Shown piece by piece: positions 1-64,000 of a stretch of DNA of 64,000 nt. The notes below the pieces were generated by a model. It ran no database searches, was not told where the DNA came from, and worked only from the letters and a program-made list of their open reading frames with translations. This DNA comes from Blautia hansenii DSM 20583 (lineage in GTDB: Bacteria > Bacillota > Clostridia > Lachnospirales > Lachnospiraceae), in the NCBI RefSeq assembly GCF_002222595.2, contig NZ_CP022413.2, positions 256,501 through 320,500 of the forward strand. Reading direction: 5' to 3'. Positions within the stretch are counted from its first letter, which is position 1, and each line of letters begins with the position of its first letter. The position numbers were made by a program, and so were the translations under genes.

Positions 1-702
1 AATAAGATAGGATGTTTAATTGAAAATCCAGCTTTGTATATGGACATGACAGCACGCCAAAATTTGGAGATCCAGCGTACTCAACGGGGAATTCCAGGAA
101 AAAGTAGTATTGATGAAGTTCTGGAAATAATGGATTTAAAGGACGCTGGAAATAAAAGAGTGAAGGCTTTTTCTTTAGGGATGAAACAGCGATTAGGAAT
201 TGCAATTGCATTGCTTGGTCGCCCACAGTTGCTAATTTTAGATGAACCAATAAATGGCTTAGATCCAACCAAAATTATTTATGTGCGAGAAGTCTTAAAG
301 AATATGAATGAAGAAGATGGTACAACGATACTTATATCCAGTCATATTTTGCCAGAGTTACATCAACTTGCAACTGTATATGGATTTATACATCATGGAA
401 AAATGTTACAACAGATCACAGATAAAGAATTAGATGAGAAATGTCGTCGTCATGTTCATATCGAAGTAGACAATGTGGAAAAGGCTAGTTGTATTTTAGA
501 TGAGAGGTATCCAGAAAGTCAAATAAAAGTTTATTTAAGAAATGTGATTAAGGTATTTGGTTATAATAAAAATATTTCTGATATAACAAAAGAATTAGTA
601 TATGGAGGAGTTGGTGTAGAAAAAATAGGATATGAAGGAGAAGACTTAGAAGAGTATTACACAAATCTATTATCGGAGGTGAAATCGAATGAGACAGCTT
701 AA
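1..702 (+). CDS. ABC transporter ATP-binding protein, LanF/BcrA-type immunity (5' partial)
   Basis: The reading frame is open from base 1 and the visible part is 233 residues. The N-terminal part with the Walker A loop lies upstream of the window. The signature region reads FSLGMKQRLGIA, Walker B reads LLILDEPINGLD, and ILISSH supplies the switch histidine. This is the class of ATPase that pairs with ABC-2 permeases to expel lantibiotics or bacitracin-like peptides from the membrane. It overlaps the permease gene by 14 bp, so the two are translationally coupled. The following precursor/radical SAM genes make self-immunity to the cluster A peptide the most likely role (inference). Confidence 0.85.
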   Translation, partial: NKIGCLIENPALYMDMTARQNLEIQRTQRGIPGKSSIDEVLEIMDLKDAGNKRVKAFSLGMKQRLGIAIALLGRPQLLILDEPINGLDPTKIIYVREVLKNMNEEDGTTILISSHILPELHQLATVYGFIHHGKMLQQITDKELDEKCRRHVHIEVDNVEKASCILDERYPESQIKVYLRNVIKVFGYNKNISDITKELVYGGVGVEKIGYEGEDLEEYYTNLLSEVKSNETA

Positions 703-1498
703 AGCAGAGTACTATAAAATGAAATATTCGCGAGCCTCGAAGTGGGTTTTAGTATTTATGGCATTTATTTTTTTTATACCGTTCGTTGTGGGAAATGATA
801 CATTGTTTATGACTTTTGGTGATTATAGAAATATAGATAGCATTGGTTGGATTTGCTACATAGACGACATGAATAATGTAAAAGCTGCAGAAATCGCAAG
901 ATTTGCATTATCAATTAATTTTTTTTCTTGGATTGGATTAATTGTCTATATTACGACAATGGTATCTGCAGAATTTCATCAAGGAACAATAAGAGCTTCT
1001 GTCGTATATGGGATAAATCGAACCAAATTATTTTTAAGTAAATTACTGGTGATAAATGTTTACTTTTTTATTCTCTATTATATTGTGGAAACTGCATTAG
1101 GCTTAGGATTAGCATGGAAGTATGGTTTTCATTATAAAGGTGAGGAATTTTTGATTTTTATCGGAATGGTTACCTTAAATATGATAGCTATGATTGGAAT
1201 GGAAGCTGTGGCGGTTTTGATTACGGTTTTAGTAAAGAATACAGGAATTGTGGCAGCTTTATCATGTGTATATTTCTTTGCAGGTGCGATTACTTATCCT
1301 ATGGTATATGAGAATTTTCAAAATCAATCAGTGCTTCTTAAAGCATTTTGTGTTATGAACCCGACCACTTATATGTATAATATTTGTGGATATCGGATGA
1401 CAAATGGGATTGTTGTTGGAACTATTATGTATGGTATGGGTGCGTGCCTGGTGGGGATAGTTTTAATGCATTTTGCATTGAAACGTCAAGAACTTTAA
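689..1498 (+). CDS. ABC-2 type permease, peptide immunity
   Basis: This 269-aa protein has about six hydrophobic segments and a short basic N-terminus (MRQLKAEYYKMKYSR), the usual layout of LanE/LanG and BcrB-type permeases. The SD sequence GGAGGTG lies just before the ATG, inside the ATPase gene. It probably forms a membrane dimer energised by the upstream ATPase and exports or shields against the peptide encoded next. Only one permease gene follows the ATPase, so the exporter is either homodimeric or uses another subunit outside the window. The family is clear from topology and context; the specific substrate is inferred. Confidence 0.8.
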   Translation: MRQLKAEYYKMKYSRASKWVLVFMAFIFFIPFVVGNDTLFMTFGDYRNIDSIGWICYIDDMNNVKAAEIARFALSINFFSWIGLIVYITTMVSAEFHQGTIRASVVYGINRTKLFLSKLLVINVYFFILYYIVETALGLGLAWKYGFHYKGEEFLIFIGMVTLNMIAMIGMEAVAVLITVLVKNTGIVAALSCVYFFAGAITYPMVYENFQNQSVLLKAFCVMNPTTYMYNICGYRMTNGIVVGTIMYGMGACLVGIVLMHFALKRQEL

Positions 1499-1504
1499 TT
1501 TGTG

Positions 1505-1531
1505 TTTCAAGTAGCTCTTACTACTTTGAAA
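1505..1531 (+). terminator. Weak hairpin after the immunity permease
   Basis: Arms at 1505-1514 and 1521-1531 pair over 10 bp with one bulged T and a 6-nt loop. The hairpin is followed by an AT-rich run and then the SD of the precursor peptide. It could be a partial terminator or a processing site that separates immunity from peptide expression. There is no strong T-tract. Confidence 0.35.
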
Positions 1532-1561
1532 TAAATAAATATTTTACAGGAGGATATTGCA

Positions 1562-1669
1562 ATGAAGTGGATTAACAAAGCATCAGAGGACAAAAGTACA
1601 AGAATCTGCTGGGTTTACAATGATAAAGGTTGTGGATCTAAAAAGGCTACATGTGTAATTCGTTACTAA
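1562..1669 (+). CDS. Cluster A RiPP precursor peptide (35 aa, three Cys)
   Basis: This small gene has a strong SD (AGGAGG at 1550-1555) and encodes 35 residues starting MKWINKASEDK. The C-terminal part, ICWVYNDKGCGSKKATC, holds Cys at positions 16, 24 and 31, and the peptide ends in VIRY. It is followed by a 19-bp hairpin and then a radical SAM/SPASM gene, the standard precursor-attenuator-maturase layout. The Cys residues may be donors for radical thioether links (sactipeptide or ranthipeptide type), while the Trp/Tyr/Arg residues could instead form C-C links. There is no double-Gly leader. I do not recognise the peptide family; the assignment rests on size, position and partner enzyme. Confidence 0.7.
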   Translation: MKWINKASEDKSTRICWVYNDKGCGSKKATCVIRY

Positions 1670-1687
1670 AGATATTTGTAGTCAGTA

Positions 1688-1728
1688 AAGGAAAATGTGC
1701 TCAGCAATATGCTGGGCACATTTTCCTT
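1688..1728 (+). terminator. Attenuating hairpin between precursor A and its maturase
   Basis: The arms 1688-1706 and 1710-1728 form a 19-bp stem with one G-U pair and a 3-nt loop. The following sequence is only moderately T-rich, so it should be a leaky terminator or RNA-stabilising stem. This would leave the precursor mRNA in excess over the maturase mRNA. The same placement is seen in cluster B. Confidence 0.7.
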
Positions 1729-1778
1729 ATTGCAAAGAACACTGTGAAAACAAGAGATTAAGAAAAGAGGATATAATA

Positions 1779-3029
1779 ATGAAATTATCAAGATACAATA
1801 TAGAGAAAAAAGAAGATAAAAGTTGTTTGATTTATAATACGGTCACATCTGCAATACTGGAATTAGATACTGATTATGAAAAAACATATTATGAAATGAA
1901 AGAAGGGAAAAAATGTTCAAAGCCTGATTTAGAGTCAGCATTATTAGAGGGTGGTATGCTAGTTGAAGATGATAAAGATGAATTTGCAGAATTGCTTATA
2001 AGAAATAAAATAGAAAGGTTTGCGGATTCAAATCTTACATTAACTATTGCCCCAACTATGGCATGTAATTTTTGTTGTCCCTATTGCTATGAAAAAGGGA
2101 GAGAATATATTACTATGTCTGAGGCTGTTCAGGATCAATTAACATCGCAGCTCAAAGAAAAATATCAGCATATACATGAATTAACGGTATCTTGGTATGG
2201 AGGGGAGCCATTATTGGCAATTGAAACTATTGAAAAATTAACCAAAAAGATAAAGTCTGTTTTGCCACTTGGTTGCAAATATAATGCTGATATGGTCACA
2301 AATGGTTATAAATTGACTAGAAGAGTAGCTGAAAAATTAAAAGACATGGACATCCACTATATTCAAGTTACTTTAGATGGTTCAAAACAAGCCCATGATA
2401 GTAGAAGGATTCTCCATAATCATCAGCCTACCTTTGAATATATATTGGACAATATAAGAGAATGTGCGGATATTTTGAATATTTCGATAAGAATTAATGT
2501 TGACAAGACAAATATAAACGAAGCAACAGAAATATTTGATTGGCTAGAAAGATATGGTTTAAAAGGTAGAGTTGGCTATTATTTAGCACCAGTAGATGAT
2601 ATTAATGGAGTATGTAATAATCATATATGTATGGAACGACCACAGTACGCAAAAGAAGAGATTGCGTTTTATAAAGAAGGGATTAAGAGAGGCTTTATGT
2701 ACCAAGGTGTTAAGCCGAGCAATTATGGTGTATGTGGAGCAATTAGCTTAAATTCATTTGTGATAGGTCCAGATGGAGCGTTGTATAAATGTTGGAATGA
2801 TATTGGATATAGTGAACGAAGTATCGGTAATTTGGAAAAAGGAATCAAACTTACAAATAAATTTGTAGAATGGCTTTCCTATGATGTTGTAAAGGATCAA
2901 GAATGTAAAGATTGTTCATTTTTTCCAGTATGTTATGGTGGGTGTGCTGCTTATAAAAATAAGATTTGTTCTTCAGTAAAATGGAATGCAGAAGAGATGT
3001 TGGAGCTGATGAAAGAAATGGCTCAATGA
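1779..3029 (+). CDS. Radical SAM/SPASM peptide maturase, cluster A
   Basis: The protein has 416 aa from the ATG preceded by AAAAGAGG at 1763-1770; an upstream in-frame ATG at 1695 lies inside the hairpin and is rejected. Residues 1-85 resemble a peptide-recognition (RRE-like) N-terminal domain. The 4Fe-4S ligands are Cys96, Cys100 and Cys103 in MACNFCCPYCYE, followed by a GGEP-type motif (WYGGEPLL). A Cys-rich SPASM domain covers roughly residues 340-395 (CKDCSFFPVCYGGC). Such enzymes use SAM radicals to install thioether or C-C crosslinks in small peptides, here most likely the 35-aa peptide upstream. The reaction type cannot be read from sequence. Confidence 0.88.
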   Translation: MKLSRYNIEKKEDKSCLIYNTVTSAILELDTDYEKTYYEMKEGKKCSKPDLESALLEGGMLVEDDKDEFAELLIRNKIERFADSNLTLTIAPTMACNFCCPYCYEKGREYITMSEAVQDQLTSQLKEKYQHIHELTVSWYGGEPLLAIETIEKLTKKIKSVLPLGCKYNADMVTNGYKLTRRVAEKLKDMDIHYIQVTLDGSKQAHDSRRILHNHQPTFEYILDNIRECADILNISIRINVDKTNINEATEIFDWLERYGLKGRVGYYLAPVDDINGVCNNHICMERPQYAKEEIAFYKEGIKRGFMYQGVKPSNYGVCGAISLNSFVIGPDGALYKCWNDIGYSERSIGNLEKGIKLTNKFVEWLSYDVVKDQECKDCSFFPVCYGGCAAYKNKICSSVKWNAEEMLELMKEMAQ

Positions 3030-3048
3030 AATAGCAGGGAGAATTGGA

Positions 3049-4650
3049 ATGATAAAATTTTGCAGTAAATATGTTTTTCAATATAAAATAGAATATGGGA
3101 TATATTTTTTGTTGGGTATTATACTGTGCGGGTTAAATACATTTATACCGGCTGCTATGGGACAATTTATTAATATGTTTAATGTGGAAACAACATATTC
3201 AGCAATGTTAAAATTCATATTTTTATTACTGTTATTGTATGTTGCTAAGGAAATTGTCTGCTATGTCAATAAAATACTTTATATAAGGATACAGACTAAT
3301 GCAGCATTTTCATTAAATTTCGAAATTGTAAATCATTTAAAAAAAATTTCGCCACTCGTAATTGGCAGAACTGATTTATCGTACTTATCTCAAAGAATAA
3401 ACAATGATGCGAATGATGTACTTATTTTTTTCATCAGCTCCTTGACTGAATTGATATTTTCAGTTTTTTCAGCGGGTATAATCTTATTTATGATTTGGAA
3501 AATGGATTCGATTGCTTTTATAGTTACAATGTTTTTATTAGCACTTTATTTTTTTATATATATTGGCTTCAAAAAGCGTATTTATAATTGCAGTTATGGA
3601 ATGAAAGAGGAGAAATCCAATTTCTTCTCCAGACTGCAGGAACAATTAGAAAAAATAGAGTTTATAAAAATACACAGTATGGATTCATTTTTTTCAAATA
3701 GGTTAGTAGCATCATATCAAAAATTATATCGATCTATATTTAAACAACAAGCGACTATCCAGGCATTTGCAAATCTTGAAGGGATTGTAGGGGCAATATC
3801 TGTATGCATTTTACTTTGGATTGGAGGAAAAAAGATACTTACTGGAGATATGCAAATAGGATATTTCTATATGATTTCAGTATATTTTAATATGATTTTG
3901 GAATATGGAAAAGAAATAGTGGCATACGGTCAAGAATACCAAGAGGCTTATGTATCCTTTGAACGTATAAAATCTATTTTAGAAATTAAGGAACAGTCTA
4001 AGGGGTGTATAAGACTTAATGAAATCAAACAAATTAGAATTCAGGATTTGAATTTTGCATATGACCAGAAAGAAACCATAAAAAGTTTTTCTACAAACTT
4101 AAAAAAGGGGAAAGTTTATGGATTGAAAGGAGAAAACGGATGTGGGAAAAGTACACTTATTAAAATTTTAATGGGTATGTATGTAGATGAATATCAAGGG
4201 AATATAATATGGAACGATACAGAAATGAGAAATTTAGATATGGATTATATAAGAGAACATGTAATCAGTGTAACAGAACAGGAGCCGACTTTAATAGCAG
4301 ATACAATATATAATAATATTGCTTTATATCGAAAGCTTGATGTAAAATGTATACAGAGAGCCGTTGATTGCTTTGGTGATAGTATTTTGAAAAGAGATAA
4401 TTGGGATTTGCAAATTAATGAAAAGTCAAGTAATATTTCCGGTGGAGAAAAGCAAAAAATTGCAATTATTCGCCAAGTAGTGCAAGACGGTCAGGTAATG
4501 ATTTTTGATGAGCCTACCTCAGCTATGGATGAGAGTGGAAAAAAACAATTTTTACAGTTGATTGATCAAATTAAAAATCATAAAATAATTATCATTGTTT
4601 CACATGATAATGCAATCTTGAATACATGTGATGAGATTCTAATATTATAA
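3049..4650 (+). CDS. ABC exporter (TMD-NBD fusion), cluster A
   Basis: This 533-aa half-transporter has about six membrane segments in residues 1-300 and an ATPase domain with Walker A GENGCGKSTL (about residues 358-367), signature ISGGEKQK, Walker B VMIFDEPTSAMD and IIIVSHD. It has no N-terminal C39 peptidase, so it would export a peptide whose leader is removed elsewhere or kept. It starts 19 bp after the maturase and ends just before the kinase gene, so it belongs to the same operon. The cluster A peptide is the probable substrate. It could also serve cluster C, which has no exporter of its own. Confidence 0.85.
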   Translation: MIKFCSKYVFQYKIEYGIYFLLGIILCGLNTFIPAAMGQFINMFNVETTYSAMLKFIFLLLLLYVAKEIVCYVNKILYIRIQTNAAFSLNFEIVNHLKKISPLVIGRTDLSYLSQRINNDANDVLIFFISSLTELIFSVFSAGIILFMIWKMDSIAFIVTMFLLALYFFIYIGFKKRIYNCSYGMKEEKSNFFSRLQEQLEKIEFIKIHSMDSFFSNRLVASYQKLYRSIFKQQATIQAFANLEGIVGAISVCILLWIGGKKILTGDMQIGYFYMISVYFNMILEYGKEIVAYGQEYQEAYVSFERIKSILEIKEQSKGCIRLNEIKQIRIQDLNFAYDQKETIKSFSTNLKKGKVYGLKGENGCGKSTLIKILMGMYVDEYQGNIIWNDTEMRNLDMDYIREHVISVTEQEPTLIADTIYNNIALYRKLDVKCIQRAVDCFGDSILKRDNWDLQINEKSSNISGGEKQKIAIIRQVVQDGQVMIFDEPTSAMDESGKKQFLQLIDQIKNHKIIIIVSHDNAILNTCDEILIL

Positions 4651-4663
4651 GGAGATATGAAGT

Positions 4664-5545
4664 TTGCTAGTTGTCTTTTTAATAACAGGAGTGTTTATAT
4701 TATTAGGCATATTATACATTTTTCATCTGAAGAAGGAAATTAGAAGAATTATAGAATGGATAGAACATAATGAGTATATCTACTCGGTCAATGTATTTGA
4801 TAAAGATATTGAGAACCTTGCACTTAGTATCAACAAGCGAATTAAAGAAGATGAACGAAAAGAACATCAGCTAAAAAAACAGGATAAAAATTTTAAAAAG
4901 ATGGTGGCAAATTTATCACACGATTTACGTACTCCATTAACTGTTATTATTGGTTACTTGCAGTTAATTAGATTAGAAAAAAATGTGAATGAACCTGTTA
5001 ATAGCTATATAGAACATATTGAAAAAAAGGCGGATTATTTAAAAAAATTAGTAGACGATTTATATTTATTGTTTTGGAGTGAAGCAATAGAGAGCGAAGT
5101 TGATATGAAATCAATCAATATTACAGAGGTAGTCACTTCTTTGTTAAAGGAATATATTCAAAATTCAAAACGTGCTTCAGAACAATTAGATATTAGACTG
5201 CCACATGGAAACATTTGGATACTTGCTCAAGAGAAAATATTAACTAGAATTTTGTGTAATTTAATAGATAATGCTTTAAAGTATAGTACTGGTGATATAA
5301 TGTTTTACATGTGGGGGGAATCCGAGTATTGTCATATACAAATAAGCAATCCTTCTGATTATATTAGTGATGAAGAATTAAAATCTATATTTGATTTGTT
5401 TTACACAAAAGATGAAGCAAGGACAAAAAGCAGTGGTATCGGATTGTATGCTACTAGAAAGCTAGTAATACAAATAAGTGGTGATATTCAAGTGAATTAT
5501 GAAGCGGGAATTTTCACTGTCAGTATAAAGTTGCCCTTAATATGA
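4664..5545 (+). CDS. Sensor histidine kinase, short LanK/BceS-like
   Basis: The start is TTG at 4664 with GGAG at 4651-4654; the ATG at 4657 is out of frame and closes quickly. The 293-aa protein has one N-terminal membrane helix, then the phosphoacceptor motif NLSHDLRTPLT (His near residue 86), N-box LIDNALKYS and G-box SSGIGLYATRKL. The lack of a large extracellular sensor domain is typical of kinases that sense peptide antibiotics through a transporter. No response regulator gene is present in the visible part of cluster A, so the partner is presumably upstream of the window. Confidence 0.85.
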   Translation: MLVVFLITGVFILLGILYIFHLKKEIRRIIEWIEHNEYIYSVNVFDKDIENLALSINKRIKEDERKEHQLKKQDKNFKKMVANLSHDLRTPLTVIIGYLQLIRLEKNVNEPVNSYIEHIEKKADYLKKLVDDLYLLFWSEAIESEVDMKSINITEVVTSLLKEYIQNSKRASEQLDIRLPHGNIWILAQEKILTRILCNLIDNALKYSTGDIMFYMWGESEYCHIQISNPSDYISDEELKSIFDLFYTKDEARTKSSGIGLYATRKLVIQISGDIQVNYEAGIFTVSIKLPLI

Positions 5546-5764
5546 AAAAATTGGTCACAGTAGAAAAATAAAAGATATTGTTACTGTATTTTGAAACCCT
5601 GAAAGTGGAAGCACTGTCCATTTTTTGAAGAGTCTTCTGGAATACAATAGATTATTATTCCCTGCGATTGCTGTTATGCTGTCATCCTTGAGACAGAATA
5701 CGTGGTAGTTCGGAGTGGTTTTTGTCATTTCACTGGGACGGCAGAAGGAAAACTTATAAAGCAT

Positions 5765-5805
5765 AATAGAAGTGGGTGTGTGAAAGTGGCATACCCACTT
5801 CTATT
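5765..5805. terminator. Bidirectional terminator between cluster A and the ICE operon
   Basis: A 13-bp perfect stem (5765-5777 with 5793-5805) lies between convergent gene sets, with T-rich sequence on both sides. The 280-bp gap 5546-5822 holds no other convincing gene; the minus-strand open frame at 5555-5764 has no SD and no recognisable domain. Confidence 0.65.
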
Positions 5806-5822
5806 GTATTTAGAGAAGAAAT

Positions 5823-6266
5823 CTAAGAGTTCTTCGGGGAAACATCTTCATTTAGGGATGATAATTCCTCATAAGCAAGTAAATCTGGAGTAACCTTTTC
5901 TTCACCCGAAAGGTTTGACACATTCCGGAAATATAGGCGATAATAATGTCCAGATAAAAGGCGGATATTTTTATCGAATGTAAAGTGATATTCTTTCTGG
6001 TCAGTGGACCGGAAAATAATTTTCTGTTTCTTGGTAAGTGGGCTGACTTCACGTTTTGTACAGGTTCCAGTTAATTCGGTATAGTCATGCATCTTGATGG
6101 TATGCAGCAGACTCACAATTCGTATGACAGTTCCGACACCGATGCAAAGACTCATAAGGAGAAATATCTGGTCGTCTGTTACAAATCCGTAAATACATCC
6201 AAATAGGACACAGAAAAAGCCGATTGCCCCATGGACAATCAGCTTATTAAGAAATGGTTTTGGCAT
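5823..6266 (-). CDS. Small membrane-anchored protein of the ICE operon, unknown
   Basis: The protein has 147 aa, starting at ATG 6266 with a GGAAGGAG ribosome-binding site; upstream extension into the next gene is rejected. Two hydrophobic helices occupy about residues 10-55. They are followed by a soluble, beta-rich region with charged residues, ending in a short acidic tail. It is the last gene of the minus-strand transfer operon. I do not recognise the family. The two-helix plus beta-rich layout suggests a cell-envelope accessory of the transfer machinery. Confidence 0.6.
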   Translation of the reverse strand: MPKPFLNKLIVHGAIGFFCVLFGCIYGFVTDDQIFLLMSLCIGVGTVIRIVSLLHTIKMHDYTELTGTCTKREVSPLTKKQKIIFRSTDQKEYHFTFDKNIRLLSGHYYRLYFRNVSNLSGEEKVTPDLLAYEELSSLNEDVSPKNS

Positions 6267-6279
6267 AATTTGCTCCTTC

Positions 6280-6966
6280 CTATAATTTTTCAAATGCAAT
6301 CTGTTTATTGAGGTACAAATTACTGATAGCTTCCAGTACAGGATAACCGGCATGGGTGAATTGGATATCCTGTGCCAGGGTACGGAATGTTGCATCCGAG
6401 GTTTCATAGAGCTGCGTCAAAAGTTGCTCTGTATTTTGTGGATGGATGCCCTGTTCTACACAGGTTACAAGCTCTGCCGTAGAAATCTGTACTTTTTTTG
6501 CTATTTGGAGTACCGTGTCCTCTATAGCAGTCCGTGCCGGCTTTTTTAGATAATGGATCAGTTCCTTTGTGTGCAGTTTTTTCTTCATGCAGAGATAGAT
6601 GCAGGTAAAAAGCCGTACTGAAAAACTGTCCTGCAATGGGCTGATATAAAGTTCTCCTAAGAGGCGGTACAGGGCATCCACACCAGTTAAACCATCCCCT
6701 TTTACAACCAGTCCTCGAAGCAGCAGCCGATTCAGGTAGGGTTCAATGGGAATATTTTCCGAACGGTGATGTTTTTTCAAACGTTCCGAAAAGGCAGACT
6801 GCAATTCATGGATCTGTCGGATTTGAAATGCGAGGCTGCTCCACAGAAAGAATTCTTCTTCTGTCAGTCCGTATTCCTGCCGGTTATTGATAACTGTCGG
6901 TGTTTTATGTTCCTTTATGGAATCCTGGAATCGTAGGATTCCGACTGCAGTATAAAGTGTCAGCAT
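6280..6966 (-). CDS. ICE operon protein of unknown function
   Basis: The protein has 228 aa from the ATG at 6966, preceded by AAGGGAGAA. It is soluble and rich in Leu, Gln and His, with mostly helical character and no membrane segment. A stretch near residues 140-175 (LHTKELIHYLKKPA onward) looks like a helix-turn-helix or helical bundle. It lies directly downstream of the sigma-like gene and 13 bp before the next gene, so it is co-transcribed with both. No family is recognised. A regulatory or cytoplasmic accessory role is only an inference from position. Confidence 0.55.
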   Translation of the reverse strand: MLTLYTAVGILRFQDSIKEHKTPTVINNRQEYGLTEEEFFLWSSLAFQIRQIHELQSAFSERLKKHHRSENIPIEPYLNRLLLRGLVVKGDGLTGVDALYRLLGELYISPLQDSFSVRLFTCIYLCMKKKLHTKELIHYLKKPARTAIEDTVLQIAKKVQISTAELVTCVEQGIHPQNTEQLLTQLYETSDATFRTLAQDIQFTHAGYPVLEAISNLYLNKQIAFEKL

Positions 6967-6979
6967 AATCGTTCTCCCT

Positions 6980-7549
6980 TCAAGATAAAAGAGTATATAA
7001 TTTGGTATCCTGCTGTAAGTATTTCCGGGCTTTGCTTTGCCATGCCCGGACATGATTCATTGGGACACCATAATGTTTGGAAATTTCTTGGTTGGTATAT
7101 CCTTTTTGCTGCAGGAGCAGGGCATGTATTCCTTTTCTTAGTGTATTGCAGCTTCCCGCTTCTAAGGACTGCAGGTGCTTATAAATGGGTTCCTGGTTCA
7201 TACATTGTTCCTGCCACAGTTCTGTTTTTTGGTCTACAAGCAGGGGTTCCATGTCAAATTCAGAAGATGCATACATGGAACAGGTGTATTTTCGTTCTTT
7301 TTGCAGTTTTCTCCAATAACTGTAAATGGCATTTCGTATGGCAACTCTGGCGTAAACTGCAAAGGGACGGGTGTTGTCATAGTTCATGGCGGCTTTGCAT
7401 AAAGCTAAGTTTCCGGCTTGCAGAAGGTCTTGCTGCTCATCGTATGAGACATAAGCACAACGGGTAGTCAATTTTTTTACCATTTCAGGTACCAAATACA
7501 AGTACTCCTCTGTCAATCGGCGTTCATCATCTGTCATCGGGATGATCAT
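6980..7549 (-). CDS. Sigma-70-like factor of the ICE
   Basis: I chose ATG 7549 because a strong GGGGGG SD lies 5-10 bp before it; the upstream TTG at 7567 overlaps that SD. The 189-aa protein starts with a region 2-like segment (QQDLLQAGNLALCKAAMNYD, then FAVYARVAIRNAIYSYWR), which corresponds to core-binding and -10 recognition. It ends with a helix-turn-helix (GYTNQEISKHYGVPMNHVRAW), equivalent to region 4. It probably directs transcription of transfer genes or acts as a dedicated regulator. Gene position inside the transfer operon suggests positive feedback. Confidence 0.72.
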   Translation of the reverse strand: MIIPMTDDERRLTEEYLYLVPEMVKKLTTRCAYVSYDEQQDLLQAGNLALCKAAMNYDNTRPFAVYARVAIRNAIYSYWRKLQKERKYTCSMYASSEFDMEPLLVDQKTELWQEQCMNQEPIYKHLQSLEAGSCNTLRKGIHALLLQQKGYTNQEISKHYGVPMNHVRAWQSKARKYLQQDTKLYTLLS

Positions 7550-7563
7550 ACATATCCCCCCTT

Positions 7564-7974
7564 TCAACCAATGGCCCTGAGAGGGATATGGTTATTCTCC
7601 AGAATCTTCATGGATTCCAGAATTAGTTGATCACACATATAAGTGCTAAATTCTCCGATGTGTGCTTCCTTGGCAGTCAGACAGAATTTATCAGCAATCC
7701 AGCGATAAGCCTCCGATTTCGTAAAGATGTGGTTTAGCCATATCTGGTCAAACACCCGGTGTGCTTGGATCCTTTTTTGCCGAAGTTCTTTGTTTGCCAG
7801 TTTTCCTTTGGCATTGGTAGTGCCAGGATGAACTCCTACATAAGAATTACACTGTGGGAAGTGACTGCACACATAGAGTTTTCCATCTTTCGCTTTATTT
7901 CCATATACATAGGACGCATCCCTTAAAATTGCGATGCTGCCGCAGTACGGGCAGCGGATTTGTTTCTGTTTCAT
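7564..7974 (-). CDS. Zinc-finger protein (DUF3268-like)
   Basis: This 136-aa protein has an N-terminal CPYCGS and a later CSHFPQC, giving four Cys in a zinc-ribbon-like arrangement within the first 45 residues. A helical C-terminal half follows. This matches zinc-finger proteins of the DUF3268 type often found in clostridial mobile elements. Its stop lies just upstream of the sigma-like start, so the two are linked. DNA or RNA binding is likely from the ribbon; the precise role is unknown. Confidence 0.65.
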   Translation of the reverse strand: MKQKQIRCPYCGSIAILRDASYVYGNKAKDGKLYVCSHFPQCNSYVGVHPGTTNAKGKLANKELRQKRIQAHRVFDQIWLNHIFTKSEAYRWIADKFCLTAKEAHIGEFSTYMCDQLILESMKILENNHIPLRAIG

Positions 7975-8097
7975 AAAGATTCACCTCGCTTACGTGTTTT
8001 ATACGTATATTGTAAGAAAGCAGGTGATGAATTCCCATAGGATGGGCATAGAAACTACTCCCAGATTCGGACTAAATGGCACAAAATGGCAGAAAAT

Positions 8098-8367
8098 CTA
8101 AGAATAGAACAGTGCCTTGATAAGCGGGAAGAAACCGCTGTCTGTAAAACGTGAGTAATTTACTGGTGTAAAGATGAACCCTTCACAGAAAATCCGGATA
8201 ACATAAACAAAAATCAGAGCTATACATAGCCAATACAGATTTCTGGTGCGTCTGCTCCAGGGCTTTCTAGGACGAAACTTCAGGTACAGGATCAAAAGTG
8301 CAGGAATAAAAATAAAGTTCGTAAATATTGTATCGATTCCTTGAATCATAGCAGTGAAATTCAACAT
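8098..8367 (-). CDS. Small membrane protein (89 aa) of the transfer operon
   Basis: The ATG at 8367 has a near-perfect AGGAGG SD; the longer open frame upstream overlaps the neighbouring gene and is not used. Two hydrophobic stretches (about residues 10-30 and 45-65) flank a basic loop RPRKPWSRRTR. Position in the transfer operon suggests a minor membrane subunit. No family is recognised. Confidence 0.6.
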   Translation of the reverse strand: MLNFTAMIQGIDTIFTNFIFIPALLILYLKFRPRKPWSRRTRNLYWLCIALIFVYVIRIFCEGFIFTPVNYSRFTDSGFFPLIKALFYS

Positions 8368-8420
8368 AAAATCGCCTCCTTTCTTATCCTGTACGCAGAA
8401 AGTGCCAAAAGTGCAACCTT

Positions 8421-8783
8421 TTACCAGTGATAATGGGATGATTCCTGATGCCGCAGTAAAGCAAAACAAGGACATGGCTTATCGGTCAATGCTTCTTTTG
8501 CAAAGTAGAGTCCATATAAGGACTGAAACTGTTCCAGTGTTATGGCGGACAGACATTCCGTTGGTTCCGGTATGCGGGAGAAGAGCATACGGGCATCTGC
8601 CATGGGCAGGACACAAGGACTGCCGTTTTCATCTGGATGATATAAGAAGTGTGGGCCATTACAATAACCTGGGGTTTTACAGGAAACGCAGCGAACATAA
8701 ATACAGGAATGCCAATTTCCATCACAAATATCTAAAAAATGCCGGATGTGTTTGGCATCGGCATTACAACGGGATTGTTCCAT
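8421..8783 (-). CDS. Cys-rich small protein, unknown
   Basis: The 120-aa frame starts at ATG 8783 with AAGGTG six bases upstream; an ATG at 8789 is the alternative. Its middle holds a dense Cys cluster (YVRCVSCKTPGYCNGPHF, plus earlier and later Cys), which suggests a metal site. The remainder is helical. It sits between the adhesin gene and the small membrane protein in the transfer operon. No known family is recognised. Confidence 0.55.
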   Translation of the reverse strand: MEQSRCNADAKHIRHFLDICDGNWHSCIYVRCVSCKTPGYCNGPHFLYHPDENGSPCVLPMADARMLFSRIPEPTECLSAITLEQFQSLYGLYFAKEALTDKPCPCFALLRHQESSHYHW

Positions 8784-8843
8784 ATTCATCACCTTTATAA
8801 CAGGCAGCCGTAATAAGCTGCCTGTGAGCATATCTATTGATAG

Positions 8844-11800
8844 TTACTTATCTTTTTTCCGCTTACGGATATATAAGATACCAAATCCGGCAGCAAAGAG
8901 GAGTGCGGCACCTGCCAGTAAAAGATAAGGAAGAATGGTTGTTTCATCTCCGGTCTTGACTGGTTTGGAAGGTTCAGGTGTGTCTTTTGGAACTTCCGTA
9001 AGTTTTATCGTCTGTCCTTTATCGTCCAGATCCTCATGGGAAGCAATTTCAAGTGCTGTTTCTCCTTCAAGGGAAAAAAGTTTTTCAAAAACGACTACAT
9101 CATGTCCAGCCAATGTGCTTCCATCAAAAGTGAAGATGACTTCGACAGAACTATTGGAATCCTTTGGTGTAAATTCTGTTTCTGCCGTGACAGGTTTTCC
9201 ATCAATCAAAACTTCCTTTTGGGTTGTTTTGTCCATCAGCGTGCCGACCAGTTTGTATGGAGTATCCGGAATCAGATTTTTGTAGGATACGGTGTCAATG
9301 ATAGTTACTTCTTTCGTAGCAACGGCTTCCTGATCCCCATCCGCTTTGTCCTTCGCAGTAGTTCCAATTCCCGGGAAGTAGATAGACTGTTCATGGTCTT
9401 CTATATCGGCGTGAACAGCAATCTCTTTTTCCTGATACGTTAAAGACTCAAAGACAACAATTGTTTTGCCGGACAGGATGCTGCCATCAAATGTAAAGGT
9501 AAGTTCAATACTGCCAGAGGCATCTTCAGGAGTAAAGGTCGTAGTGGCAGTAATCGGTTTACCATCTGCCTGAAGAGGTTCTTTTGTCTCTTTGTCCATC
9601 AAGGTACCGGTAAGTGCATACTCCTTTCCTGGAATTAGGTTACTATATTTAACCGTATCAACAATAGTAATCTCTTTATCGGTTTTGGCAAAATGATCTC
9701 CGTCTGCTCTGTCTTTTGCAGTAGTAGCGATTTCTGGGAAGTAGATGGTCTGCCCATTATCTTCAAGATCTGCGTGTGTTGCAAATTCTTTGCCATCATA
9801 AGTAGCAGATTCAAAAACAACTACGGTTTTTCCGGCAAGGGAAGTCCCATCAAAAGAAAAAATCACATCTACCGTTCCAGAGGATTCTTTAGGAGTAAAT
9901 GTGGTTTCGGCAGTAACCTCTTTCTTATCTATTTCGACAGGCTTTCCGGATTCTTTATCCATAAGGGTTCCAGTCATAACATATTCTTCGCCGGGCAGAA
10001 GATTTTTGTAAGCTACCGTATCTACAAGGGTAACTTCTTTATCTGCCTGGGAAAGATTCATATCTGTTTCCTTATCTTTTGCAGTGGTCCCGATTTCTGG
10101 GAAATAGATAGTCTGATCCTGATCTGTAATGTCCGCATGAACAGCCAGTTTTAAATCCTCCTGGTACAGTTCCTCAAATACTACGATTGTTTTGCCCTTC
10201 AGAGAAGAGGCATTGAACGTAAAGGTCACTTTTGCAGAACCAGAAGATTTTTTTGGTTTGAAGGTGGTTTCTGCTGTGACAGGTTTTCCATCTATTTCAA
10301 TTGGCTTTCCGGATTCCTGATCCATCAGTGTGCCGATGAGCTTATAAGACTGTCCCTTCTTTAAGCCTTCGTATTCTACGGTATCAACTAGAGTGATTTT
10401 TTCTTCTGGTTTGGCAAAGTGGGAGTTGCTGTCTTTGTCAAGGGCAGTAGTTCCAATGGTAATCTGATCATCCGTTAAAGTTCCCATATCCACGACTACG
10501 TGATTTTTGTATACAGAGACCTCAATTTTTAAGAGGTTCATACCTTCATTGGAATCGCAGCGTTGTTCTTCCAAAATATAGGTATCATAAATCAGGGCTC
10601 CTTTGGCATCATCAGGTTTAGAAGAGCCAAACCAGATTCCGTCTTCAGAAGTTTCCCCACGATTGGTATTTGTAGTGTGCTTATTCCATTCTGAGGAAGT
10701 ACTGGCATAGCCATTTTTGTCTGTTACAATGGTATGACTTTCTCCTGTAGTTTTGGAGGTAATGGAAAATGGGACATTTGCCAGCCGGTTTAAATCTCCG
10801 TCAGAGACCTTTACGAATTCTAAATCGCCACGGATTACCTGATTGGAAATCGCTGTTTCTTTTGCAGTTAAATCCAAAATTTTCCCATTTTCTGTGATAG
10901 GAAACTCCTGAGAGAGTTTTCCCTCGTTCAAATAACCTTCCGGTGCTTTTGTCTCATCAACCCGGTAATGTCCATAAGGGAGCGTATCTTTTTTGGTGGA
11001 AGCAAGCCCCTTTTCATCTGTCTTCAAAGTGAGAACTACTTGATCTTTTTCGTAAAGGGTTCCATCCACAAGAACAGGATTTGGACCAAGATTGGTGATT
11101 GTAAATTCTGCATCCTTTAAAGAAGCATTTCCCTGTGGTTTGGCTTCTCCTGTTTCCAGATCCCGTTTTTGGATTTTGACACCGCCACGGATAATCTGGT
11201 TAGAAACAGAAGTCTCTTCTGTTGTTAAATCTACGATTTCTCCATTTTGGGTGATGTCGAATTCAAGAGCCTTTGCACCATCGGTTAGGTATCCGGAAGG
11301 CGCTTTGGTTTCTTCAATCCGGTAATGTCCAAGGGGCAGGGCATCAGCGGCACTTGCAGCAATACCATGTACATCCGATTTGATCGTAAGCACTGCCTGA
11401 CCATTTTCATAGAGCTTTCCACCTACCCATACCGGCTGTTTGTTCAGAGTGGTAATGGTAAATTCGGCATCTGCAAGCGATGCGGTTCCTTGTGCTTGTG
11501 TTCCCTGAGTTTCCAGATCCCGCTTCTGAATTTTGACGCCGCCTCGGAAGACCTGTTCTTCGACAGAAGAAGCGTTATAAATAGAGATAGTTTCTTCCGT
11601 ACCGGTACTGGTGATTTGCTGCACGAAAACAGATTCGTTTGGAAGATAGCCGGCAGGGGCTTTGGTTTCCTGTACGGTTACTGTACCCAGTGGGAAGCAG
11701 ACGGTCTTTCCATTACTGGCATAGAAAAATTCATCCCCGGATACCAAATAATCTTTTGTAAAATGGATTTCTCCAGAGGCATCTGTTTTCAATATCCAGG

Positions 11801-12827
11801 TGCGAACCGGTTTCTTACCATTTGCTCCGGGATCGGTAGCTGACTGCTCTGTATAGAATTTTATTGTAAATTCGGCATTGGCGAGAGAGCCGGTTCCCTG
11901 TGCTGAATTTTGCTGGGTGTCAGCATCCAGCTTTTTAAGGAGCAGTTTTACGGGATTATTTTGAGGAATATCCTTTACTTTTACGGTAGATGTTCCTTCT
12001 GCTTTTACCGTAACATTATGGGCGGAAGTATCTATAGCAAACCCTTCTGGGGCACTGATTTCTTTAACGGTGTAACTTCCTTCAGCCAGTTCTTTGGATT
12101 TTGCATATCCTTTTTTATCGGTAACAAGAGTTTCTACCAGTTCTTCCCCTTTGTAGATTCCGTATTTGGCTCCTTCTAAAGAGTAATTGCTATTTTTATC
12201 GGAAATATCGGTATTGGCAGAGGATTTCTGCAGTTCGATAAAGCCGTTTGGAACCTGATACCAGCTTCCTGCAAAAGTTTGGGAAGCATCGCCAGGAACG
12301 ATAAAAGCACGGAAGGATTCTGGTGGGGCAGGAAGCCCTTCAATGGCGTTGGCAACTTCCAATGCTTTGTCAATATAATTTTGAGGTGCACCATGAAAGG
12401 CGCCGGAGTCCCCATTATTTCCTGCATGGATATAGGAAACGACCAGATGACCAATGACATAAGAATTGTCATCGGACCATCCTTGGAAATATTGATCTTT
12501 TATTACCTTTTCATAACCATATCCACCGTTTAAGTAGTAAAGAGCTTTTCTGAGTGGGGAATTTTTTCCCAAAAGGTTATAAGGATACTTTCCGGAAGCC
12601 GGTGTTTTCTTTAATGGTTCTACGCAATAAGCCGTGTTATTGCCATCAAAGCTCATGCGGGAAGTATAATAGTCCCCGTATGGAATTTTGGCTCCTGCCT
12701 TATAATCAATGGTTCCATCTGCAGCATAAGCGGTATGGGCATTGAAAAAGAGTGTGCTAAGAAACATCGTGACACAAAGAAAAAGGGCGGTTAGCCGGAT
12801 ATGAGGTTGTTTTGCTGGTTTTAACAT
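8844..12827 (-). CDS. Surface adhesin with thioester, CNA-B and VaFE domains
   Basis: The protein is 1327 aa with an N-terminal signal peptide (hydrophobic core about residues 12-33, ending TAYA). A thioester-type domain follows, with the Cys in AYCVEP and the Gln in SQTFAG that would form the internal Cys-Gln bond. Next come several CNA-B/SpaA-type repeats with KAPxGY motifs, such as ETKAPSGYL and ETKAPEGYL. Four VaFE repeats then each end in a VVFE motif (IVVFEE, VVVFES, IVVFES, VVVFEK). The C-terminus has KTGDE, a hydrophobic helix and the basic tail RKRKKDK, a sortase-type anchor without a textbook LPXTG. Covalent host or recipient-cell binding during conjugation is the likely role (inference). 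Confidence 0.88.
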   Translation of the reverse strand: MLKPAKQPHIRLTALFLCVTMFLSTLFFNAHTAYAADGTIDYKAGAKIPYGDYYTSRMSFDGNNTAYCVEPLKKTPASGKYPYNLLGKNSPLRKALYYLNGGYGYEKVIKDQYFQGWSDDNSYVIGHLVVSYIHAGNNGDSGAFHGAPQNYIDKALEVANAIEGLPAPPESFRAFIVPGDASQTFAGSWYQVPNGFIELQKSSANTDISDKNSNYSLEGAKYGIYKGEELVETLVTDKKGYAKSKELAEGSYTVKEISAPEGFAIDTSAHNVTVKAEGTSTVKVKDIPQNNPVKLLLKKLDADTQQNSAQGTGSLANAEFTIKFYTEQSATDPGANGKKPVRTWILKTDASGEIHFTKDYLVSGDEFFYASNGKTVCFPLGTVTVQETKAPAGYLPNESVFVQQITSTGTEETISIYNASSVEEQVFRGGVKIQKRDLETQGTQAQGTASLADAEFTITTLNKQPVWVGGKLYENGQAVLTIKSDVHGIAASAADALPLGHYRIEETKAPSGYLTDGAKALEFDITQNGEIVDLTTEETSVSNQIIRGGVKIQKRDLETGEAKPQGNASLKDAEFTITNLGPNPVLVDGTLYEKDQVVLTLKTDEKGLASTKKDTLPYGHYRVDETKAPEGYLNEGKLSQEFPITENGKILDLTAKETAISNQVIRGDLEFVKVSDGDLNRLANVPFSITSKTTGESHTIVTDKNGYASTSSEWNKHTTNTNRGETSEDGIWFGSSKPDDAKGALIYDTYILEEQRCDSNEGMNLLKIEVSVYKNHVVVDMGTLTDDQITIGTTALDKDSNSHFAKPEEKITLVDTVEYEGLKKGQSYKLIGTLMDQESGKPIEIDGKPVTAETTFKPKKSSGSAKVTFTFNASSLKGKTIVVFEELYQEDLKLAVHADITDQDQTIYFPEIGTTAKDKETDMNLSQADKEVTLVDTVAYKNLLPGEEYVMTGTLMDKESGKPVEIDKKEVTAETTFTPKESSGTVDVIFSFDGTSLAGKTVVVFESATYDGKEFATHADLEDNGQTIYFPEIATTAKDRADGDHFAKTDKEITIVDTVKYSNLIPGKEYALTGTLMDKETKEPLQADGKPITATTTFTPEDASGSIELTFTFDGSILSGKTIVVFESLTYQEKEIAVHADIEDHEQSIYFPGIGTTAKDKADGDQEAVATKEVTIIDTVSYKNLIPDTPYKLVGTLMDKTTQKEVLIDGKPVTAETEFTPKDSNSSVEVIFTFDGSTLAGHDVVVFEKLFSLEGETALEIASHEDLDDKGQTIKLTEVPKDTPEPSKPVKTGDETTILPYLLLAGAALLFAAGFGILYIRKRKKDK
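8994..10440 (-). repeat. Four tandem VaFE coding repeats, about 362 bp each
   Basis: Matching landmarks (the codons for the TTAKDK-like start of each unit) recur at about 9355, 9717, 10079 and 10440, a period of 361-362 bp. The repeats are clearly diverged at the DNA level, so they are old duplications, but they could still recombine and change stalk length. Confidence 0.8.
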
Positions 12828-12881
12828 AAATCTCCTCCTTTGTTAAAAAGAAAAGCAGCCATATTCGGGCTGCAGGTAACA

Positions 12882-15800
12882 TTAACCGACTTTTTTATCC
12901 TGGCGTTTCAAGATTTCCAGGAGTTCCTGTCGGTCTGTGGTAATCAATTCTTTTTCCAGGTTGGAAGCTTTAAATTCCACAGTGATATTATTGTTGTTTG
13001 TTGAAATCAGTCCGTTTCCACGTTGGAAATGGGTGATATTCATAACTTCGGTTTCGGAAAGACGAAGAATGGTTTTTACACGTTGTGCCTCTTCATCTTC
13101 CATGTTAAGAATAATTTTGGTTTTACAGTTATTGATAATGCCTTTTCCATATTTTCCGTCATCAAGAGCAAAAAAGTCATTGAGGTCCTGGGTTGCAAAA
13201 ATACCGGCACCAGAGTATGCCCGGATGATCTTGGCAATCTCCAAAACGAATTCAGCGGCCAGGCGGTTACTGGAGGCACCGATGAGTTGCCATACTTCAT
13301 CTACGAAAATGGCTTTTTCTTCGGTACGATTTTCTTTGGCTTTATCCCATACATAGTCCAGAGCAACAAACATCCCTACCGTTAAGAGATCACTGGAGCC
13401 AGTCAGCTCTGAAATGTCCAAAACGGTATATTTATTGGTCAGATCTACATTGGTCTGCTGGTTAAAAGAGGAAGCAGAGCCATGGACAAGACGGTTCAGG
13501 ATGTGAGCCAGTCGTTTGGTATCTTCAGTTTCCATCAAAACATCATATACATCTCCAAGAATTGGCATCGCTTTATAATGATCCGGGTGTTTGGGATCAA
13601 TGAGGGATTCATTCTTATGGGTAATTCCCTTTCTTGCATAGGTTTTAATCAGTGCTTCGTCCAAAAGCTGTTTTTCCTCATGGTTCATATCTGGAATGAG
13701 CAGAGAAAAGAAAACATGTAGACGTTGAATCTTACTGGCTAAGGCAGATGCGTCTAAAGTTGGACCGTCCAGCAGCTCATTGACAGAGTTATCTACTTTT
13801 CGGATTTCCATGACATTGATGCAGTTTTGGCTGGCAGGAGAAATCTGGATAAAGGTTCCCCCTACATTGCGGGCAGCCCGATAAAACTCATGACCTTTTA
13901 ACGGTGCGATGATAAATACCTGGATTCCTTTACGTCGCATACGAAGTGCCATAGTCTGCATGGTAAAGGTTTTTCCAGATCCGGAAGTGCCAAGAATCGC
14001 AATATTGGAGTTTTTATATTGTTTGGAGTCAAAAATATCAGCAATCACTAAAGAGTTGTTATGCTTATTTACTCCAAACAGGATACCGTTGTCATCGCAA
14101 ATGCTGTAGCTGACGAAAGGATAGCAACTGGCAGCTCCGGTGGTTAAGACATTTCGTTTTGAGAGTTCATAGAGCTTCTTATCCAGGTTTACAAGAGGAA
14201 GGGAAGATAAAAATCCCTGTTCTTGCAGGAAGTAACAAGACCGCAGATCCATATCCTGTGAGATGAGAAGTTTTTTCATCTCCTGAATCCGCCATTGCAG
14301 TTCTTCCAGATCACCTGCCGTAATCGTAATCAAAAGATTCATGTAATAGAAATCTTCATTATTAGCAAGTCCCTGTTTGAGGAAATAGCCGGAACGGATG
14401 GCAGAATCCAGATCATCAAAATCCGCATTGGTATCAGAGGCATCTTTGATCTTTGAACGGTTGATCCGGATTTGCTGTCCAAGACGTTGCTGGATCTTAT
14501 CTTTGGGCTGTTTATGCAGAAAAAAGTCAATGTCAATTCCTTCGCCAGCATTGATAAGCAGGGATAGCCAGCCTGGCATTACTTTTGCTTTGTAACCATC
14601 GCACGGCACCAGCAGGTAAGAATGGTAGATGCCATTTACCAGCACATAGTTGCTGTGCTTAAAGTCCAAAGACTCTGGTGCAATGAATTCATTGATATGG
14701 ATGTTATCCACTTCCTGCTCACGGCCAGATTCCATATAGCGGGTAAGTACCTGGTTAATCCGTTTTGGCAAAGGTGTTTCGGTACATTTGGTACGGTTCA
14801 GTAAAGTGTAGAGTACATCGGTTGTAAACTCATCTTCATTGTCATGAACCAGCACATCGTTGCCGCATTGATATAGAAAGGTTTTTGCGGTCTGTGCAGC
14901 AGTTTCCAAAGCTGCCAGGATTTCCTTTTCCTCCACCTTTCGATTCACATTGAAAGGTTCGTATTCAAAGATTAGGAAAAAACGTCTGGAAACCGCTTCT
15001 CTGGAACTTAACTGCCGGACAAATTGGATATAGTCTTTTTGTAACTGCCGGCAGTTAGGATCTGATTCCCGTTCCATTTCCAAACGGGACTGTTCCAGAT
15101 GTTTGTTGATATCCGCTTTTTTGGAGATCATCTTAATCTGCAGTTTCACAGGACTGATTTTTAGGTAGGAGATGAAGCTGAAGATGATCCCTTGTTGTTC
15201 CCTAGCACTGCGTAAGAGGAAATTGATTGGTTCAATCTCCAGGATTTTTACATAACGATGGTCTGTCGTGTAGATAACGCCATTGGCAATTTTATCAATA
15301 GGAAGATAATCTTCTAAGGTGATTTCTTTTCGTTTTTTCTTTTTGCTTTTCCCGGAAGCAGCAGATGACTGGTTGGAAGCTTTATTCGCAGTTCTTTCTT
15401 TTTTTCGCTCCTCCAAAAGTTGCTGCTTTATCTGCTGTTTTTCAAGTTTTGCCTGCCTTTTCGCACTTTTACGTGCAGCGTTTTGTTCTTTTTTTAATTG
15501 TCGGGACTCAAATTTAAGAATCCGGATGTCTTCACGAGCCTGTTTGCGTATTCCACGTTTTGTAGAAGTATCAAACTGCCGGCGTTCTTTTTTTTTAACA
15601 GCAGGGGATTCTTTTGTCTTCTCTTCAGAAGACATCTGAGAGCAGTTCTCTTCAGAAGAAGCTTCTGCAGGTTGCTTTGGATGACGTTTTCGTTTTCTGG
15701 TTTTGGGTTCTTTGTTGCGGGGTTTTTTAATCCGGTACTTTTTTTTCGGTTCCGGATGCACATCCATACGGTAAATAACCCGGCGGTTTTTCAGAAAACG

Positions 15801-16064
15801 CAAAGCGTTCATTAAAAATGCAGTAATGCTTTCCCCACCGATTCCAATTAAAGAAATCATAGCAGCAGGCAGAGCAGTCATACAGAGAATAATAATCCTG
15901 ACAGTCAGTGTCAGAGGCAGATTGATAACAGGAATGGTGATCAGGATTGCCAGGACACCGCCTTCGATGGCATTACGGATTTTAAACATTCCGCCCATAA
16001 AGGTCCCTTTTTCTATAAAATTGCGTGGGATGAAGACAGGATGTTGTTCTTCAGTATTGTTCAT
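12882..16064 (-). CDS. VirB4-type conjugation ATPase with fused PrgI domain
   Basis: The protein is 1060 aa. Residues 1-95 form a PrgI-like part with two membrane helices. About 140 residues of very basic, low-complexity linker follow (runs such as KTRKRKRHPK and KSKKKKRKE). The VirB4 body carries Walker A in ILGTSGSGKTFTMQ (about residue 690) and Walker B in KAIFVDEVWQLIG. VirB4 powers pilus and substrate transfer in type IV secretion; PrgI is normally a separate small membrane gene. The start overlaps the stop of the previous gene by 4 bp (ATGA). The family is certain; the fusion is seen directly. Confidence 0.92.
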   Translation of the reverse strand: MNNTEEQHPVFIPRNFIEKGTFMGGMFKIRNAIEGGVLAILITIPVINLPLTLTVRIIILCMTALPAAMISLIGIGGESITAFLMNALRFLKNRRVIYRMDVHPEPKKKYRIKKPRNKEPKTRKRKRHPKQPAEASSEENCSQMSSEEKTKESPAVKKKERRQFDTSTKRGIRKQAREDIRILKFESRQLKKEQNAARKSAKRQAKLEKQQIKQQLLEERKKERTANKASNQSSAASGKSKKKKRKEITLEDYLPIDKIANGVIYTTDHRYVKILEIEPINFLLRSAREQQGIIFSFISYLKISPVKLQIKMISKKADINKHLEQSRLEMERESDPNCRQLQKDYIQFVRQLSSREAVSRRFFLIFEYEPFNVNRKVEEKEILAALETAAQTAKTFLYQCGNDVLVHDNEDEFTTDVLYTLLNRTKCTETPLPKRINQVLTRYMESGREQEVDNIHINEFIAPESLDFKHSNYVLVNGIYHSYLLVPCDGYKAKVMPGWLSLLINAGEGIDIDFFLHKQPKDKIQQRLGQQIRINRSKIKDASDTNADFDDLDSAIRSGYFLKQGLANNEDFYYMNLLITITAGDLEELQWRIQEMKKLLISQDMDLRSCYFLQEQGFLSSLPLVNLDKKLYELSKRNVLTTGAASCYPFVSYSICDDNGILFGVNKHNNSLVIADIFDSKQYKNSNIAILGTSGSGKTFTMQTMALRMRRKGIQVFIIAPLKGHEFYRAARNVGGTFIQISPASQNCINVMEIRKVDNSVNELLDGPTLDASALASKIQRLHVFFSLLIPDMNHEEKQLLDEALIKTYARKGITHKNESLIDPKHPDHYKAMPILGDVYDVLMETEDTKRLAHILNRLVHGSASSFNQQTNVDLTNKYTVLDISELTGSSDLLTVGMFVALDYVWDKAKENRTEEKAIFVDEVWQLIGASSNRLAAEFVLEIAKIIRAYSGAGIFATQDLNDFFALDDGKYGKGIINNCKTKIILNMEDEEAQRVKTILRLSETEVMNITHFQRGNGLISTNNNNITVEFKASNLEKELITTDRQELLEILKRQDKKVG

Positions 16065-16684
16065 GGCTGCACCTCCTTTGGTTCTTCCATGGAAGGAGCT
16101 TCCGGAACTTCTGTGACAGGGGCAGCTTTTTCCGAATTCACGGAGGTATCGTCATAACCGCCTTCTTGCAACTGTTCAACTTCCTCTGTTGTGATGGAAG
16201 GAAGTTTGTCATCTGTCGGACGTTCATAGATGATTTCTTTTCCAGAATCAGGGGTACGTTCCTCACCGAAAAAGAATCTTCCAGTAGAGGAAGTGTAGTA
16301 CACAGGAAGAACAGACTTATCCGGAAACTGGAACGAAAAATTAATATCAGAAGCATTGGGATAGGTAGTATCATCAGCAAGGAAACGGATGGAAGTTAGA
16401 GACATCTGTTTTACGTTTTTAAGATAGGAGGTCAGTTCTTCCTGAAAAAGTTTCACCTGTTCCTTGGAGAAAAAGTCTTCCAAAGCTTCAAAATCCTGAA
16501 AGCTTATGGATTCGTTATTTTCTGTTTGTTCTGTCTCGGCATTTTCACTGTCATCGTGCTGAGTATTTTCTGTTTCGGATTTTTTGTTTCCTTTTTGGGA
16601 TTTCCAGATGGAGGGAAAGACAAATCCGATGATAATTAAAAAGGCCATCATAAAGATAGCCAGAATTGCTTTTTTTCTGTTCAT
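16061..16684 (-). CDS. Membrane-anchored transfer protein, unknown
   Basis: The protein has 207 aa with one N-terminal membrane helix (about residues 7-27). An acidic, low-complexity stretch rich in Glu, Asn and Ser follows, then a folded region that could be a small beta domain (about residues 65-150) and a Pro/Glu-rich tail. It lies between the lytic enzyme and VirB4 and overlaps VirB4 by 4 bp, so it is a likely accessory subunit of the cell-envelope channel. The size and layout recall VirB8/TcpC-type proteins, but I see no decisive motif. Confidence 0.6.
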   Translation of the reverse strand: MNRKKAILAIFMMAFLIIIGFVFPSIWKSQKGNKKSETENTQHDDSENAETEQTENNESISFQDFEALEDFFSKEQVKLFQEELTSYLKNVKQMSLTSIRFLADDTTYPNASDINFSFQFPDKSVLPVYYTSSTGRFFFGEERTPDSGKEIIYERPTDDKLPSITTEEVEQLQEGGYDDTSVNSEKAAPVTEVPEAPSMEEPKEVQP

Positions 16685-16695
16685 AAGTGTCTCCT

Positions 16696-18522
16696 TTATT
16701 TTTTAGCGAAGATCCAATAGGCATTTGCGGTTGCATGCACTTCCGTCATCATATCGAATTCACGGTTGATGTAGTTTTTGGAGGAACTGTCATTGGGATC
16801 ATTGACTAATACTTTACCTCCAGCCGTTACACCACGAAGGACAATAAAATGTCCGCCACTGGTAAAAAGCCCAGCTCTTTGGGAACTGATGACCGGATGA
16901 CCTTCAGATAAAGCCTGAAGTACCTGGTTGGGATCACTGGTCTGTGTGACAGCCCCACACCCAAAATGATCGGACGCTGCCTGGAAATAAGACCAGTAAG
17001 TGCCGACTCCTGGTTTGTAATAGGAATTTCCGCACCAGGATATTGCATCAATAGGTGTAATGGTAGTGCCTGTAAGATAACTGGCAATCATAGCAAAGCT
17101 TGTCGGACCGCATCCGCTGCTGGCGATGGAACCACCGCCATAGGGGATATTTCCATAGTCTGTCTGGAGATAGTGTGGAATTTGCATGCCGTTTGCGGGA
17201 TAGCTGCCGCCACTGGCAGTAATTTGGTAATACCGAAGGACATGCTCCACATATTCTTTATCACCATACCGGTCATAAGGCCAGCTTGGTCTTGCACACA
17301 TCATATCAGAGTAGGCAATCGCATTTTCTTTGGTATATCCACCGTCACGCTCCATTGCCCAGTCAATGTATGCAGAACCGTAGTTGTAACCCTGAAGAGC
17401 CAGTTTAATCCGGTCTAAGTCCGTAGGTCCGGTACAGCCGGCTTTGTCGAGGGCATATTTTAATTCCTGAATACCACATTCAATGGAGTATTCAGGATCT
17501 GTAATCCCATTTGGCACATGGGGATAGCGGGTATTAAATCCACCTTCCGCTGCTTGCATAACATCCAGCCCTCGTCCGCCAGATTCCTGCATCATGACTG
17601 CCAGAATTAAATCCACATAATCACTCATACCATATTTCGCAGCGGCTCTTTCTACAGCAGGGCGGTAGGACAATACCTCATCACTAAGATTGATAGCAGC
17701 TACTATGCCGGAAGAAGCAGTTCCAAAGAAAGCAGTCAGATTTTCTGCATAGTTTTTGGCAAGTTCTTTCTGCTTGTCTGTAAGATGGAATACATGGTCT
17801 GCAAAATAGGAATCCCCAGCATAAACAACGGTATAGGTGTGTTTCGTAAAAGTAACCGTCTGTGTTTGTGCCTGTCCCTGTTCTGTGCCGGCTTCTCCTT
17901 CTGCACCGCCATCAACGGTAACTTCCATGGTAACTGTTTCGGTTGCTACATCATAAGAAAAAAGTCCTTCTTTGTTTTCACGGATGAGTTTCTTTAATTG
18001 GTTTAGGTTGATGTTTTTATAGTCATCCTGGCTGGCACAAAATTGTGAAATCAGCAGATTGGCATTGACGGAGATGCTGTATGTATAGGGATCATTGATG
18101 GATGCAGTATCTCCTTGTGGAAGACGGGAAATTGCTGCATGGATCTCTGCCAGAATGTCTTCATGGCTTTCTTCTAACACTTCAACGATGGCATCACGGG
18201 AAGCACGGATGTTTTCACTGATCATAGAGTTGCTGTTTAGCACATCGCTTTGTTCGGTCAGACTTCCAAAGATCAGACCAGGGAGCATCACAATAAATAA
18301 AACCGGAAGCAGCAGTATGGCGAGAATAACAAGGAGAATTTTAGCGAACTGATTCCGGTTGGCTATGACTGCGCCAATCGCTGCTGAAAAAGGCCCGCCA
18401 AGGGCTGCACCATATCCTGCTTTGGAGAAAGTGGCTGCTGTTTTTAAGGACTTTAGATGAGAAATGGTACTGGAGCCTACATCCATTGCTTCGTCAAGTC
18501 CAGAGCGTTCTGTATCCATCAC
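16696..18522 (-). CDS. Bifunctional transfer lytic enzyme (lysozyme-like plus C39-like peptidase)
   Basis: The protein is 608 aa from GTG 18522 (AAGGA nine bases upstream); the adjacent ATG at 18519 is an equal alternative. A membrane helix lies at about residues 60-85. The lysozyme-like domain spans roughly residues 290-420 (DLILAVMMQESGGRG, catalytic Glu in QESGG). The C-terminal 140 residues resemble a papain-fold C39-type peptidase with Cys in SSGCGPTSFAM and His in SGGHFIVLRG. Such VirB1-like or CwlT-like enzymes open peptidoglycan for the conjugation channel. The start overlaps the upstream stop by one base. Confidence 0.85.
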   Translation of the reverse strand: MMDTERSGLDEAMDVGSSTISHLKSLKTAATFSKAGYGAALGGPFSAAIGAVIANRNQFAKILLVILAILLLPVLFIVMLPGLIFGSLTEQSDVLNSNSMISENIRASRDAIVEVLEESHEDILAEIHAAISRLPQGDTASINDPYTYSISVNANLLISQFCASQDDYKNINLNQLKKLIRENKEGLFSYDVATETVTMEVTVDGGAEGEAGTEQGQAQTQTVTFTKHTYTVVYAGDSYFADHVFHLTDKQKELAKNYAENLTAFFGTASSGIVAAINLSDEVLSYRPAVERAAAKYGMSDYVDLILAVMMQESGGRGLDVMQAAEGGFNTRYPHVPNGITDPEYSIECGIQELKYALDKAGCTGPTDLDRIKLALQGYNYGSAYIDWAMERDGGYTKENAIAYSDMMCARPSWPYDRYGDKEYVEHVLRYYQITASGGSYPANGMQIPHYLQTDYGNIPYGGGSIASSGCGPTSFAMIASYLTGTTITPIDAISWCGNSYYKPGVGTYWSYFQAASDHFGCGAVTQTSDPNQVLQALSEGHPVISSQRAGLFTSGGHFIVLRGVTAGGKVLVNDPNDSSSKNYINREFDMMTEVHATANAYWIFAKK

Positions 18523-19445
18523 TAAATCCGATCCTTTCTTGGAGGAGTAGGGGGAAGCTTTTGGACAATGGATTCGTTGTAGGCTATCTTTCCATCGCCA
18601 GCATCATAAGGAATTTTGGATACCGTATTTTCAGCATACTGTTTGTACCAGGTAGCTCCGTCTACAGATTGAACAGTTTCATAGGTTCCCTGGGTAGGAG
18701 CCGTATATTGATCGGCATGGTACATAGCAAATTCCCGGCTGTCCCCATTGGAACCGGACTCAACTCCTGTTATCCTGCCGCCGCCAATCTCAACATTGGT
18801 ATAGGAATGATCCGTTTTATCTTCATTTTGAATTCCCATGTAGGATTGAAATGCAGAAACAGCTCCATCACCTTTGATCGAGCCAACTTGACCATAGTTT
18901 CCTTGAGCAATATTGCTGATAACGTTATTGGCAAAATCTCCGCCCTTTTCAAGGGAAGACTGATAGAGTGCATTTCCGATACTTGGTCCTTCGGTATATC
19001 CGGTGGCTGCATTTACCGCAGAACGCTCTGTCTGCCTTCCAACGGCTCCGGCTAATCCTCCGGAAAGGAAAGAACTTTGTACTGCAGCACTTCCGGGAGA
19101 GGAAGAATGGGAACTACTATGGCTTCCACCTCCATGCCCTCGAAAGGAACTTGCAAGACCTCTTCCGGCGATTAAAAGTTCAGCCATCATATTTCCACCA
19201 GTATTTCCAACATTGACCCCCAGACTTGCCATAAAGCTGTCAATCTTTTGAGAAACCTTCAAAAAAGCAATGGCACACAGAAACCAGATAAAGACATTAC
19301 CGGTGACCGTTTCTTTTCCCTGTGCATCCACAGCTTGCTGTACCTCTGCTTCTGTAAGTTCAGCGGCAAAGACCGGCATGGAAGTTACAAGAATCAGACA
19401 AGAAATCAATAGCAGGCTGCAGAGCAGTGTTTTCTTATATTTCAT
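18522..19445 (-). CDS. Membrane protein of the transfer operon with signal peptide
   Basis: The protein has 307 aa from ATG 19445 (GAAGGAGGAG just upstream). A signal peptide covers residues 1-27 (hydrophobic, ending VFAAE), followed by one more hydrophobic segment around residues 45-65. The long C-terminal half is rich in Gly, Ser and Asn, including GHGGGSHSSSHSSSPGS, and is presumably extracytoplasmic or disordered. It occurs between the VirB6/TrbL-like gene and the lytic enzyme. It may be a channel component analogous to TrbJ/VirB5, but the similarity is only positional. Confidence 0.65.
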   Translation of the reverse strand: MKYKKTLLCSLLLISCLILVTSMPVFAAELTEAEVQQAVDAQGKETVTGNVFIWFLCAIAFLKVSQKIDSFMASLGVNVGNTGGNMMAELLIAGRGLASSFRGHGGGSHSSSHSSSPGSAAVQSSFLSGGLAGAVGRQTERSAVNAATGYTEGPSIGNALYQSSLEKGGDFANNVISNIAQGNYGQVGSIKGDGAVSAFQSYMGIQNEDKTDHSYTNVEIGGGRITGVESGSNGDSREFAMYHADQYTAPTQGTYETVQSVDGATWYKQYAENTVSKIPYDAGDGKIAYNESIVQKLPPTPPRKDRI

Positions 19446-19458
19446 AATCTCCTCCTTC

Positions 19459-20169
19459 CTAGAGTGATAAAGGGTTTGCAAGGAATGTTCCGACCATGGA
19501 AGTAAACAGCCGCAAACACCAGGCGTTCATTAAAAGCAAAAAGAACTGTCCGCCGAGCATACGGCACCAGCTCTTAAAAACATTTCCGGTAGCTTGGGAA
19601 GCACCCGTGGAAAACGCAACAGGTGCGGTGTAGACCAGAACTCCAAGTAGTATGTAACGTTCCGCAGCTTCAAAAAGCAGCTTGATGTAATTCCAGGCAA
19701 GGATCAGTACCAGTATGAGGGCAACAATGGCAACAGCACCGTTGGCACATACCCCCAGGATTACTGTGATCACAGAATTGAATTTGGCAAATTCCAGCGG
19801 TGGAAGATCTTCAGTCAGAATCCAGCTATACGGGGTTCCTGCAATATTCAATAGAAGATCCACGATGTCCTTGGCATAGAATGTCAGGAAAAGGAACATA
19901 AAAGTCCGCAGTGATAATTTGATTGGATCTTCAGCGTCAATCCCTGTCCCCATAAAATAATTCTTAAAAAGCTGCCAAACCCAGTTTAAAAGGATGAGTC
20001 CGATAGCCAGTGCCAGAAAAATCTGGTACATTGTTTCCGCTGCTGGAAAATACCGGAGAAAAGTATCCATGGAACATCCCAGTGCACCCAGAACAGAAGT
20101 AGTAATCAAATCCAGAATGTTCATGACCTGTTCGGCAATCCATTCTACAATTCCGTCAAGTATTCCCAT
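19459..20169 (-). CDS. VirB6/TrbL-like polytopic conjugation protein
   Basis: This 236-aa protein has five or six hydrophobic helices. A central stretch (NYIKLLFEAAERYILLGVLV) is typical of the TrbL/VirB6 family in Gram-positive conjugative elements. It would form the inner-membrane part of the DNA channel, together with VirB4 and the pilin-like protein encoded just upstream. It lies 24 bp after the pilin gene and 13 bp before the next gene. Confidence comes from topology and order, which match other clostridial transfer operons. Confidence 0.8.
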   Translation of the reverse strand: MGILDGIVEWIAEQVMNILDLITTSVLGALGCSMDTFLRYFPAAETMYQIFLALAIGLILLNWVWQLFKNYFMGTGIDAEDPIKLSLRTFMFLFLTFYAKDIVDLLLNIAGTPYSWILTEDLPPLEFAKFNSVITVILGVCANGAVAIVALILVLILAWNYIKLLFEAAERYILLGVLVYTAPVAFSTGASQATGNVFKSWCRMLGGQFFLLLMNAWCLRLFTSMVGTFLANPLSL

Positions 20170-20193
20170 GACAGAGCCACCTCCTTATCTGCA

Positions 20194-20574
20194 TTATCCA
20201 TTCCACTGACCGCCGGCAAAGAACGGAGTGATGTAAGCCATGATAAATCCCAGACCATTGAGAATCGCCCATGTAATGATGATTCGTTTGAGCCATGCCC
20301 TGGATTCATCCACGGTTTTTCCGGATTTGGAAAAATTCATCAAAAGCAAAGCAACCGATGCAGTTACAACAGCCGCAATGGTGGAAATCAGGATAATCTG
20401 GTTATATACGTCTTTCATGATTTCTGAAGCTTTGTCCCAGATGGTAGCAGCCATAACTGGTTGTACATTACAGGCAATCAGAGTGAAGACAAGGAAGGCA
20501 GTATAGAGATATTTTCCATAGTTCCGATGATGTTTCATGCCCGGTGGGGCTTCTTTGTGTACATGGTTTTTCAA
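20194..20574 (-). CDS. TrbC/VirB2-like pilin or small channel protein
   Basis: The start is TTG 20574, nine bases after AAGGAGG; the later ATG at 20538 has no ribosome-binding site. The 126-aa protein has a hydrophobic signal-like helix (about residues 24-43, ending VMAA), then two hydrophobic helices separated by a short charged loop (SKSGKTVDESRAWLKR). That is the layout of VirB2/TrbC pilins. It is the first gene of the 20.6-5.8 kb transfer operon, downstream of the promoter at 20802-20830 and two terminator-like hairpins. Confidence 0.75.
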   Translation of the reverse strand: MKNHVHKEAPPGMKHHRNYGKYLYTAFLVFTLIACNVQPVMAATIWDKASEIMKDVYNQIILISTIAAVVTASVALLLMNFSKSGKTVDESRAWLKRIIITWAILNGLGFIMAYITPFFAGGQWNG

Positions 20575-20598
20575 GTAAATGAACCTCCTTCATAAAAA

Positions 20599-20629
20599 GA
20601 GGGCAAAGTGAGATCTTTCACTTTGCCCT
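20599..20629 (-). terminator. Attenuator-like terminator directly before the pilin gene
   Basis: Perfect 12-bp arms at 20600-20611 and 20618-20629 enclose a 6-nt loop. Read on the minus strand the stem is followed by CTTTTTATG and then, within 10 bases, the SD of the pilin gene. This is an intrinsic-terminator shape placed inside the leader, so operon expression should depend on read-through or antitermination. Confidence 0.75.
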
Positions 20630-20724
20630 GGCTTATAGTTTTCCTGCCTCATAAAAGCTTCAGTCCGGTCAATACGGAGGAACGCTTATTCCATATTTAG
20701 TTGTGATACTCCTTTCCATGCACT

Positions 20725-20776
20725 AAAAAACGCAGCTTGCACCAGAGAAGAGGCATTCCCTGGAAAGCTGCGTTTT
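20725..20776 (-). terminator. Leader terminator upstream of the transfer operon
   Basis: Arms 20727-20738 and 20765-20776 form a 12-bp stem, with an inner CCAG/CTGG pairing. On the minus strand it ends with a run of six T. It lies between the minus promoter at 20802-20830 and the pilin gene, the first of two hairpins in tandem. Confidence 0.75.
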
Positions 20777-20801
20777 CGCTACATATAATTTTGACAGTAT
20801 C

Positions 20802-20830
20802 ATTCTAACATGGGTAGATTTCCCTGTAAA
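20802..20830 (-). promoter_or_regulatory. Promoter of the 20.6-5.8 kb transfer operon
   Basis: On the minus strand: -35 TTTACA (20825-20830), 17-bp spacer, -10 TAGAAT (20802-20807). The spacer carries a near-palindrome (GGG/CCC arms). The surrounding block is repeated at 33848-33971, where an equivalent promoter faces the other ICE operon. Confidence 0.75.
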
Positions 20831-20930
20831 TCGCAGAAGTGTGCCAATATGTGTCATCAGTCAGAAATAAACGGGACACGATTATACCAATTAGTCAAAA
20901 AAAAGGGCATTTTATACAATAAATAAAGAC
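20807..20930. repeat. 124-bp divergent regulatory block, copy 1
   Basis: It aligns without gaps to 33848-33971 (constant offset 13,041). The outer 50 bp on the left and the last 45 bp on the right are best conserved; the last block matches at 38 of 45 positions. The left part holds the minus ICE promoter; the right part lies upstream of the cluster B precursor. Confidence 0.85.
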
Positions 20931-20954
20931 AAGAAATTAATTGGATTATATGAT
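20886..20954 (+). promoter_or_regulatory. Cluster B promoter region
   Basis: The conserved block 20886-20930 ends in AAAGAC, 18 bp before a -10-like TATGAT at 20949-20954. Cluster C has the same block ending in AAAGAC, 17 bp before TATAAT. The poor -35 and conserved upstream DNA suggest an activator-dependent promoter. Confidence 0.6.
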
Positions 20955-21003
20955 ATATGCAACATCTTCGAAGAATGTTAAAAATCAGAAAGGAGGATAC
21001 GGT

Positions 21004-21162
21004 ATGAAGGCTATAAATAATGCTGCCAAAAATAAAGAAACTTTAACATGTGCATGCAACAATTGCGATCCAAAAGACGTTTGCTACTTATGTGATGTTA
21101 GAGACCATTGTCAAACATGTGATTCTGAGTGGTGTAGTCCGTTTGTTGGCGATAAAGATTGA
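21004..21162 (+). CDS. Cluster B RiPP precursor, Cys-rich (52 aa, eight Cys)
   Basis: ATG 21004 is preceded by a strong AAAGGAGG SD. The peptide begins MKAINNAAKNKETLT. It then packs Cys at 16, 18, 21, 27, 30, 36, 39 and 44 into thirty residues, with repeated CxxC spacing (CNNC, CYLC, CQTC), and ends in an acidic tail. The short leader plus dense Cys, followed by a hairpin and a radical SAM/SPASM gene, match clostridial Cys-rich peptide/maturase pairs that give thioether-bridged (ranthipeptide or sactipeptide) products. The acidic residues next to Cys could be acceptor sites. The exact family is not certain. Confidence 0.8.
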   Translation: MKAINNAAKNKETLTCACNNCDPKDVCYLCDVRDHCQTCDSEWCSPFVGDKD

Positions 21163-21174
21163 TTTGGTGTAAGA

Positions 21175-21215
21175 AAGAAGAGGTCTTACATTCTTCGGAG
21201 GTAAGACCTCCTCTT
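21175..21215 (+). terminator. Attenuating hairpin between precursor B and its maturase
   Basis: Arms 21175-21189 and 21201-21215 form a 15-bp stem with one G-U pair and an 11-nt loop, followed by an AT-rich run without a full T-tract. As in cluster A, it should give excess precursor mRNA. Confidence 0.75.
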
Positions 21216-21242
21216 TAATAATATTAAAAAGAGGAAAAAAGA

Positions 21243-22634
21243 ATGAGTATAAAAAATATTATTGAGGCATTTCCTTATAAAATTGTAGAAGTAAAAGGGA
21301 AGAAATATGTTTTTGTAGGATATAACTCTGCTATTTTTGAACTGGACGAAGTTGACAAATTTATCTTGGATAATTTACCAGAAAGCCTTGAGAATATTTA
21401 TCAAAAGGCTAGGATAGCGTTTAATAATATTACTATTGAAGCACTAGAAAATAGAATTATAGAGATGTCAAAGAACTTTATAATTAAGAATAATGATGCA
21501 GAAGAAAAAGTTGAAGAAATGAAAAAGACATATTCATGGTCGGGAAATCCAGATACAGTGATACTGATGTTATGCCAAGAATGTAATTTAAGGTGTAAAT
21601 ACTGTTATGCCGGGGATGGAGAATATTCTAATCCAGGAATTATGAAATACGAAATTGGTAAAAAAGCAATTGATTTTATAGCAGAATTCTGTGGGGAGAA
21701 AGAGCAATTTAACATAATTTTTTTTGGTGGAGAACCATTAATGGATTTTCGTAAATTAAAAAAACTTGTTGAATACGCAGAGTACGTAGCAAAAAATAAG
21801 GGTAAAACTGTAGGATTTGCAATTACTACCAATGGAACATTACTTACAGAAGAAATAGAACACTTTTTGATAGAAAAGCGATTTAATATTACTCTGAGTT
21901 TGGATGGAGGTGAAGAGGTTAATGATGCAAACCGCTTTTATGCTAATGGAAAAGGAGCATATAATAGCACCGTTTCAAAAACTGAGAATTTAAGAAAGAA
22001 GATTGCTGTAGGAGTGAGAGGAACAGTTACTCATATTGATATGGATTTGCTACAACGATGGAAAGACTTAAAAGAATTGCACGTGAAAAATATAAATTTT
22101 TCTCCGTCTGTGAATATGATGGATGATCAAGATTATGAAAAAATGATAACAAGTTTTTTTGAATCTATTGATGTGTATTGTCAAGCAATTCGGGAAAAGA
22201 AATACAATGAAATAAAAACCATGGGGTATGTAGGGAAGATATTTGATAAATTGAAGAATGGCGGTGTCAGGCTAAAGAATTGTGGTGCAGGAAATAACAT
22301 GATTGCTGTTGATAAAGATGGAAATCTGTTTCCTTGTCATAGATTATTACCCTATATTCATTATAAAATGGGAGATATTTTTACAGGATTAGATAAAGAA
22401 AAATGTGGTGAACTTGAACAAGAAATGATGATAGCAAATTATCCAAAATGTCAAAAATGCTGGTTACAAAGTTTTTGTTGTGGTGGATGCATACAAGAAA
22501 ATCTTGTGATGGAAGATAATGCAAATCAACCATATTACAATTACTGTAAATATATGGAAGAAGTGACAGAATACGCATTGAAAAAATATTTACAGTTAGT
22601 TGCAGAGGGAATTATAAATGTATCACAAAACTGA
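21243..22634 (+). CDS. Radical SAM/SPASM maturase, cluster B (CcpM-like)
   Basis: The protein is 463 aa. Residues 1-95 look like a peptide-binding domain. The cluster ligands Cys114, Cys118 and Cys121 are in QECNLRCKYCYAGDGEY, followed by FFGGEPLMD. A SPASM region at about residues 345-440 has GNLFPCHRLL and CQKCWLQSFCCGGC. The motif context resembles the maturases of Cys-rich clostridial peptides (CcpM type). It would act on the 52-aa peptide upstream, forming thioether crosslinks. The gene overlaps the S41 gene by 17 bp. The chemistry is inferred from family and precursor composition. Confidence 0.88.
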   Translation: MSIKNIIEAFPYKIVEVKGKKYVFVGYNSAIFELDEVDKFILDNLPESLENIYQKARIAFNNITIEALENRIIEMSKNFIIKNNDAEEKVEEMKKTYSWSGNPDTVILMLCQECNLRCKYCYAGDGEYSNPGIMKYEIGKKAIDFIAEFCGEKEQFNIIFFGGEPLMDFRKLKKLVEYAEYVAKNKGKTVGFAITTNGTLLTEEIEHFLIEKRFNITLSLDGGEEVNDANRFYANGKGAYNSTVSKTENLRKKIAVGVRGTVTHIDMDLLQRWKDLKELHVKNINFSPSVNMMDDQDYEKMITSFFESIDVYCQAIREKKYNEIKTMGYVGKIFDKLKNGGVRLKNCGAGNNMIAVDKDGNLFPCHRLLPYIHYKMGDIFTGLDKEKCGELEQEMMIANYPKCQKCWLQSFCCGGCIQENLVMEDNANQPYYNYCKYMEEVTEYALKKYLQLVAEGIINVSQN

Positions 22635-23631
22635 AGAGTTTTTAAAAGTATTGGATCAATTTGTTGGTAGTTATATTCAGCATTCCCAGAATCCTAAAAG
22701 AGCAATGCATCTAATGAACCGTTTTTTTAAAATTGAGGATATATATTTTCACATGGAACTAAAAAAACAGCAGAACGATATGATGCGGTGTGTTGAAGAG
22801 AGTGCAATAAAATGGAGCATACATAATCATACAACTGTGTATATCAATCAATTACAGTTAGAAGCACAACATTTTCAAAAATCCATAGTGGATTTATTGA
22901 AAAATATGGAAGTTAGCAATGTAAAAGTAGCTGTTTTAGATTTGAGAAATAATTGCGGTGGTAAGTTAGAAAATGCATTGCTTTTTTTAGGAGCATTTGA
23001 TTCCAAACATAATGTCAATATTATTATGGATGATAAATCAAAAGAAAAGATTTTACTAAACACTGTACAAAAACAACAAATAAATTTAGATATATTAAAA
23101 TGGATTATATTGGTTAACAGAAATACTATATCAGCAGCAGAGCTAATTGCGTTAGCACTCAAAGAGGAAAAAAAGGCCTTGCTTATAGGAGAGAAGACAT
23201 ACGGGAAATCAGAAATACAAAAAAATATGGTTATGGAAAATATAATAGTTAAATTTACTGTCGGGAAATTTTTTGTTAAAAATATCGATATATCTAATAG
23301 AGGTATACAGCCGGATATAGAAATTTCAAATGTTGGTTTAGACTTATATAACCAGTATAAAAAAATAAAAAGTGGAATAGCACAATATACAGAATATGTT
23401 ATTTTTGTACAAACTGTATTGAAAAAATTGGGTATGTATGATGGAAAAATTACTGGTATATACGATATAGAAACGATAAATAGAGTAAAAGAATATAGAA
23501 GAATAAAAGAGATTAAAGAAACAGATTTTATTACGGATACTTTGCTAGAGGCATTATATTTTGATTTAGAACAGGTAACAGATCACCAAATGGCAAAAGT
23601 AGAGGAAATCGTTATGGGATGTGAAAAATGA
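22618..23631 (+). CDS. S41 (C-terminal processing-type) protease without signal peptide or PDZ
   Basis: The protein is 337 aa. The catalytic Ser172 is in RNTISAAELIALAL and Lys197 is in GEKTYGKSEIQ, 25 residues apart as in Tsp/CtpA proteases. A peptidoglycan-binding-like helical domain appears near residues 265-325 (LKKLGMYDGKITGIYD). There is no signal peptide, no membrane segment and no obvious PDZ domain, so it should be cytoplasmic. It is embedded between the maturase and exporter genes with overlaps on both sides. The best inference is a leader peptidase for the cluster B peptide before export. An alternative is degradation of misfolded precursor. Confidence 0.8.
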   Translation: MYHKTEEFLKVLDQFVGSYIQHSQNPKRAMHLMNRFFKIEDIYFHMELKKQQNDMMRCVEESAIKWSIHNHTTVYINQLQLEAQHFQKSIVDLLKNMEVSNVKVAVLDLRNNCGGKLENALLFLGAFDSKHNVNIIMDDKSKEKILLNTVQKQQINLDILKWIILVNRNTISAAELIALALKEEKKALLIGEKTYGKSEIQKNMVMENIIVKFTVGKFFVKNIDISNRGIQPDIEISNVGLDLYNQYKKIKSGIAQYTEYVIFVQTVLKKLGMYDGKITGIYDIETINRVKEYRRIKEIKETDFITDTLLEALYFDLEQVTDHQMAKVEEIVMGCEK

Positions 23632-25391
23632 GAGGATTTATATATTTTTTTAAGTTTTCTTGGAGTGCAAATAAGAAATATATTTTTTCTGTAGTGTTAA
23701 AAACCATATTGAATAGTTTGATTGGTTTGTCAATTTTGATATTACCTCAATATCTCATTGATTCAATAATAACAAGAGAATTAAGAAATATTATATTCTG
23801 GACTATTTTGGTTGTTTTGACAAATTTTTTAGGGAATATAATTATGGAATACTTCAATGCTGAAGTATATATACAAAAAAATATTGTATATAATAAGTTT
23901 CAATTATGGTTTGCAGGAAAACAGGCAGATGCCAGATATGAATATATAGAAAGAGATGAGGTAAAAACTTTATACGAGCAAGGATGTAAATATATCTATG
24001 GTTTCCAAGGTAGCCAGGGTTTTGGGGTGGCTTTTGAAACATTTTTTGAGCTCTGGGGATATATTTTTATAGCAGTCAGTGTTGCGATAATGATTGCCTA
24101 TATAAATATATTTTTAGTGATGCTAATAGTAGTTATAGTTTTAATAGTTAGTTGTATAAGAAACAAGGTAAATAAATTGGTGTATCAGACTAATATGGAA
24201 AAAGTTCCATTTGAAAGGAAAGAGAATTATTTTAAACTATTATTTTCTGATTATAGATACGGAAAAGAAATTAGACTGAATAATTTAAAAGAATTTTTTC
24301 TTAGAAAATATGATGAAAATTTGGCACAAACTAATTATTACTATGCTAAAAATATTAGAAGATATAAAGGAATGACATTTATAAATTTGTTATTAAATTG
24401 TATACAAGACATTGCAGTGTATGCAGTATTAATATATCGTGTATTAACTGCGGCCATTACAATAGGAAATTTTACAATGTATTTGAATGCTATTAATAAG
24501 TTATCTTCAAATTTAGTTTTGATAACAAGGTCAATATTAAAGATTAAAGAGTTTTCTCTGTATTATGATTCATTTGAAAAATATTTGAATATTATAGAAG
24601 AGAATAGTGAAAGTATAACGCTTACTAAAAGTGAAAAAAAAGATGAAAAATGTATTGAGTTTCAAAATGTATACTTTAAATATGCAGATAATCAAGAATA
24701 TGTATTAAAAAATATAAATTTGAAATTTGAAATTGGTAAACATATAGCGATTGTTGGTAATAATGGTTCTGGAAAATCGACATTAATAAAATTGCTATTA
24801 AGATTATATAAACCCACGTCGGGAAGAATTCTTTTAAATGGAGAAGACATACAAAATATAAATAAGGAAGAGTATTTAAAAAGACTCGCCGTTGTATTTC
24901 AAGATTATAAGCTATTTCCATTATCTCTTAAAGAAAATATAGTATTCGGAGAAAAATGGGAAAAAGAGGATTTAGACGAGATGTTAAAAAATTGTGAGCT
25001 AGATGAATTCTTAGGCAAATGTGAACAGGGATTGGAAACACCATTATCACGTGAGTTTGATGAAAAAGGAATTGAGCCATCGGGTGGAGAAGGGCAAAAG
25101 ATATGTTTAGTTCGTGCATTGTGTAAAGGTGCAGACATTTTAATACTTGATGAACCTACGGCAGCACTTGATCCGCGTGCAGAATTTGAAATTTTTAAAT
25201 TGTTTAAGGAGGCAATTAAAAATAAGACGGCTATTCTTATTTCTCATAGATTAGGGATGGCGAAATTGTGTGACAAAATTATTGTTCTTTGGAAGGGGGA
25301 AATTGTAGAAGAGGGGACACATGAAACTTTGATGGACCAAAAAAATATCTATTATGAGTTATATATTAAACAGGCACTATGGTATAAATAA
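23628..25391 (+). CDS. ABC exporter (TMD-NBD fusion), cluster B
   Basis: This 587-aa half-transporter has about six membrane helices in residues 1-310, then an ATPase domain with Walker A GNNGSGKSTL (about residue 376), signature PSGGEGQK, Walker B ILILDEPTAALD and AILISHR. It lacks the C39 peptidase found in many bacteriocin exporters, consistent with proteolysis by the neighbouring S41 enzyme. The ATG overlaps the S41 stop by 4 bp. Export of the mature cluster B peptide is the likely role. Confidence 0.87.
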   Translation: MRGFIYFFKFSWSANKKYIFSVVLKTILNSLIGLSILILPQYLIDSIITRELRNIIFWTILVVLTNFLGNIIMEYFNAEVYIQKNIVYNKFQLWFAGKQADARYEYIERDEVKTLYEQGCKYIYGFQGSQGFGVAFETFFELWGYIFIAVSVAIMIAYINIFLVMLIVVIVLIVSCIRNKVNKLVYQTNMEKVPFERKENYFKLLFSDYRYGKEIRLNNLKEFFLRKYDENLAQTNYYYAKNIRRYKGMTFINLLLNCIQDIAVYAVLIYRVLTAAITIGNFTMYLNAINKLSSNLVLITRSILKIKEFSLYYDSFEKYLNIIEENSESITLTKSEKKDEKCIEFQNVYFKYADNQEYVLKNINLKFEIGKHIAIVGNNGSGKSTLIKLLLRLYKPTSGRILLNGEDIQNINKEEYLKRLAVVFQDYKLFPLSLKENIVFGEKWEKEDLDEMLKNCELDEFLGKCEQGLETPLSREFDEKGIEPSGGEGQKICLVRALCKGADILILDEPTAALDPRAEFEIFKLFKEAIKNKTAILISHRLGMAKLCDKIIVLWKGEIVEEGTHETLMDQKNIYYELYIKQALWYK

Positions 25392-25409
25392 AAAGTTAGG
25401 AGCAGGGAT

Positions 25410-26156
25410 ATGAATACAATTTTAGAAGTGAAAAATTTAAAAAAGACATATAATAATTGTGGAAATGAAACAGAAGTTTTACATAATATAAGTTTTAGAG
25501 TGGATGAGGGTGAATTTGTTTGTATTATGGGGGCATCTGGATCAGGAAAAACTACTCTTTTAAATTGCATATCGACAATTGATAGTATTACATCGGGAGA
25601 GGTATATTTGGATAACAAAAATATGAGGAATCTAAAATCAAAAGATTTATCAGCTTTTCGAAGAAAAAAAATAGGATTTATTTTTCAAGATTATAATTTG
25701 ATTGATACGTTGACTATTTTTGAGAATATTGCCTTGGCTTTAAGTATTAATGGAGTGAAAGAAAAAGAAATAAAAGAAAGAGTTATAAGTATATCTAAAA
25801 AATTACAGATTGATAGTGTTTTGCAAAAATATCCGTATGAAATTTCTGGAGGACAAAAACAAAGATGTGCATGTGCTAGAGCAATTGTCAATGAACCTGT
25901 ATTAATATTAGCTGATGAACCAACAGGAGCTTTAGATAGTATATCATCTAAAAAACTTATGGAATTATTAAGTTATATGAATTCTGACTTGAATGAAACT
26001 ATAATAATGGTTACACATGATCCAGTATGTGCTAGTTATGCTAAGCGGGTAATCTTTTTAAAAGATGGAAGTATATATCAAGAATTAAGAGATGACAAAA
26101 AACCTTTACAATATAATGCTATTATTCAAACCATAGAAAGACTGGAAGAAAGGTAG
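25410..26156 (+). CDS. BceA-type ABC ATPase, immunity
   Basis: This 248-aa ATPase has Walker A GASGSGKTTLL (about residue 41), signature ISGGQKQRCACARA, Walker B LILADEPTGALDS and IMVTHD. The sequence is typical of MacB/BceA ATPases that pair with FtsX-like permeases. It is followed 7 bp later by the permease gene and belongs to the cluster B operon. It should confer resistance to the cluster B peptide. No matching two-component system is encoded in cluster B, so it may be constitutive with the operon. Confidence 0.88.
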   Translation: MNTILEVKNLKKTYNNCGNETEVLHNISFRVDEGEFVCIMGASGSGKTTLLNCISTIDSITSGEVYLDNKNMRNLKSKDLSAFRRKKIGFIFQDYNLIDTLTIFENIALALSINGVKEKEIKERVISISKKLQIDSVLQKYPYEISGGQKQRCACARAIVNEPVLILADEPTGALDSISSKKLMELLSYMNSDLNETIIMVTHDPVCASYAKRVIFLKDGSIYQELRDDKKPLQYNAIIQTIERLEER

Positions 26157-26163
26157 AGGAAAA

Positions 26164-28116
26164 ATGTATTTTAATTTGGCAAAGAAAAATATTATTCGTG
26201 ATTGGAAAAATTATTTGATTTATTTTGTAACGGTTACATTAGTCATTATGTTGATGTATTCGTTTTTAACATTATCTTTTTCGAAAGATATTATTGTGAT
26301 GTCTGAAAATATGGAAATGTTAAGTTTGGGTATAAGTATATTATCAATATTCGTAGCCTTAATAGGTGGATTTATGATAAAACACGCAATTAATTTAGTA
26401 CTGTTACGGAGAAAAAAAGAAATTGCATTGTATTTTCTTATGGGAATGGAGGAAAATACTATTATTAGAATTTTTTTGTGCGAAAATTTTTTAATGGGTA
26501 GTGGAGCTTTTATTTTAGGATGTATATTGGGAGTGGGGCTATCTATTATTTTGAAAAACTTGGCTTTAGGTATATTTGGTTTTCCAATCATGTATTCTAT
26601 AGAAATATCCGCAAAAGCTATTTTTTTAACTACAATTTTATTTTTTGGAATGTTTTATTTTGGCCTTAGAAGTTCAATTGTTAATATAAAAAAGAGCAGT
26701 ATATATACACTGCTATATGATGAAATAAGAAACGAAAATATAAAAATTAAGAAAGGGAAAATGCTTGGTCGTTTACTTCTAATTGTTCTTTTTGAAGTAG
26801 GAGGTCTTTTTTGCATAAAAAGGGTATTTAGTATCCAAACAAATTTTGCGATTGTTCTTTTGATTATAGGTGTTTTGTTATTGTTAAGTGGGATTTTCTA
26901 TTTTTATAAATTATTTCCGGAAATATATTCCTATATTATGAAAAAGAGAACAAGATGGTTGCTTAAAAAAACGAATTTATTTCTTTACGGACAAATTTCT
27001 TCTAAATGTAAAGCTGCTGGAAAAATAATGGCAGTTACATCAATGTTATTGTCAGTGGCATTAGTTACGTTATTTTCGGGATTAGTTATGGGTGAAGGAT
27101 ATAAAGTAAATTTGAAATCAGAATATCCATTTGATGTAGCAGTTGCCATAGATAGTAAAGTTCAATCTTTTGACGAAGTAGTAAAATATGTTAGTAATAG
27201 GGAGAAAGTAAAGGAGTCTTTTGAATACAATTTATATGAATATCCGGATATCTCTAATAAGATTGATATACTAGGAATATCCGATTACAATAAATTACGA
27301 GAAATATTGGGACTAAAGAAGGTTAATCTTGAGCAGGGGCAGTATATCGTACATTGTGATACATGGAAATATATTGATACTATAAGAAATAATATAAAAC
27401 AAGCTCCTGTAGTAGATATAGGGGGAAAGAAATTAGAAGGAAGTTGTAATAGAATATATGATGAACCTATGGAGCAATATAGAATGACAGGGACTAATGG
27501 TTATGCATTAGTAGTTCCAGACATTATTTTAAACAACTTAGAAACACATAAATCAAGGCTAGTCATAGATATTATTGGCGAGGGAAATGAATCACTTAAA
27601 AGTGAGTTAAACCGTTTTATAAGAAATGAATGGAATCCACAAATAGATATAGTAGGAAATGAAAGAATTACTATGAGTTTATCAGTGCAAGCATGGGGAA
27701 TAAAAAATTCATTAACAGGATTTACAACATTTGCTTTTATAGGTTTGTATTTGAGTGTCATTTTTATTATTTTTTCTGCGACATTACTTGCATTTGAACA
27801 ATTGGAAAGAGGTAAAAATAGTAGTAAATATTATAAAATATTACAAATGCTAGGAGTAGATAATACAAATTGTAAAAGGCTGGTATTCAAAGAACTTGCA
27901 ATATTCTTTGGAATTCCAATGTGTTTACCGCTGATTTTATTTGTAATAGTAGCATTAGGTGCAAATCAGATGTTTGGAGAATATATTTTAAAGATAGGAG
28001 TTATTCCAAGATATATATTGGTAACATTAGGAATTTTTGCTCTTGTCTATAGTCTTTATTTTTATCTGACATATATACTTTTTTCCAGAAATATAGTAGA
28101 TAATACTAATCCTTGA
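26164..28116 (+). CDS. BceB-type FtsX-like permease, immunity
   Basis: The protein is 650 aa with about ten membrane segments and one large extracytoplasmic domain between helices 7 and 8 (about residues 325-520). This is the classic BceB layout in which the extracellular loop recognises the antibiotic-target complex. It is preceded by its ATPase gene and ends before a strong terminator. Together they probably protect the cell by freeing a lipid II-cycle target; that suggests, but does not prove, that the cluster B peptide acts at the cell wall. Confidence 0.87.
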   Translation: MYFNLAKKNIIRDWKNYLIYFVTVTLVIMLMYSFLTLSFSKDIIVMSENMEMLSLGISILSIFVALIGGFMIKHAINLVLLRRKKEIALYFLMGMEENTIIRIFLCENFLMGSGAFILGCILGVGLSIILKNLALGIFGFPIMYSIEISAKAIFLTTILFFGMFYFGLRSSIVNIKKSSIYTLLYDEIRNENIKIKKGKMLGRLLLIVLFEVGGLFCIKRVFSIQTNFAIVLLIIGVLLLLSGIFYFYKLFPEIYSYIMKKRTRWLLKKTNLFLYGQISSKCKAAGKIMAVTSMLLSVALVTLFSGLVMGEGYKVNLKSEYPFDVAVAIDSKVQSFDEVVKYVSNREKVKESFEYNLYEYPDISNKIDILGISDYNKLREILGLKKVNLEQGQYIVHCDTWKYIDTIRNNIKQAPVVDIGGKKLEGSCNRIYDEPMEQYRMTGTNGYALVVPDIILNNLETHKSRLVIDIIGEGNESLKSELNRFIRNEWNPQIDIVGNERITMSLSVQAWGIKNSLTGFTTFAFIGLYLSVIFIIFSATLLAFEQLERGKNSSKYYKILQMLGVDNTNCKRLVFKELAIFFGIPMCLPLILFVIVALGANQMFGEYILKIGVIPRYILVTLGIFALVYSLYFYLTYILFSRNIVDNTNP

Positions 28117-28182
28117 TTTAGGAAGTATAATTCGAGAGGATTTCAAAATGCCTGGATGATTGTAATTTGGTTTATATAGAGA

Positions 28183-28238
28183 GAACATAGTACTCTTAAA
28201 ATTTTATATAGAGAGTACTATGTTCTTAATTCTTTTTT
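28183..28238. terminator. Strong terminator at the end of cluster B
   Basis: Perfect 14-bp arms at 28183-28196 and 28212-28225, followed by a T-rich tract on the plus strand. It separates cluster B from the convergent ICE genes. Confidence 0.85.
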
Positions 28239-28254
28239 AGAGGAGACTATCTAT

Positions 28255-29184
28255 TTATAAATTCTGTTTAATAATCCGAGTGATAATTCCCACTGCAACA
28301 TTCCGATCTTCGTCAATATGTGTCACAACAAAGGACACCTTATCTTTCTTCCCAACGGTGCGGCTGTCGTAGCAACTGTGAGCAATGGCGTTGACACCCA
28401 ATTCTAACCGGACAAAAACAGTTCCTTTGTGGATGTCTTCCACCGTGCCGGCATATTTTCCCTGTACCCGACAATTTTTCAGGTTTTCTTTGCTGGTGTT
28501 GCCTTCCACGCTTTTTACATCTGCATGGATGGAGAGCGTTTCCGGGGAATCTCCCTGGATAGTTAAGATCCGGACCAGAATATGTTCCCCTACCTGGAAT
28601 CGTTCCCTGGCATCACCCAGCCAGTCAAAAGACAGATCTCTTGCAAGGATGGAAGTTTCTACACCAAAGATTTCTGCCCGGACTACTTTTTCAGCAACGG
28701 CAATGACTCTGGCCTGCACAATACGGTCTTCGTGGATTTTAGTCTGTCCGGAAGAGTCCTGATCAAAATAGAAAATCTGACGTTTCTTCAGCATAGCATC
28801 TTTCCGGCTGGCAACGATGCTTCTGGATTTGGTATCCAGTCCTTTGATTACAAAGTCGATTTCACAACCAAGCATATTGTTAAGGACTTTGTTCTGTCTA
28901 AGAGAGAGATCTCCGTAATCATGAGTTTCATCCTGGATCAGATTGATCATCATTTCCGAGATAGGGATGACTGCCCGATAATCTTTATAGTAAATAATTG
29001 CTATTAAGCTGCCGGCTTCGGTCTTTTCAATACCGCCCAGAATGCCGGTGAGAATTTTCCGGGTACGATAGGCATTTTGGATGTCATGCCAGATTAAATC
29101 CGCTTTTGATTGAGCAGTTTCTAATACAGTATCGGAATCAAGAGTTAAAATAGGGGTGTTCAGGTTCATTGTTTCGTTTGCCAT
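28255..29184 (-). CDS. S1-domain-like nucleic-acid-binding protein of the ICE
   Basis: The protein is 309 aa and soluble. It has at least two beta-rich segments of S1/OB-fold type: one near residues 160-235 (VRAEIFGVETSI, VGEHILVRILTI) and one near 235-300 (GTVEDIHKGTVFVRLELGVNAIAH). These resemble ribosomal S1 repeats, which bind single-stranded nucleic acid. It lies downstream of VirD4 in the coupling operon. It may bind the transferred strand or mRNA. The S1 family is a reasonable call; the role is inferred. Confidence 0.72.
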   Translation of the reverse strand: MANETMNLNTPILTLDSDTVLETAQSKADLIWHDIQNAYRTRKILTGILGGIEKTEAGSLIAIIYYKDYRAVIPISEMMINLIQDETHDYGDLSLRQNKVLNNMLGCEIDFVIKGLDTKSRSIVASRKDAMLKKRQIFYFDQDSSGQTKIHEDRIVQARVIAVAEKVVRAEIFGVETSILARDLSFDWLGDARERFQVGEHILVRILTIQGDSPETLSIHADVKSVEGNTSKENLKNCRVQGKYAGTVEDIHKGTVFVRLELGVNAIAHSCYDSRTVGKKDKVSFVVTHIDEDRNVAVGIITRIIKQNL

Positions 29185-29209
29185 AAATATGATCTCCTTT
29201 CAAATTGTG

Positions 29210-31216
29210 TTATGACATGATGGAATCTTTATCTAAAGGAACCATGCCAGAGTCGGGGGAATCTTCTATAAAATTTTCCTGAAGTAAATCCTCCATAAAA
29301 TCATCGGGAGTAGGTTCCTGATAAACGGGTTCGGATGTAAAATGTGGTTTCTGTTTTGCTATTGACGCAGAAGATGAACGACGTTTCCTTTTGGCTGATC
29401 CGAATGAGGGCTGTGGTCGATAATCTGTTTCTTCCAAGGACCCATTTTTGCGCCATTCAGGTATGTGTTCCGATGCTTTTCTTGGTGTCAACTTTTTGGC
29501 ATCTGGATGCAGGGTATAATCGTACTTTTCTACTTTTAGGACTTTTTGCCCACGTAGGATAACCAAAGCAGTATCAAGCGGGAGCCGCAAGATTTCATCT
29601 GGTGTTAAGAGTTTCCGCTTGCCGATAGATTTTGTCTGCCGGTATTCTGGTGTATAGTCGGATACCCGCCAGCTATTGAGCTGCTTGGCTTCGCTGCTTA
29701 CCCCTACGGTTACATCGCCGCTGCGGTTACTGATAAAGGTAGCAGTAACTTCATCTGTGCAGCCCAAAAAGAGCTGGGTGTCACAGTTGCCGATAATTTC
29801 CTGCCATTGGTTATAAGGATAGCGGTTCTGCATCTGGGGTAAATTCTGAAAGATGCAGGAAATGCTGAGATTCCGGCTTCGGATTACACTGATCTTCTTA
29901 TTCAATTCCAGGATAGCTCCGGTGTTAGCAAGCTCATCAGCCAGTATATGTACAGCAACAGGAAGTTTTCCTTCTTCTCCATATTTATCTGCATAACGGA
30001 CCAGTTTGATGAAGATGAAGGTCATAAACAGGGAAGATAAAAAATCGAAGGTGCTGTCCTGGTCTGAGGTAATGCAAAAGTAAGCACATTTCTGTTTCCC
30101 TGGAAGTGTCAGATCAATCTCATCATAAGAGGTAATCTGCCGAATGAGTTTATTCTGAAATACCTGAAGTCTGGCACCCAATCCGATAATAACTCCGCTT
30201 CGCACGGTATCACTGGCTTGTTTGTAGATGCAGTAAGGAACTTTTGCTGGATGGGACACTGGGAGCAGATCAAAAAGACTGTTCAGCTCCTTTTCGGAAC
30301 TCATAGTCAGCAGCTTATAAACCTGTCCAATATTTCTGGCTTCCGGCGGAAAGCCCTGATCCACATAGAGAACCAGGGCTTTTAGCAGGTTCATCTCCGC
30401 ATTATCCCAGAAATGATCTCCTTTTCCGGAACCTGTATTCTGGATAATGACATCTGCAAATACTTGAGCCATCGTTTCCTGTCCATTGATTTCACCCAGA
30501 CAATTCCAACTATCGGAGTTTTCCGGATTGACCAGATTAAATGCTTTTACTACATAGCCCTCGTTTTCCAGATAAGCAGACATGCTTTCATAGAGTTCGC
30601 TTTTGGGATCGGTAATGATTAAACTTTCCCCGGAAGCGTTGTTGCCTTCCTGTCCTCTGGCGACACACTGGAAAATCATATTCCTGGCAAATGCCCTGGA
30701 TTTCATGGAACCACTGGCACCATAAACGGCAATATTTTTATTCATTCGTGTCTTATATGGAAGACATACAGCTTTGCCATTTAATTTTCCTAAAATGGTT
30801 CCTTTATTTTTCTTTACATCTCCGGTCAGTTCCAAAACTTTCATCATTTCATCTGGAGTCATGAATCCGGATGTACCGTAGGTTCCTTTTGTAGAGTAAT
30901 TTAAGTTCCGGTCATGGTCACTAATCTCCCCGTTTCTGTCATATCCCATACGCATAAGTAAAAAAGTAAGAAGCCCAAAGAGAACCAGGCAAAGAAAAAT
31001 CCCATACAAATTGTATGGGAAATCGGTAAGGGCAGTATGAAAGCAGACCAATGGGTGTAAAGAAGCTGCTTGCGGATAGGTTCCGTTGCCGGCAAAGTTT
31101 CCAGCAGAAGTCCATTCCTGATAGTTTTTAATAAATTGTGCTGCGTATCCTCCGGCATACAGAGTGCAGACGCTTATGGGAAGCAAAAACAGGAACTTCC
31201 ACCATTTACGGTTCAT
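29210..31216 (-). CDS. VirD4/TraG-type coupling ATPase
   Basis: ATG 31216 is eight bases after AAGGAGG. The 668-aa protein has two membrane helices in residues 1-90, then the ATPase domain with the nucleotide loop YGASGSMKSRAF (about residues 160-170) and Walker B-like VHILADELAN. The P-loop has Met where Gly is usual (GSMKS), a variant seen in some Firmicutes coupling proteins. The C-terminus carries an acidic, Pro/Glu-rich tail that may bind substrate. Coupling proteins bring the relaxosome to the channel. It overlaps the upstream gene by 11 bp. Confidence 0.9.
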   Translation of the reverse strand: MNRKWWKFLFLLPISVCTLYAGGYAAQFIKNYQEWTSAGNFAGNGTYPQAASLHPLVCFHTALTDFPYNLYGIFLCLVLFGLLTFLLMRMGYDRNGEISDHDRNLNYSTKGTYGTSGFMTPDEMMKVLELTGDVKKNKGTILGKLNGKAVCLPYKTRMNKNIAVYGASGSMKSRAFARNMIFQCVARGQEGNNASGESLIITDPKSELYESMSAYLENEGYVVKAFNLVNPENSDSWNCLGEINGQETMAQVFADVIIQNTGSGKGDHFWDNAEMNLLKALVLYVDQGFPPEARNIGQVYKLLTMSSEKELNSLFDLLPVSHPAKVPYCIYKQASDTVRSGVIIGLGARLQVFQNKLIRQITSYDEIDLTLPGKQKCAYFCITSDQDSTFDFLSSLFMTFIFIKLVRYADKYGEEGKLPVAVHILADELANTGAILELNKKISVIRSRNLSISCIFQNLPQMQNRYPYNQWQEIIGNCDTQLFLGCTDEVTATFISNRSGDVTVGVSSEAKQLNSWRVSDYTPEYRQTKSIGKRKLLTPDEILRLPLDTALVILRGQKVLKVEKYDYTLHPDAKKLTPRKASEHIPEWRKNGSLEETDYRPQPSFGSAKRKRRSSSASIAKQKPHFTSEPVYQEPTPDDFMEDLLQENFIEDSPDSGMVPLDKDSIMS

Positions 31217-32312
31217 TGAAAAACCTCCTTTTAAACTTTTGAAAATCAATGCTGGAGAAATGTATATCTGCAGTTAGGTATTTTTTCAGGCAGGGAAGCT
31301 GAAAGTCAAAGCAAATCAGGTTCCCGGATAGCCCATATACATTTAATCCAGTATTGAAGCGGTTGATACGCTGCATGTCAAAATCATACGCAAGCAAAAT
31401 AGGGTTTTCCTGGCTGTCTATTCCATCATGTTCAATTGGCAGATCCTCACGCTGGGGAAAACAGTCGGACAGTAGTAACTGATTAAGCTGCATCATACGC
31501 TGGGGTTGTACCAATAAACGGAGCAGGTATTCTCCGTAGCTGTTATTGGGCAGGAAATAGAAGTGTTCATACGCAGTATCCAGCATGAACAGTGTTTTTT
31601 TGTATCCCCCGGTACTGGTAAGGAGACGGAAAGCCATATCCATATCACTGCCGGTCATGATGGCATAAACGGTAGGCGGGCCATGGTAAGGAAGTCCTTG
31701 AAGATAGTGCTGCAAAAAAGCATTGAGTCGGACTTCCGTTTTGTATTCCCATTTTAGAAGTGTATTTCCGGTATTATAAACAGCATAGACACAGTGAGGA
31801 GCCATCAGGATTCCCATACTACGGGAATTTTTGATTTTAGTAGTGGATGCTCCAAGATTTTTTATTTCCCTAGAAGAGTAAAACAGAGGTAGGCTTCGCA
31901 TAGGAAACGTAGCCGCTTCGCCGGATTCAGAAAAAAGCAGGGGCTTTTCATCTGGAAAGAATGGGATTCCAGCATGGGAAAGCGTCAAATAGGTTTCTGC
32001 TTTTTGATGAAGTCGCAGCCGTCTTGGTAATTCGCTACGTATGAGGTTGGTTTCTGCATTTCCGGTTAAATAGTTTTGAAAACGACAGGAATTTTGCGAA
32101 AGCAGCAGTTCTTTTGCCCGTTTGGTAAGGCGATAACCTCGTAGGCCATCTTTATAGTGTGTTCTTATAAGCTTACTCTGCTTTAAATCTGTAACCACCT
32201 TCTCTGCATAGGAATCACTCTCAATCAATCTGTTAAGCTGTCCGGAAGGGAATTCCCCACATAGTCCAACCATTTCCAAAAGCTGATATTTTATAGAATC
32301 GGTTTTTATCAA
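31206..32312 (-). CDS. Winged-helix protein, replication-relaxation-like
   Basis: The protein is 368 aa. Residues 1-70 form a winged helix (YQLLEMVGLCGEFPSGQLNR, then KLIRTHYKDGLRGYRLT). A larger domain follows, with mixed alpha/beta features and several conserved-looking aromatic stretches. The layout recalls Replic_Relax-type plasmid proteins that act in the relaxosome or in replication control. It overlaps virD4, so it likely prepares the DNA substrate. I see no HUH relaxase motif, so it is not the relaxase itself. Confidence 0.55.
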   Translation of the reverse strand: MIKTDSIKYQLLEMVGLCGEFPSGQLNRLIESDSYAEKVVTDLKQSKLIRTHYKDGLRGYRLTKRAKELLLSQNSCRFQNYLTGNAETNLIRSELPRRLRLHQKAETYLTLSHAGIPFFPDEKPLLFSESGEAATFPMRSLPLFYSSREIKNLGASTTKIKNSRSMGILMAPHCVYAVYNTGNTLLKWEYKTEVRLNAFLQHYLQGLPYHGPPTVYAIMTGSDMDMAFRLLTSTGGYKKTLFMLDTAYEHFYFLPNNSYGEYLLRLLVQPQRMMQLNQLLLSDCFPQREDLPIEHDGIDSQENPILLAYDFDMQRINRFNTGLNVYGLSGNLICFDFQLPCLKKYLTADIHFSSIDFQKFKRRFFNEP

Positions 32313-32451
32313 ATAAGCATCACCTCAGTTCGATTTTTACCTATGACAGCCTATACTTGGGTAAAGTAAGGGCGGTATTAAGCATAAAAAATGCAAAGAA
32401 TATGGCTTCTTTGCAGAAAAATTACCTATATCGGAAAAAGAAAGAAAAATA

Positions 32452-33117
32452 TCAGGAAATTTCCGATATGGTTTTGATAGACGATTTTCTATTTTTCAGC
32501 CAGCCAGGAAAGATTTCCGGTTCCATTACAAAGATAACGGTGTGATCGTAATTCCCCAGTTCTGTAGTGTGATAGGAGTCGCAAAAGAGTCCCGTATCAT
32601 CAACCAGAACATAGGAAGCGATAGTATCTAAAATCTGTTTAAACTCCAAATTATCGTAATCACGTATTCGCTGTAAAGAAAGGTTCTGGTCATAAATTTG
32701 ACTGAAACAGACAACACATCTCTTATATAATGGAATGTAGTGTTCGGTTACATAAGTCTGCAAGGCAAGGTTTAATGGCTCATGTAGAAAAGCGGTGTTG
32801 GTTCGCAATTTACGTTTGGGCAGTAGCCCTGGCATGGTAATGGAAAGAACACTATTTGAAAAAAAAATTTTGATTCCCTGCACAGCAGCGGCTTGTTTCA
32901 GATAGTCTGCCTTTCTAGTATCAGTTGTGGTATATACCAGATTTCTGAGCTGACAGGCGATCCTTTCAGAGCGTAGGGCAGCACTGATACTCAGCTCTTC
33001 GTATTTATCTGCATACGCTTGAATATCTGTTGTTTTCAATGCAAAAATAGTGTTGTGAAGTTTCTGGACTTCATCATCAATGCTCTGTAAACGGTTAAAA
33101 ACAGTTTTGGTGTTCAT
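32452..33117 (-). CDS. ICE accessory protein (DUF6100-like), unknown
   Basis: The protein is 221 aa from ATG 33117 (GAGGT just upstream). The N-terminal 60 residues are strongly helical, probably a coiled coil (VFNRLQSIDDEVQKLHN). A mixed region follows. There is no membrane segment. The gene stands between the wHTH gene and the DUF5697-like gene in the coupling operon. The intergenic stretch 32313-32451 contains an AT-rich inverted repeat but no other gene. The DUF assignment is from memory of similar ICE proteins and is tentative. Confidence 0.5.
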   Translation of the reverse strand: MNTKTVFNRLQSIDDEVQKLHNTIFALKTTDIQAYADKYEELSISAALRSERIACQLRNLVYTTTDTRKADYLKQAAAVQGIKIFFSNSVLSITMPGLLPKRKLRTNTAFLHEPLNLALQTYVTEHYIPLYKRCVVCFSQIYDQNLSLQRIRDYDNLEFKQILDTIASYVLVDDTGLFCDSYHTTELGNYDHTVIFVMEPEIFPGWLKNRKSSIKTISEIS

Positions 33118-33124
33118 ACATACC

Positions 33125-33655
33125 TCATTTCTTTGCATAATAGCTGACAGATCCGGTAGTAGAATCCACAAGGCAGAAGGCAATTACACCTTTAATGTGA
33201 AGTTTTGCAGCCTGTTCTTCTTTTTCCAATACAACCAGACGTTTCGCATCGTTCTTTGGCTGGCTTTCCATAACATGGTTGATAAGATATTCCTGTTCCT
33301 GGGGAACATAGAGGACTTCATACCACTCATCTTTAGAGAAAAAGTTCAGTTTTATCGGAAATTCACCGTCAGTATGGTATACAATGGCTTTTTTGAAGTC
33401 CAAAAGCACCCAGAAAGAGGCAATCATGCCATAATCAGGGGTGTTTGCAGACTCTTGACTGTCGCAGAGAATACCATTTTCTTTATCATGGACAATTCGT
33501 TTTTGTTTTACCAGACTGGTAATCAGAGATTTGATAGAATCTCTGTTTTTGGGAAAGAGCCTCAAAACCTGTTCATACTGCAGTGTGTGGTAAGTTGTGA
33601 TGAACCGGAGCAGTTGAGCCCCTTCCCCTTGATAGATTTCATTTCTTGTTTTCAT
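33125..33655 (-). CDS. ICE winged-helix-like protein (DUF5697-like)
   Basis: This 176-aa protein starts with a wHTH-like region (LLRFITTYHTLQYEQVLRLF, then IKSLITSLVKQKRIVH) and continues with a beta-rich domain about 100 residues long. It is the first gene of the 33.66-28.26 kb coupling operon, downstream of the promoter at 33843-33871. DNA binding is likely. Two palindromes in its leader (33697-33708 and 33733-33750) could be its own operators. Confidence 0.55.
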   Translation of the reverse strand: MKTRNEIYQGEGAQLLRFITTYHTLQYEQVLRLFPKNRDSIKSLITSLVKQKRIVHDKENGILCDSQESANTPDYGMIASFWVLLDFKKAIVYHTDGEFPIKLNFFSKDEWYEVLYVPQEQEYLINHVMESQPKNDAKRLVVLEKEEQAAKLHIKGVIAFCLVDSTTGSVSYYAKK

Positions 33656-33696
33656 GGTTATTTCCCTTCATATTATAATAGGAAGTTCTACCTACG

Positions 33697-33750
33697 CTGT
33701 ACGTACAGAATACGTTCTATTTTAGGGGAAGTACACTGTACGTACTGTGT
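33697..33750. promoter_or_regulatory. Pair of palindromic operator-like sites in the coupling-operon leader
   Basis: CTGTACGTACAG (33697-33708) is a perfect palindrome. The second, 33733-33750, is an 18-bp palindrome with one mismatched pair around the same TACGTA core. The centres are 39 bp apart. They lie between the terminator-like hairpin at 33787-33811 and the first gene. Confidence 0.6.
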
Positions 33751-33786
33751 AAGTATTGGCTGCTGTCAGCGAAAGGTTTACAGGTA

Positions 33787-33811
33787 CAAAAAAAGCACCG
33801 ATTAAGGTGCT
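33787..33811 (-). terminator. Leader terminator of the coupling operon
   Basis: The stem AGCACC/GGTGCT (33794-33799 with 33806-33811) is followed on the minus strand by seven T. It lies about 30 bp downstream of the promoter at 33843-33871, in the same relative place as the leader terminators of the other ICE operon. The stem is only 6 bp, so efficiency may be low. Confidence 0.6.
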
Positions 33812-33842
33812 GGAAAAAATAGGAATACTATAAGCAATACCT

Positions 33843-33871
33843 ATTGTAACATGGGTAAAATTACCCTTCAA
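33843..33871 (-). promoter_or_regulatory. Promoter of the 33.7-28.3 kb coupling operon
   Basis: On the minus strand: -35 TTGAAG (33866-33871), 17-bp spacer, -10 TACAAT (33843-33848). The spacer contains GGGTAA/TTACCC arms, a likely operator between the two promoter elements. The counterpart is at 20802-20830. Confidence 0.78.
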
Positions 33872-33971
33872 TCGCAGAAGTGTGCCAAGTTGAGACATAC
33901 TTAGGAAAAAATAAGGAATGTAGAAAACCAATTAGGAAGAAAAAATGTCAATTTATACAAAAAATAAAGAC
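33848..33971. repeat. 124-bp divergent regulatory block, copy 2
   Basis: Ungapped match to 20807-20930. It holds the minus ICE promoter at one end and the conserved plus-strand block (33927-33971) upstream of the lanthipeptide precursor at the other. Confidence 0.85.
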
Positions 33972-33994
33972 TAATTTTTGAGAAGGACTATAAT
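33927..33994 (+). promoter_or_regulatory. Cluster C (lanthipeptide) promoter region
   Basis: The conserved block ends in AAAGAC at 33966-33971; TATAAT follows at 33989-33994 after 17 bp. The palindrome GATAC-TTAG-GTATC (34003-34016) lies just downstream, near the expected transcript start. The weak -35 fits activator control. Confidence 0.6.
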
Positions 33995-34020
33995 GAAATC
34001 AAGATACTTAGGTATCGAAA

Positions 34021-34257
34021 GACCCTAGTTCTAAAGAAAGGATGGTAGATATTATGAGAAAATTTGACAGAACAAATATGAAATATAACAATCCGGCTGG
34101 AAATCTTTTGACAGAATTAGAAGCAGCAGATTTGACAAGTAACAAAGTTGACAGTTTAGGTTCATCAGGTGTGGTTTGCACAATTTCTGTTGAATGCGGA
34201 AGTATTTTTACACTCGCTTGTTGCTAACTAATTAAAGTTGATTTTAGAACTAGGGTC
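34021..34257. repeat. Perfect 15-bp inverted repeat bracketing the lanthipeptide gene
   Basis: The arms at 34021-34035 and 34243-34257 are exact reverse complements, plus one extra G-U pair inwards. They enclose the SD and the whole precursor gene. In RNA they could pair over 207 nt and protect the precursor message or reduce entry into lanM. Confidence 0.8.
34054..34227 (+). CDS. lanA: Class II lanthipeptide precursor (lacticin 481/mersacidin-like)
   Basis: The gene encodes 57 aa. ATG 34054 is chosen over ATG 34042 because GGATGG at 34040-34045 serves as SD. The leader has the NPAGNLLTELEAADLTS type helix. The core GVVCTISVECGSIFTLACC carries CTxSxEC, the lipid II-binding ring signature of mersacidin and lacticin 481 relatives, and the terminal CC of the lacticin 481 group. 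Ser/Thr and Cys give up to four rings. The leader ends in DSLGSS, with no true double-Gly, which is unusual for class II. LanM is encoded 54 bp downstream. Cell-wall-active antibiotic function is predicted. Confidence 0.88.
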   Translation: MRKFDRTNMKYNNPAGNLLTELEAADLTSNKVDSLGSSGVVCTISVECGSIFTLACC

Positions 34258-34281
34258 AAAATTTATAGGAAGGAAAATATA

Positions 34282-37200
34282 ATGAAAAAATCTAGTTATT
34301 TATCTGAACGTGTATATAATGTTAACCCGTCTGAAATAAATATGGAATCTTTGGAGTATTGGAAAAAAATACTGAAGGAGGAAGGTTTACAGTATGTAAA
34401 GAAAAACCACCTTGAGTATTTTTTTGGTTTTCTAAACAATTGTTCCTTTAGCAGTCATGAGAAGTGTCAGCACCAGAATTTTGTGGAAATGTCCTCAAAA
34501 AGAGAGACGTGTAGGCATGAGTGTGATGAAATGATTTTTGGAGCGTTTTATGATCCTTTTGTGCAAGTAGCTAATAAACAGCTTAGGGAAACGGTAACTC
34601 AAAAAAGATATATTAAAGAATCAATTTTAGTTGATTTTCAAAAATCCTTATTTAATTTACTTAATAATCTCTGTATAAGAACTTTGATTTATGAAATGTA
34701 TATATGTGGTCAAGAAGGATTGTTAGAGGGAAATGAATTTGAACAATACCAGTATTACATTGACCATTTTCTAAAAGATAAACAATATTTGAATGATTTT
34801 TTTTCACTTTACCCAGTATTGGAAAGAAGGATAAATGAAATCATACAAAATACAATAGATATTTACAAAGAAGTAATAGAACGAATTGATACAGACGCAA
34901 ATGAAATAATGAGAGAATTTAATATTGTTGAAAGCGCTTTTATTGTAGAGCATCTATCGACAGATTTTTCTGATTCTCATAAAAACGGCAGAAGAGTATT
35001 TTGTGTGGAATTTGTATCGGGAGAAAAGATTTTGTATAAACCACGATGTTTGCAAAACGAGATTAAGCTACAAGAAATAACCAATTATTTCTATAAAATA
35101 TGTAATTTGGGAAGTTATGAGTACTGTATTCTTGATAAAGGAAAATATGGCTGGTGTGAGATTGTAACACAAAAAGATTGTGAGTCCACAGAAGAACTTT
35201 CAAGATATTATCAAAGAATAGGAGTTATCTTGTTTATAAACTATCTTTTAGAAGGGGGAGATATTCATTTTGAAAATCTCATTGCATGTAATGAATATCC
35301 GGTAATTATTGACGCAGAGACATTTATAGGAAATATAGAAGGTGATAATGGAAAAAGTGCAACAGAGAAAGTCTCTAATCTTTTAAGAAAATCGGTGTTA
35401 TATTCTGGAATACTGCCTTTTTATTCTTGGAATAATGCTGGAGATGCAGGAATTAATATGAGTGCTATTAGTGGAGAAGAGGGACAAAAATTTCCGATAA
35501 AAATTCCATTTATTATTAATCCGAAATCTGTAAATATGAGAGTTGTCTATGATTATCCAGTATCGAAAAGAAATCATAATTTAGCAATGCTGAAAGGAAA
35601 GTTTATCCAACCTTCTGAATTTGCGGATAAAATTATCCAAGGGTTTAAGAGTGCATACTTGGGAGCAATGGAACATACAGAAACGCTATTGAAAATCATA
35701 CAACAATATAGTGAGTTAGAGGTAAGGTATTTGATTAGAAATACACAGCAGTATGTAATTGTGTTGAGTAGTTCATATCATCCTGAATTATTGATGGATG
35801 GAGGTGCACGAAATTTATTTTTCTATTCTCTGATAAACGGAAATTTACAAAATGAAAATAGTAAATTACTTATTGAACATGAGATTGAAGATCTACTAAG
35901 CGGTGATATACCATATTTTTATTTTCGTGGGAATAAAAAAAGCATTTATACTTGGGATGGTAGAGAAGTAAAGAATTTCTTTAGTAAGACTGCTTTGCAG
36001 CAAATTGAGGAAAATATACAGTACTTGTCCTATAAAAATTTGGAACAGCAGATTCAATATATAAAAATTACTTTTAATATGGAGAATGCAGGAACAAGGA
36101 AAATAAAGAATGAAAGGTTAAAACCGGCTCTTTCTAATAATATATTCAAAACGGCAGAAGAATTGGCAAAAGAGTTGCTATGTAAAATAGGAACAAATGC
36201 GATTTATAGTGAAGATGGGACAGATGTTAACTGGATTGGTGTAAAGTTATTTGGAATAAAAGAAAATCAGTGGATGATCCAGGCACTACCGAATACATTA
36301 TATGATGGCACGGTTGGGATTAATTTGGTATTTCATTTGTACGAAAGGATATATCAAGATAAGAAATATCATGAAATTTGTGATGTGTTAGATAATCGTA
36401 TATTGCGGTATATAGATACTATAAGTGACGGAAAAAAGAGTATTGCAGAATTTAACACAGGAGTTTTTTGTGGTGAGGGTTCGATTCTATATGCATTAAA
36501 TATTTTATATGAAATATATGATGATTCTAAGTATAAGTTATATTTTGACAAATGGCTAAGCTGCATGGAAACAATTATCTCAGAAGATTGTCTGTTCGAT
36601 TTGATTTCGGGGAATTCCGGGATAGTATTGGTTCTAATTAATATGTATAAAAAAACAGGAACGCCTACTTATCTACAAAAAGCTATACAAATAGCAGAAC
36701 AATTAATTGAGGATATGGTTACTGATAAAGGGAAAGTCGGTTGGAAATCAGAGGTGGTTCCTGAAGTATTGGCAGGTTTTGCACATGGAAACAGTGGCTT
36801 TATAGAAATGTTTTCAAGATTATATGAGGTATATCCACAGGCGAAATATTTGAGAGTACTTTCTAGGTTAGTAGAATATGAAAATTCTTTATACTCAGAA
36901 AAGAATAATAATTGGACAGATTTAAGAAAATTTCCAGAGGAAGATCAGAATAGAGATCAGCCAATAGCGTGGTGTCATGGAGCAGCGGGTATCCTGCTAT
37001 CCAGATTAACCTTATACAATGCCATAAAAAATTCAGGGGAAACTGCATTGTTTCAGCAAGTTATTAAAGACATAAGCCTTGCTAAAAATAAATTAATTGA
37101 AGATGGGTTACATGCAGGTTTTTGCCTATGCCATGGAAACATGGGAAATTTGTTGATTTTAAAAAGATATGCAGAAATTTTTGATGATAAGCAGGTAAGA

Positions 37201-37392
37201 AGTATTTGTGATTCTCGATTTGAACAGATTCTGGAATTTCTTAATGATCAAAATGTATTACCAACAGAATTATACAATCCAGGTTTTATGACTGGTTTGT
37301 CAGGAATTGCATATGCTTTATTAAAATATACGATGCCAGAATTGCCATTGATTATAGGAGTTGAGGGAATAGATGATAGAAATAAAGATTAG
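34282..37392 (+). CDS. lanM: Class II lanthipeptide synthetase
   Basis: The protein is 1036 aa, full length for LanM. The dehydratase half has the kinase-like motif GGDIHFENL followed by VIIDAETF (about residues 325-350). The cyclase half has the zinc ligands His835 in GFAHGNSG, Cys898 in AWCHGAAG, and Cys950-His951 in LCHGNMGN. It phosphorylates and eliminates Ser/Thr in the precursor and then closes thioether rings. SD is AGGAAA just before ATG 34282. It overlaps the next gene by 20 bp. All expected catalytic landmarks are present. Confidence 0.95.
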   Translation: MKKSSYLSERVYNVNPSEINMESLEYWKKILKEEGLQYVKKNHLEYFFGFLNNCSFSSHEKCQHQNFVEMSSKRETCRHECDEMIFGAFYDPFVQVANKQLRETVTQKRYIKESILVDFQKSLFNLLNNLCIRTLIYEMYICGQEGLLEGNEFEQYQYYIDHFLKDKQYLNDFFSLYPVLERRINEIIQNTIDIYKEVIERIDTDANEIMREFNIVESAFIVEHLSTDFSDSHKNGRRVFCVEFVSGEKILYKPRCLQNEIKLQEITNYFYKICNLGSYEYCILDKGKYGWCEIVTQKDCESTEELSRYYQRIGVILFINYLLEGGDIHFENLIACNEYPVIIDAETFIGNIEGDNGKSATEKVSNLLRKSVLYSGILPFYSWNNAGDAGINMSAISGEEGQKFPIKIPFIINPKSVNMRVVYDYPVSKRNHNLAMLKGKFIQPSEFADKIIQGFKSAYLGAMEHTETLLKIIQQYSELEVRYLIRNTQQYVIVLSSSYHPELLMDGGARNLFFYSLINGNLQNENSKLLIEHEIEDLLSGDIPYFYFRGNKKSIYTWDGREVKNFFSKTALQQIEENIQYLSYKNLEQQIQYIKITFNMENAGTRKIKNERLKPALSNNIFKTAEELAKELLCKIGTNAIYSEDGTDVNWIGVKLFGIKENQWMIQALPNTLYDGTVGINLVFHLYERIYQDKKYHEICDVLDNRILRYIDTISDGKKSIAEFNTGVFCGEGSILYALNILYEIYDDSKYKLYFDKWLSCMETIISEDCLFDLISGNSGIVLVLINMYKKTGTPTYLQKAIQIAEQLIEDMVTDKGKVGWKSEVVPEVLAGFAHGNSGFIEMFSRLYEVYPQAKYLRVLSRLVEYENSLYSEKNNNWTDLRKFPEEDQNRDQPIAWCHGAAGILLSRLTLYNAIKNSGETALFQQVIKDISLAKNKLIEDGLHAGFCLCHGNMGNLLILKRYAEIFDDKQVRSICDSRFEQILEFLNDQNVLPTELYNPGFMTGLSGIAYALLKYTMPELPLIIGVEGIDDRNKD

Positions 37393-37906
37393 TAAAAATG
37401 ACAAAGAAGATAAGTTGTTCCGCATAAATTCGAAAGACATAGTTGGGTTTTATAATTGTAATATTAAACAAGAGCGCAAGATAACAGACATTATAAAATG
37501 TTATGGAAAAACAAAAAGAATAAGAGAGATTGAACTGAAAAACGTGAAGCCGGAGGATAATGTTACAGTATTTCAATATATATATAGAAATGTAGGTTCA
37601 ATTATAAACAAAGATTATGTGATTGAAGGGTTTTTAAGATTAGGGGAGTTGTTCGATTGTAAAGATGAAGTGGTTAGAGGATTGGATAGAAGTAAGAGAT
37701 ACTGTTTAGAAATATTAGTGGCGTTTCTTCAAGAAGCAGACATTATTATTTTGCATGAAATGTTTGAAAATGTTTGGAATCATACTATAGAGGAAGTTTT
37801 AATTGAATTTTCGTTAAGAGGGGCAGTAGTTGTGTTTTCGGAACATAGAGAAGAATCATTAATGAAATTGCCAATGCACAGTTACAATCTAAATGAAATA
37901 TGTTAG
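37373..37906 (+). CDS. Degenerate ABC-ATPase-like protein (no Walker A)
   Basis: The 177-aa protein has the size order of a LanF-type ATPase but with the catalytic parts lost. Where GPNGAGKTT is expected it reads YNCNIKQERKI. The signature helix is LDRSKRYCLEILVAFL instead of LSGGMKQRLGIA. Walker B is ADIIILHEMF with His for the catalytic Asp. An AVVVFSEHRE strand mimics the switch region. The frame is intact and overlaps lanM by 20 bp, so it is translated. It might be a pseudo-ATPase subunit, an immunity or sensing protein, or decaying immunity gene. The family link is inferred from spacing of fold elements. Confidence 0.6.
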   Translation: MIEIKISKNDKEDKLFRINSKDIVGFYNCNIKQERKITDIIKCYGKTKRIREIELKNVKPEDNVTVFQYIYRNVGSIINKDYVIEGFLRLGELFDCKDEVVRGLDRSKRYCLEILVAFLQEADIIILHEMFENVWNHTIEEVLIEFSLRGAVVVFSEHREESLMKLPMHSYNLNEIC

Positions 37907-38354
37907 AGGAGAGAATAAATGAGAAAACTTTAATTTTTATTTATCTCAAGCGTAAAATAAATGAGAATAGTAGTCAAACCAGAGTTCCGGTATTCGAAAA
38001 TCATATTTTGTGCTTGACCATTAATACATTTCTATGTAGATATTTGTCGGGGCCTTGCCATATCTACAGTGCGTAGCAGCATTTACTAATATCCTCGTAG
38101 AAATAAAAATTTAGGGTACACAAATTATATCTAAAATGTGATTTCCACATTATCGGACAGGCGATGAAAAGTCATTCGTCTCTGTATTTTGACGTAGCAA
38201 TGCCCATTAAGTTATAGAGTAGAAAAGATTTGGAGAAAGAAGTGTATTTTCTATTTTGATTTTTATTGAAAGTAGAAATTATATTTTATAAATACTCCAG
38301 TTGAAGCAAAAAGGATACAGATTGTATTAAGTAAACGTGACAAAGGAGAAATGT
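37907..38354 (+). other. Gap between pseudo-ATPase and membrane protein
   Basis: The 448 bp are AT-rich and contain no frame longer than about 60 codons. A short start after an AGGAGAG SD (ATG 37920) closes after four codons, which could be the remains of a lost permease gene. No recognisable motif or strong terminator is seen. Confidence 0.4.
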
Positions 38355-39125
38355 ATGAAGGTTGCTTTTATAATATCTTATGCTGTTACTATTATACTTG
38401 CAATAGGTTTTATTTATTGTGTTTATATGAAAAACTACTGGATTTTTAAATTTGTGGATAAAATCAAAAGTCCAGTACAGCAACTCGTTTATGTATTACT
38501 TATGTTCGTATCTTCGTATGTATATGTTTATTTATCACTACAAATAAGGTGTAGATTTAGCGCTGTAATATGTTCAATACTATTACTTATATTAATCTGG
38601 GTTATGGATTACTTTTTTTCTTTCAGTTTTAAAGATAACGATTTATATATAGGTAATAAAAAAAGGTATATTTTTATGGCGTATGTAGGAGCTTGCATAT
38701 CAGGCTTTTTTATTGCATATCGAGATCATTTGGCATTGGCTTTAGAAATTTCAAATATAACAATTAGTGTTTTGATAGGAGCTTATGTACCTTTTACGTT
38801 ATTATTAGATGATGCTACAAATGGAAAAGTAGAATTGCAAAAGGTAAAACAAGGATGGAAGAATAAGTATAATGAAATATTTCACGAACATCGGTTCAAA
38901 TCAATTCTTTCTGATGTTTTTGTAGCCATGGTATATGGCGTTTTATTGGGAGTAGCATTATCTTCTTCGACAAATATAATTAAGGATATTACTTCTGGTA
39001 TGGGAATGGGGGTTATTACTGTGATTATTGCTTGTGTAGGTTTGTTTGAAGTAAAAAAGAAGTTAAGGAGTAGGAAGAAAGAATTAAGAAATATTGAAGA
39101 ACAAGAAAAAAATGATTCGAAATAG
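38355..39125 (+). CDS. Polytopic membrane protein, cluster C
   Basis: The protein is 256 aa from ATG 38355 (AAGGAG seven bases upstream). It has about six hydrophobic helices, a cytoplasmic charged loop around residues 160-185 (GKVELQKVKQGWKNKYNE) and a basic, coiled C-terminal tail (KKKLRSRKKELRNIEEQE). No ABC, transporter or protease motif is visible. It may be a lanthipeptide immunity protein because it lies at the end of the cluster with the same strand and AT-rich composition. It could also be unrelated cargo. Confidence 0.5.
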   Translation: MKVAFIISYAVTIILAIGFIYCVYMKNYWIFKFVDKIKSPVQQLVYVLLMFVSSYVYVYLSLQIRCRFSAVICSILLLILIWVMDYFFSFSFKDNDLYIGNKKRYIFMAYVGACISGFFIAYRDHLALALEISNITISVLIGAYVPFTLLLDDATNGKVELQKVKQGWKNKYNEIFHEHRFKSILSDVFVAMVYGVLLGVALSSSTNIIKDITSGMGMGVITVIIACVGLFEVKKKLRSRKKELRNIEEQEKNDSK

Positions 39126-39244
39126 AATGAGGAAAGGTAAGTTGGTAGGTAAAAAAGTTTTACAGGAAATCCCCAATCTGTATGAAATAATACAAAAGCT
39201 GTTTTAACGAGTAGGTATTGACGACACGCTCAATTATTAGAAAA

Positions 39245-39272
39245 TGATAGGTGAAGTGTTAATCACCTATCA
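39245..39272. terminator. Bidirectional terminator after cluster C
   Basis: Perfect 10-bp arms TGATAGGTGA/TCACCTATCA at 39245-39254 and 39263-39272. It separates convergent cluster C and ICE genes, as do the hairpins after clusters A and B. Confidence 0.75.
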
Positions 39273-39286
39273 CTTTCAACTCATTA

Positions 39287-39598
39287 TTAAGCCGATACTA
39301 ATACATGGGATTTACCAATAATAAATCTAGAATCAATGTCAGCTAATGCTTCGGAAACACGTCTTATTCCTAAAAGTTCACGACCCGGGCAAAGTTTGTT
39401 TTTACACCAAAGATCTAGTTCAATTGTATTATTCATAGACTTCGATAGTTTTATGCCTTTAAGTTTCTTTGGATTTGTAACCGTTCGACTGTTAAAGTCT
39501 TGCTTAATTTTATTAAAGTATTTTGCGTAATTTGCAATATGGATAGATGGATTGGCAGGTGTAGCAATCAATTTATAGTGGTAGTGGTAAGTACCCAT
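39287..39598 (-). CDS. Small ICE protein, unknown (103 aa)
   Basis: This is a soluble, basic 103-aa protein beginning MGTYHYHYKLIATPAN, with two Cys (WCKNKLC) in the middle. The stop of the upstream gene is 5 bp away, so it belongs to the same operon. No family is recognised. Confidence 0.5.
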   Translation of the reverse strand: MGTYHYHYKLIATPANPSIHIANYAKYFNKIKQDFNSRTVTNPKKLKGIKLSKSMNNTIELDLWCKNKLCPGRELLGIRRVSEALADIDSRFIIGKSHVLVSA

Positions 39599-39602
39599 AA
39601 TG

Positions 39603-40055
39603 TTAATCCTCCTGTAAAATCTTCAAGATTCTTCTTATTTTAGCCATAGAAGTTTCATCAGTATTTTTTAGTAATTCTAAAAAATGGATGCCTGCAGAAA
39701 AACGTTCATTCATTGTCAATTCTGTTTCATTAGTATATGTCTGCATAGGAATTACGGTGTATGTTAGTAATTTTTTTGCAACAAGCAATTTTGAATATTT
39801 TTCTTTATAGTGTTTCATAAGATATGCACTAACTCCTCTAAGATGATATCCTAGTTGAAAGTTCGAAGCTATTTCATCGGGAATCATAACATGCATGATT
39901 ACTTGCTCTCCAACAGTCTGAACATCCTTAATTTGAACGCCATGTTTGCTGTAGAGTCTAAGAGATGCGTTATATACAGCTTCTCTTATTTCTTTGAAAT
40001 TTTGATAGGCCGTACTTTGGGGTGATGCTAAATTAATTTGTAATATTTGGTTCAT
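39603..40055 (-). CDS. Small ICE protein, unknown (150 aa), operator-controlled
   Basis: The protein has 150 aa from ATG 40055 with AAAGGAG upstream; the longer frame would run through the operator region and is rejected. It is mixed alpha/beta and soluble. Three related palindromes (40105-40188) lie directly upstream, so the gene is probably tightly regulated, perhaps by its own product or by the partner at 39287. It may be a copy-control or regulatory protein. No family is recognised. Confidence 0.5.
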   Translation of the reverse strand: MNQILQINLASPQSTAYQNFKEIREAVYNASLRLYSKHGVQIKDVQTVGEQVIMHVMIPDEIASNFQLGYHLRGVSAYLMKHYKEKYSKLLVAKKLLTYTVIPMQTYTNETELTMNERFSAGIHFLELLKNTDETSMAKIRRILKILQED

Positions 40056-40104
40056 TTGTACTCCTTTCTGGTTTGAGAAAAGTAAAATGGTGAATGTAAA
40101 AAAT

Positions 40105-40188
40105 ATATTCCGGAACATAAATATCATAGTACGCTTGCGGATGAATGTCAATATATACCGGGATATAAAAAAAATATTCTGGAATATT
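40105..40188. promoter_or_regulatory. Triple palindromic operator upstream of the 150-aa ICE gene
   Basis: The three sites are ATATTCCGGAACAT (40105-40118), ATATACCGGGATAT (40153-40166) and AATATTCTGGAATATT (40173-40188). The centres are 48 and 21 bp apart; 21 bp is two helical turns. The shared form is ATATTCYGGAATAT. Confidence 0.65.
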
Positions 40189-40207
40189 AAAGCGAAAGTA
40201 TAAAAAC

Positions 40208-40234
40208 AAAAGGATACTCAATTGGTATCCTTTT
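40208..40234 (-). terminator. Terminator of the 189-aa ICE gene
   Basis: Perfect 10-bp arms AAAAGGATAC/GTATCCTTTT around a 7-nt loop. On the minus strand it is followed by GTTTTTAT. It isolates the gene at 40253-40822 from the operator region of the next gene. Confidence 0.75.
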
Positions 40235-40252
40235 CAATTACTTTTTGTTTTA

Positions 40253-40822
40253 TCAAGCTTTTTTTAGTTTGAATACTTCTTTCTCAAGAGTTGATATTTT
40301 TTCTTTCATTTCTTCAAATTCTTTCTGATTCTTTTTGGTTTGCGGATCATAAGTAGAGAAAGAATCAGGTATGAGACAAGCCGCAAAGATGAATAGAAAT
40401 GATGTATAATACTGTATGAATTTAATAAAATCAAAATTACAGGAGTTAAAGGTATTAGCTTCTATAAGCACAACACTAGCAGCAAACCATAAAATAGAAA
40501 AACAAAAATTTTTGGTTAAAAGATGTTTTCCTTTTTCCAAACTTGAAATAGCTGCTGTAGTTGGAATACAGATAATAAATGCAATCATCTGTAATATAAA
40601 AATAAATATATAGCCAGTAGGATATGTAAATAGGGGAGTAACAAGTAACATAATGAGCATAAATAAGGATGTAAATCTTGCGGGTTTCCATTGCCATAAA
40701 AATTTAATCATAGTTATTAACGGTTCGACTACATTTTTTATTGTCATAAGTCTTTTTTGTTCAATCCTTTCTAAGTTTAATTTGTTCATAGTTAGTAATG
40801 CAGATGGGATTATTTCTTTCAT
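40253..40822 (-). CDS. Membrane protein with C-terminal coiled coil (ICE)
   Basis: The protein is 189 aa. Three or four hydrophobic helices lie between about residues 45 and 150. The last 35 residues form a charged coiled coil (EFEEMKEKISTLEKEVFKL). It is an isolated gene with its own terminator. The role is unknown; exclusion or membrane attachment functions would fit such a layout but are not supported by any motif. Confidence 0.5.
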   Translation of the reverse strand: MKEIIPSALLTMNKLNLERIEQKRLMTIKNVVEPLITMIKFLWQWKPARFTSLFMLIMLLVTPLFTYPTGYIFIFILQMIAFIICIPTTAAISSLEKGKHLLTKNFCFSILWFAASVVLIEANTFNSCNFDFIKFIQYYTSFLFIFAACLIPDSFSTYDPQTKKNQKEFEEMKEKISTLEKEVFKLKKA

Positions 40823-40999
40823 TTTACAAACAGTTGTTTTCTCACAAATTATAACAAATGTATATAGTTATAGCAATGAAAAATATTTTTTGATTTGAAT
40901 TGTGTTTTAGGGAGAGAATTGTATGGAAATTTTCTAGTGCTGGGAATTTTCACATAGGTACACATTTGTTTATGAGTGCTTATGTGAAAATATAAAAAT

Positions 41000-41533
41000 T
41001 CAATTCGGGAAAAACTTATTCAAAGTTTCCAGTGTCCCTTTTGCAGAAAATCCCCATAGTATGCTGCTAAGAGCGCTAATAGCAGCCTGCCTTTTCCGGT
41101 AATAAGTTCGGTAGGAAATGCTGGGAACGTGCTTTTCGAGTTCTTCCAGGATTTCCTCTGTGTTTTTCAGTTCATGTGGAGAGAGAAAGGCATAATATAA
41201 AATCCAGTAATATTCTTCTCCATGTTTGTGATTTCTCCGGAGTAAATCCACGGAAGAAAGAAGTAGCTTTATCATTTTGTTGCTGCGGGCAATGCTTTTT
41301 GCCCATTCTTCAATCTGGCTGTCTCCCAGATCTGCTCCTGCAGCATAGATAGAATCCAGGAATTCGTCTACGCTGGTGTTGTATTCCAGTTGGAACTGAA
41401 TTTCTACTTGCCGGACAGCAACCATCAGACTGTAAGTAGAGTCCCGGTAGCACCGGAGTAGCTTATAGGTATCATGGTACAAAGGATTATTTTCCACTTC
41501 AGCGGAAACAGGATGGTAATTTTTCTTTGCCAT
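41000..41533 (-). CDS. Helical ICE protein with C-terminal HTH-like region
   Basis: The protein has 177 aa, almost all helical, ending in a helix-turn-helix-like stretch (VPSISYRTYYRKRQAAISAL) similar to region 4 of phage ArpU-type activators. ATG overlaps the upstream stop in a TAATG arrangement, so translation is coupled to the 405-aa protein. A regulator acting on the element's late genes is possible. I have no firm family. Confidence 0.5.
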   Translation of the reverse strand: MAKKNYHPVSAEVENNPLYHDTYKLLRCYRDSTYSLMVAVRQVEIQFQLEYNTSVDEFLDSIYAAGADLGDSQIEEWAKSIARSNKMIKLLLSSVDLLRRNHKHGEEYYWILYYAFLSPHELKNTEEILEELEKHVPSISYRTYYRKRQAAISALSSILWGFSAKGTLETLNKFFPN

Positions 41534-42750
41534 TATACATCGCCTCCTCTCAATAAAGCTTCTGGAATTTCTGAAAAATCGGGAGAGGTATGTCGTAAGG
41601 GCGGAGTATGGGCAGGAACCTTGGGCACATTGCGAGTTTCAGGTTTTAATTTTAATTCAAATTGATAAGCAGCGTTTCCCCAGGGGCAGATAATACGTAG
41701 TGAATATAGATATATACTATCCTTGCAGGCTGATAATGGAGATAATATATACTTCGTTTTAGGGCATCTACAGCAAGAAATGCCTTGTATTTCCAGTATT
41801 TCAGCGACTTTGCGAACAATGGTTTTAATGTGTGATTCTGGAACGCAGGAGCCTTCCTGTGAAACGATGATTTGCTCGTCAGTAATAGATTCTGAAACGC
41901 ATTCAGAATTGTTTTTGACAGGCAAGGTGTCTTCGGTTATATGTATTGGCAGTTGCATTTTCATGGCAATTTCCTCCTTATCAATCATGACATCGCTGAT
42001 ATTAAACATAACAGATAGATAATTACGCAGATATACCATGCTGCCATGTTTCCCGGAATAGGAAATCAGTGTGATCATGTCGGTATCTTCAAGTTTTTTT
42101 AGCAGACGGGATACAGAAGATTTCGACTGTTTCCAACGTCTTGCAAGTTCCTGATAGCTGAACAAGGGATTTCCAGTCTGATTGCGAAAATATACTACCG
42201 GACCGGCATCAGAGCCTTGTACAGATGAATCATTATAGACTGCATGAATCCAAAGATCCAAAAGAGCATCCATTTCCGAACATTTTCCTAGTCCGATTAG
42301 TTTATGTACATCTGCGATTGGAAAAAAGAAAAAACCGATGTCTTTTTTACACGGATAATTATAGGAAAGGGCAGTATTGTCTTTTGGCCAGTCTTTTATC
42401 TTGTATTGGATAATCTTATTTTTTTCGTGCAGTGAGTAGGTTAAAAGGTTTTGTTCAACCAGGGTATCCAGTATGGATATGACCTGGTGCTGGAATTTTT
42501 GGCGAAAGTGAGTCTGAAGTTCTTTAAGAGTGCAGATCCATTCACCAGGAACAACTTTGTAAGTAAGGTGTTCGATGTTCCGATAAGAAGAACTGTAATT
42601 TGCATAAGAACATAAAATGAGAAAATAAAAAAGACAGGAACCTCCGTTGGTACGGATGCTTCTGTCTTTCATAAGTGTCTGTATAAATTCCCGGTAAATT
42701 CGGCAGCGTGGAAAATCCACAATTTGTTTTAATTCTAATTGATAATCCAT
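41533..42750 (-). CDS. Winged-helix replication/regulatory protein of the ICE
   Basis: The protein is 405 aa. It has winged-helix features near residues 75-125 and again near 195-250 (FSYQELARRWKQSKSSVSRL, then DTDMITLISYSGKHGSMVYL), the second resembling MarR-type recognition. The middle of the protein has no membrane segment. Replication initiators of ICEs often have two winged helices, which fits. The IME insertion at 42779 stands 29 bp upstream of its ATG and would cut it off from its native promoter. Confidence 0.55.
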   Translation of the reverse strand: MDYQLELKQIVDFPRCRIYREFIQTLMKDRSIRTNGGSCLFYFLILCSYANYSSSYRNIEHLTYKVVPGEWICTLKELQTHFRQKFQHQVISILDTLVEQNLLTYSLHEKNKIIQYKIKDWPKDNTALSYNYPCKKDIGFFFFPIADVHKLIGLGKCSEMDALLDLWIHAVYNDSSVQGSDAGPVVYFRNQTGNPLFSYQELARRWKQSKSSVSRLLKKLEDTDMITLISYSGKHGSMVYLRNYLSVMFNISDVMIDKEEIAMKMQLPIHITEDTLPVKNNSECVSESITDEQIIVSQEGSCVPESHIKTIVRKVAEILEIQGISCCRCPKTKYILSPLSACKDSIYLYSLRIICPWGNAAYQFELKLKPETRNVPKVPAHTPPLRHTSPDFSEIPEALLRGGDV

Positions 42751-42778
42751 AATGATCTCCTTTCAAAATGAAAGGGGT

Positions 42779-42792
42779 AACCCAGTAAATAC
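42779..42792. repeat. Left attachment site (attL) of the IME
   Basis: The 14-bp AACCCAGTAAATAC recurs in the same orientation at 48337-48350, just beyond the relaxase gene. The two copies bracket exactly the integrase-relaxase module. Confidence 0.8.
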
Positions 42793-42994
42793 TAAGTTCC
42801 CCCAATCAGTGCTTTTCGCTTAGGTATTATGATGAAGTCAGCGAACATGCACCGTTAGACTTCATTGCATTTTTATTGCATTTTTATATTTCATTTTATC
42901 TTTTTAGTTTGTTTCACAGAGCCAGAAAACCCCGAAAAATCAATGATTTTGGTTTATATTGCTTACTGTCTGTCTGGAGTTTGAATAATATATT

Positions 42995-43034
42995 AGAGCC
43001 AAGAAATGCCTATTTTACGGGCTTTCTTGGCTCT
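42995..43034. terminator. Strong terminator inside the IME left end
   Basis: Perfect 12-bp arms AGAGCCAAGAAA/TTTCTTGGCTCT (42995-43006 with 43023-43034). It follows the repressor gene (minus strand) and would block transcription into or out of the element. The rest of 42751-43096 holds attL, AT-rich arm-site-like repeats and no gene. Confidence 0.75.
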
Positions 43035-43096
43035 TTCTATGTCCGTTGACAATCAAATGACAATACTTTTTTAATATTATTGTAAATAATTTCTTT

Positions 43097-43528
43097 TTAT
43101 TTAGCTGGGAATTGACTTTTCCAGTCTAAATAATCTTTTTCTGTAATCTCTTCATTTCTGAATTTCTGGTACATATCAGCCCATGCTCCAATATTATCCA
43201 GCATATTTAAAGAATCATGTCCTTTGTCTTTAAACATGAGTTGTGGTACGCCGGATTCATCCCGGTAGGCGTGCAGACCATATTGATCCTCTAAAGCAAA
43301 TAATGCGTGCATGACACTAACATAAGTATCAAAGTTTGGATCAGACATGGCGTATGGACTGATCTTTAATGAGTTTGCTATTTTTTCCAATTGTTCTGAT
43401 GATGGAAAACGATTCCCAAGTTCATAATTTCTAATTGCCGATTCGCTCAAGCCGGACATGATTGCCAATTCTTTCTGTGTATATCCTTGATCGATCCGGA
43501 ATTTTCTTATTTTCTCACCTACTGTCAT
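43097..43528 (-). CDS. Cro/CI-type repressor of the IME
   Basis: The protein is 143 aa. The N-terminal 60 residues are an XRE-type helix-turn-helix (YTQKELAIMSGLSESAIRNY). A C-terminal part near residues 70-140 could be the oligomerisation domain, without an evident LexA-type protease. It is transcribed away from the xis/int genes. Three operators GTTC-N6-GAAM lie between them (43577-43680), so it most probably represses excision. Confidence 0.85.
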   Translation of the reverse strand: MTVGEKIRKFRIDQGYTQKELAIMSGLSESAIRNYELGNRFPSSEQLEKIANSLKISPYAMSDPNFDTYVSVMHALFALEDQYGLHAYRDESGVPQLMFKDKGHDSLNMLDNIGAWADMYQKFRNEEITEKDYLDWKSQFPAK

Positions 43529-43576
43529 AAGAAAACACTCCTTTGCTGATTGTTACTTAAAAGTATAGCATAAACA

Positions 43577-43680
43577 GTTCAAAAATGAAATATAAAAATA
43601 AACCGTTCATTTTTGAAATTATTCTATTGACAGTACGGAAATGAAATGTTATGATGCATATACACCGTTCGATAATGAAC
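43577..43680. promoter_or_regulatory. Three CI-type operators
   Basis: The sites are GTTCAAAAATGAAA (43577-43590), GTTCATTTTTGAAA (43605-43618) and GTTCGATAATGAAC (43667-43680). They flank the xis/int promoter at 43627-43655, two upstream and one downstream, which suggests looping or cooperative repression. Confidence 0.8.
43627..43655 (+). promoter_or_regulatory. Promoter of the xis-int operon
   Basis: -35 TTGACA (43627-43632), 17-bp spacer, -10 TATGAT (43650-43655). It lies between CI operators, so it is the likely target of repression. Confidence 0.85.
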
Positions 43681-43704
43681 TGGAAAAAGAAAGGAGGGAT
43701 ACAG

Positions 43705-43893
43705 ATGGCTAGTAAATTATTTATATCAGCAAAAGAAGTAGCGAAAGAATTAGAAGTATCTGATTCCTATGCGTATCGTTTGATCCGTCAGTTAAATGCG
43801 GAATTGGAACAAAAAGGTTTCGTTGTTGTCAAAGGAAAAATCAGCCGTAAATATTTTGAAGAACGAGTTTACGGTATGAACGAAATGAAATAG
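43705..43893 (+). CDS. xis: Excisionase-like small DNA-binding protein
   Basis: The protein is 62 aa with ATG 43705 after AAAGGAGGGAT; the longer frame upstream overlaps the operator and is rejected. It has a MerR-like winged-helix stretch (ISAKEVAKELEVSDSYAYRL), followed by a basic strand. Position 15 bp before the integrase gene is typical of Xis/directionality factors, which bend DNA at the att sites. The name is by role and position, not by a specific homologue. Confidence 0.75.
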   Translation: MASKLFISAKEVAKELEVSDSYAYRLIRQLNAELEQKGFVVVKGKISRKYFEERVYGMNEMK

Positions 43894-43907
43894 CAGGAGG
43901 TGATGTT

Positions 43908-44993
43908 TTGACAGTAATCAAAAACCAAAAGTCAAATACTTACGAGGTAAGAACCTATTATAAGGACTGGACTGGCGTAAGAAAGCAGAAGACGAAAAGG
44001 GGATTTAAACGCAAATGTGATGCCCAGGAATGGGAAAGAGCGTTTAAATTAAAGGAGAATTTGAGTCTGGATATGTATTTTGAAGATTTTGTAGATCTTT
44101 ATCTGAATGATATCAAATCCAGAATCAAATATAATACCTGGCTGACGAAAAAGCATATTGTAGAAAAAAAGATTCTCCCATATTTTTCGAAAAAGAAGTT
44201 GCAGGAAATAAAACCTTCCGATATTCGACAGTGGCAGAACACCATGATGAACTATCGAAATAAACAAGGAGAAGGCTATTCACAGGTCTATCTAAAGACC
44301 ATCCATAATCAGCTGAGTGCAATTTTGAATCATGCAGTTAATTTCTATGATTTGAAAAGCAATGCTGCACGCAAGGCAGGATCTATGGGAAAAGAAAGAA
44401 CAAAAGAGATGCTTTTCTGGACAAAAGAAGAGTATATGAAGTTCATTGAAGCGGTGGCGGATAAGCCAATCTCCTTTTATGCATTTGAAATCTTATATTG
44501 GTGTGGAGTGCGTATGGGAGAGTTGTTAGCACTGACACCGGCAGATTTCGATTTTCAGGCTTGTACTATCCGGATCAATAAGTCTTATCAAAGATTAGAG
44601 GGGAAGGATATTATTACGGATCCTAAGACTGTGAAGAGTAATCGTATGATCACCATGCCGGAATTTTTAAGCGAAGAATTAGAAGCGTATATAGGAATGC
44701 TGTATGGTTTAAATGAAAATGACAGGATATTCCAAATTTCAAAAAGCTATCTTCATCATGAAATGGATCGTGGTGTGAAGTTGTCAGGAGTGAAGAGAAT
44801 ACGAATCCATGATTTACGACATTCTCACGTGTCATTGTTGATTAATATGGGATATTCTGCGGTGGCAATTGGAGAAAGGGTAGGGCATGAAAGTGTGGAA
44901 ATCACATATCGATATGCGCATTTATTCCCGACAATCCAAACAGAAATGGCGGAAAATCTAAATCAGGAAAGAGAGGAATATCTGGATGAGTGA
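43908..44993 (+). CDS. int: Tyrosine recombinase (integrase)
   Basis: The start is TTG 43908 with AGGAGG seven bases before. The protein is 361 aa. The N-terminal arm-binding domain covers about residues 1-60 and the core-binding domain about 60-165. The catalytic residues visible are Arg202 (CGVRMGE), His301 and Arg304 (HDLRH), His327 (VGHES) and Tyr336 (YRYAHL). It would recombine the 14-bp direct repeats. It overlaps the MobC-like gene by 8 bp. Confidence 0.92.
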   Translation: MTVIKNQKSNTYEVRTYYKDWTGVRKQKTKRGFKRKCDAQEWERAFKLKENLSLDMYFEDFVDLYLNDIKSRIKYNTWLTKKHIVEKKILPYFSKKKLQEIKPSDIRQWQNTMMNYRNKQGEGYSQVYLKTIHNQLSAILNHAVNFYDLKSNAARKAGSMGKERTKEMLFWTKEEYMKFIEAVADKPISFYAFEILYWCGVRMGELLALTPADFDFQACTIRINKSYQRLEGKDIITDPKTVKSNRMITMPEFLSEELEAYIGMLYGLNENDRIFQISKSYLHHEMDRGVKLSGVKRIRIHDLRHSHVSLLINMGYSAVAIGERVGHESVEITYRYAHLFPTIQTEMAENLNQEREEYLDE

Positions 44994-45348
44994 AAAAAAT
45001 AGGGATAACAAGAATCGGTGGCGTAATGTGACCATAGCGTTTCGAATGTCTCCGGAAGAAAATAAAGAGCTAGATTTAAGAGTAAAGATTTGTGGATACC
45101 AGACGAGACAAGAATATATCATTGAAAGTGTTTTACATCAAAAAGTCACAGCAGTAGGAAATCCGTTGATGTTAGTACAGTTTAGAAAACAGCTTCGAGG
45201 GATTGAAGAGGAACTAAAAAGGTTAACTACATTAGAGGATGCCGATGAAGAGTTGTTTACACCTATTCGAACAATGTTGGAGATATTAAATGCATTTGCA
45301 GAAGAAAGAAACTATGAAAGAAGGAAAAAAGAAAAAGCCCAGAAATAA
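44986..45348 (+). CDS. MobC-like ribbon-helix-helix relaxosome protein
   Basis: The protein is 120 aa. The N-terminal region has a ribbon-helix-helix pattern (VTIAFRMSPEENKELDLR, then GYQTRQEYIIES). The C-terminal half is a charged helix. MobC proteins bind oriT and help the relaxase nick. It overlaps the integrase gene and is followed by a 130-bp gap that contains an inverted repeat. Confidence 0.75.
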   Translation: MSEKNRDNKNRWRNVTIAFRMSPEENKELDLRVKICGYQTRQEYIIESVLHQKVTAVGNPLMLVQFRKQLRGIEEELKRLTTLEDADEELFTPIRTMLEILNAFAEERNYERRKKEKAQK

Positions 45349-45414
45349 TCTGAGCAAGTTCCCTGATCATCAGAATAACTGATATATCACCTTAACAACT
45401 TGAGTATATAACAA

Positions 45415-45433
45415 AATTGTTGTTGCAACAATT
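45415..45433. repeat. Inverted repeat before the AAA ATPase gene
   Basis: Perfect 8-bp arms AATTGTTG/CAACAATT around TTG, with flanking TTAACAA/TTGTTAA at 45392-45437. Could be a regulator site or a replication signal for the ATPase gene that follows. Confidence 0.5.
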
Positions 45434-45481
45434 GTTAAATTCTGTTTGCCAGGGACTTGCCCGGTTGGGCAGGAGGTGGAA

Positions 45482-46492
45482 ATGGAAGATAATTATAGAG
45501 AAGTAAAAAAGGCAGAACCATGCCTGAAATTGATCCACATGGATCAGGTTGAAGTGGAAGAAATCGAATGGCTCTTTTATCCCTTCATACCATATGGGAA
45601 GGTCACCATTATTCAGGGAGATCCTGGAGAGGGGAAGACTACTGTGGTGTTGCAGATCATAGCAAAATTAACAAAAGGAGAAGCAATATTAAGTGAGACA
45701 AGCGAAGGAAAATCTGAAGAGACAGGTGTAGAGCCAATCAATGTGATTTATCAAACAGCTGAAGATGGACTGGGCGATACGATCAAACCAAGATTGTTAG
45801 CGGCAGGGGCAGATTGTTCCAGAGTCTTGGTAATTGATGACCAGGATCAGCCATTAACAATGGTAGATGCAAGGCTGGAAGAAGCGATCATACAGACGAA
45901 AGCAAGACTTGTAGTATTAGATCCAATTCAAAGCTTTCTAGGGGCTGGTGTTGATATGCATAGGGCAAATGAGATTCGCCCATTGATGAAAAGAATCTCT
46001 GTATTAGCAGAAAAATATCAATGTGCCATTATTCTGATCGGTCATATGAATAAAAATAGTAATGGAAAATCATCCTATCGTGGATTGGGTTCTATTGACT
46101 TTCAAGCGGCAGCAAGAAGCGTGTTGATTGTTGGAAGAGTGAAAGATGAACCGGAAATCCGAGTGATCTGTCATGTAAAGAGTTCTCTTGCTCCGGAAGG
46201 AGATGCTATCGCCTTTCGATTAGACAAAGAAAAAGGATTTCATTGGATTGGAAAATATGACATCAGTGCAGAGGACTTATTGTCTGGTGATGGGCGAGGG
46301 CAAAAGATCCGAAGTGCGAAAGAATTTTTAAAAGAGATCTTAGCAAATGGATCAATGGAACAGGCAAAAATAGCGGAAGAAGCAGAAGAACGAGGAATTA
46401 AAAAGAAAACACTTTGGAATGCGAAGAAGGAATTACAGATTGATTCTGTGAAGATAGGAAATAAATGGTTCTGGATGTTACAAGAAGAGTAA
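45482..46492 (+). CDS. AAA ATPase / RepA-like helicase of the IME
   Basis: ATG 45482 follows AGGAGGTGG; the TTG 36 bases before lacks a good site. The 336-aa protein carries Walker A QGDPGEGKTTV (about residue 50) and Walker B VVLDPIQ, with HMNK and a C-terminal wHTH region. The fold is the RecA-like AAA_25 group often called RepA helicases in mobile elements. It probably allows the element to replicate after excision. Confidence 0.82.
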   Translation: MEDNYREVKKAEPCLKLIHMDQVEVEEIEWLFYPFIPYGKVTIIQGDPGEGKTTVVLQIIAKLTKGEAILSETSEGKSEETGVEPINVIYQTAEDGLGDTIKPRLLAAGADCSRVLVIDDQDQPLTMVDARLEEAIIQTKARLVVLDPIQSFLGAGVDMHRANEIRPLMKRISVLAEKYQCAIILIGHMNKNSNGKSSYRGLGSIDFQAAARSVLIVGRVKDEPEIRVICHVKSSLAPEGDAIAFRLDKEKGFHWIGKYDISAEDLLSGDGRGQKIRSAKEFLKEILANGSMEQAKIAEEAEERGIKKKTLWNAKKELQIDSVKIGNKWFWMLQEE

Positions 46493-46564
46493 AGGAAGAT
46501 GGCAAGATTACCATATCTTAAAGAATAGGGAATCTTGCCACCTTGATTAAAAAGGAGTGAAGTG

Positions 46565-46798
46565 ATGAAAAAAGTACAGATTGATTATGAACTGTTTCGA
46601 AAATTGATCTTTTATCATTTGGGTTCAGATGATCAGTATGAAGAAGATATTCGAAATGGCTTGGAAGAAAAATTGGATGCATTAGTCAGACATGAACTCT
46701 ATACGAAGTATAAGACTGCTCCTTCTGAGGAAGAGCAGGAGAAAGCACGACAGGAATATTTAGATAAGCGTGGAGTGTCAGCCAGTTATCGATGGTGA
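46565..46798 (+). CDS. Small acidic/basic IME protein, unknown
   Basis: This 77-aa helical protein (MKKVQIDYELFRKLIFYHLG) has AAGGAG 7 bp before ATG 46565. It is rich in Glu, Lys and Tyr and has no membrane segment. Small proteins of this type are common before the relaxase in clostridial IMEs; function unknown. Confidence 0.6.
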   Translation: MKKVQIDYELFRKLIFYHLGSDDQYEEDIRNGLEEKLDALVRHELYTKYKTAPSEEEQEKARQEYLDKRGVSASYRW

Positions 46799-47035
46799 TG
46801 TTTGTTTTGGGAATATAGAACAGGAGCGTGGCACGCACCTGTATCATACCAAACAAGGAGAATTGCTGTAGGGTGTAGCCGATACAGTACTGGCTGATTT
46901 GAAAGCTCCCGGCAGGGCGCAAGGGTACTTTTGATGGACGTTAGGCTGTCGAAAGTGCTTTTGCGTTACTTTTGACAAAAGTAACAAAACATAATCGCCA
47001 TATCTGGCGTTTTAAAATGAATGAAAGGAGATTTA
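46799..47035 (+). other. Probable oriT region of the IME
   Basis: The 237-bp gap before the relaxase contains a perfect 9-bp hairpin GTTACTTTT-GAC-AAAAGTAAC at 46965-46985. Shorter related boxes GGTACTTTTG and GTGCTTTTGCG lie just upstream. oriT sites of MobV elements lie directly upstream of mob and are hairpin-rich, so this is the best nick-site candidate. Confidence 0.6.
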
Positions 47036-48301
47036 TTGAAGAGGACGATTAGTTTTATGACAGGAAAAGGCTCCCTGAACCATAATAGTAGAAAATTTCA
47101 TGCAAAGAATACGGATCCGAACAGAACCCATTGGAACGTTGAATATTGTAATGAAGATATCAAAGACGTATATCATGAATTATTTGACGAAGCCTTGAAA
47201 CGTTACAACGATAAACAGACTCGAAAAGATCGTAAGATAGATGATTACTATGAAAAGATACGTTCCGGGAAACAAGAAAAATTATTTCATGAGGTTATCC
47301 TTCAGATCGGTGATAAAGACAATATGGGATCAGAAACGATGGAGGGACAGCTTGCTGCAAAGATATTAGATGAATACATGAAAGGATTTCAAGAACGGAA
47401 TCCTACGTTGCGAGTATTTGCTGCTCATCTGCATTTAGACGAAGCAACACCACACCTACATATTGATTTTATTCCCTATGTTACAGGAAGTAAGCGAGGA
47501 CTTGATACAAGAGTATCTTTAAAACAAGCCTTATCGTCATTAGGATTTAAAGGTGGTTCCAGAAGTGAGACGGAGCTAAATCAATGGGTACAATCAGAAA
47601 AGGAAAAATTAGCCATGGTCATGAGGGAAAATGAGATAGAATGGGAGCAGAAAGGAACTCATGAACCACATCTTTCTGTGTTGGATTACAAGAAAAAGGT
47701 TCGAGAACAGGAAGTAGAAGAATTAACGGAACATAAGAATTTATTGGAACATGATTTGCATGATATCAGCGAATGTGTGGATGAGATCCAAAAGGAAAAA
47801 GAACAGGTAGAAAAAGAGAGAGATGCAGTAATTAAAAAGACAGAAGTGTTAGAAAAACGATTTTCTGCACTAAATTCAAAAGCTGGACTTGTTGACTCAC
47901 ATGCACGTGAGTATGGATATTATCCGGAAGAATGGCTGCCAGAAGCCGGAACTTTAGAGTCTGCAAAATCTTACAGGAAGAGAATATTTCCTTTGGTGAA
48001 AAAAGTTGCGAACATGATACAGGCATTGTATAGCAAATATTTAGAACTGAAAAGCAAAAATCAAAAGCTATCAGATCGAAACCTGGATCTTGAAAATCGT
48101 GTAGATCGGTTGCGAGAAGAAGTATCTGTTATAAAGAAAGAGAATGTAGCTTTGTTAAATGTGTCATATGATATGGATCGGGTTGTAGCTGTTTTGGGAA
48201 AAAATAAGGTCAAGGAAGCAATAGAAGTTGCAAAGCATTTGGAACAGGCAAATGCAAAACAAAACATCAAGAAGAAACGTATAGACAGAGATGGTAGATA
48301 G
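47036..48301 (+). CDS. mobV: MobV-family relaxase
   Basis: I choose TTG 47036, nine bases after AAGGAG, because MobV proteins start MKRTISFMTGKG; ATG 47021 overlaps the SD itself. The protein is 421 aa. The metal-binding HUH-type motif is HLHLDEATPHLHIDF (about residues 130-146). A long coiled coil covers roughly residues 225-300 and again 340-400. It nicks oriT and pilots the strand into a recipient, using the helper ICE's secretion system. Confidence 0.9.
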   Translation: MKRTISFMTGKGSLNHNSRKFHAKNTDPNRTHWNVEYCNEDIKDVYHELFDEALKRYNDKQTRKDRKIDDYYEKIRSGKQEKLFHEVILQIGDKDNMGSETMEGQLAAKILDEYMKGFQERNPTLRVFAAHLHLDEATPHLHIDFIPYVTGSKRGLDTRVSLKQALSSLGFKGGSRSETELNQWVQSEKEKLAMVMRENEIEWEQKGTHEPHLSVLDYKKKVREQEVEELTEHKNLLEHDLHDISECVDEIQKEKEQVEKERDAVIKKTEVLEKRFSALNSKAGLVDSHAREYGYYPEEWLPEAGTLESAKSYRKRIFPLVKKVANMIQALYSKYLELKSKNQKLSDRNLDLENRVDRLREEVSVIKKENVALLNVSYDMDRVVAVLGKNKVKEAIEVAKHLEQANAKQNIKKKRIDRDGR

Positions 48302-48856
48302 AGGGGAATGAGTTATTATAATGCTAAGTTAGAAAGAACCCAGTAAATACAAGGGTTTCGCTGACTTTTGTCCTACGAAAAAATGAGAAATACCATGATG
48401 ATTTTGATGATGAGTATCGGTATCCGAGTCAAAATTGAGTGGTGAAATGGAGGTTTGCAATAATATAACTCACGGTACTTAGAATATAATATATTGATTG
48501 CCTATGTGATGTGGATTTCTTTCCCGCCCGGAAGAGTGATATGTCATGTAGCAATGATGTGAGTTGTTGTAGATGGATAAATGAATAGTTTGTTCTAGCT
48601 AACTATGCTTTCATTGTAGCGGATATAGAGAACTGTTATAATAGAAATATAAAGAAATAGGTAAATCGGAATTTCGTACATTTTTGAAATGCAATGCAGA
48701 TGAGAAAGATCTGGATGAGCAGTTTGCAAAGGTATGAAACCAAGCCTGCCCTGATCGGATATACGGTGGAAGCCGAGTTTATCCGGCAAGCCATAACCGG
48801 GGCAGCCATACGTCCCATAGAGTAGTGTGATTTTCAATAATAAAACGATATAAGAT
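48302..48856. other. Gap between IME and galactan locus
   Basis: Apart from attR, this holds a good plus-strand promoter (TTGTAG at about 48615, 17 bp, TATAAT) and a 43-aa frame at 48694-48825 containing YETKPALIGYTVEAEFIRQA. The coding-like composition suggests the tail of a decayed gene, but I do not recognise it and it has no SD. Confidence 0.4.
48337..48350. repeat. Right attachment site (attR) of the IME
   Basis: Second copy of AACCCAGTAAATAC, 36 bp after the relaxase stop. See 42779-42792. Confidence 0.8.
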
Positions 48857-49909
48857 TTATTTTTGATTACGAAACGAACTTGGCATCATTCCATAGTGAT
48901 TTTTGAACTGTTTATAAAAATGGGTACGGTTTTTAAAGCCAAGCTGAAATGCAATCTCAGAAATCGAGAGATCCGTTTCTTTGAGCAGATCAATGGCCTT
49001 CGTTAAGCGATAGTTCATACAATAACTAGATAAGTTTAAATTGCTGTATTTTTTGATAATCCGATTGATATAATCTCCGCTATAATGCAATTTTGTTTCT
49101 AGTTCACTACGTGAAATCAATCCGTTGGAATCTTCTATCATATGGGTTGCTCTGGAAAAAATTAAAAAGTCGTTGTTGTAATCTAATTTCACATGAGTTG
49201 TGTGAAAAGCTGTTGTATCACATATAAGTCCTAAAATATTGCAAATATATCCGTCAATCAGATGGGAACTCCCAAAGGTAGGAGAAAGCATAGTTTTTGA
49301 GATGCTTTCTCCGTTTTTATACATACAGCGATGTGCAAAATCATTTCCTTGTACCGGAAATATATCAAGGAATTGCTTGTTAGACAGAACATCATTATTT
49401 TCACTTTCTTGCAAGAATTTTAAGATTGGACTGTCCAGTATCTCCTGTTCTTCTGCAAAATAGAGATTGTGCGTCTCTTTTATCATCTTAGTGATATATT
49501 CCTTGGATAGATTGAGAAAAAATACACGGAAGTTTCCATCAAATCTTTCGGCATGTCTCAAATTTCGGTTAACGATACATCCTGAACCTTTGGGATAGAT
49601 ACGGATAGTATTTTCAATAGAGTTTGTTACAGTCCCGTCTAAAACATACATGAATTCATAGAAATCATGTTGATGTAACACTCGATTTTGACTTGTGAAG
49701 ATTGTGCTGATGTTTGGAACAATTGTGTGTTTAATGTCAGTCGGGGTAAAATTAGTCAAACTGATATATTCATTTACTTCATCCTTATAATAGGTCTCTA
49801 ATACGAAACTAAATGGTGTTTCTAAATGATAATATTGATTAAAATGACTTTCTCTTCCATAGATAGTTAATGCATTTTTATAATCTTTATTAAATGATAT
49901 TTTCGGCAT
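48857..49909 (-). CDS. AraC-family transcriptional regulator of the galactan locus
   Basis: The protein is 350 aa from ATG 49909 (GAGGTG upstream). The C-terminal 100 residues have the two AraC helix-turn-helices, including LSISEIAFQLGFKNRTHFYKQF. The N-terminal region is cupin-like, with HQHDFYEF-type His residues (LHQHDFYEFMYVLDGT). It is divergent from the GPH transporter operon, so it most likely activates it in response to galacto-oligosaccharides. Confidence 0.88.
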   Translation of the reverse strand: MPKISFNKDYKNALTIYGRESHFNQYYHLETPFSFVLETYYKDEVNEYISLTNFTPTDIKHTIVPNISTIFTSQNRVLHQHDFYEFMYVLDGTVTNSIENTIRIYPKGSGCIVNRNLRHAERFDGNFRVFFLNLSKEYITKMIKETHNLYFAEEQEILDSPILKFLQESENNDVLSNKQFLDIFPVQGNDFAHRCMYKNGESISKTMLSPTFGSSHLIDGYICNILGLICDTTAFHTTHVKLDYNNDFLIFSRATHMIEDSNGLISRSELETKLHYSGDYINRIIKKYSNLNLSSYCMNYRLTKAIDLLKETDLSISEIAFQLGFKNRTHFYKQFKNHYGMMPSSFRNQK

Positions 49910-50065
49910 ATAAGCACCTCGATTCCCAGATATGTTACAAAGTATATCATATTCCACCAATAAATGATATTGTTGACGAATAATAATTACGATATGATTG
50001 AAACATATCATATAGAGAGCTCATGAGCCGGCAAAATGGGCATAACATTTAAGGAGGAAGTTACA
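49910..50065. promoter_or_regulatory. Divergent promoter region with AraC-type half-sites
   Basis: Four ATATCAT/ATGATAT half-sites lie in 49940-50015, including GATATG-N7-CATATC (49991-50009). TTGACG at about 49975 may be a -35 element. This pattern fits binding of the divergently encoded AraC protein. Confidence 0.6.
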
Positions 50066-51448
50066 ATGGGAGAGAATGCTTCGCAAAAAAAATATTTAAA
50101 GTTTTATCAAAAGTTAGCTTATGGATCTGGTGATCTTGCATCAAACTGTAGTTATGGATTAGTTTCCAGCTTTTTGTTGTTGTATCTTACAAGTGTAATG
50201 GGAATGAATAGTGCTGTGATTGGTACATTGATGTTGGTATCCAAGTGTGTGGACGGAGTTACAGATGTGTTCTTTGGGAATATAATTGACCGAACACATT
50301 CTAAAATGGGAAAAGCCAGACCGTGGATGTTATATGCACAAATTGGTGTATCAGGTTGTTTGGCACTGCTTTTCTCAGTTCCGGCAGGAATGGGAAGAAC
50401 TGCACAGTATGCATATTTCTTCGTATTTTATACCTGTTTAAATGCAATTTTTTATACAGCGAATGGTATTGCATATTCATCATTGACTGCATTGATTACA
50501 AAAAACCCAAATGAAAGAGTTCAACTTGGTTCATTCCGTTTCATGTTTGCAGTTGTAACAAATATTGTATTAGGATTTGCAGTAACTTCTGCAGTAAGTG
50601 CTTTTGGTGGTGGTGCAAATGGATGGAGAATGGTTGCTATTGTATTTGCAATAATTGCACTTGTTGTAAATACCATCAGTGTTCTTGCTGTGAAAGAACT
50701 TCCGGATGAGGAAGTAACTGTGAAAGAGGACGGAAAATCAGCTGAAGATAAATTAAGTTTTCTGGATACAATTAAAGTCCTTTTGAAAAATAAATATTAT
50801 CTGATGATTGTTGCTATTTACATTGTGTATTATATTATGAGCAATCTTGTTACAGGATCAGGTGTTTTCTTTGCAACATATTATCTTGGAAATGAAGGAA
50901 TTTATGGATTACTAAATATGATGAAAATGTTTCCGGTAATCTTTGCATTAATTATTGCACCGTTCATTATTAAAAAAGTCGGTAATATGCAGAAGGTAAA
51001 TACATGGGCATATGGCATCAGTTGTGTACTTGGCATTCCACTGATTTATGCTGCAGTAACGAAAAATATCACACTTTTTCTCATTATTCTTTTCGTAAAA
51101 GGCGTATTTGCAGGATTCCTCAGTGGCTCATTGAATGCGTTTATTGCAGAGGCCAGTGCTTACACAACAAGAACAACTGGAATTCGCATGGAAGGAACGA
51201 TGTACTCTTGTTCTTCTCTCGGTGTTAAAATCGGTGGTGGAATCGGTACAGCTGCAGTGGGCTGGTTATTAGCAGTGGGCGGATTTGTAAATGATGCCGC
51301 TGTTCAGACAGCAGGAGCGACAAATATGATTTTATGGATATATCTGATCATTCCGGTTCTCATCGGTGTGCTGATTACATATTTACTTTCCAGACTTGAT
51401 GTAGAAAAAGCAAATCAGAAATGGGATGAAGAACATCAGAATGTATAG
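50066..51448 (+). CDS. GPH-family sugar:cation symporter
   Basis: ATG 50066 follows AAGGAGGAAG. The protein is 460 aa with about twelve membrane helices. An N-terminal KLAYGSGDLASN and a following DRTHSKMGKARPW are signatures of the MelB/GPH family. It would import galactosides released by the GH53 and GH2 enzymes downstream. The gene is 12 bp from the GH2 gene. Confidence 0.9.
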   Translation: MGENASQKKYLKFYQKLAYGSGDLASNCSYGLVSSFLLLYLTSVMGMNSAVIGTLMLVSKCVDGVTDVFFGNIIDRTHSKMGKARPWMLYAQIGVSGCLALLFSVPAGMGRTAQYAYFFVFYTCLNAIFYTANGIAYSSLTALITKNPNERVQLGSFRFMFAVVTNIVLGFAVTSAVSAFGGGANGWRMVAIVFAIIALVVNTISVLAVKELPDEEVTVKEDGKSAEDKLSFLDTIKVLLKNKYYLMIVAIYIVYYIMSNLVTGSGVFFATYYLGNEGIYGLLNMMKMFPVIFALIIAPFIIKKVGNMQKVNTWAYGISCVLGIPLIYAAVTKNITLFLIILFVKGVFAGFLSGSLNAFIAEASAYTTRTTGIRMEGTMYSCSSLGVKIGGGIGTAAVGWLLAVGGFVNDAAVQTAGATNMILWIYLIIPVLIGVLITYLLSRLDVEKANQKWDEEHQNV

Positions 51449-51460
51449 GAGCAGTGTGTT

Positions 51461-53944
51461 ATGGAAAAAATAAAGTTACTAGATAATTGGAAATTCTGTA
51501 AAGGGGTGGTTTCCTCATTGAAAATCATGGAGATGTCTGGAAAGGCACCGGAGGTTGTGACCTTACCGCATGATGCAATGATTTATGAGAAACGTACCAA
51601 AGAGACAAAGAATGGAAGCCAGACAGGATTTTATCCAGGTGGAATTTATACATACTTTAAAGACATTGATGTGCCAGAAGAATGGGAAAACAGAGCTGCT
51701 ATTCTGGAATTTGAGGGGATATATGAAACAGCAATGGTATATGTGAATGGGGCATTGGCGGCTACAAACCTGTATGGATACTCAGGATTCTTTGTGGATT
51801 TGAAACCATATTTGAATTACGGACAGATGAACCAGATTAAAGTCATTGCAGATAACTCAGCAGAAGAAAACTCCAGATGGTATTCTGGAAGTGGAATTTA
51901 TCGAGATGTCAATCTATATCTTGGAGGATCCACTTATATTCCGCCGGAAGGTGTGAAAATTACAACGATATCTGCAGATGAAAAAATGGCAAGGTTGGAA
52001 TTAGCTGTTCAGATAGAAAACATCTCCGAAGATTCCAGAGCAGATGAAGCTCAAGTGGATATTTATTATGAAGGAGCAGTAATTTGTAGTTGTAAGAAAG
52101 AAATCACAGATGAGGAATGTGGACTAAAACAGTTCACATGGAATGTGGAGATTGAACATCCACACTTATGGGATACAGAATATCCAAATCTCTATCAAAT
52201 AGAAGTTACTCTTTTGAAGAATGGAGAAATTCTTGATAAACAGAAGGAACATTTTGGAATCAGAACCATTTATGTAGATGGAAAACACGGGTTCTGCCTA
52301 AATGGAAAGTCATTGAATCTGCGGGGAACTTGTTTGCATCATGATAATGGAATTATTGGTGCAGCAACGATATATGATGCGGAACGAAGAAAGATTCGTA
52401 TTATCAAAGAAGCAGGATTTAACAGTATTAGAAGTTCTCATCATCCAATCAGCAAGGCAATGCTGGATATCTGTGATGAAATGGGGATTATCGTTATGGA
52501 TGAACTGTTTGATATGTGGACGGTTCATAAAAACAGCCATGATTTTGCCTTACATTTCTTAGATGAATGGGAAAAAGTTACGACCAGAATGGTAAACAAG
52601 GACTATAACCATCCGTGTGTAGCAATCTATTCCATCGGAAATGAAATATCCGAGCTCGGAACAACGCGTGGAGTTGAAATCAGCCGGATGCTTTGTAAGA
52701 AACTACATGAACTAGATGATACACGATTTACGACTTGTGGCGTGAATGGGTTAAATGCGGCAGGAGCCAGACTATTTGAAATTATGAGAGATGTGGCTCC
52801 ATTGATTAAACGAAAAGATGAAGGGAATAGCGGTGACAATCAAGGGCAATCCATGGGAAGCAATGCACTCAATGGAATCATGGAGTTCATGTCTGGTGAG
52901 GCAGGAGACGCATTTGCAGCACATCCTAAATTATCAGAAGCTATTGCAGGAGTAAGTGATGCGACAGATATTGTAGGATTAAATTACATGACAGGACGCC
53001 ATGTGTTAGAGGCACAGCTACATCCGAATAAAGCGGTAGTGGGAACGGAAACATTTCCAGCAGATATATTCAGATTGTGGACATTGGTAGAGGATTATTC
53101 TCATATTATAGGAGATTTTACCTGGACAGGATATGATTATCTCGGAGAAGCAGGCTGTGGTATTTTTTATTACGATGGAACAAAGAATTTTGGCAGTGTC
53201 TATCCGGATCGTCTGGCATATATTGGGGATATCACAATTACAGGGGTACGAAGACCAATCAGTTATTATCGTGAAGTTGTATATGGATTAAGGCATGAAC
53301 CATATATTGCGGTTGAACGAGTTGATCGTAATGGACAGACTCCATCGAAAACTCCGTGGATGTTTAAAGATAATATTTCCAGCTGGACGTGGACTGGATA
53401 CGAAGGTACTTCTGCAAGTGTCGATGTCTATTCTGACGCAGAAGAAGTAGAACTCTTTCTGAACGATGAGAGTCTGGGGAGAAAAAAAGCTGGAAAAGAA
53501 AACCAATATATGGCTGAATTTACCGTGCCGTATCAAGCAGGAACATTGATGGCAATTGACTATGTGAATGGAATGGAACGGGGACGATATTCATTGGAAA
53601 CAGCTAAGAAATCAACAACTCTTGATGTGAAAATGGATAAAAAAGTGCTTACTGCCAATGGACAAGATCTGTGTTATCTGAACATTACGCTTTGTGATGA
53701 AAGTGGAAAAACGAACCAGCAAGAAATAAAACAGATTACGGTATCTGTTGATGGTGCAGGTAAATTACAAGGTCTTGGAAGTAGTAATCCGTCTAATGAA
53801 GAAGATTATTTTGACAGATGTTGTAATACATTTGATGGAGATGCGATGGCATGTGTAAGAGCCGGACATGAATCTGGAATCATTACAGTAACAATTTCAG
53901 CAAATGGATGCGAAGATGTAGTAAGAAAAATAGAAGTGAGGTAG
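51461..53944 (+). CDS. Glycoside hydrolase family 2 (beta-galactosidase type)
   Basis: The protein is 827 aa with no signal peptide, so it is cytoplasmic. Domain order is sugar-binding jelly roll (about 1-170), Ig-like (175-270), TIM barrel (275-590) and C-terminal beta domains. The acid/base Glu395 is in YSIGNEISE and the nucleophile Glu530 is in VGTETFPAD. Both are typical of GH2. Next to a GPH importer and a GH53 galactanase, hydrolysis of beta-1,4-galacto-oligosaccharides is the likely role; beta-glucuronidase or mannosidase are less likely alternatives. Confidence 0.88.
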   Translation: MEKIKLLDNWKFCKGVVSSLKIMEMSGKAPEVVTLPHDAMIYEKRTKETKNGSQTGFYPGGIYTYFKDIDVPEEWENRAAILEFEGIYETAMVYVNGALAATNLYGYSGFFVDLKPYLNYGQMNQIKVIADNSAEENSRWYSGSGIYRDVNLYLGGSTYIPPEGVKITTISADEKMARLELAVQIENISEDSRADEAQVDIYYEGAVICSCKKEITDEECGLKQFTWNVEIEHPHLWDTEYPNLYQIEVTLLKNGEILDKQKEHFGIRTIYVDGKHGFCLNGKSLNLRGTCLHHDNGIIGAATIYDAERRKIRIIKEAGFNSIRSSHHPISKAMLDICDEMGIIVMDELFDMWTVHKNSHDFALHFLDEWEKVTTRMVNKDYNHPCVAIYSIGNEISELGTTRGVEISRMLCKKLHELDDTRFTTCGVNGLNAAGARLFEIMRDVAPLIKRKDEGNSGDNQGQSMGSNALNGIMEFMSGEAGDAFAAHPKLSEAIAGVSDATDIVGLNYMTGRHVLEAQLHPNKAVVGTETFPADIFRLWTLVEDYSHIIGDFTWTGYDYLGEAGCGIFYYDGTKNFGSVYPDRLAYIGDITITGVRRPISYYREVVYGLRHEPYIAVERVDRNGQTPSKTPWMFKDNISSWTWTGYEGTSASVDVYSDAEEVELFLNDESLGRKKAGKENQYMAEFTVPYQAGTLMAIDYVNGMERGRYSLETAKKSTTLDVKMDKKVLTANGQDLCYLNITLCDESGKTNQQEIKQITVSVDGAGKLQGLGSSNPSNEEDYFDRCCNTFDGDAMACVRAGHESGIITVTISANGCEDVVRKIEVR

Positions 53945-53948
53945 CGGC

Positions 53949-55481
53949 ATGAAAAAGCTATATAAGAAAATAGTTTCATTAGTAATGAGTGCGCTTTTAG
54001 CAGTAATGGTTTTGCCGGTAACAACTCATGCATCAAATCAGCAAGATAATGATATTGTATACGGTGCGGATATTGGGTGGTTAAGTCAAATGGAAAATCA
54101 GGGGATACAATATTTGAATGAGGACGGAAATGTCGATGATGCGTTGTCTGTGTTAAAGAATAAAGGCATTAATGCGGTTCGATTAAGGGTTTTTGTAAAT
54201 CCGGAGACAGATTTTGTTTGGACAAAACCTGATGGAACAACATGTCTTTTGGGATATTGTGATACTCAAGGGTTGTTATATACTGCGCAAAGAGCCAAAA
54301 ATCTAGGTATGAAAATCATGCTTGTATTTCATTATAGTGACCATTTTGCAGATCCTTTATGCCAGGATATACCTGAACAATGGTCGGGGGCTTCAGCAAA
54401 AGAAATTGAAAAATATGTATATGATTATACATACTATATAATGAATTTTTTGGGAGAAAATGGAATAACTCCTGAATGGGTGCAGGTTGGCAACGAAGTG
54501 AGCTATGGTGTTCTATATCCCTATGGAAGTAATCAAACGGGTGATTTCGAGCAACTTACGGCATTTTTAAATAGTGGATATGATGCAGTGAAGGCTGTAA
54601 GCCCGAATTCAAAAGTAGTTACACATTTGACACATGGAAGTGGTATTTTACATTTTGAATGGTTTTTTAGTAATTTTATTACAAAATGCGGAGGAAAAAC
54701 CGATGTAGTAGGACTTTCCTACTACCCGTATTGGACAGGTGGAGATGAGATTGAAAATGTTGCAGTAAATCTATACAATATGGCAACAAAATACGAGAAA
54801 GAAGTAATGATTTGTGAAACTGGCGAGGTGGAAACTGATGCAGCTAAAACCTATGAACTGCTTCGTAAAGAAATAAATGCCTTGAATACTGTGCCTGGAA
54901 ATAAAGGCATTGGCGTTTTCTATTGGGAACCAGAAGCAAATTCACAGTATTTACCAGATGGTTACACATTAGGTGCGACTGAAGAAGTTTCTTCAAATAC
55001 ACTTAGATTTACAGATGCTTTAAATGCTTTCAAAACGGGTACGACATTCTTATCAAATGAGTGCTCATATGAGTTTTATAACGTGAATAGTCAGAAAGCA
55101 CTTAACGTATGTCAGGGGTCCCAGGATAACAATGCGAGTATAGAACAATATACGTATGGTGGATGGAACAGCCAAAAATGGATATTTGAGCAGGTAGATG
55201 GAAACTATTATATTATAAAGAACAAGAACAGTGGTCTTGTTTTGGATGTGAATTCTATGTCCACGCAGGTGGGGGCATCTATTATACAGTATGAATATAA
55301 TCAAGGATGGAACCAGATGTGGGAAGTGATTGAAAAGGATGATGGTTCATATGCTTTAAAAAATCGATTGAGTGGATTGTATTTAGGCGTTAGAAATAAT
55401 TCTTCAGCAGATGGTGAGTGGTGTCAGCAAACAAATTTAAGTGAAAGTGGAACATCCTGGTATCTAGTTGTGACGGAATAA
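53949..55481 (+). CDS. Secreted GH53 endo-beta-1,4-galactanase with CBM13
   Basis: The protein is 510 aa. A signal peptide covers residues 1-28 (KIVSLVMSALLAVMVLPV, cleavage near HAS). The GH53 barrel has the acid/base Glu183 in VGNEVSYG and the nucleophile Glu290 in ICETGE. Residues 375-508 form a ricin-type beta-trefoil with QKW, QMW and SWY repeats (CBM13-like). The enzyme would cut pectic galactan outside the cell and the products enter through the GPH protein. It starts 4 bp after the GH2 stop, so the three genes form an operon. Confidence 0.9.
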   Translation: MKKLYKKIVSLVMSALLAVMVLPVTTHASNQQDNDIVYGADIGWLSQMENQGIQYLNEDGNVDDALSVLKNKGINAVRLRVFVNPETDFVWTKPDGTTCLLGYCDTQGLLYTAQRAKNLGMKIMLVFHYSDHFADPLCQDIPEQWSGASAKEIEKYVYDYTYYIMNFLGENGITPEWVQVGNEVSYGVLYPYGSNQTGDFEQLTAFLNSGYDAVKAVSPNSKVVTHLTHGSGILHFEWFFSNFITKCGGKTDVVGLSYYPYWTGGDEIENVAVNLYNMATKYEKEVMICETGEVETDAAKTYELLRKEINALNTVPGNKGIGVFYWEPEANSQYLPDGYTLGATEEVSSNTLRFTDALNAFKTGTTFLSNECSYEFYNVNSQKALNVCQGSQDNNASIEQYTYGGWNSQKWIFEQVDGNYYIIKNKNSGLVLDVNSMSTQVGASIIQYEYNQGWNQMWEVIEKDDGSYALKNRLSGLYLGVRNNSSADGEWCQQTNLSESGTSWYLVVTE

Positions 55482-55983
55482 TAAACTATATTCATGAGAT
55501 TGTTTATTGTATAAAGATAATCTTGAAGCGTCCTAGGAAGGAAAAACTTCTCAAATCATGGGGCTATCGGTTAATACCGATTTTTAGGCTCTAAATCTTA
55601 AAATATGAATCTCCCGTAGAAATCAGTATTTTTAATACTTGAACTTCTTCGGGAGATTTGTATTTTCTAGTTTCTGTATGTATTTTAGGGCGCAAAAATC
55701 CTTTAACTGCATTTTGGAAGCATTCTACAATACGAAACGAATTCATAGTCACTGTGATTATATGTCACCAAACGATTATGAAGAGCTGTATCGTAGGCTT
55801 CAGCAAGATGAATTGCAGCTGGCAGGTTAAGATGAGGAAAACCTCATTTTAACTTGTACTAAATCTTGACATAGGACCAAGAATATAATAATTTGTTATA
55901 TATGATTAAGGATGATGAGTAATGCAGAATTTTCGACTTGTGGACTTTAACAACATCGAAATTTGGTGGGAGGTGTTATACAA
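55482..55983. other. Gap with IS remnant after the galactan operon
   Basis: It contains a hairpin pair (AATCTCCCG near 55610 and CGGGAGATT near 55652), the IS3 transposase fragment below and no full gene. The hairpin may act as terminator of the galactan operon. Confidence 0.45.
55700..55830 (+). pseudogene. IS3-family transposase C-terminal fragment
   Basis: The frame ends with EAFYNTKRIHSHCDYMSP, followed by NDYEELYRRLQQD, the classic end of the IS3 OrfB integrase domain (YNTxRxHSxLxYxSP). Upstream parts are missing. The DNA after the stop contains a plausible terminal sequence ending in ...TGACATAGGACCA near 55877, so this is the right end of a decayed copy. Confidence 0.7.
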
Positions 55984-56316
55984 ATGAAACTGGCAGACTT
56001 ATCAACTGGACCAGACTGGGTAGTATATGTTGGATTTATAATATTTGCTGTACTTTCCATAGTTTTGATTTCTGGACATGGAAGTTGGTTAATTTCCGGA
56101 TATAATACAGCTTCAAAAGAAGAAAAGGCAAAATATAATGAAAAAAAGCTATGCAGAACAATGGGAATTGGAATGTCTGTTATAGCAATTCTTCTATTAA
56201 TTATGGGGGTGTTTGAAAATATTTTACCGGCATTTTTTGTGTATATTGCATTGGGTATTATTTTAGCTGATGTTGTGATAATTATTGTCTTGGGAAATAC
56301 AATATGTAGAAGGTGA
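55984..56316 (+). CDS. Small membrane protein, DUF3784-like
   Basis: The protein is 110 aa from ATG 55984 after GGGAGGTG. It has three hydrophobic helices, a GYNT motif (LISGYNTASKEEKAKYN) and a Cys-Arg C-terminus. The GYNT/KAKYN region is typical of DUF3784 family proteins found next to transporter genes in Firmicutes. Role unknown. Confidence 0.7.
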   Translation: MKLADLSTGPDWVVYVGFIIFAVLSIVLISGHGSWLISGYNTASKEEKAKYNEKKLCRTMGIGMSVIAILLLIMGVFENILPAFFVYIALGIILADVVIIIVLGNTICRR

Positions 56317-56345
56317 CAAATTTGAATTTATGGAGGAGGAAGTAT

Positions 56346-56438
56346 ATGAGTAACAAAGGAATTATAATTTTGGTAATTATATGGATGCTTTTTTCTTTAG
56401 TTTGGTTTTTGGCAGGAAATACTGTAAAGGGAATGTAG
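56346..56438 (+). CDS. 30-aa single-pass membrane peptide
   Basis: ATG 56346 is preceded by GGAGGAAGTAT, a strong ribosome-binding site. The peptide has a short basic start (MSNKG), one hydrophobic helix of about 19 residues and a short tail. It lies 29 bp after the DUF3784-like gene, so it is likely co-translated. Many such small proteins are real; function unknown. Confidence 0.55.
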   Translation: MSNKGIIILVIIWMLFSLVWFLAGNTVKGM

Positions 56439-56473
56439 TGGTCAAGCATTTTTGTAACACTTTGTTCGAAAAT

Positions 56474-56666
56474 TCACCCGGCATATCGAGCTTCAAATGG
56501 TGTTTTCCAATCATTGTAGGAATGAGGACGGACATGATTGTACCATACGTACACATATCGGTTTAGTGCTTCATCTAAGCTGGCTGCATCATAAAAATGA
56601 TTAGGATATATCAGTTCATTTTTTAGTGTGTTATAAAAGCGCTCCATCGGTGCGTTATCAGTCGGT
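56474..56666 (-). pseudogene. IS3-family transposase fragment, interrupted by the next element
   Basis: Translation on the minus strand gives TDNAPMERFYNTLKNELIYP and ends with YNHVRPHSYNDWKTPFEARY plus AG, the end of an IS3-type transposase. The N-terminal part is absent because the serine-recombinase element begins at about 56660. The IS terminal repeat appears to start at 56439 (TGGTCAAGCATTTTTG). Confidence 0.8.
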
Positions 56667-58514
56667 CATTTTTTGCGGACAGTTCATACATGCTATCCTT
56701 TTCTGTTCTCTGCTCCTGCGTTTGCTCTCGTTTGATTTCTCCCTCCGTATCTTCTTGGCACAAGCAGGACAATACCTTGATGCACCAGAGCCCGGGACAT
56801 ATTCAACGCCGCACACCGTACAATTTTTAGCGGGCATTGCTGCCCACCGTTTTGTAGGTATGATATGTAATTCATCGACAAAGCCGATGAATTTATAGTA
56901 AATCTTGATTTCCTGCTTCACTGTTCCGTCTGCCATCTTCTCACGCTCCGAAACAAGTATCTTGTCTATGAGTGCGTTTATAACTGTTGCATCCAGTTCT
57001 TTTAAGCCTTGATAATTTCGGATAAGGGCGAGGAAGTCACGGATTCCCCGTGATTTCTCGTAGCTTTCATTAAGAGTTTCCGTCACCTCTTTCAGCCTTG
57101 CTTCAATTTCAAGCTGCTCTTTCTGGTATTTCCCCGACATCATCTCAAAATTCCGCTCGGTAATACGCTCCATGACCTTATCCTCGTAGAGAGAGGAAAA
57201 CAGCCTGTCCAGTTCCGCAAGGCGTTTGTTCAGCTTCTTACGTTCTTTCTCTAATGCTTTCGCCCTGCTCTGGTCTGTTTCCGTGAGCCGCTTTTCTATG
57301 GCCCTGACCGCCTTTTCATCATTCACTGCCATATCCGCAAAACAGTTGATGTCGGCAAGAACGGCATTGAATAAATCCCTTGCTTCTATATTGTGGGCAC
57401 TACACTCGCTTCTTCCGTTTCTTGCATAATTATTACATGAATACTGTACACAGTCGATAATCTCTGGGCGTTTCCTCCTGTGTACGTTCATTGCCCGCAG
57501 AGCACATCCGCAGTCCACACACTTGATAACGCCTGCAAAAATATTTACAAATCCTCCCTTGTTCTGTGGAAGCCTACGACTTGTAATAAGCTGTTGGACA
57601 ATATCAAATTCCTCCTGCGTGACTATTCCCTCATGGGTATTGGGTATCACTTCCCATTCTTCGGGCAGCTTAGAGGGGCGTTTCTTGCTTTTCATATTGG
57701 CGGCAATCCGTTTGTAGCCTACAAGATTTCCCGCATATATCGGGCTTCTTAAAATGCTCCTCACGCTGTTCCCACTCCAAATATAGCGTTTGTCCTCGTT
57801 CCCCTCAAAATGACGTTCAAAGCCTGTTTCGCCACGCTCCGCCGCATAAGCGGCAGGGCGTAGGATATGCTGTTTATTAAGATGTCTGCAAATTTTGGCA
57901 ACTCCATTCCCTTTTAATGCAAGGTCGAATATCTCTTTTACAACATGTGCCACTTTATCATCTATCAGCAGATGGTTGTGGTCGGCAGGGTCTTTGATAT
58001 AGCCATAAGGGGCGGTAGTTCCCATGAATTTCCCCTGTTGAAACCTCGCCCGATATGCCGATTTTATCTTAACAGATATGTCAGCGGCATACATTTCGTT
58101 TAAAATGTTGCGGAAAGGCGTGATGTCCATAGCAGATTTATTCAAGGTATCTACGCCGTCATTGACCGCTATATACCTCACGTTATGCTCTGGGAAGAAA
58201 ACTTCCAGATATAACCCACAATCAAGATAGTTTCTCCCCAGACGGGATAAATCTTTCGTAATCACGCAGTTTATCAGACCGCTTTCAATGTCTTTTATCA
58301 TATTCTGGAAACTTGGTCTTTGGAAATTTGTACCAGAATAACCATCGTCCACATACGTTTTTGCTATGTGCCATCCCTGCTTTTTCACATAATCCGTGAG
58401 GATGGATTTCTGTGTCGCAATGCTCGCACTCTCGTTATCCGTACCATCGTCTTTAGATAAGCGGCAATAAATGCCGACTAAATAGATTTTCTTTTCTTCT
58501 TTGATTCCTGCCAT
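56658..58514 (-). CDS. Large serine recombinase (TnpX-like)
   Basis: The protein is 618 aa. Catalytic Ser20 is in YCRLSKDDG, with RLGRNYLDCG in the resolvase domain (residues 1-160). A recombinase domain (about 175-300), a zinc ribbon (CVDCGCALR), a long coiled coil (about 400-490) and a DUF4368-like C-terminal region follow. An extra Cys-rich end (CTVCGVEYVPGSGASRYCPAC) is typical of transposon TnpX relatives. It inserts and excises the element by site-specific recombination. Its stop codon lies at the junction with the IS3 remnant. Confidence 0.92.
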   Translation of the reverse strand: MAGIKEEKKIYLVGIYCRLSKDDGTDNESASIATQKSILTDYVKKQGWHIAKTYVDDGYSGTNFQRPSFQNMIKDIESGLINCVITKDLSRLGRNYLDCGLYLEVFFPEHNVRYIAVNDGVDTLNKSAMDITPFRNILNEMYAADISVKIKSAYRARFQQGKFMGTTAPYGYIKDPADHNHLLIDDKVAHVVKEIFDLALKGNGVAKICRHLNKQHILRPAAYAAERGETGFERHFEGNEDKRYIWSGNSVRSILRSPIYAGNLVGYKRIAANMKSKKRPSKLPEEWEVIPNTHEGIVTQEEFDIVQQLITSRRLPQNKGGFVNIFAGVIKCVDCGCALRAMNVHRRKRPEIIDCVQYSCNNYARNGRSECSAHNIEARDLFNAVLADINCFADMAVNDEKAVRAIEKRLTETDQSRAKALEKERKKLNKRLAELDRLFSSLYEDKVMERITERNFEMMSGKYQKEQLEIEARLKEVTETLNESYEKSRGIRDFLALIRNYQGLKELDATVINALIDKILVSEREKMADGTVKQEIKIYYKFIGFVDELHIIPTKRWAAMPAKNCTVCGVEYVPGSGASRYCPACAKKIRREKSNESKRRSREQKRIACMNCPQKMTD

Positions 58515-58568
58515 ACTGTAAAACCTCCGTATCTGTCCTATCTGTTTTCATGTCCCATTGCGTACATT

Positions 58569-58832
58569 CTAAGCGGACAGCCCCTCATTGTCGAAGGTGT
58601 CGCCCTCGGCAATCTTCTTCCGAATATCCTCGGAGATAATCGGGACAAACGCTTCTGTAACGGTCTGTGTGCCGACATATTCACGGCTGATTATCATCTG
58701 CACTGGTGCTTTTGGCACGATACGCTTTCTCTTTTTATCTGCTTTCTTATCCTCGCCCATACTTAAATCTTCCTTTCCAGACAGGGCAGGGAAGAGTTTG
58801 GAAATGTCCCCGCCCTGCCAATCAGATACCAT
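58569..58832 (-). CDS. Small transposon protein (87 aa), unknown
   Basis: The start ATG 58832 overlaps the stop of the PC4-like gene in a TAATG arrangement, with GAGG upstream; a shorter product from an internal Met is possible. The middle is a basic KKADKKRKRI stretch, which could bind DNA; the C-terminal part is acidic. Such genes are conserved before the recombinase in related elements, with no known function. Confidence 0.6.
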   Translation of the reverse strand: MVSDWQGGDISKLFPALSGKEDLSMGEDKKADKKRKRIVPKAPVQMIISREYVGTQTVTEAFVPIISEDIRKKIAEGDTFDNEGLSA

Positions 58833-59062
58833 TAATCCTCGCTGTTTAATTCTTTCTGTAATGCTTTAAGGAGTGCCGCCGCTTCATCAGCGTTCAGCGT
58901 GATTCCCTTGCCGCACTTTTCACGGTTCGGGGAAAAGCTGCGGATGTCATACTTCGGCTCTTTCCCATTCCATGAAATGAGATTGATTTCCTTTGTGTAG
59001 CCACTGTCGCCCGTAGACAATACTGCGATTTCCTTTACGATTTCATACTGGATTTCTCTCAT
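58832..59062 (-). CDS. PC4/YdbC-like single-strand-binding protein
   Basis: This 76-aa protein has the compact beta-sheet plus helix pattern of PC4/YdbC proteins, including WNGKEPKYDIRSFS and a C-terminal helix DEAAALLKALQKEL. YdbC relatives bind single-stranded DNA. In conjugative elements they may protect the transferred strand. The family call rests on the KxPKYDIR motif and length. Confidence 0.75.
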   Translation of the reverse strand: MREIQYEIVKEIAVLSTGDSGYTKEINLISWNGKEPKYDIRSFSPNREKCGKGITLNADEAAALLKALQKELNSED

Positions 59063-59107
59063 TCTCCATACCTCAACTCTCTGTATTTACTTCCCGAAAA
59101 AAGAAGA

Positions 59108-59962
59108 TTAGCGGCTGTCACGGTTGCGTTTCCTCTGCAACTCACGCTCCAAAAGTTTGATGATGGTTTCCTCCATCTGCTTCGGCGTTGTGTTCTTCGG
59201 AAAGTATTTTTTCAGCTTGCTTGTGTTGATTTTCAAGGTTTCTTTCTGGTTGCCCTTTTCCTCCGTCATAATCGCAAATATCGTATCCATGTCAAGCCGC
59301 CCGCTCTGGCTTAACTGTTTCATCCGCTGTGCCTGTGAGAGTGAGGGCGTTGCTTCTTCGCTCTCCATCGTGGCAAAGAGGTTTTCCTGCTCGTCTTTCT
59401 TCAAGAAGGACAGTTCCACCGCAGGCGTGAGGGCGATTTTCCCCTCGTCCACCATCTGCAAAATCGGCGGTATCAGTTCCGTCAGGCGGATAAAACGCTG
59501 CACGGTCATCCTGCCCACGCCGAAGCCCTGTGCCACCTTGTCGTCCGTCCGCAACTTCGTCACAACTTGTGACGAGGTTAAGTCTGTGCGGAAACCCTGC
59601 CGCTTCATGGCTTCGGATTTCATCTTGTAAGCAAACGCCCGCTCCGATGGCAGGATATTCTCACGCTGCAAATTGCTGTCTACAAGGGTGATGATGGCTC
59701 GGTCACGGTCTAAGGGCAGGACAAACGCAGGCACGGTATTTATCCCTGCAAGTTCAGAAGCACGGACACGCCGCTGTCCTGCAATCACTTCATAACCGTC
59801 CCCGTCCTCTTTCGGGCGTGTGATTATCGGCGTGACAATGCCAAATTCCTTGATGCTTTCCGCTAACTCTGACAGTGTTTCATCTTCTGCCACATGAAAC
59901 GGATTGTCGGGGAACGGGTACAAGTCTTTGGTCTTTAACACCTTAAAATCCTGTTTCTTCAT
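59108..59962 (-). CDS. parB: ParB/Spo0J-like partition protein
   Basis: The protein is 284 aa. The N-terminal ParB domain includes ITRPKEDGDGYEVIAGQRRV (the GxRR box) and the following ERAFAYKMK. A helix-turn-helix (TSSQVVTKLRTDDKVAQGFG, then MTVQRFIRL) follows, with a charged C-terminal part. No ParA is encoded beside it in the window. It is located just after the relaxase and may stabilise the excised circle or organise transfer. Confidence 0.88.
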   Translation of the reverse strand: MKKQDFKVLKTKDLYPFPDNPFHVAEDETLSELAESIKEFGIVTPIITRPKEDGDGYEVIAGQRRVRASELAGINTVPAFVLPLDRDRAIITLVDSNLQRENILPSERAFAYKMKSEAMKRQGFRTDLTSSQVVTKLRTDDKVAQGFGVGRMTVQRFIRLTELIPPILQMVDEGKIALTPAVELSFLKKDEQENLFATMESEEATPSLSQAQRMKQLSQSGRLDMDTIFAIMTEEKGNQKETLKINTSKLKKYFPKNTTPKQMEETIIKLLERELQRKRNRDSR

Positions 59963-59970
59963 TCACATAT

Positions 59971-60936
59971 CTACCTTTCTTTCGCTCTGCTTCTATGATT
60001 TTTCTGCAATTCTTCCAACACTTCGGGCGGTATTTTTGACAGCAGCCGCCCCATCTGCTCGTTGGTTCTCTGCAATTCAAATATCTTCTGATTCGCTTTC
60101 TGCACCTTTAGTTCCTGCTCGTACTTTTCATCACGCATACGCCCCGCATAGTCTGATTCCTGCCCAATTCTCTCTTTCAAACTGTCGATATACGCCTGCT
60201 GTTTCCCGATTTCCTTAGAGAATTTCTCCACGTCTGGCAGCCATGCAGAGAGTAAATCTAACGCTTTATCCCTTTTCTTCCCTGCGTTAAAGGCGTTGAT
60301 GTCGGATAGGGCAGACACGATTTCTTCATACTGTTTATCAAGCCTGCCGCCTAATTTATAGAGCCATGTGGGGACGTGTTTCCGCTTGGTTTCCATTGAG
60401 GACTGCCCCCGTTCAAGCTGATTCCACCGTGAGGACATCCGCTCATGGTAGGCGGTCTGCCACTCGGATAATGATTTCTGGTTGCCTAAGATAGCTTTCG
60501 CTGACAGCTTATTGTCTGGCGTAATCGGCACAAAGCAGAGGTGCATATGGGGCGTTCTCTCGTCCATATGGACGACAGCGGAGAGGATATTCTGCTTTCC
60601 AACACGCTCCGAAATGAAGTCAAGAGCCGTCTGGAAATACGCTTTTTGTTCTTCGGGCGGTAACTGGTTCATAAATTCTGGTGAAGCTGTGATGAGCGTT
60701 TCCACCATCATCACGCTGTCTTTCCTTGTCCTGCACCCCGCTTCGGCTACCATGCGGTTAATCTCTTTCTTGTAGGTGTACTTTGGTGGTGCTATGAGAT
60801 GGTAATTGTTTTTAGAGCGTTCCATATCTATATCTGGGTTGCTTTTGTAGGCTTCTTTCTTCCGCTCGTTGTGGCGTTCACAAGCCGCAACGCCGCCCGC
60901 TTTTCGTTTCTGGAAACGCAGGATTGCATAAGGCAT
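59971..60936 (-). CDS. MobV/MobA-type relaxase
   Basis: ATG 60936 has a good AGGAGG nine bases upstream; the long upstream frame runs through the repeat region and is rejected. The protein is 321 aa, beginning MPYAILRFQKRKAGG. The metal-site motif HMDERTPHMHLCF starts at residue 123. The C-terminal half is a long coiled coil. It nicks the transposon oriT, probably within the repeat-rich 60.98-61.52 kb region just upstream. Confidence 0.9.
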   Translation of the reverse strand: MPYAILRFQKRKAGGVAACERHNERKKEAYKSNPDIDMERSKNNYHLIAPPKYTYKKEINRMVAEAGCRTRKDSVMMVETLITASPEFMNQLPPEEQKAYFQTALDFISERVGKQNILSAVVHMDERTPHMHLCFVPITPDNKLSAKAILGNQKSLSEWQTAYHERMSSRWNQLERGQSSMETKRKHVPTWLYKLGGRLDKQYEEIVSALSDINAFNAGKKRDKALDLLSAWLPDVEKFSKEIGKQQAYIDSLKERIGQESDYAGRMRDEKYEQELKVQKANQKIFELQRTNEQMGRLLSKIPPEVLEELQKNHRSRAKER

Positions 60937-60978
60937 AGGCGGATTCCTCCTTTCTTTCGGCGGGTGACCGTCCTTTGG

Positions 60979-61521
60979 GGTGACAGCGGTGACGGTGGTG
61001 ACAGCAGTTTTGGGATACCCCCTGCCGACTGCCGCAACTGTCACCCTCACCCCCTGCATGACGGTCATGTCGATGATGACGGTGTTTTTGGGATACCCCC
61101 CTCGCAAGAGCCGTCACCGTCATGCCGCCATTCTTTTATCCGAAGCCGTAAGGCGTAGGATAGCAGGGCACAGCCCTGCCTTAAGGGAGTCCAGAGGGAA
61201 CGTCTGGCACACGACTTTGCAGGGCAAAGTGTAGTGTGTTACACCCTGTAAACGCAGTCGGAAAAATCGGAATGATTTTTCTGACCGCAGGGGTGGTTTT
61301 ACACGACCGAAAAGGGCGAGTAAATCTCACGCCTGCATTTTGCGTTTACGGGGTGTTCTCCCGTAGGGATGACAGCGGCAGGGTATCCTAAAATCACTGT
61401 CACCACCGTCACTGCTGTCACCCGCAGGGCAGAGCCGCCAGCTTTACATGGCTTTAAGCGTCAATGACAGTAACAGGGGGGTATCCTAATATCGCTGTCA
61501 CCACCATCACCGCTGTCACCC
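60979..61521. repeat. Two inverted pairs of about 44-bp repeats (origin-like)
   Basis: Four copies: 60979-61022 and 61058-61101 in one orientation, 61381-61423 and 61476-61521 in the other. Each combines GGTATCC(C/T) with tandem 9-bp GGTGACAGC-type units. The 280-bp centre has no gene. The last copy is inside the end of the ATPase gene. This could be oriT, a replication origin or ParB sites. Confidence 0.75.
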
Positions 61522-62486
61522 GCCCTCCTTGCAAGGGCAATCCGCCTGCCGTCTTTCCTGCGGCTGTACTGGTAGCAGATACGGTTCTCGCTTAAAAATG
61601 TGGTGCGGTATTCATTCAGCCATTTCGTAATCACCGTGGGTATGGTTTCCGTTTCCCCCATAGCGGCTAACAGTTCCGTTGCCGTGCCTATCCATTCTTC
61701 CTTATCCCTCATAAAATCCACCAACCGAAAAAGGACATCTGGTATCGTTTCTTTCGCAAGCTGCTCCTGCGTTTTCCGCTCCACAAGCTCCCAACGGCAA
61801 TCACGGAAACGCAGCGTGTATTCCTGATAAGGCGTGTCCCTGCCCGTCACATACAGCTTGGCGGTGTCAGACGCACGTTTCTCCTTTTCCAGAACAAAGG
61901 TAGCGTCCGCACTCCCCGTTAATCCTGTCGTCCCAGACACCTTGTTGAACACGTCGCTGTCATTCTGCTTTCGGATGTGGTGTACGACAATGACCGCCAG
62001 AGAGTGCCTGTCGGCAAAGTCTTTGATGAGGGAGATGTCCCCATAGTCGCTTGCATAGGCATTGTCTTTTGAAGCTGTACGGACTTTCTGCAAGGTATCA
62101 ATGACAATGAGCCTGCTGTCTGGGTAATCTTTCAGATAATCTTCAAGCTGCACGATAAGACCGTCTGACAGCTTGCAGCTTGCCACGGCAAAGTGGAGCC
62201 GCCCGCTTGCTTCGTCCGTCAAACGAAATAACCTGTCCTGTATGCGGCAGAACGTGTCCTCAAGGCAGAGGTAAAGCACATCGCCCTCCATTGTCGGCAT
62301 ATCCCATAAAGGGATTCCCTGCGACACGCATAAGCATAGCTTCAGCATGAGCCAGCTTTTGCCTATCTTCTGTGAGCCGCAGAACAGCGATAAGCCTGTC
62401 GGGATAAGGCTGTCCACCACAAAGGATGGTTTCTCAAGCGGTTCATAAAGGAGCGTTTCGGCGTTGACTGTCTGTAACTTCTGCAT
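61461..62486 (-). CDS. RepA-like AAA ATPase of the transposon
   Basis: The protein is 341 aa. Walker A is CGSQKIGKSW (about residues 36-45), Walker B RLIVIDTLQ and a VVHHIRKQ motif follow, as in RecA-fold RepA/AAA_25 helicases. The C-terminus (RAGDSGDGGDSDIRIPP) is written by one copy of the origin-like repeat. It likely initiates or drives replication of the circular form together with the relaxase. Confidence 0.85.
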   Translation of the reverse strand: MQKLQTVNAETLLYEPLEKPSFVVDSLIPTGLSLFCGSQKIGKSWLMLKLCLCVSQGIPLWDMPTMEGDVLYLCLEDTFCRIQDRLFRLTDEASGRLHFAVASCKLSDGLIVQLEDYLKDYPDSRLIVIDTLQKVRTASKDNAYASDYGDISLIKDFADRHSLAVIVVHHIRKQNDSDVFNKVSGTTGLTGSADATFVLEKEKRASDTAKLYVTGRDTPYQEYTLRFRDCRWELVERKTQEQLAKETIPDVLFRLVDFMRDKEEWIGTATELLAAMGETETIPTVITKWLNEYRTTFLSENRICYQYSRRKDGRRIALARRAGDSGDGGDSDIRIPPCYCH

Positions 62487-63115
62487 GGCTTTCCTCCTTT
62501 CGGGCGGTGTCTTTGTTTTCGTTGCACATAGGCGTTGACCTCCTTAAAAATAGATTTACTCCCACGGAAAAAAGTGAGAGTATGTAATGCCGCCAATCCC
62601 ACACAAATAAAAAACAGATTTCTTTTTCGGGCGGTGTCGGTCACGGTTGGAGATATTTCTTCAATTTCCGCCTTTACTTTCTCCTTTGCAATCGCAACAG
62701 ATTTCTGTATTGCCGAAGCGGTGCAATGCTCCATAGCGGCGATTTGGTAAAAATTGAACTCATACTCGTAGTAGAGCAGGAAACGCCGCCTTTGTATCTC
62801 TGGAAGGCTCCCAACCGCCTTATAGAGCGTTTCATTCCGTTCTTCCTCAACCATGCGTTCATCAAGGCTCTTAGGCACACGCAACGCCCGTCTGTAAAGG
62901 GTTTCGTCCCATACCTCGTTAAACTCCCTGTGCCGCTCGTCCCATTAGAAAAGATTCCTGTTCCTGCGCTCCATCTGCCGAAACTCCATAAAGAACTGTT
63001 CCGACACTTCCAACTCGTGGGATTTGCCCTGCCCGTCCTTAAAGCTGATAAAATACCTTGTGCCGCTTTCCGTGGATTCCTCCCGAAGCGTGTATGCCTT
63101 AACCCTGTATGCCAT
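62363..63115 (-). pseudogene. Sigma-like factor with an in-frame TAA
   Basis: From ATG 63115 (AGGAGG) the frame runs RYFISFKDGQGKSHELEVSE, then MERRNRNLF, and stops at TAA 62945-62947. The same frame continues at once with WDERHREFNEVWDETL and the region 4-like EIQRRRFLLYYEYEFNFYQI. Together they match the single sigma-like protein of Tn1549-type elements (YFITYTD... LPEIQRRR). So the gene is full length but for one nonsense codon. Downstream it reads on into the repA start without a stop. Confidence 0.75.
62443..62529 (-). CDS. Possible 28-aa peptide overlapping the RepA start
   Basis: ATG 62529 has a full AAGGAGG five to eleven bases before it and runs through the RepA ribosome-binding site, ending inside repA in another frame (MCNENKDTARKEESHAE). 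It could couple translation to repA. Coding potential is uncertain. Confidence 0.3.
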   Translation of the reverse strand: MCNENKDTARKEESHAEVTDSQRRNAPL

Positions 63116-63198
63116 CCTGTTGTCCTCCTGCAAAAAATGAGTGAGGGGATTTCCATCCCTCACCCAGTAGCCCGCAGGATGGCAGGCTGTTTTAGAAG

Positions 63199-63624
63199 CT
63201 ATAAAATTTTCCGCAGCTTCTTCCGCAGATGGTCTAACCTCGCATAGATGGCACCAGTCGTCAAATGCACAAGCGGGGCAATCTCCTTTGTGGAATACCC
63301 CTGCATTTTCAGCAGGACGATTTTCAAGGTACGCCCGTCCACCGTGACTAATACTTGATAGAGATTTTCGCTCTCAATCTCTTCCAGTAACTCCGCAACC
63401 GTACCCACTTCCGCCTGCCGCTCCCTGCCTGCCATGTCCTCAAGATATTCCGCAACGTCATTCGTCCATCGGTAAAACCGCCTGTTGGAATTGAAGTCTG
63501 CCCTGTCCGCCATGCGTATCTGCTCAATGGTCGCTTCATCAACGCCGCACTCACGCAGCAGCTTTTCCTCCGCTTCTTTCCAGATACGCCATTTCCTGTC
63601 CTCCCGTCCGTGGTTGTATGCCAT
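63199..63624 (-). CDS. Sigma-70-like factor of the transposon
   Basis: ATG 63624 is preceded by GGAGGAAG. The protein is 141 aa. The C-terminal 50 residues have a region 4 helix-turn-helix (GYSTKEIAPLVHLTTGAIYA). The N-terminal region is helical and acidic. It probably regulates the transposon's transfer genes. Homologues occur in other Tn1549-like elements. Confidence 0.75.
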   Translation of the reverse strand: MAYNHGREDRKWRIWKEAEEKLLRECGVDEATIEQIRMADRADFNSNRRFYRWTNDVAEYLEDMAGRERQAEVGTVAELLEEIESENLYQVLVTVDGRTLKIVLLKMQGYSTKEIAPLVHLTTGAIYARLDHLRKKLRKIL

Positions 63625-63718
63625 TCTTACTTCCTCCAATCAGAATTGATTGAGAGGGCAGAGAAAAGCCCCCTCATCTTCCCAAAGGAAAAAACAAGGG
63701 GGCTGAACGCCTTAAATT

Positions 63719-64000
63719 TTAATTTTCTATTATCTTTCTTAGTTTTATTAGGATTCTGGCTTTGCGTTTGTTTACAACGCTCTGGGTTATGCCCAACCTC
63801 GCCCCGACTTCACGCTCGGAAAGTCCGTCAAAAAAGATTGCCTGTATCAGCTCCTGTTCACTATCCGACAGCAAAGGCAGGGCGGCTTTCAGCCTGTCCA
63901 CCATGACCGCATTGACAACGGTTTCTGCAATGTCCACCGCTTCATCAGTGATAAAGTCCAGAGGATTCCCCTCGCTGTCCGTAAATCCGTCGAGAGATAG
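63719..64000 (-). CDS. Sigma-70 region 4 protein (5' partial)
   Basis: The frame is open to the window edge, so the gene continues beyond base 64000. The visible 93 residues end with LSEREVGARLGITQSVVNKR, a region 4 helix-turn-helix, after a helical acidic stretch (SLDGFTDSEGNPLDF). A GTG at 63937 is not needed as start because the frame is open upstream. Confidence 0.75.
   Translation of the reverse strand, partial: LSLDGFTDSEGNPLDFITDEAVDIAETVVNAVMVDRLKAALPLLSDSEQELIQAIFFDGLSEREVGARLGITQSVVNKRKARILIKLRKIIEN

Follow-up and report, generated by a model that had tools for sequence, protein, structure and literature searches.

The stretch of DNA analysed here (the window) comprises 64,000 nt of Blautia hansenii DSM 20583 (home; NZ_CP022413.2, positions 256,501-320,500 of the forward strand), and all coordinates are window-relative. 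Three RiPP clusters lie on its plus strand (1-5545, 21004-28116 and 34054-39125, the latter two including their precursors), in three spaces between leftward operons that we call ports (Table 1). The arrangement is as a sequence-only reading had described it, including the AT-richness of the clusters, with G+C fractions of 0.31, 0.29 and 0.31 against 0.43 (5823-20800) and 0.42 (28255-33840) in the minus-strand stretches. The bidirectional hairpins proposed near 5765, 28183 and 39245 also hold up, with six folds of -20.6 to -31.1 kcal/mol on either strand (energies alone, without a shuffled comparison). A known leader RNA was rejected, as Rfam gave nothing above gathering scores in the window. 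Several gene names were assigned by eye from the letters and are marked where so.

Table 1. Positions of features of the integrative element, relative to the window.
Feature	Position	Strand	Details
attL	-56397..-56370	.	28-bp repeat
RiPP cluster 0 (fourth)	-42.6 to -26.9 kb		same element, left of window
OmpR-type response regulator, cluster 1 left part	-1123..-392		
RiPP cluster 1 (port 1 cargo)	1..5545, extends left of window	+	ABC ATPase/permease, precursor, radical SAM, ABC exporter, histidine kinase
3-Cys precursor, cluster 1	1562-1669	+	
Radical SAM, cluster 1	1695-3029	+	
ABC exporter, cluster 1	3049-4650	+	
Histidine kinase, cluster 1	4664-5545	+	
Bidirectional hairpin, right border of port 1	5763..5807	.	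-31.1/-20.6 kcal/mol
Transfer operon	5823..20574	-	sigma-like protein, DUF3268, SpaA/TQ/thioester surface protein, VirB4, DUF5038, lysozyme-like/C39 protein, TrbL-like, 126-aa first gene
Transfer operon promoter, left border of port 2	20802..20846	-	TGGCAC-N5-TGCGATT; TTTACA-17-TAGAAT; imperfect palindrome in spacer
37-bp RiPP-associated element, upstream of cluster 2	20886..20923	+	repeat-like ACCAATTAG-11-GGCATTTTA
8-Cys precursor peptide, cluster 2	21004..21162	+	read from sequence
RiPP cluster 2 (port 2 cargo)	21243..28116	+	PapB-like radical SAM, S41 peptidase, ABC exporter, ABC ATPase, FtsX permease
Bidirectional hairpin, right border of port 2	28182..28227	.	-26.2/-21.0 kcal/mol
Second transfer operon	28255..33655	-	S1-domain protein, VirD4, 368-aa protein, DUF6100, DUF5697
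Second transfer operon promoter, left border of port 3	33843..33887	-	TTGAAG-17-TACAAT
37-bp RiPP-associated element, upstream of cluster 3	33927..33964	+	repeat-like ACCAATTAG-11-GTCAATTTA
LanA-like precursor, 57 aa, cluster 3	34054..34227	+	read from sequence
RiPP cluster 3 (port 3 cargo)	34282..39125	+	class II LanM, 177-aa protein, 262-aa protein
Hairpin 3' of cluster 3	39240..39277	.	-20.9/-28.5 kcal/mol
Three AT-rich ORFs within port 3	39287..40822	-	no Pfam match
Two-gene backbone (rep) operon	41000..42750	-	with MarR/HTH_36 protein; replication-like by position only
attR	42864..42891	.	28-bp repeat matching attL, 27/28 identical

The cluster-bearing part of the window belongs to one integrative element, which spans -56.4 to 42.9 kb (~99 kb), adjoins guaA and is flanked by 28-bp direct repeats (27/28 identical). 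A tyrosine integrase gene lies between these repeats at the left end, as in integrative and conjugative elements, and VirB4 and VirD4 of a type IV secretion system are encoded within. We read it as an integrative element of the conjugative type that has three ports for cargo. Relaxase profile PF03432 found no match inside the element in a search of part of its proteins, and PF13814 none anywhere in the home genome; self-transfer is therefore putative. The position of attR places 43-64 kb outside the element; the integrase and mobilisation genes at 43.9-48.3 kb are therefore ruled out as its right end. The backbone segments had been read as parts of one element, which agrees with the single attL/attR pair and with the same gene order in relatives. 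The earlier count of three clusters is right for the window, but cluster 1 starts left of it and the element carries a fourth, cluster 0.

Cluster 2 is probably a PapB-type ranthipeptide cluster, as its radical SAM enzyme scores 348 bits against the NCBIfam PapB cut-off of 340, and a thioether product is predicted only. The LanM of cluster 3 scores 926.9 bits against a cut-off of 304 (TIGR03897) and a precursor adjoins it, as in class II lanthipeptide clusters; a LanT exporter with C39 peptidase, usual and non-defining, is absent among the ORFs of this cluster. Cluster 0 encodes two receiver-LytTR response regulators (Pfam E 2.4e-20 and 4.5e-16) and a GHKL kinase. From knowledge of these families, the products would be antimicrobial. 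That they serve instead as signals or self-protection factors appears unlikely: no activity of the products is known and response regulators of this kind often answer to peptides, but LanM clusters and ABC transporters of the immunity type are characteristic of bacteriocins.

The left borders of ports 2 and 3 share a "124-bp block" (20802-20930 and 33843-33971, 74% identical), and these are the only strong copies in the home genome (E 3e-68 and 2.3e-16; next 0.2). The block is best understood as two things, a conserved minus-strand promoter of the transfer operons and a 37-bp element that belongs to the RiPP cargo. Promoter and 37-bp element were searched in 397 genomes, a sample of the larger family; the genus sample held 20 genomes. 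At 25 of 30 named loci the first gene of either transfer operon starts 165-275 bp downstream of the promoter, and at the remaining five at most 497 bp are available on that side. An att-like site was rejected as the first choice because the conserved part reads as a promoter wherever the gene is visible. Exact TGGCAC-N(4-6)-TGCGATT occurs seven times in home and stretches of 10 relatives, always at such promoters. The sigma-54 consensus has 10 bases between GG and GC; the gap here is 9, and that promoter class was rejected on this ground. Six of the 30 loci have the o41000 homologue (rep operon) within 270 bp of the promoter, and where the site of a relative is empty, its rep operon adjoins the transfer promoter.

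Near-identical elements occur in Blautia GD8, MSK.15.26 and B. caecimuris DSM 29492, with backbones 92-99.7% identical to home (98.28-98.79% across the transfer operon at 5823..20574). Port borders and breaks were taken from plus-strand HSPs of at least 90% identity and more than 300 bp. HSPs of at least 120 bp served for Mediterraneibacter massiliensis and port layout, and of at least 150 bp for G446 and one further comparison; in the port-content search, matches covering more than 35% of the query were kept. Among the four elements, port 1 holds two different cargos, port 2 four and port 3 three, and each port is differently filled in at least one relative. DSM 29492 carries a different radical SAM cluster in place of cluster 1 between home -1448 and 5798, and all three relatives differ from home in port 2. 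There, the match to DSM 29492 stops at 20847 and those to GD8 and MSK.15.26 at 20925, and in DSM 29492 a related hairpin stands at the same right border next to different cargo. The backbone resumes after port 3 at 40970. Ports 1 and 3 are empty in M. massiliensis (~200 and ~32 bp), as is port 3 in G446 (~42 bp). Which cluster occupies which place thus varies among relatives, and the sites behave as cargo hotspots. AbiLi-like, Thoeris-like and CBASS-like defence genes also occupy ports, as does a STAND-like gene below the Pfam cut-off, which means that cargo is not made up of RiPPs alone. The proposal of a carrier of exchangeable antibiotic modules is upheld for exchange, with antibiotic action putative and the ports open to cargo other than RiPPs; the rule that cargo always lies on the plus strand is contradicted by the AbiLi-like gene on the minus strand.

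Identity of cargo and backbone is decoupled. Cluster 1 is 99.99% identical over 7191 bp between GD8 and MSK.15.26, whereas the T4SS segment of the same pair is 98.28% identical. The LanM gene shares 87.0% between home and MSK.15.26 and its flank 97.0%. In the rep segment home stands apart, at 92.4-92.5% to GD8 and MSK.15.26 against 98.8% between those two, but in the T4SS segment it does not. Cargo exchange at the ports is well supported by these comparisons. Each port extends from the terminator of one leftward backbone operon to the promoter of the next, so that the transfer genes can stay intact when cargo drops out or is exchanged. Replacement likely proceeds by homologous recombination in the conserved flanks between co-resident elements. 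We consider it probable that the locus is an integrative element of conjugative type with three exchangeable cargo ports, with such recombination and a LytTR regulon included in the explanation.

The ports might alternatively be merely tolerated gaps, with cargo landing anywhere, operon-breaking insertions being lost and neither places nor RiPPs being favoured. We regard this as a serious alternative somewhat short of an even chance. The borders of the ports match the ends of operons, the cargo of distant relatives is unrelated, and 5 of the 11 breaks of at least 300 bp relative to the three near-identical relatives fall outside ports. These five include inserts in GD8 of 10.7 kb (-26310) and 1.75 kb (6985, transposase-like by eye), as well as 1.2 kb in DSM 29492 (-18335). 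The other six breaks fall in ports, however, counting an ATPase insert in the port 1 gap; these six contain all five breaks with more than 2.5 kb of unlike DNA in both elements (raw counts). Clear RiPP genes also fill 10 of the 12 ports of the four near-identical elements, one more being probable and one defence-like (raw counts). Loading of cargo through site-specific recombination by a dedicated tyrosine recombinase seems distinctly improbable. In G008 site 3 and L092/G032, XerC/D-like tyrosine recombinase genes do occupy the right end of the cargo, next to the rep operon (with Pfam support in L092 only), and L066 and L081 have similar genes, judged by eye, at their right end, but the home ports and the two port 1 cargos compared contain none, and a non-systematic look identified no direct repeat marking an att site. 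In the relatives that have one beside the cargo, such a recombinase could bring the cargo in unaided.

The 37-bp element has three copies in the 3.07-Mb home genome at up to three mismatches, each 5' of a RiPP cluster (0, 2 and 3), and it resembles LytTR repeat sites. A scan of eight genomes at the same threshold found nine places (three in G000, two in G438, four in G440, none in five genomes), and a reversed-pattern control gave none; a port 2 copy in GD8 with one extra base is excluded from the nine. Seven of the nine were known before the scan. Eight are followed by a cluster that encodes a radical SAM enzyme or a LanM. Of the two new copies, G440:C20 is the orthologue of the first home copy, and G440:C16 lies 5' of small peptides that contain Cys and of an ABC transporter, where 13 kb showed no modifying enzyme. 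A looser pattern added three matches with three mismatches and no cluster behind, two of them at one place inside cluster 1. The element is missing from cluster 1 and from each of the three ports of DSM 29492. The family sample yielded two more copies (one sequence, two mismatches) near dnaN, 5' of a protein without Pfam match, and the element is thus not strictly tied to RiPPs. By eye, that protein looks LytTR-like.

The operon behind the cluster 0 copy encodes a receiver-LytTR protein, which places the putative regulator within the proposed regulon. The first LytTR regulator is at least 79% identical in the same three genomes that carry the element, and the other seven have a best match of at most 32% or none. 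Repeats are laid out 9-11-9, followed at 9-11 bp by a weak -35 box (distance fitted within 7-12 bp). Published LytTR sites comprise 9-bp repeats spaced mostly by 12 and sometimes by 11 or 13 bp, 4-11 bp above the -35 box (cited passages of PMC6193735). The layout of the home element fits such sites, but its half-sites are alike only in part and its -35 distance is a fitted one. The LytTR regulator of cluster 0 at L093:17570-18295 may bind the 37-bp element both 5' of its own operon and 5' of clusters 2 and 3, each time roughly 10 bp above the weak -35 box, and would switch on the three together. We put the chances at about even that a single LytTR regulon unites three of the four RiPP clusters, whose chemistries are unrelated. 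A bolder view appears doubtful, namely that the mobile element, through a LytTR sensing system of its own, drives whichever RiPP cluster arrives in a port behind a suitable 5' element. Unrelated chemistries could then be swapped between elements and still obey one switch. Peptide production and conjugation could also be coupled, since a transfer operon starts divergently from the same intergenic DNA. Rather unlikely, in our view, is that the 37-bp element is no regulator site and instead a crossover site or a trace of recent common descent of cargo 5' ends. Exchange tracts would start at the port border, next to which it is located, and the GD8 and MSK.15.26 matches extend to 20925. Against this, similarity is lost over the ~40 bp that separate promoter and element but kept in the element itself, the copy 5' of cluster 0 is located elsewhere without a transfer promoter, and promoter-like boxes follow the element at similar distance.

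Integrative elements of the SXT/R391 group combine a conserved backbone with hotspots at fixed intergenic places where cargo varies among members. The home element shares this organization on an unrelated backbone, that of SXT/R391 being Gram-negative, and we claim no membership; RiPP clusters are not known as usual cargo of the SXT/R391 group. Conjugative elements are known to move lantibiotic clusters, as in Tn5276 and other nisin elements; in contrast to home, these carry a single RiPP cluster each and no swappable set of unrelated types in the cited passages (PMC12506125). A phage defence system has been reported on a nisin transposon, and a statistical survey in the same source found class II lanthipeptide genes over-represented near defence and mobility genes; its cited parts describe no exchange ports (PMC12715929). 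The nisin O region of Blautia, Dorea and Ruminococcus, of the same bacterial family, has a RiPP cluster in ~58 kb of shared DNA with TrbL-like, relaxase, and integrase or recombinase genes; there, the cited passages concern a single nisin-type lantibiotic cluster and do not describe several ports (PMC11811420). For regulation, the plantaricin regulon of Lactobacillus plantarum is comparable, as its own response regulators PlnC/PlnD act on several bacteriocin operons via pairs of 9-bp repeats that precede the -35 box. It differs in a 12-bp spacer, other repeat letters and a single pln locus (cited passages of PMC2714321), whereas in home the clusters are chemically unrelated and lie far apart on an integrative element. 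Published LytTR systems resemble the putative home regulon in repeat length, 11-13 bp spacing, -35 distance and an autoregulated operon; they pair LytTR with a membrane inhibitor, whereas home has receiver-LytTR proteins and a GHKL kinase (cited passages of PMC6193735). Among titles and abstract openings retrieved from an open-access library, none dealt with an element that bears multiple exchangeable ports for RiPPs.

Whole peptide-antibiotic pathways may pass between gut Lachnospiraceae as exchangeable components of a single transfer element and not as lone passengers, and relatives show both empty and refilled slots. Should the LytTR link be true, a short upstream element alone would suffice for a RiPP pathway to join the regulon. 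Such an element would also allow further RiPPs to be searched for directly and would connect antagonism with gene transfer in a testable way.

Sites that are filled differently or empty in relatives are present at all three ports, the intervals between leftward backbone operons that hold RiPP clusters in Blautia hansenii DSM 20583 (home), in line with the sequence-only reading of the element as a carrier of exchangeable modules. The evidence comes from Blautia relatives, from Mediterraneibacter massiliensis and from one further genome, G446. Of 61 genomes, 10, home among them, have a VirB4 match at E 1e-50 or better, and three elements share backbone segments that are 92.0-99.7% identical to home (blastn): Blautia massiliensis GD8, B. 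hansenii MSK.15.26 (MSK) and B. caecimuris DSM 29492. Across these four Blautia elements, 10 of the 12 ports carry clear RiPP genes, one is a probable case with no precursor seen, and one is defence-like; the right sides of MSK port 2 and DSM 29492 port 3 are truncated by contig ends. Ports 1 and 3 are empty in M. massiliensis (about 200 and 32 bp), as is port 3 in G446 (about 42 bp). Port cargo of wider relatives includes a Thoeris ThsB-like protein, CBASS-type SMODS and ThiF proteins, large NTPase-like proteins whose family match is weak or absent, and further genes named by eye. A separate 7.2-kb insert with two P-type (cation-)ATPase genes, one recognised by Pfam and one by eye, is shared by home and DSM 29492, and GD8 has 106 bp in its place. 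The three recombinase-like genes that interrupt a radical SAM gene in GD8 are adjacent to each other and resemble RIT elements.

Features of the home element and its relatives (home coordinates relative to the window, negative values lying to its left; L-numbers are stretches extracted from relatives)
Feature	Position	Content or evidence
28-bp sequence, first copy	-56397 to -56370	
Tyrosine integrase gene	-56377 to -55169	Left end of element
Cluster 0	-42614 to -26880	Two LytTR-domain response regulators, GHKL kinase, five radical SAM proteins, S8 peptidase, two ABC exporters
GD8 insert	-26310 (composite 22083-23273, L097)	S-adenosylmethionine synthetase-like gene (by eye)
ATPase insert	-9036 to -1805	Two P-type ATPase genes
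Port 1	-1448 to 5798	Home, GD8, MSK: cluster 1 (three-Cys radical SAM)
Port 1, DSM 29492		ECF-type sigma gene, ABC genes, different radical SAM, Cys-rich peptide
Surface protein	8844-12827	1327 aa; thioester, SpaA and T-Q ester domains
Port 2	20847 to 28170	Home: PapB-like cluster
Port 2, MSK		Two radical SAM genes, Cys-containing peptides
Port 2, GD8		24.8 kb: split radical SAM gene, M16 peptidase, second LanM cluster, duplicated S1 gene end
Recombinase-like genes, GD8 port 2	L099:13177-18202	Interrupt the radical SAM gene
Port 2, DSM 29492		AbiLi-like ATPase, metallo-beta-lactamase-like gene
Port 3	33891 to 40970	Home, MSK: LanM
Cluster 3	34282-39125	LanM cluster
Port 3, GD8		Radical SAM cluster
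Port 3, DSM 29492		Radical SAM motif in three genes, one of which was scanned and contains B12-binding and radical SAM domains
28-bp sequence, second copy	42864-42891	27 of 28 bases equal to first
Weaker third copy	70075-70103	29 bp, 89.7%

Segment-wise identities disagree, and judged by sequence the histories of cargo and backbone differ. Between GD8 and MSK, cluster 1 is 99.99% identical over 7191 bp and the T4SS segment 98.28%; the closest pair for that segment is home and GD8 (98.79%). The LanM cargo of home and MSK matches at 87.04% and the adjoining VirD4 segment at 97.03%. In the rep segment, GD8 and MSK agree at 98.80%, and home matches either at 92.44-92.50%. Comparison with the three close relatives gave 11 breaks of at least 300 bp, six in ports (the ATPase insert counted) and five elsewhere. 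Unlike DNA of more than 2.5 kb in both elements occurs at five breaks, all in ports.

Gene and profile evidence bears out all three RiPP clusters proposed earlier, and their AT-richness holds as well, with a G+C of 0.29-0.31 for cargo in the window against 0.42-0.43 for the two transfer operons. A fourth, cluster 0, lies left of the window in the same element. No LanT or protease gene was found among the ORFs of cluster 3, hence our guess that its product may leave through the exporter of another cluster. A 177-aa protein of the LanM cluster resembles, by eye, a degenerate ABC ATPase. The synthetase-like gene of the GD8 insert also occurs, again by eye, at a RiPP-like locus on MSK contig G440:C16 (L142); such a gene could provide cosubstrate for radical SAM enzymes. 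The home genome is a single contig of 3,065,949 bases (window C1:256501-320500), and we regard the first two 28-bp copies as bounding a single element of about 99 kb. The gene preceding the integrase is, by eye, presumably guaA. The third copy suggests a second element in tandem, from 42864 to 70103, and the 42.9-70 kb stretch encodes an integrase of its own together with NikA-like, AAA and Mob_Pre proteins. A search with two relaxase families (PF03432, PF13814) recognised none within the element. The large surface protein is encoded inside the transfer operon and is a possible mating adhesin.

The 124-bp block described earlier, with copies near 20.8 and 33.85 kb, resolves into two things, a conserved transfer-operon promoter and a second, 37-bp element. 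The promoter part reads TGGCAC-N5-TGCGATT on the minus strand; its -35 and -10 boxes lie 17 bp apart, the -10 is of the extended type, and the spacer contains an imperfect palindrome. In the named genome collection, scans for this pattern picked out 30 stretches, and among 397 family genomes they gave 10 places in 9 genomes, including home's two. At 25 of the 30 loci one or other of the two transfer operons begins with its first gene 165-275 bp downstream; the remaining five have at most 497 bp available on the gene side. At port 2, the match of DSM 29492, whose cargo there is not RiPP, ends one base beyond the promoter's outer edge, and the matches of GD8 and MSK extend to 20925. The border of port 1 is also conserved and promoter-like and belongs to a leftward operon, in different letters.

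In home, GD8 and MSK the 37-bp element follows the promoter in the RiPP cargo of ports 2 and 3, and an additional copy precedes cluster 0. A scan of eight whole genomes at up to 3 mismatches gave nine copies (home 3, GD8 2, MSK 4; seven already known before the scan) and none in the other five, DSM 29492, G008, G442, G019 and G446. The reversed-pattern control gave none. Eight of the nine copies precede clusters that encode radical SAM proteins or LanM, and the ninth precedes Cys-containing peptides and an ABC transporter. A looser pattern gave three 3-mismatch matches in other places and none in shuffled sequence. Allowing up to 2 mismatches, the only copies in the 397 family genomes were the three of home and one sequence, present twice, near a gene that we take, by eye, to be dnaN. 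These two (L140, L141) are in genomes of other genera, and the downstream protein has no Pfam match.

The element is laid out as half-sites of 9-11-9, followed at 9-11 bp by a weak, best-fitting -35. Compared with published LytTR sites, the spacing is alike and the letters differ; the element's two half-sites resemble each other only in part. One copy lies upstream of the cluster 0 operon encoding a LytTR regulator. Home, GD8 and MSK carry this regulator at 79-100% identity; seven further genomes, the five scanned without a hit for the element plus G441 and G445, give a best match of at most 32% or none. Layout, regulator-operon copy and co-occurrence make a shared LytTR regulon the best reading, one that would be about as apt to be right as wrong.

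Comparable systems already described include ICE hotspots, nisin elements and the plantaricin regulon; searches of an open-access library showed no paper on an element with more than one exchangeable RiPP port. A simple account of the exchange pattern is that cargo would be replaced through homologous recombination in the flanks. In the more distant genomes G004, G005, G009 and G018 and on contig G019:C15, the transfer operon genes are consecutive, without the gap of home and G008. A second promoter may have split the transfer operons in home and its relatives, creating an extra port.
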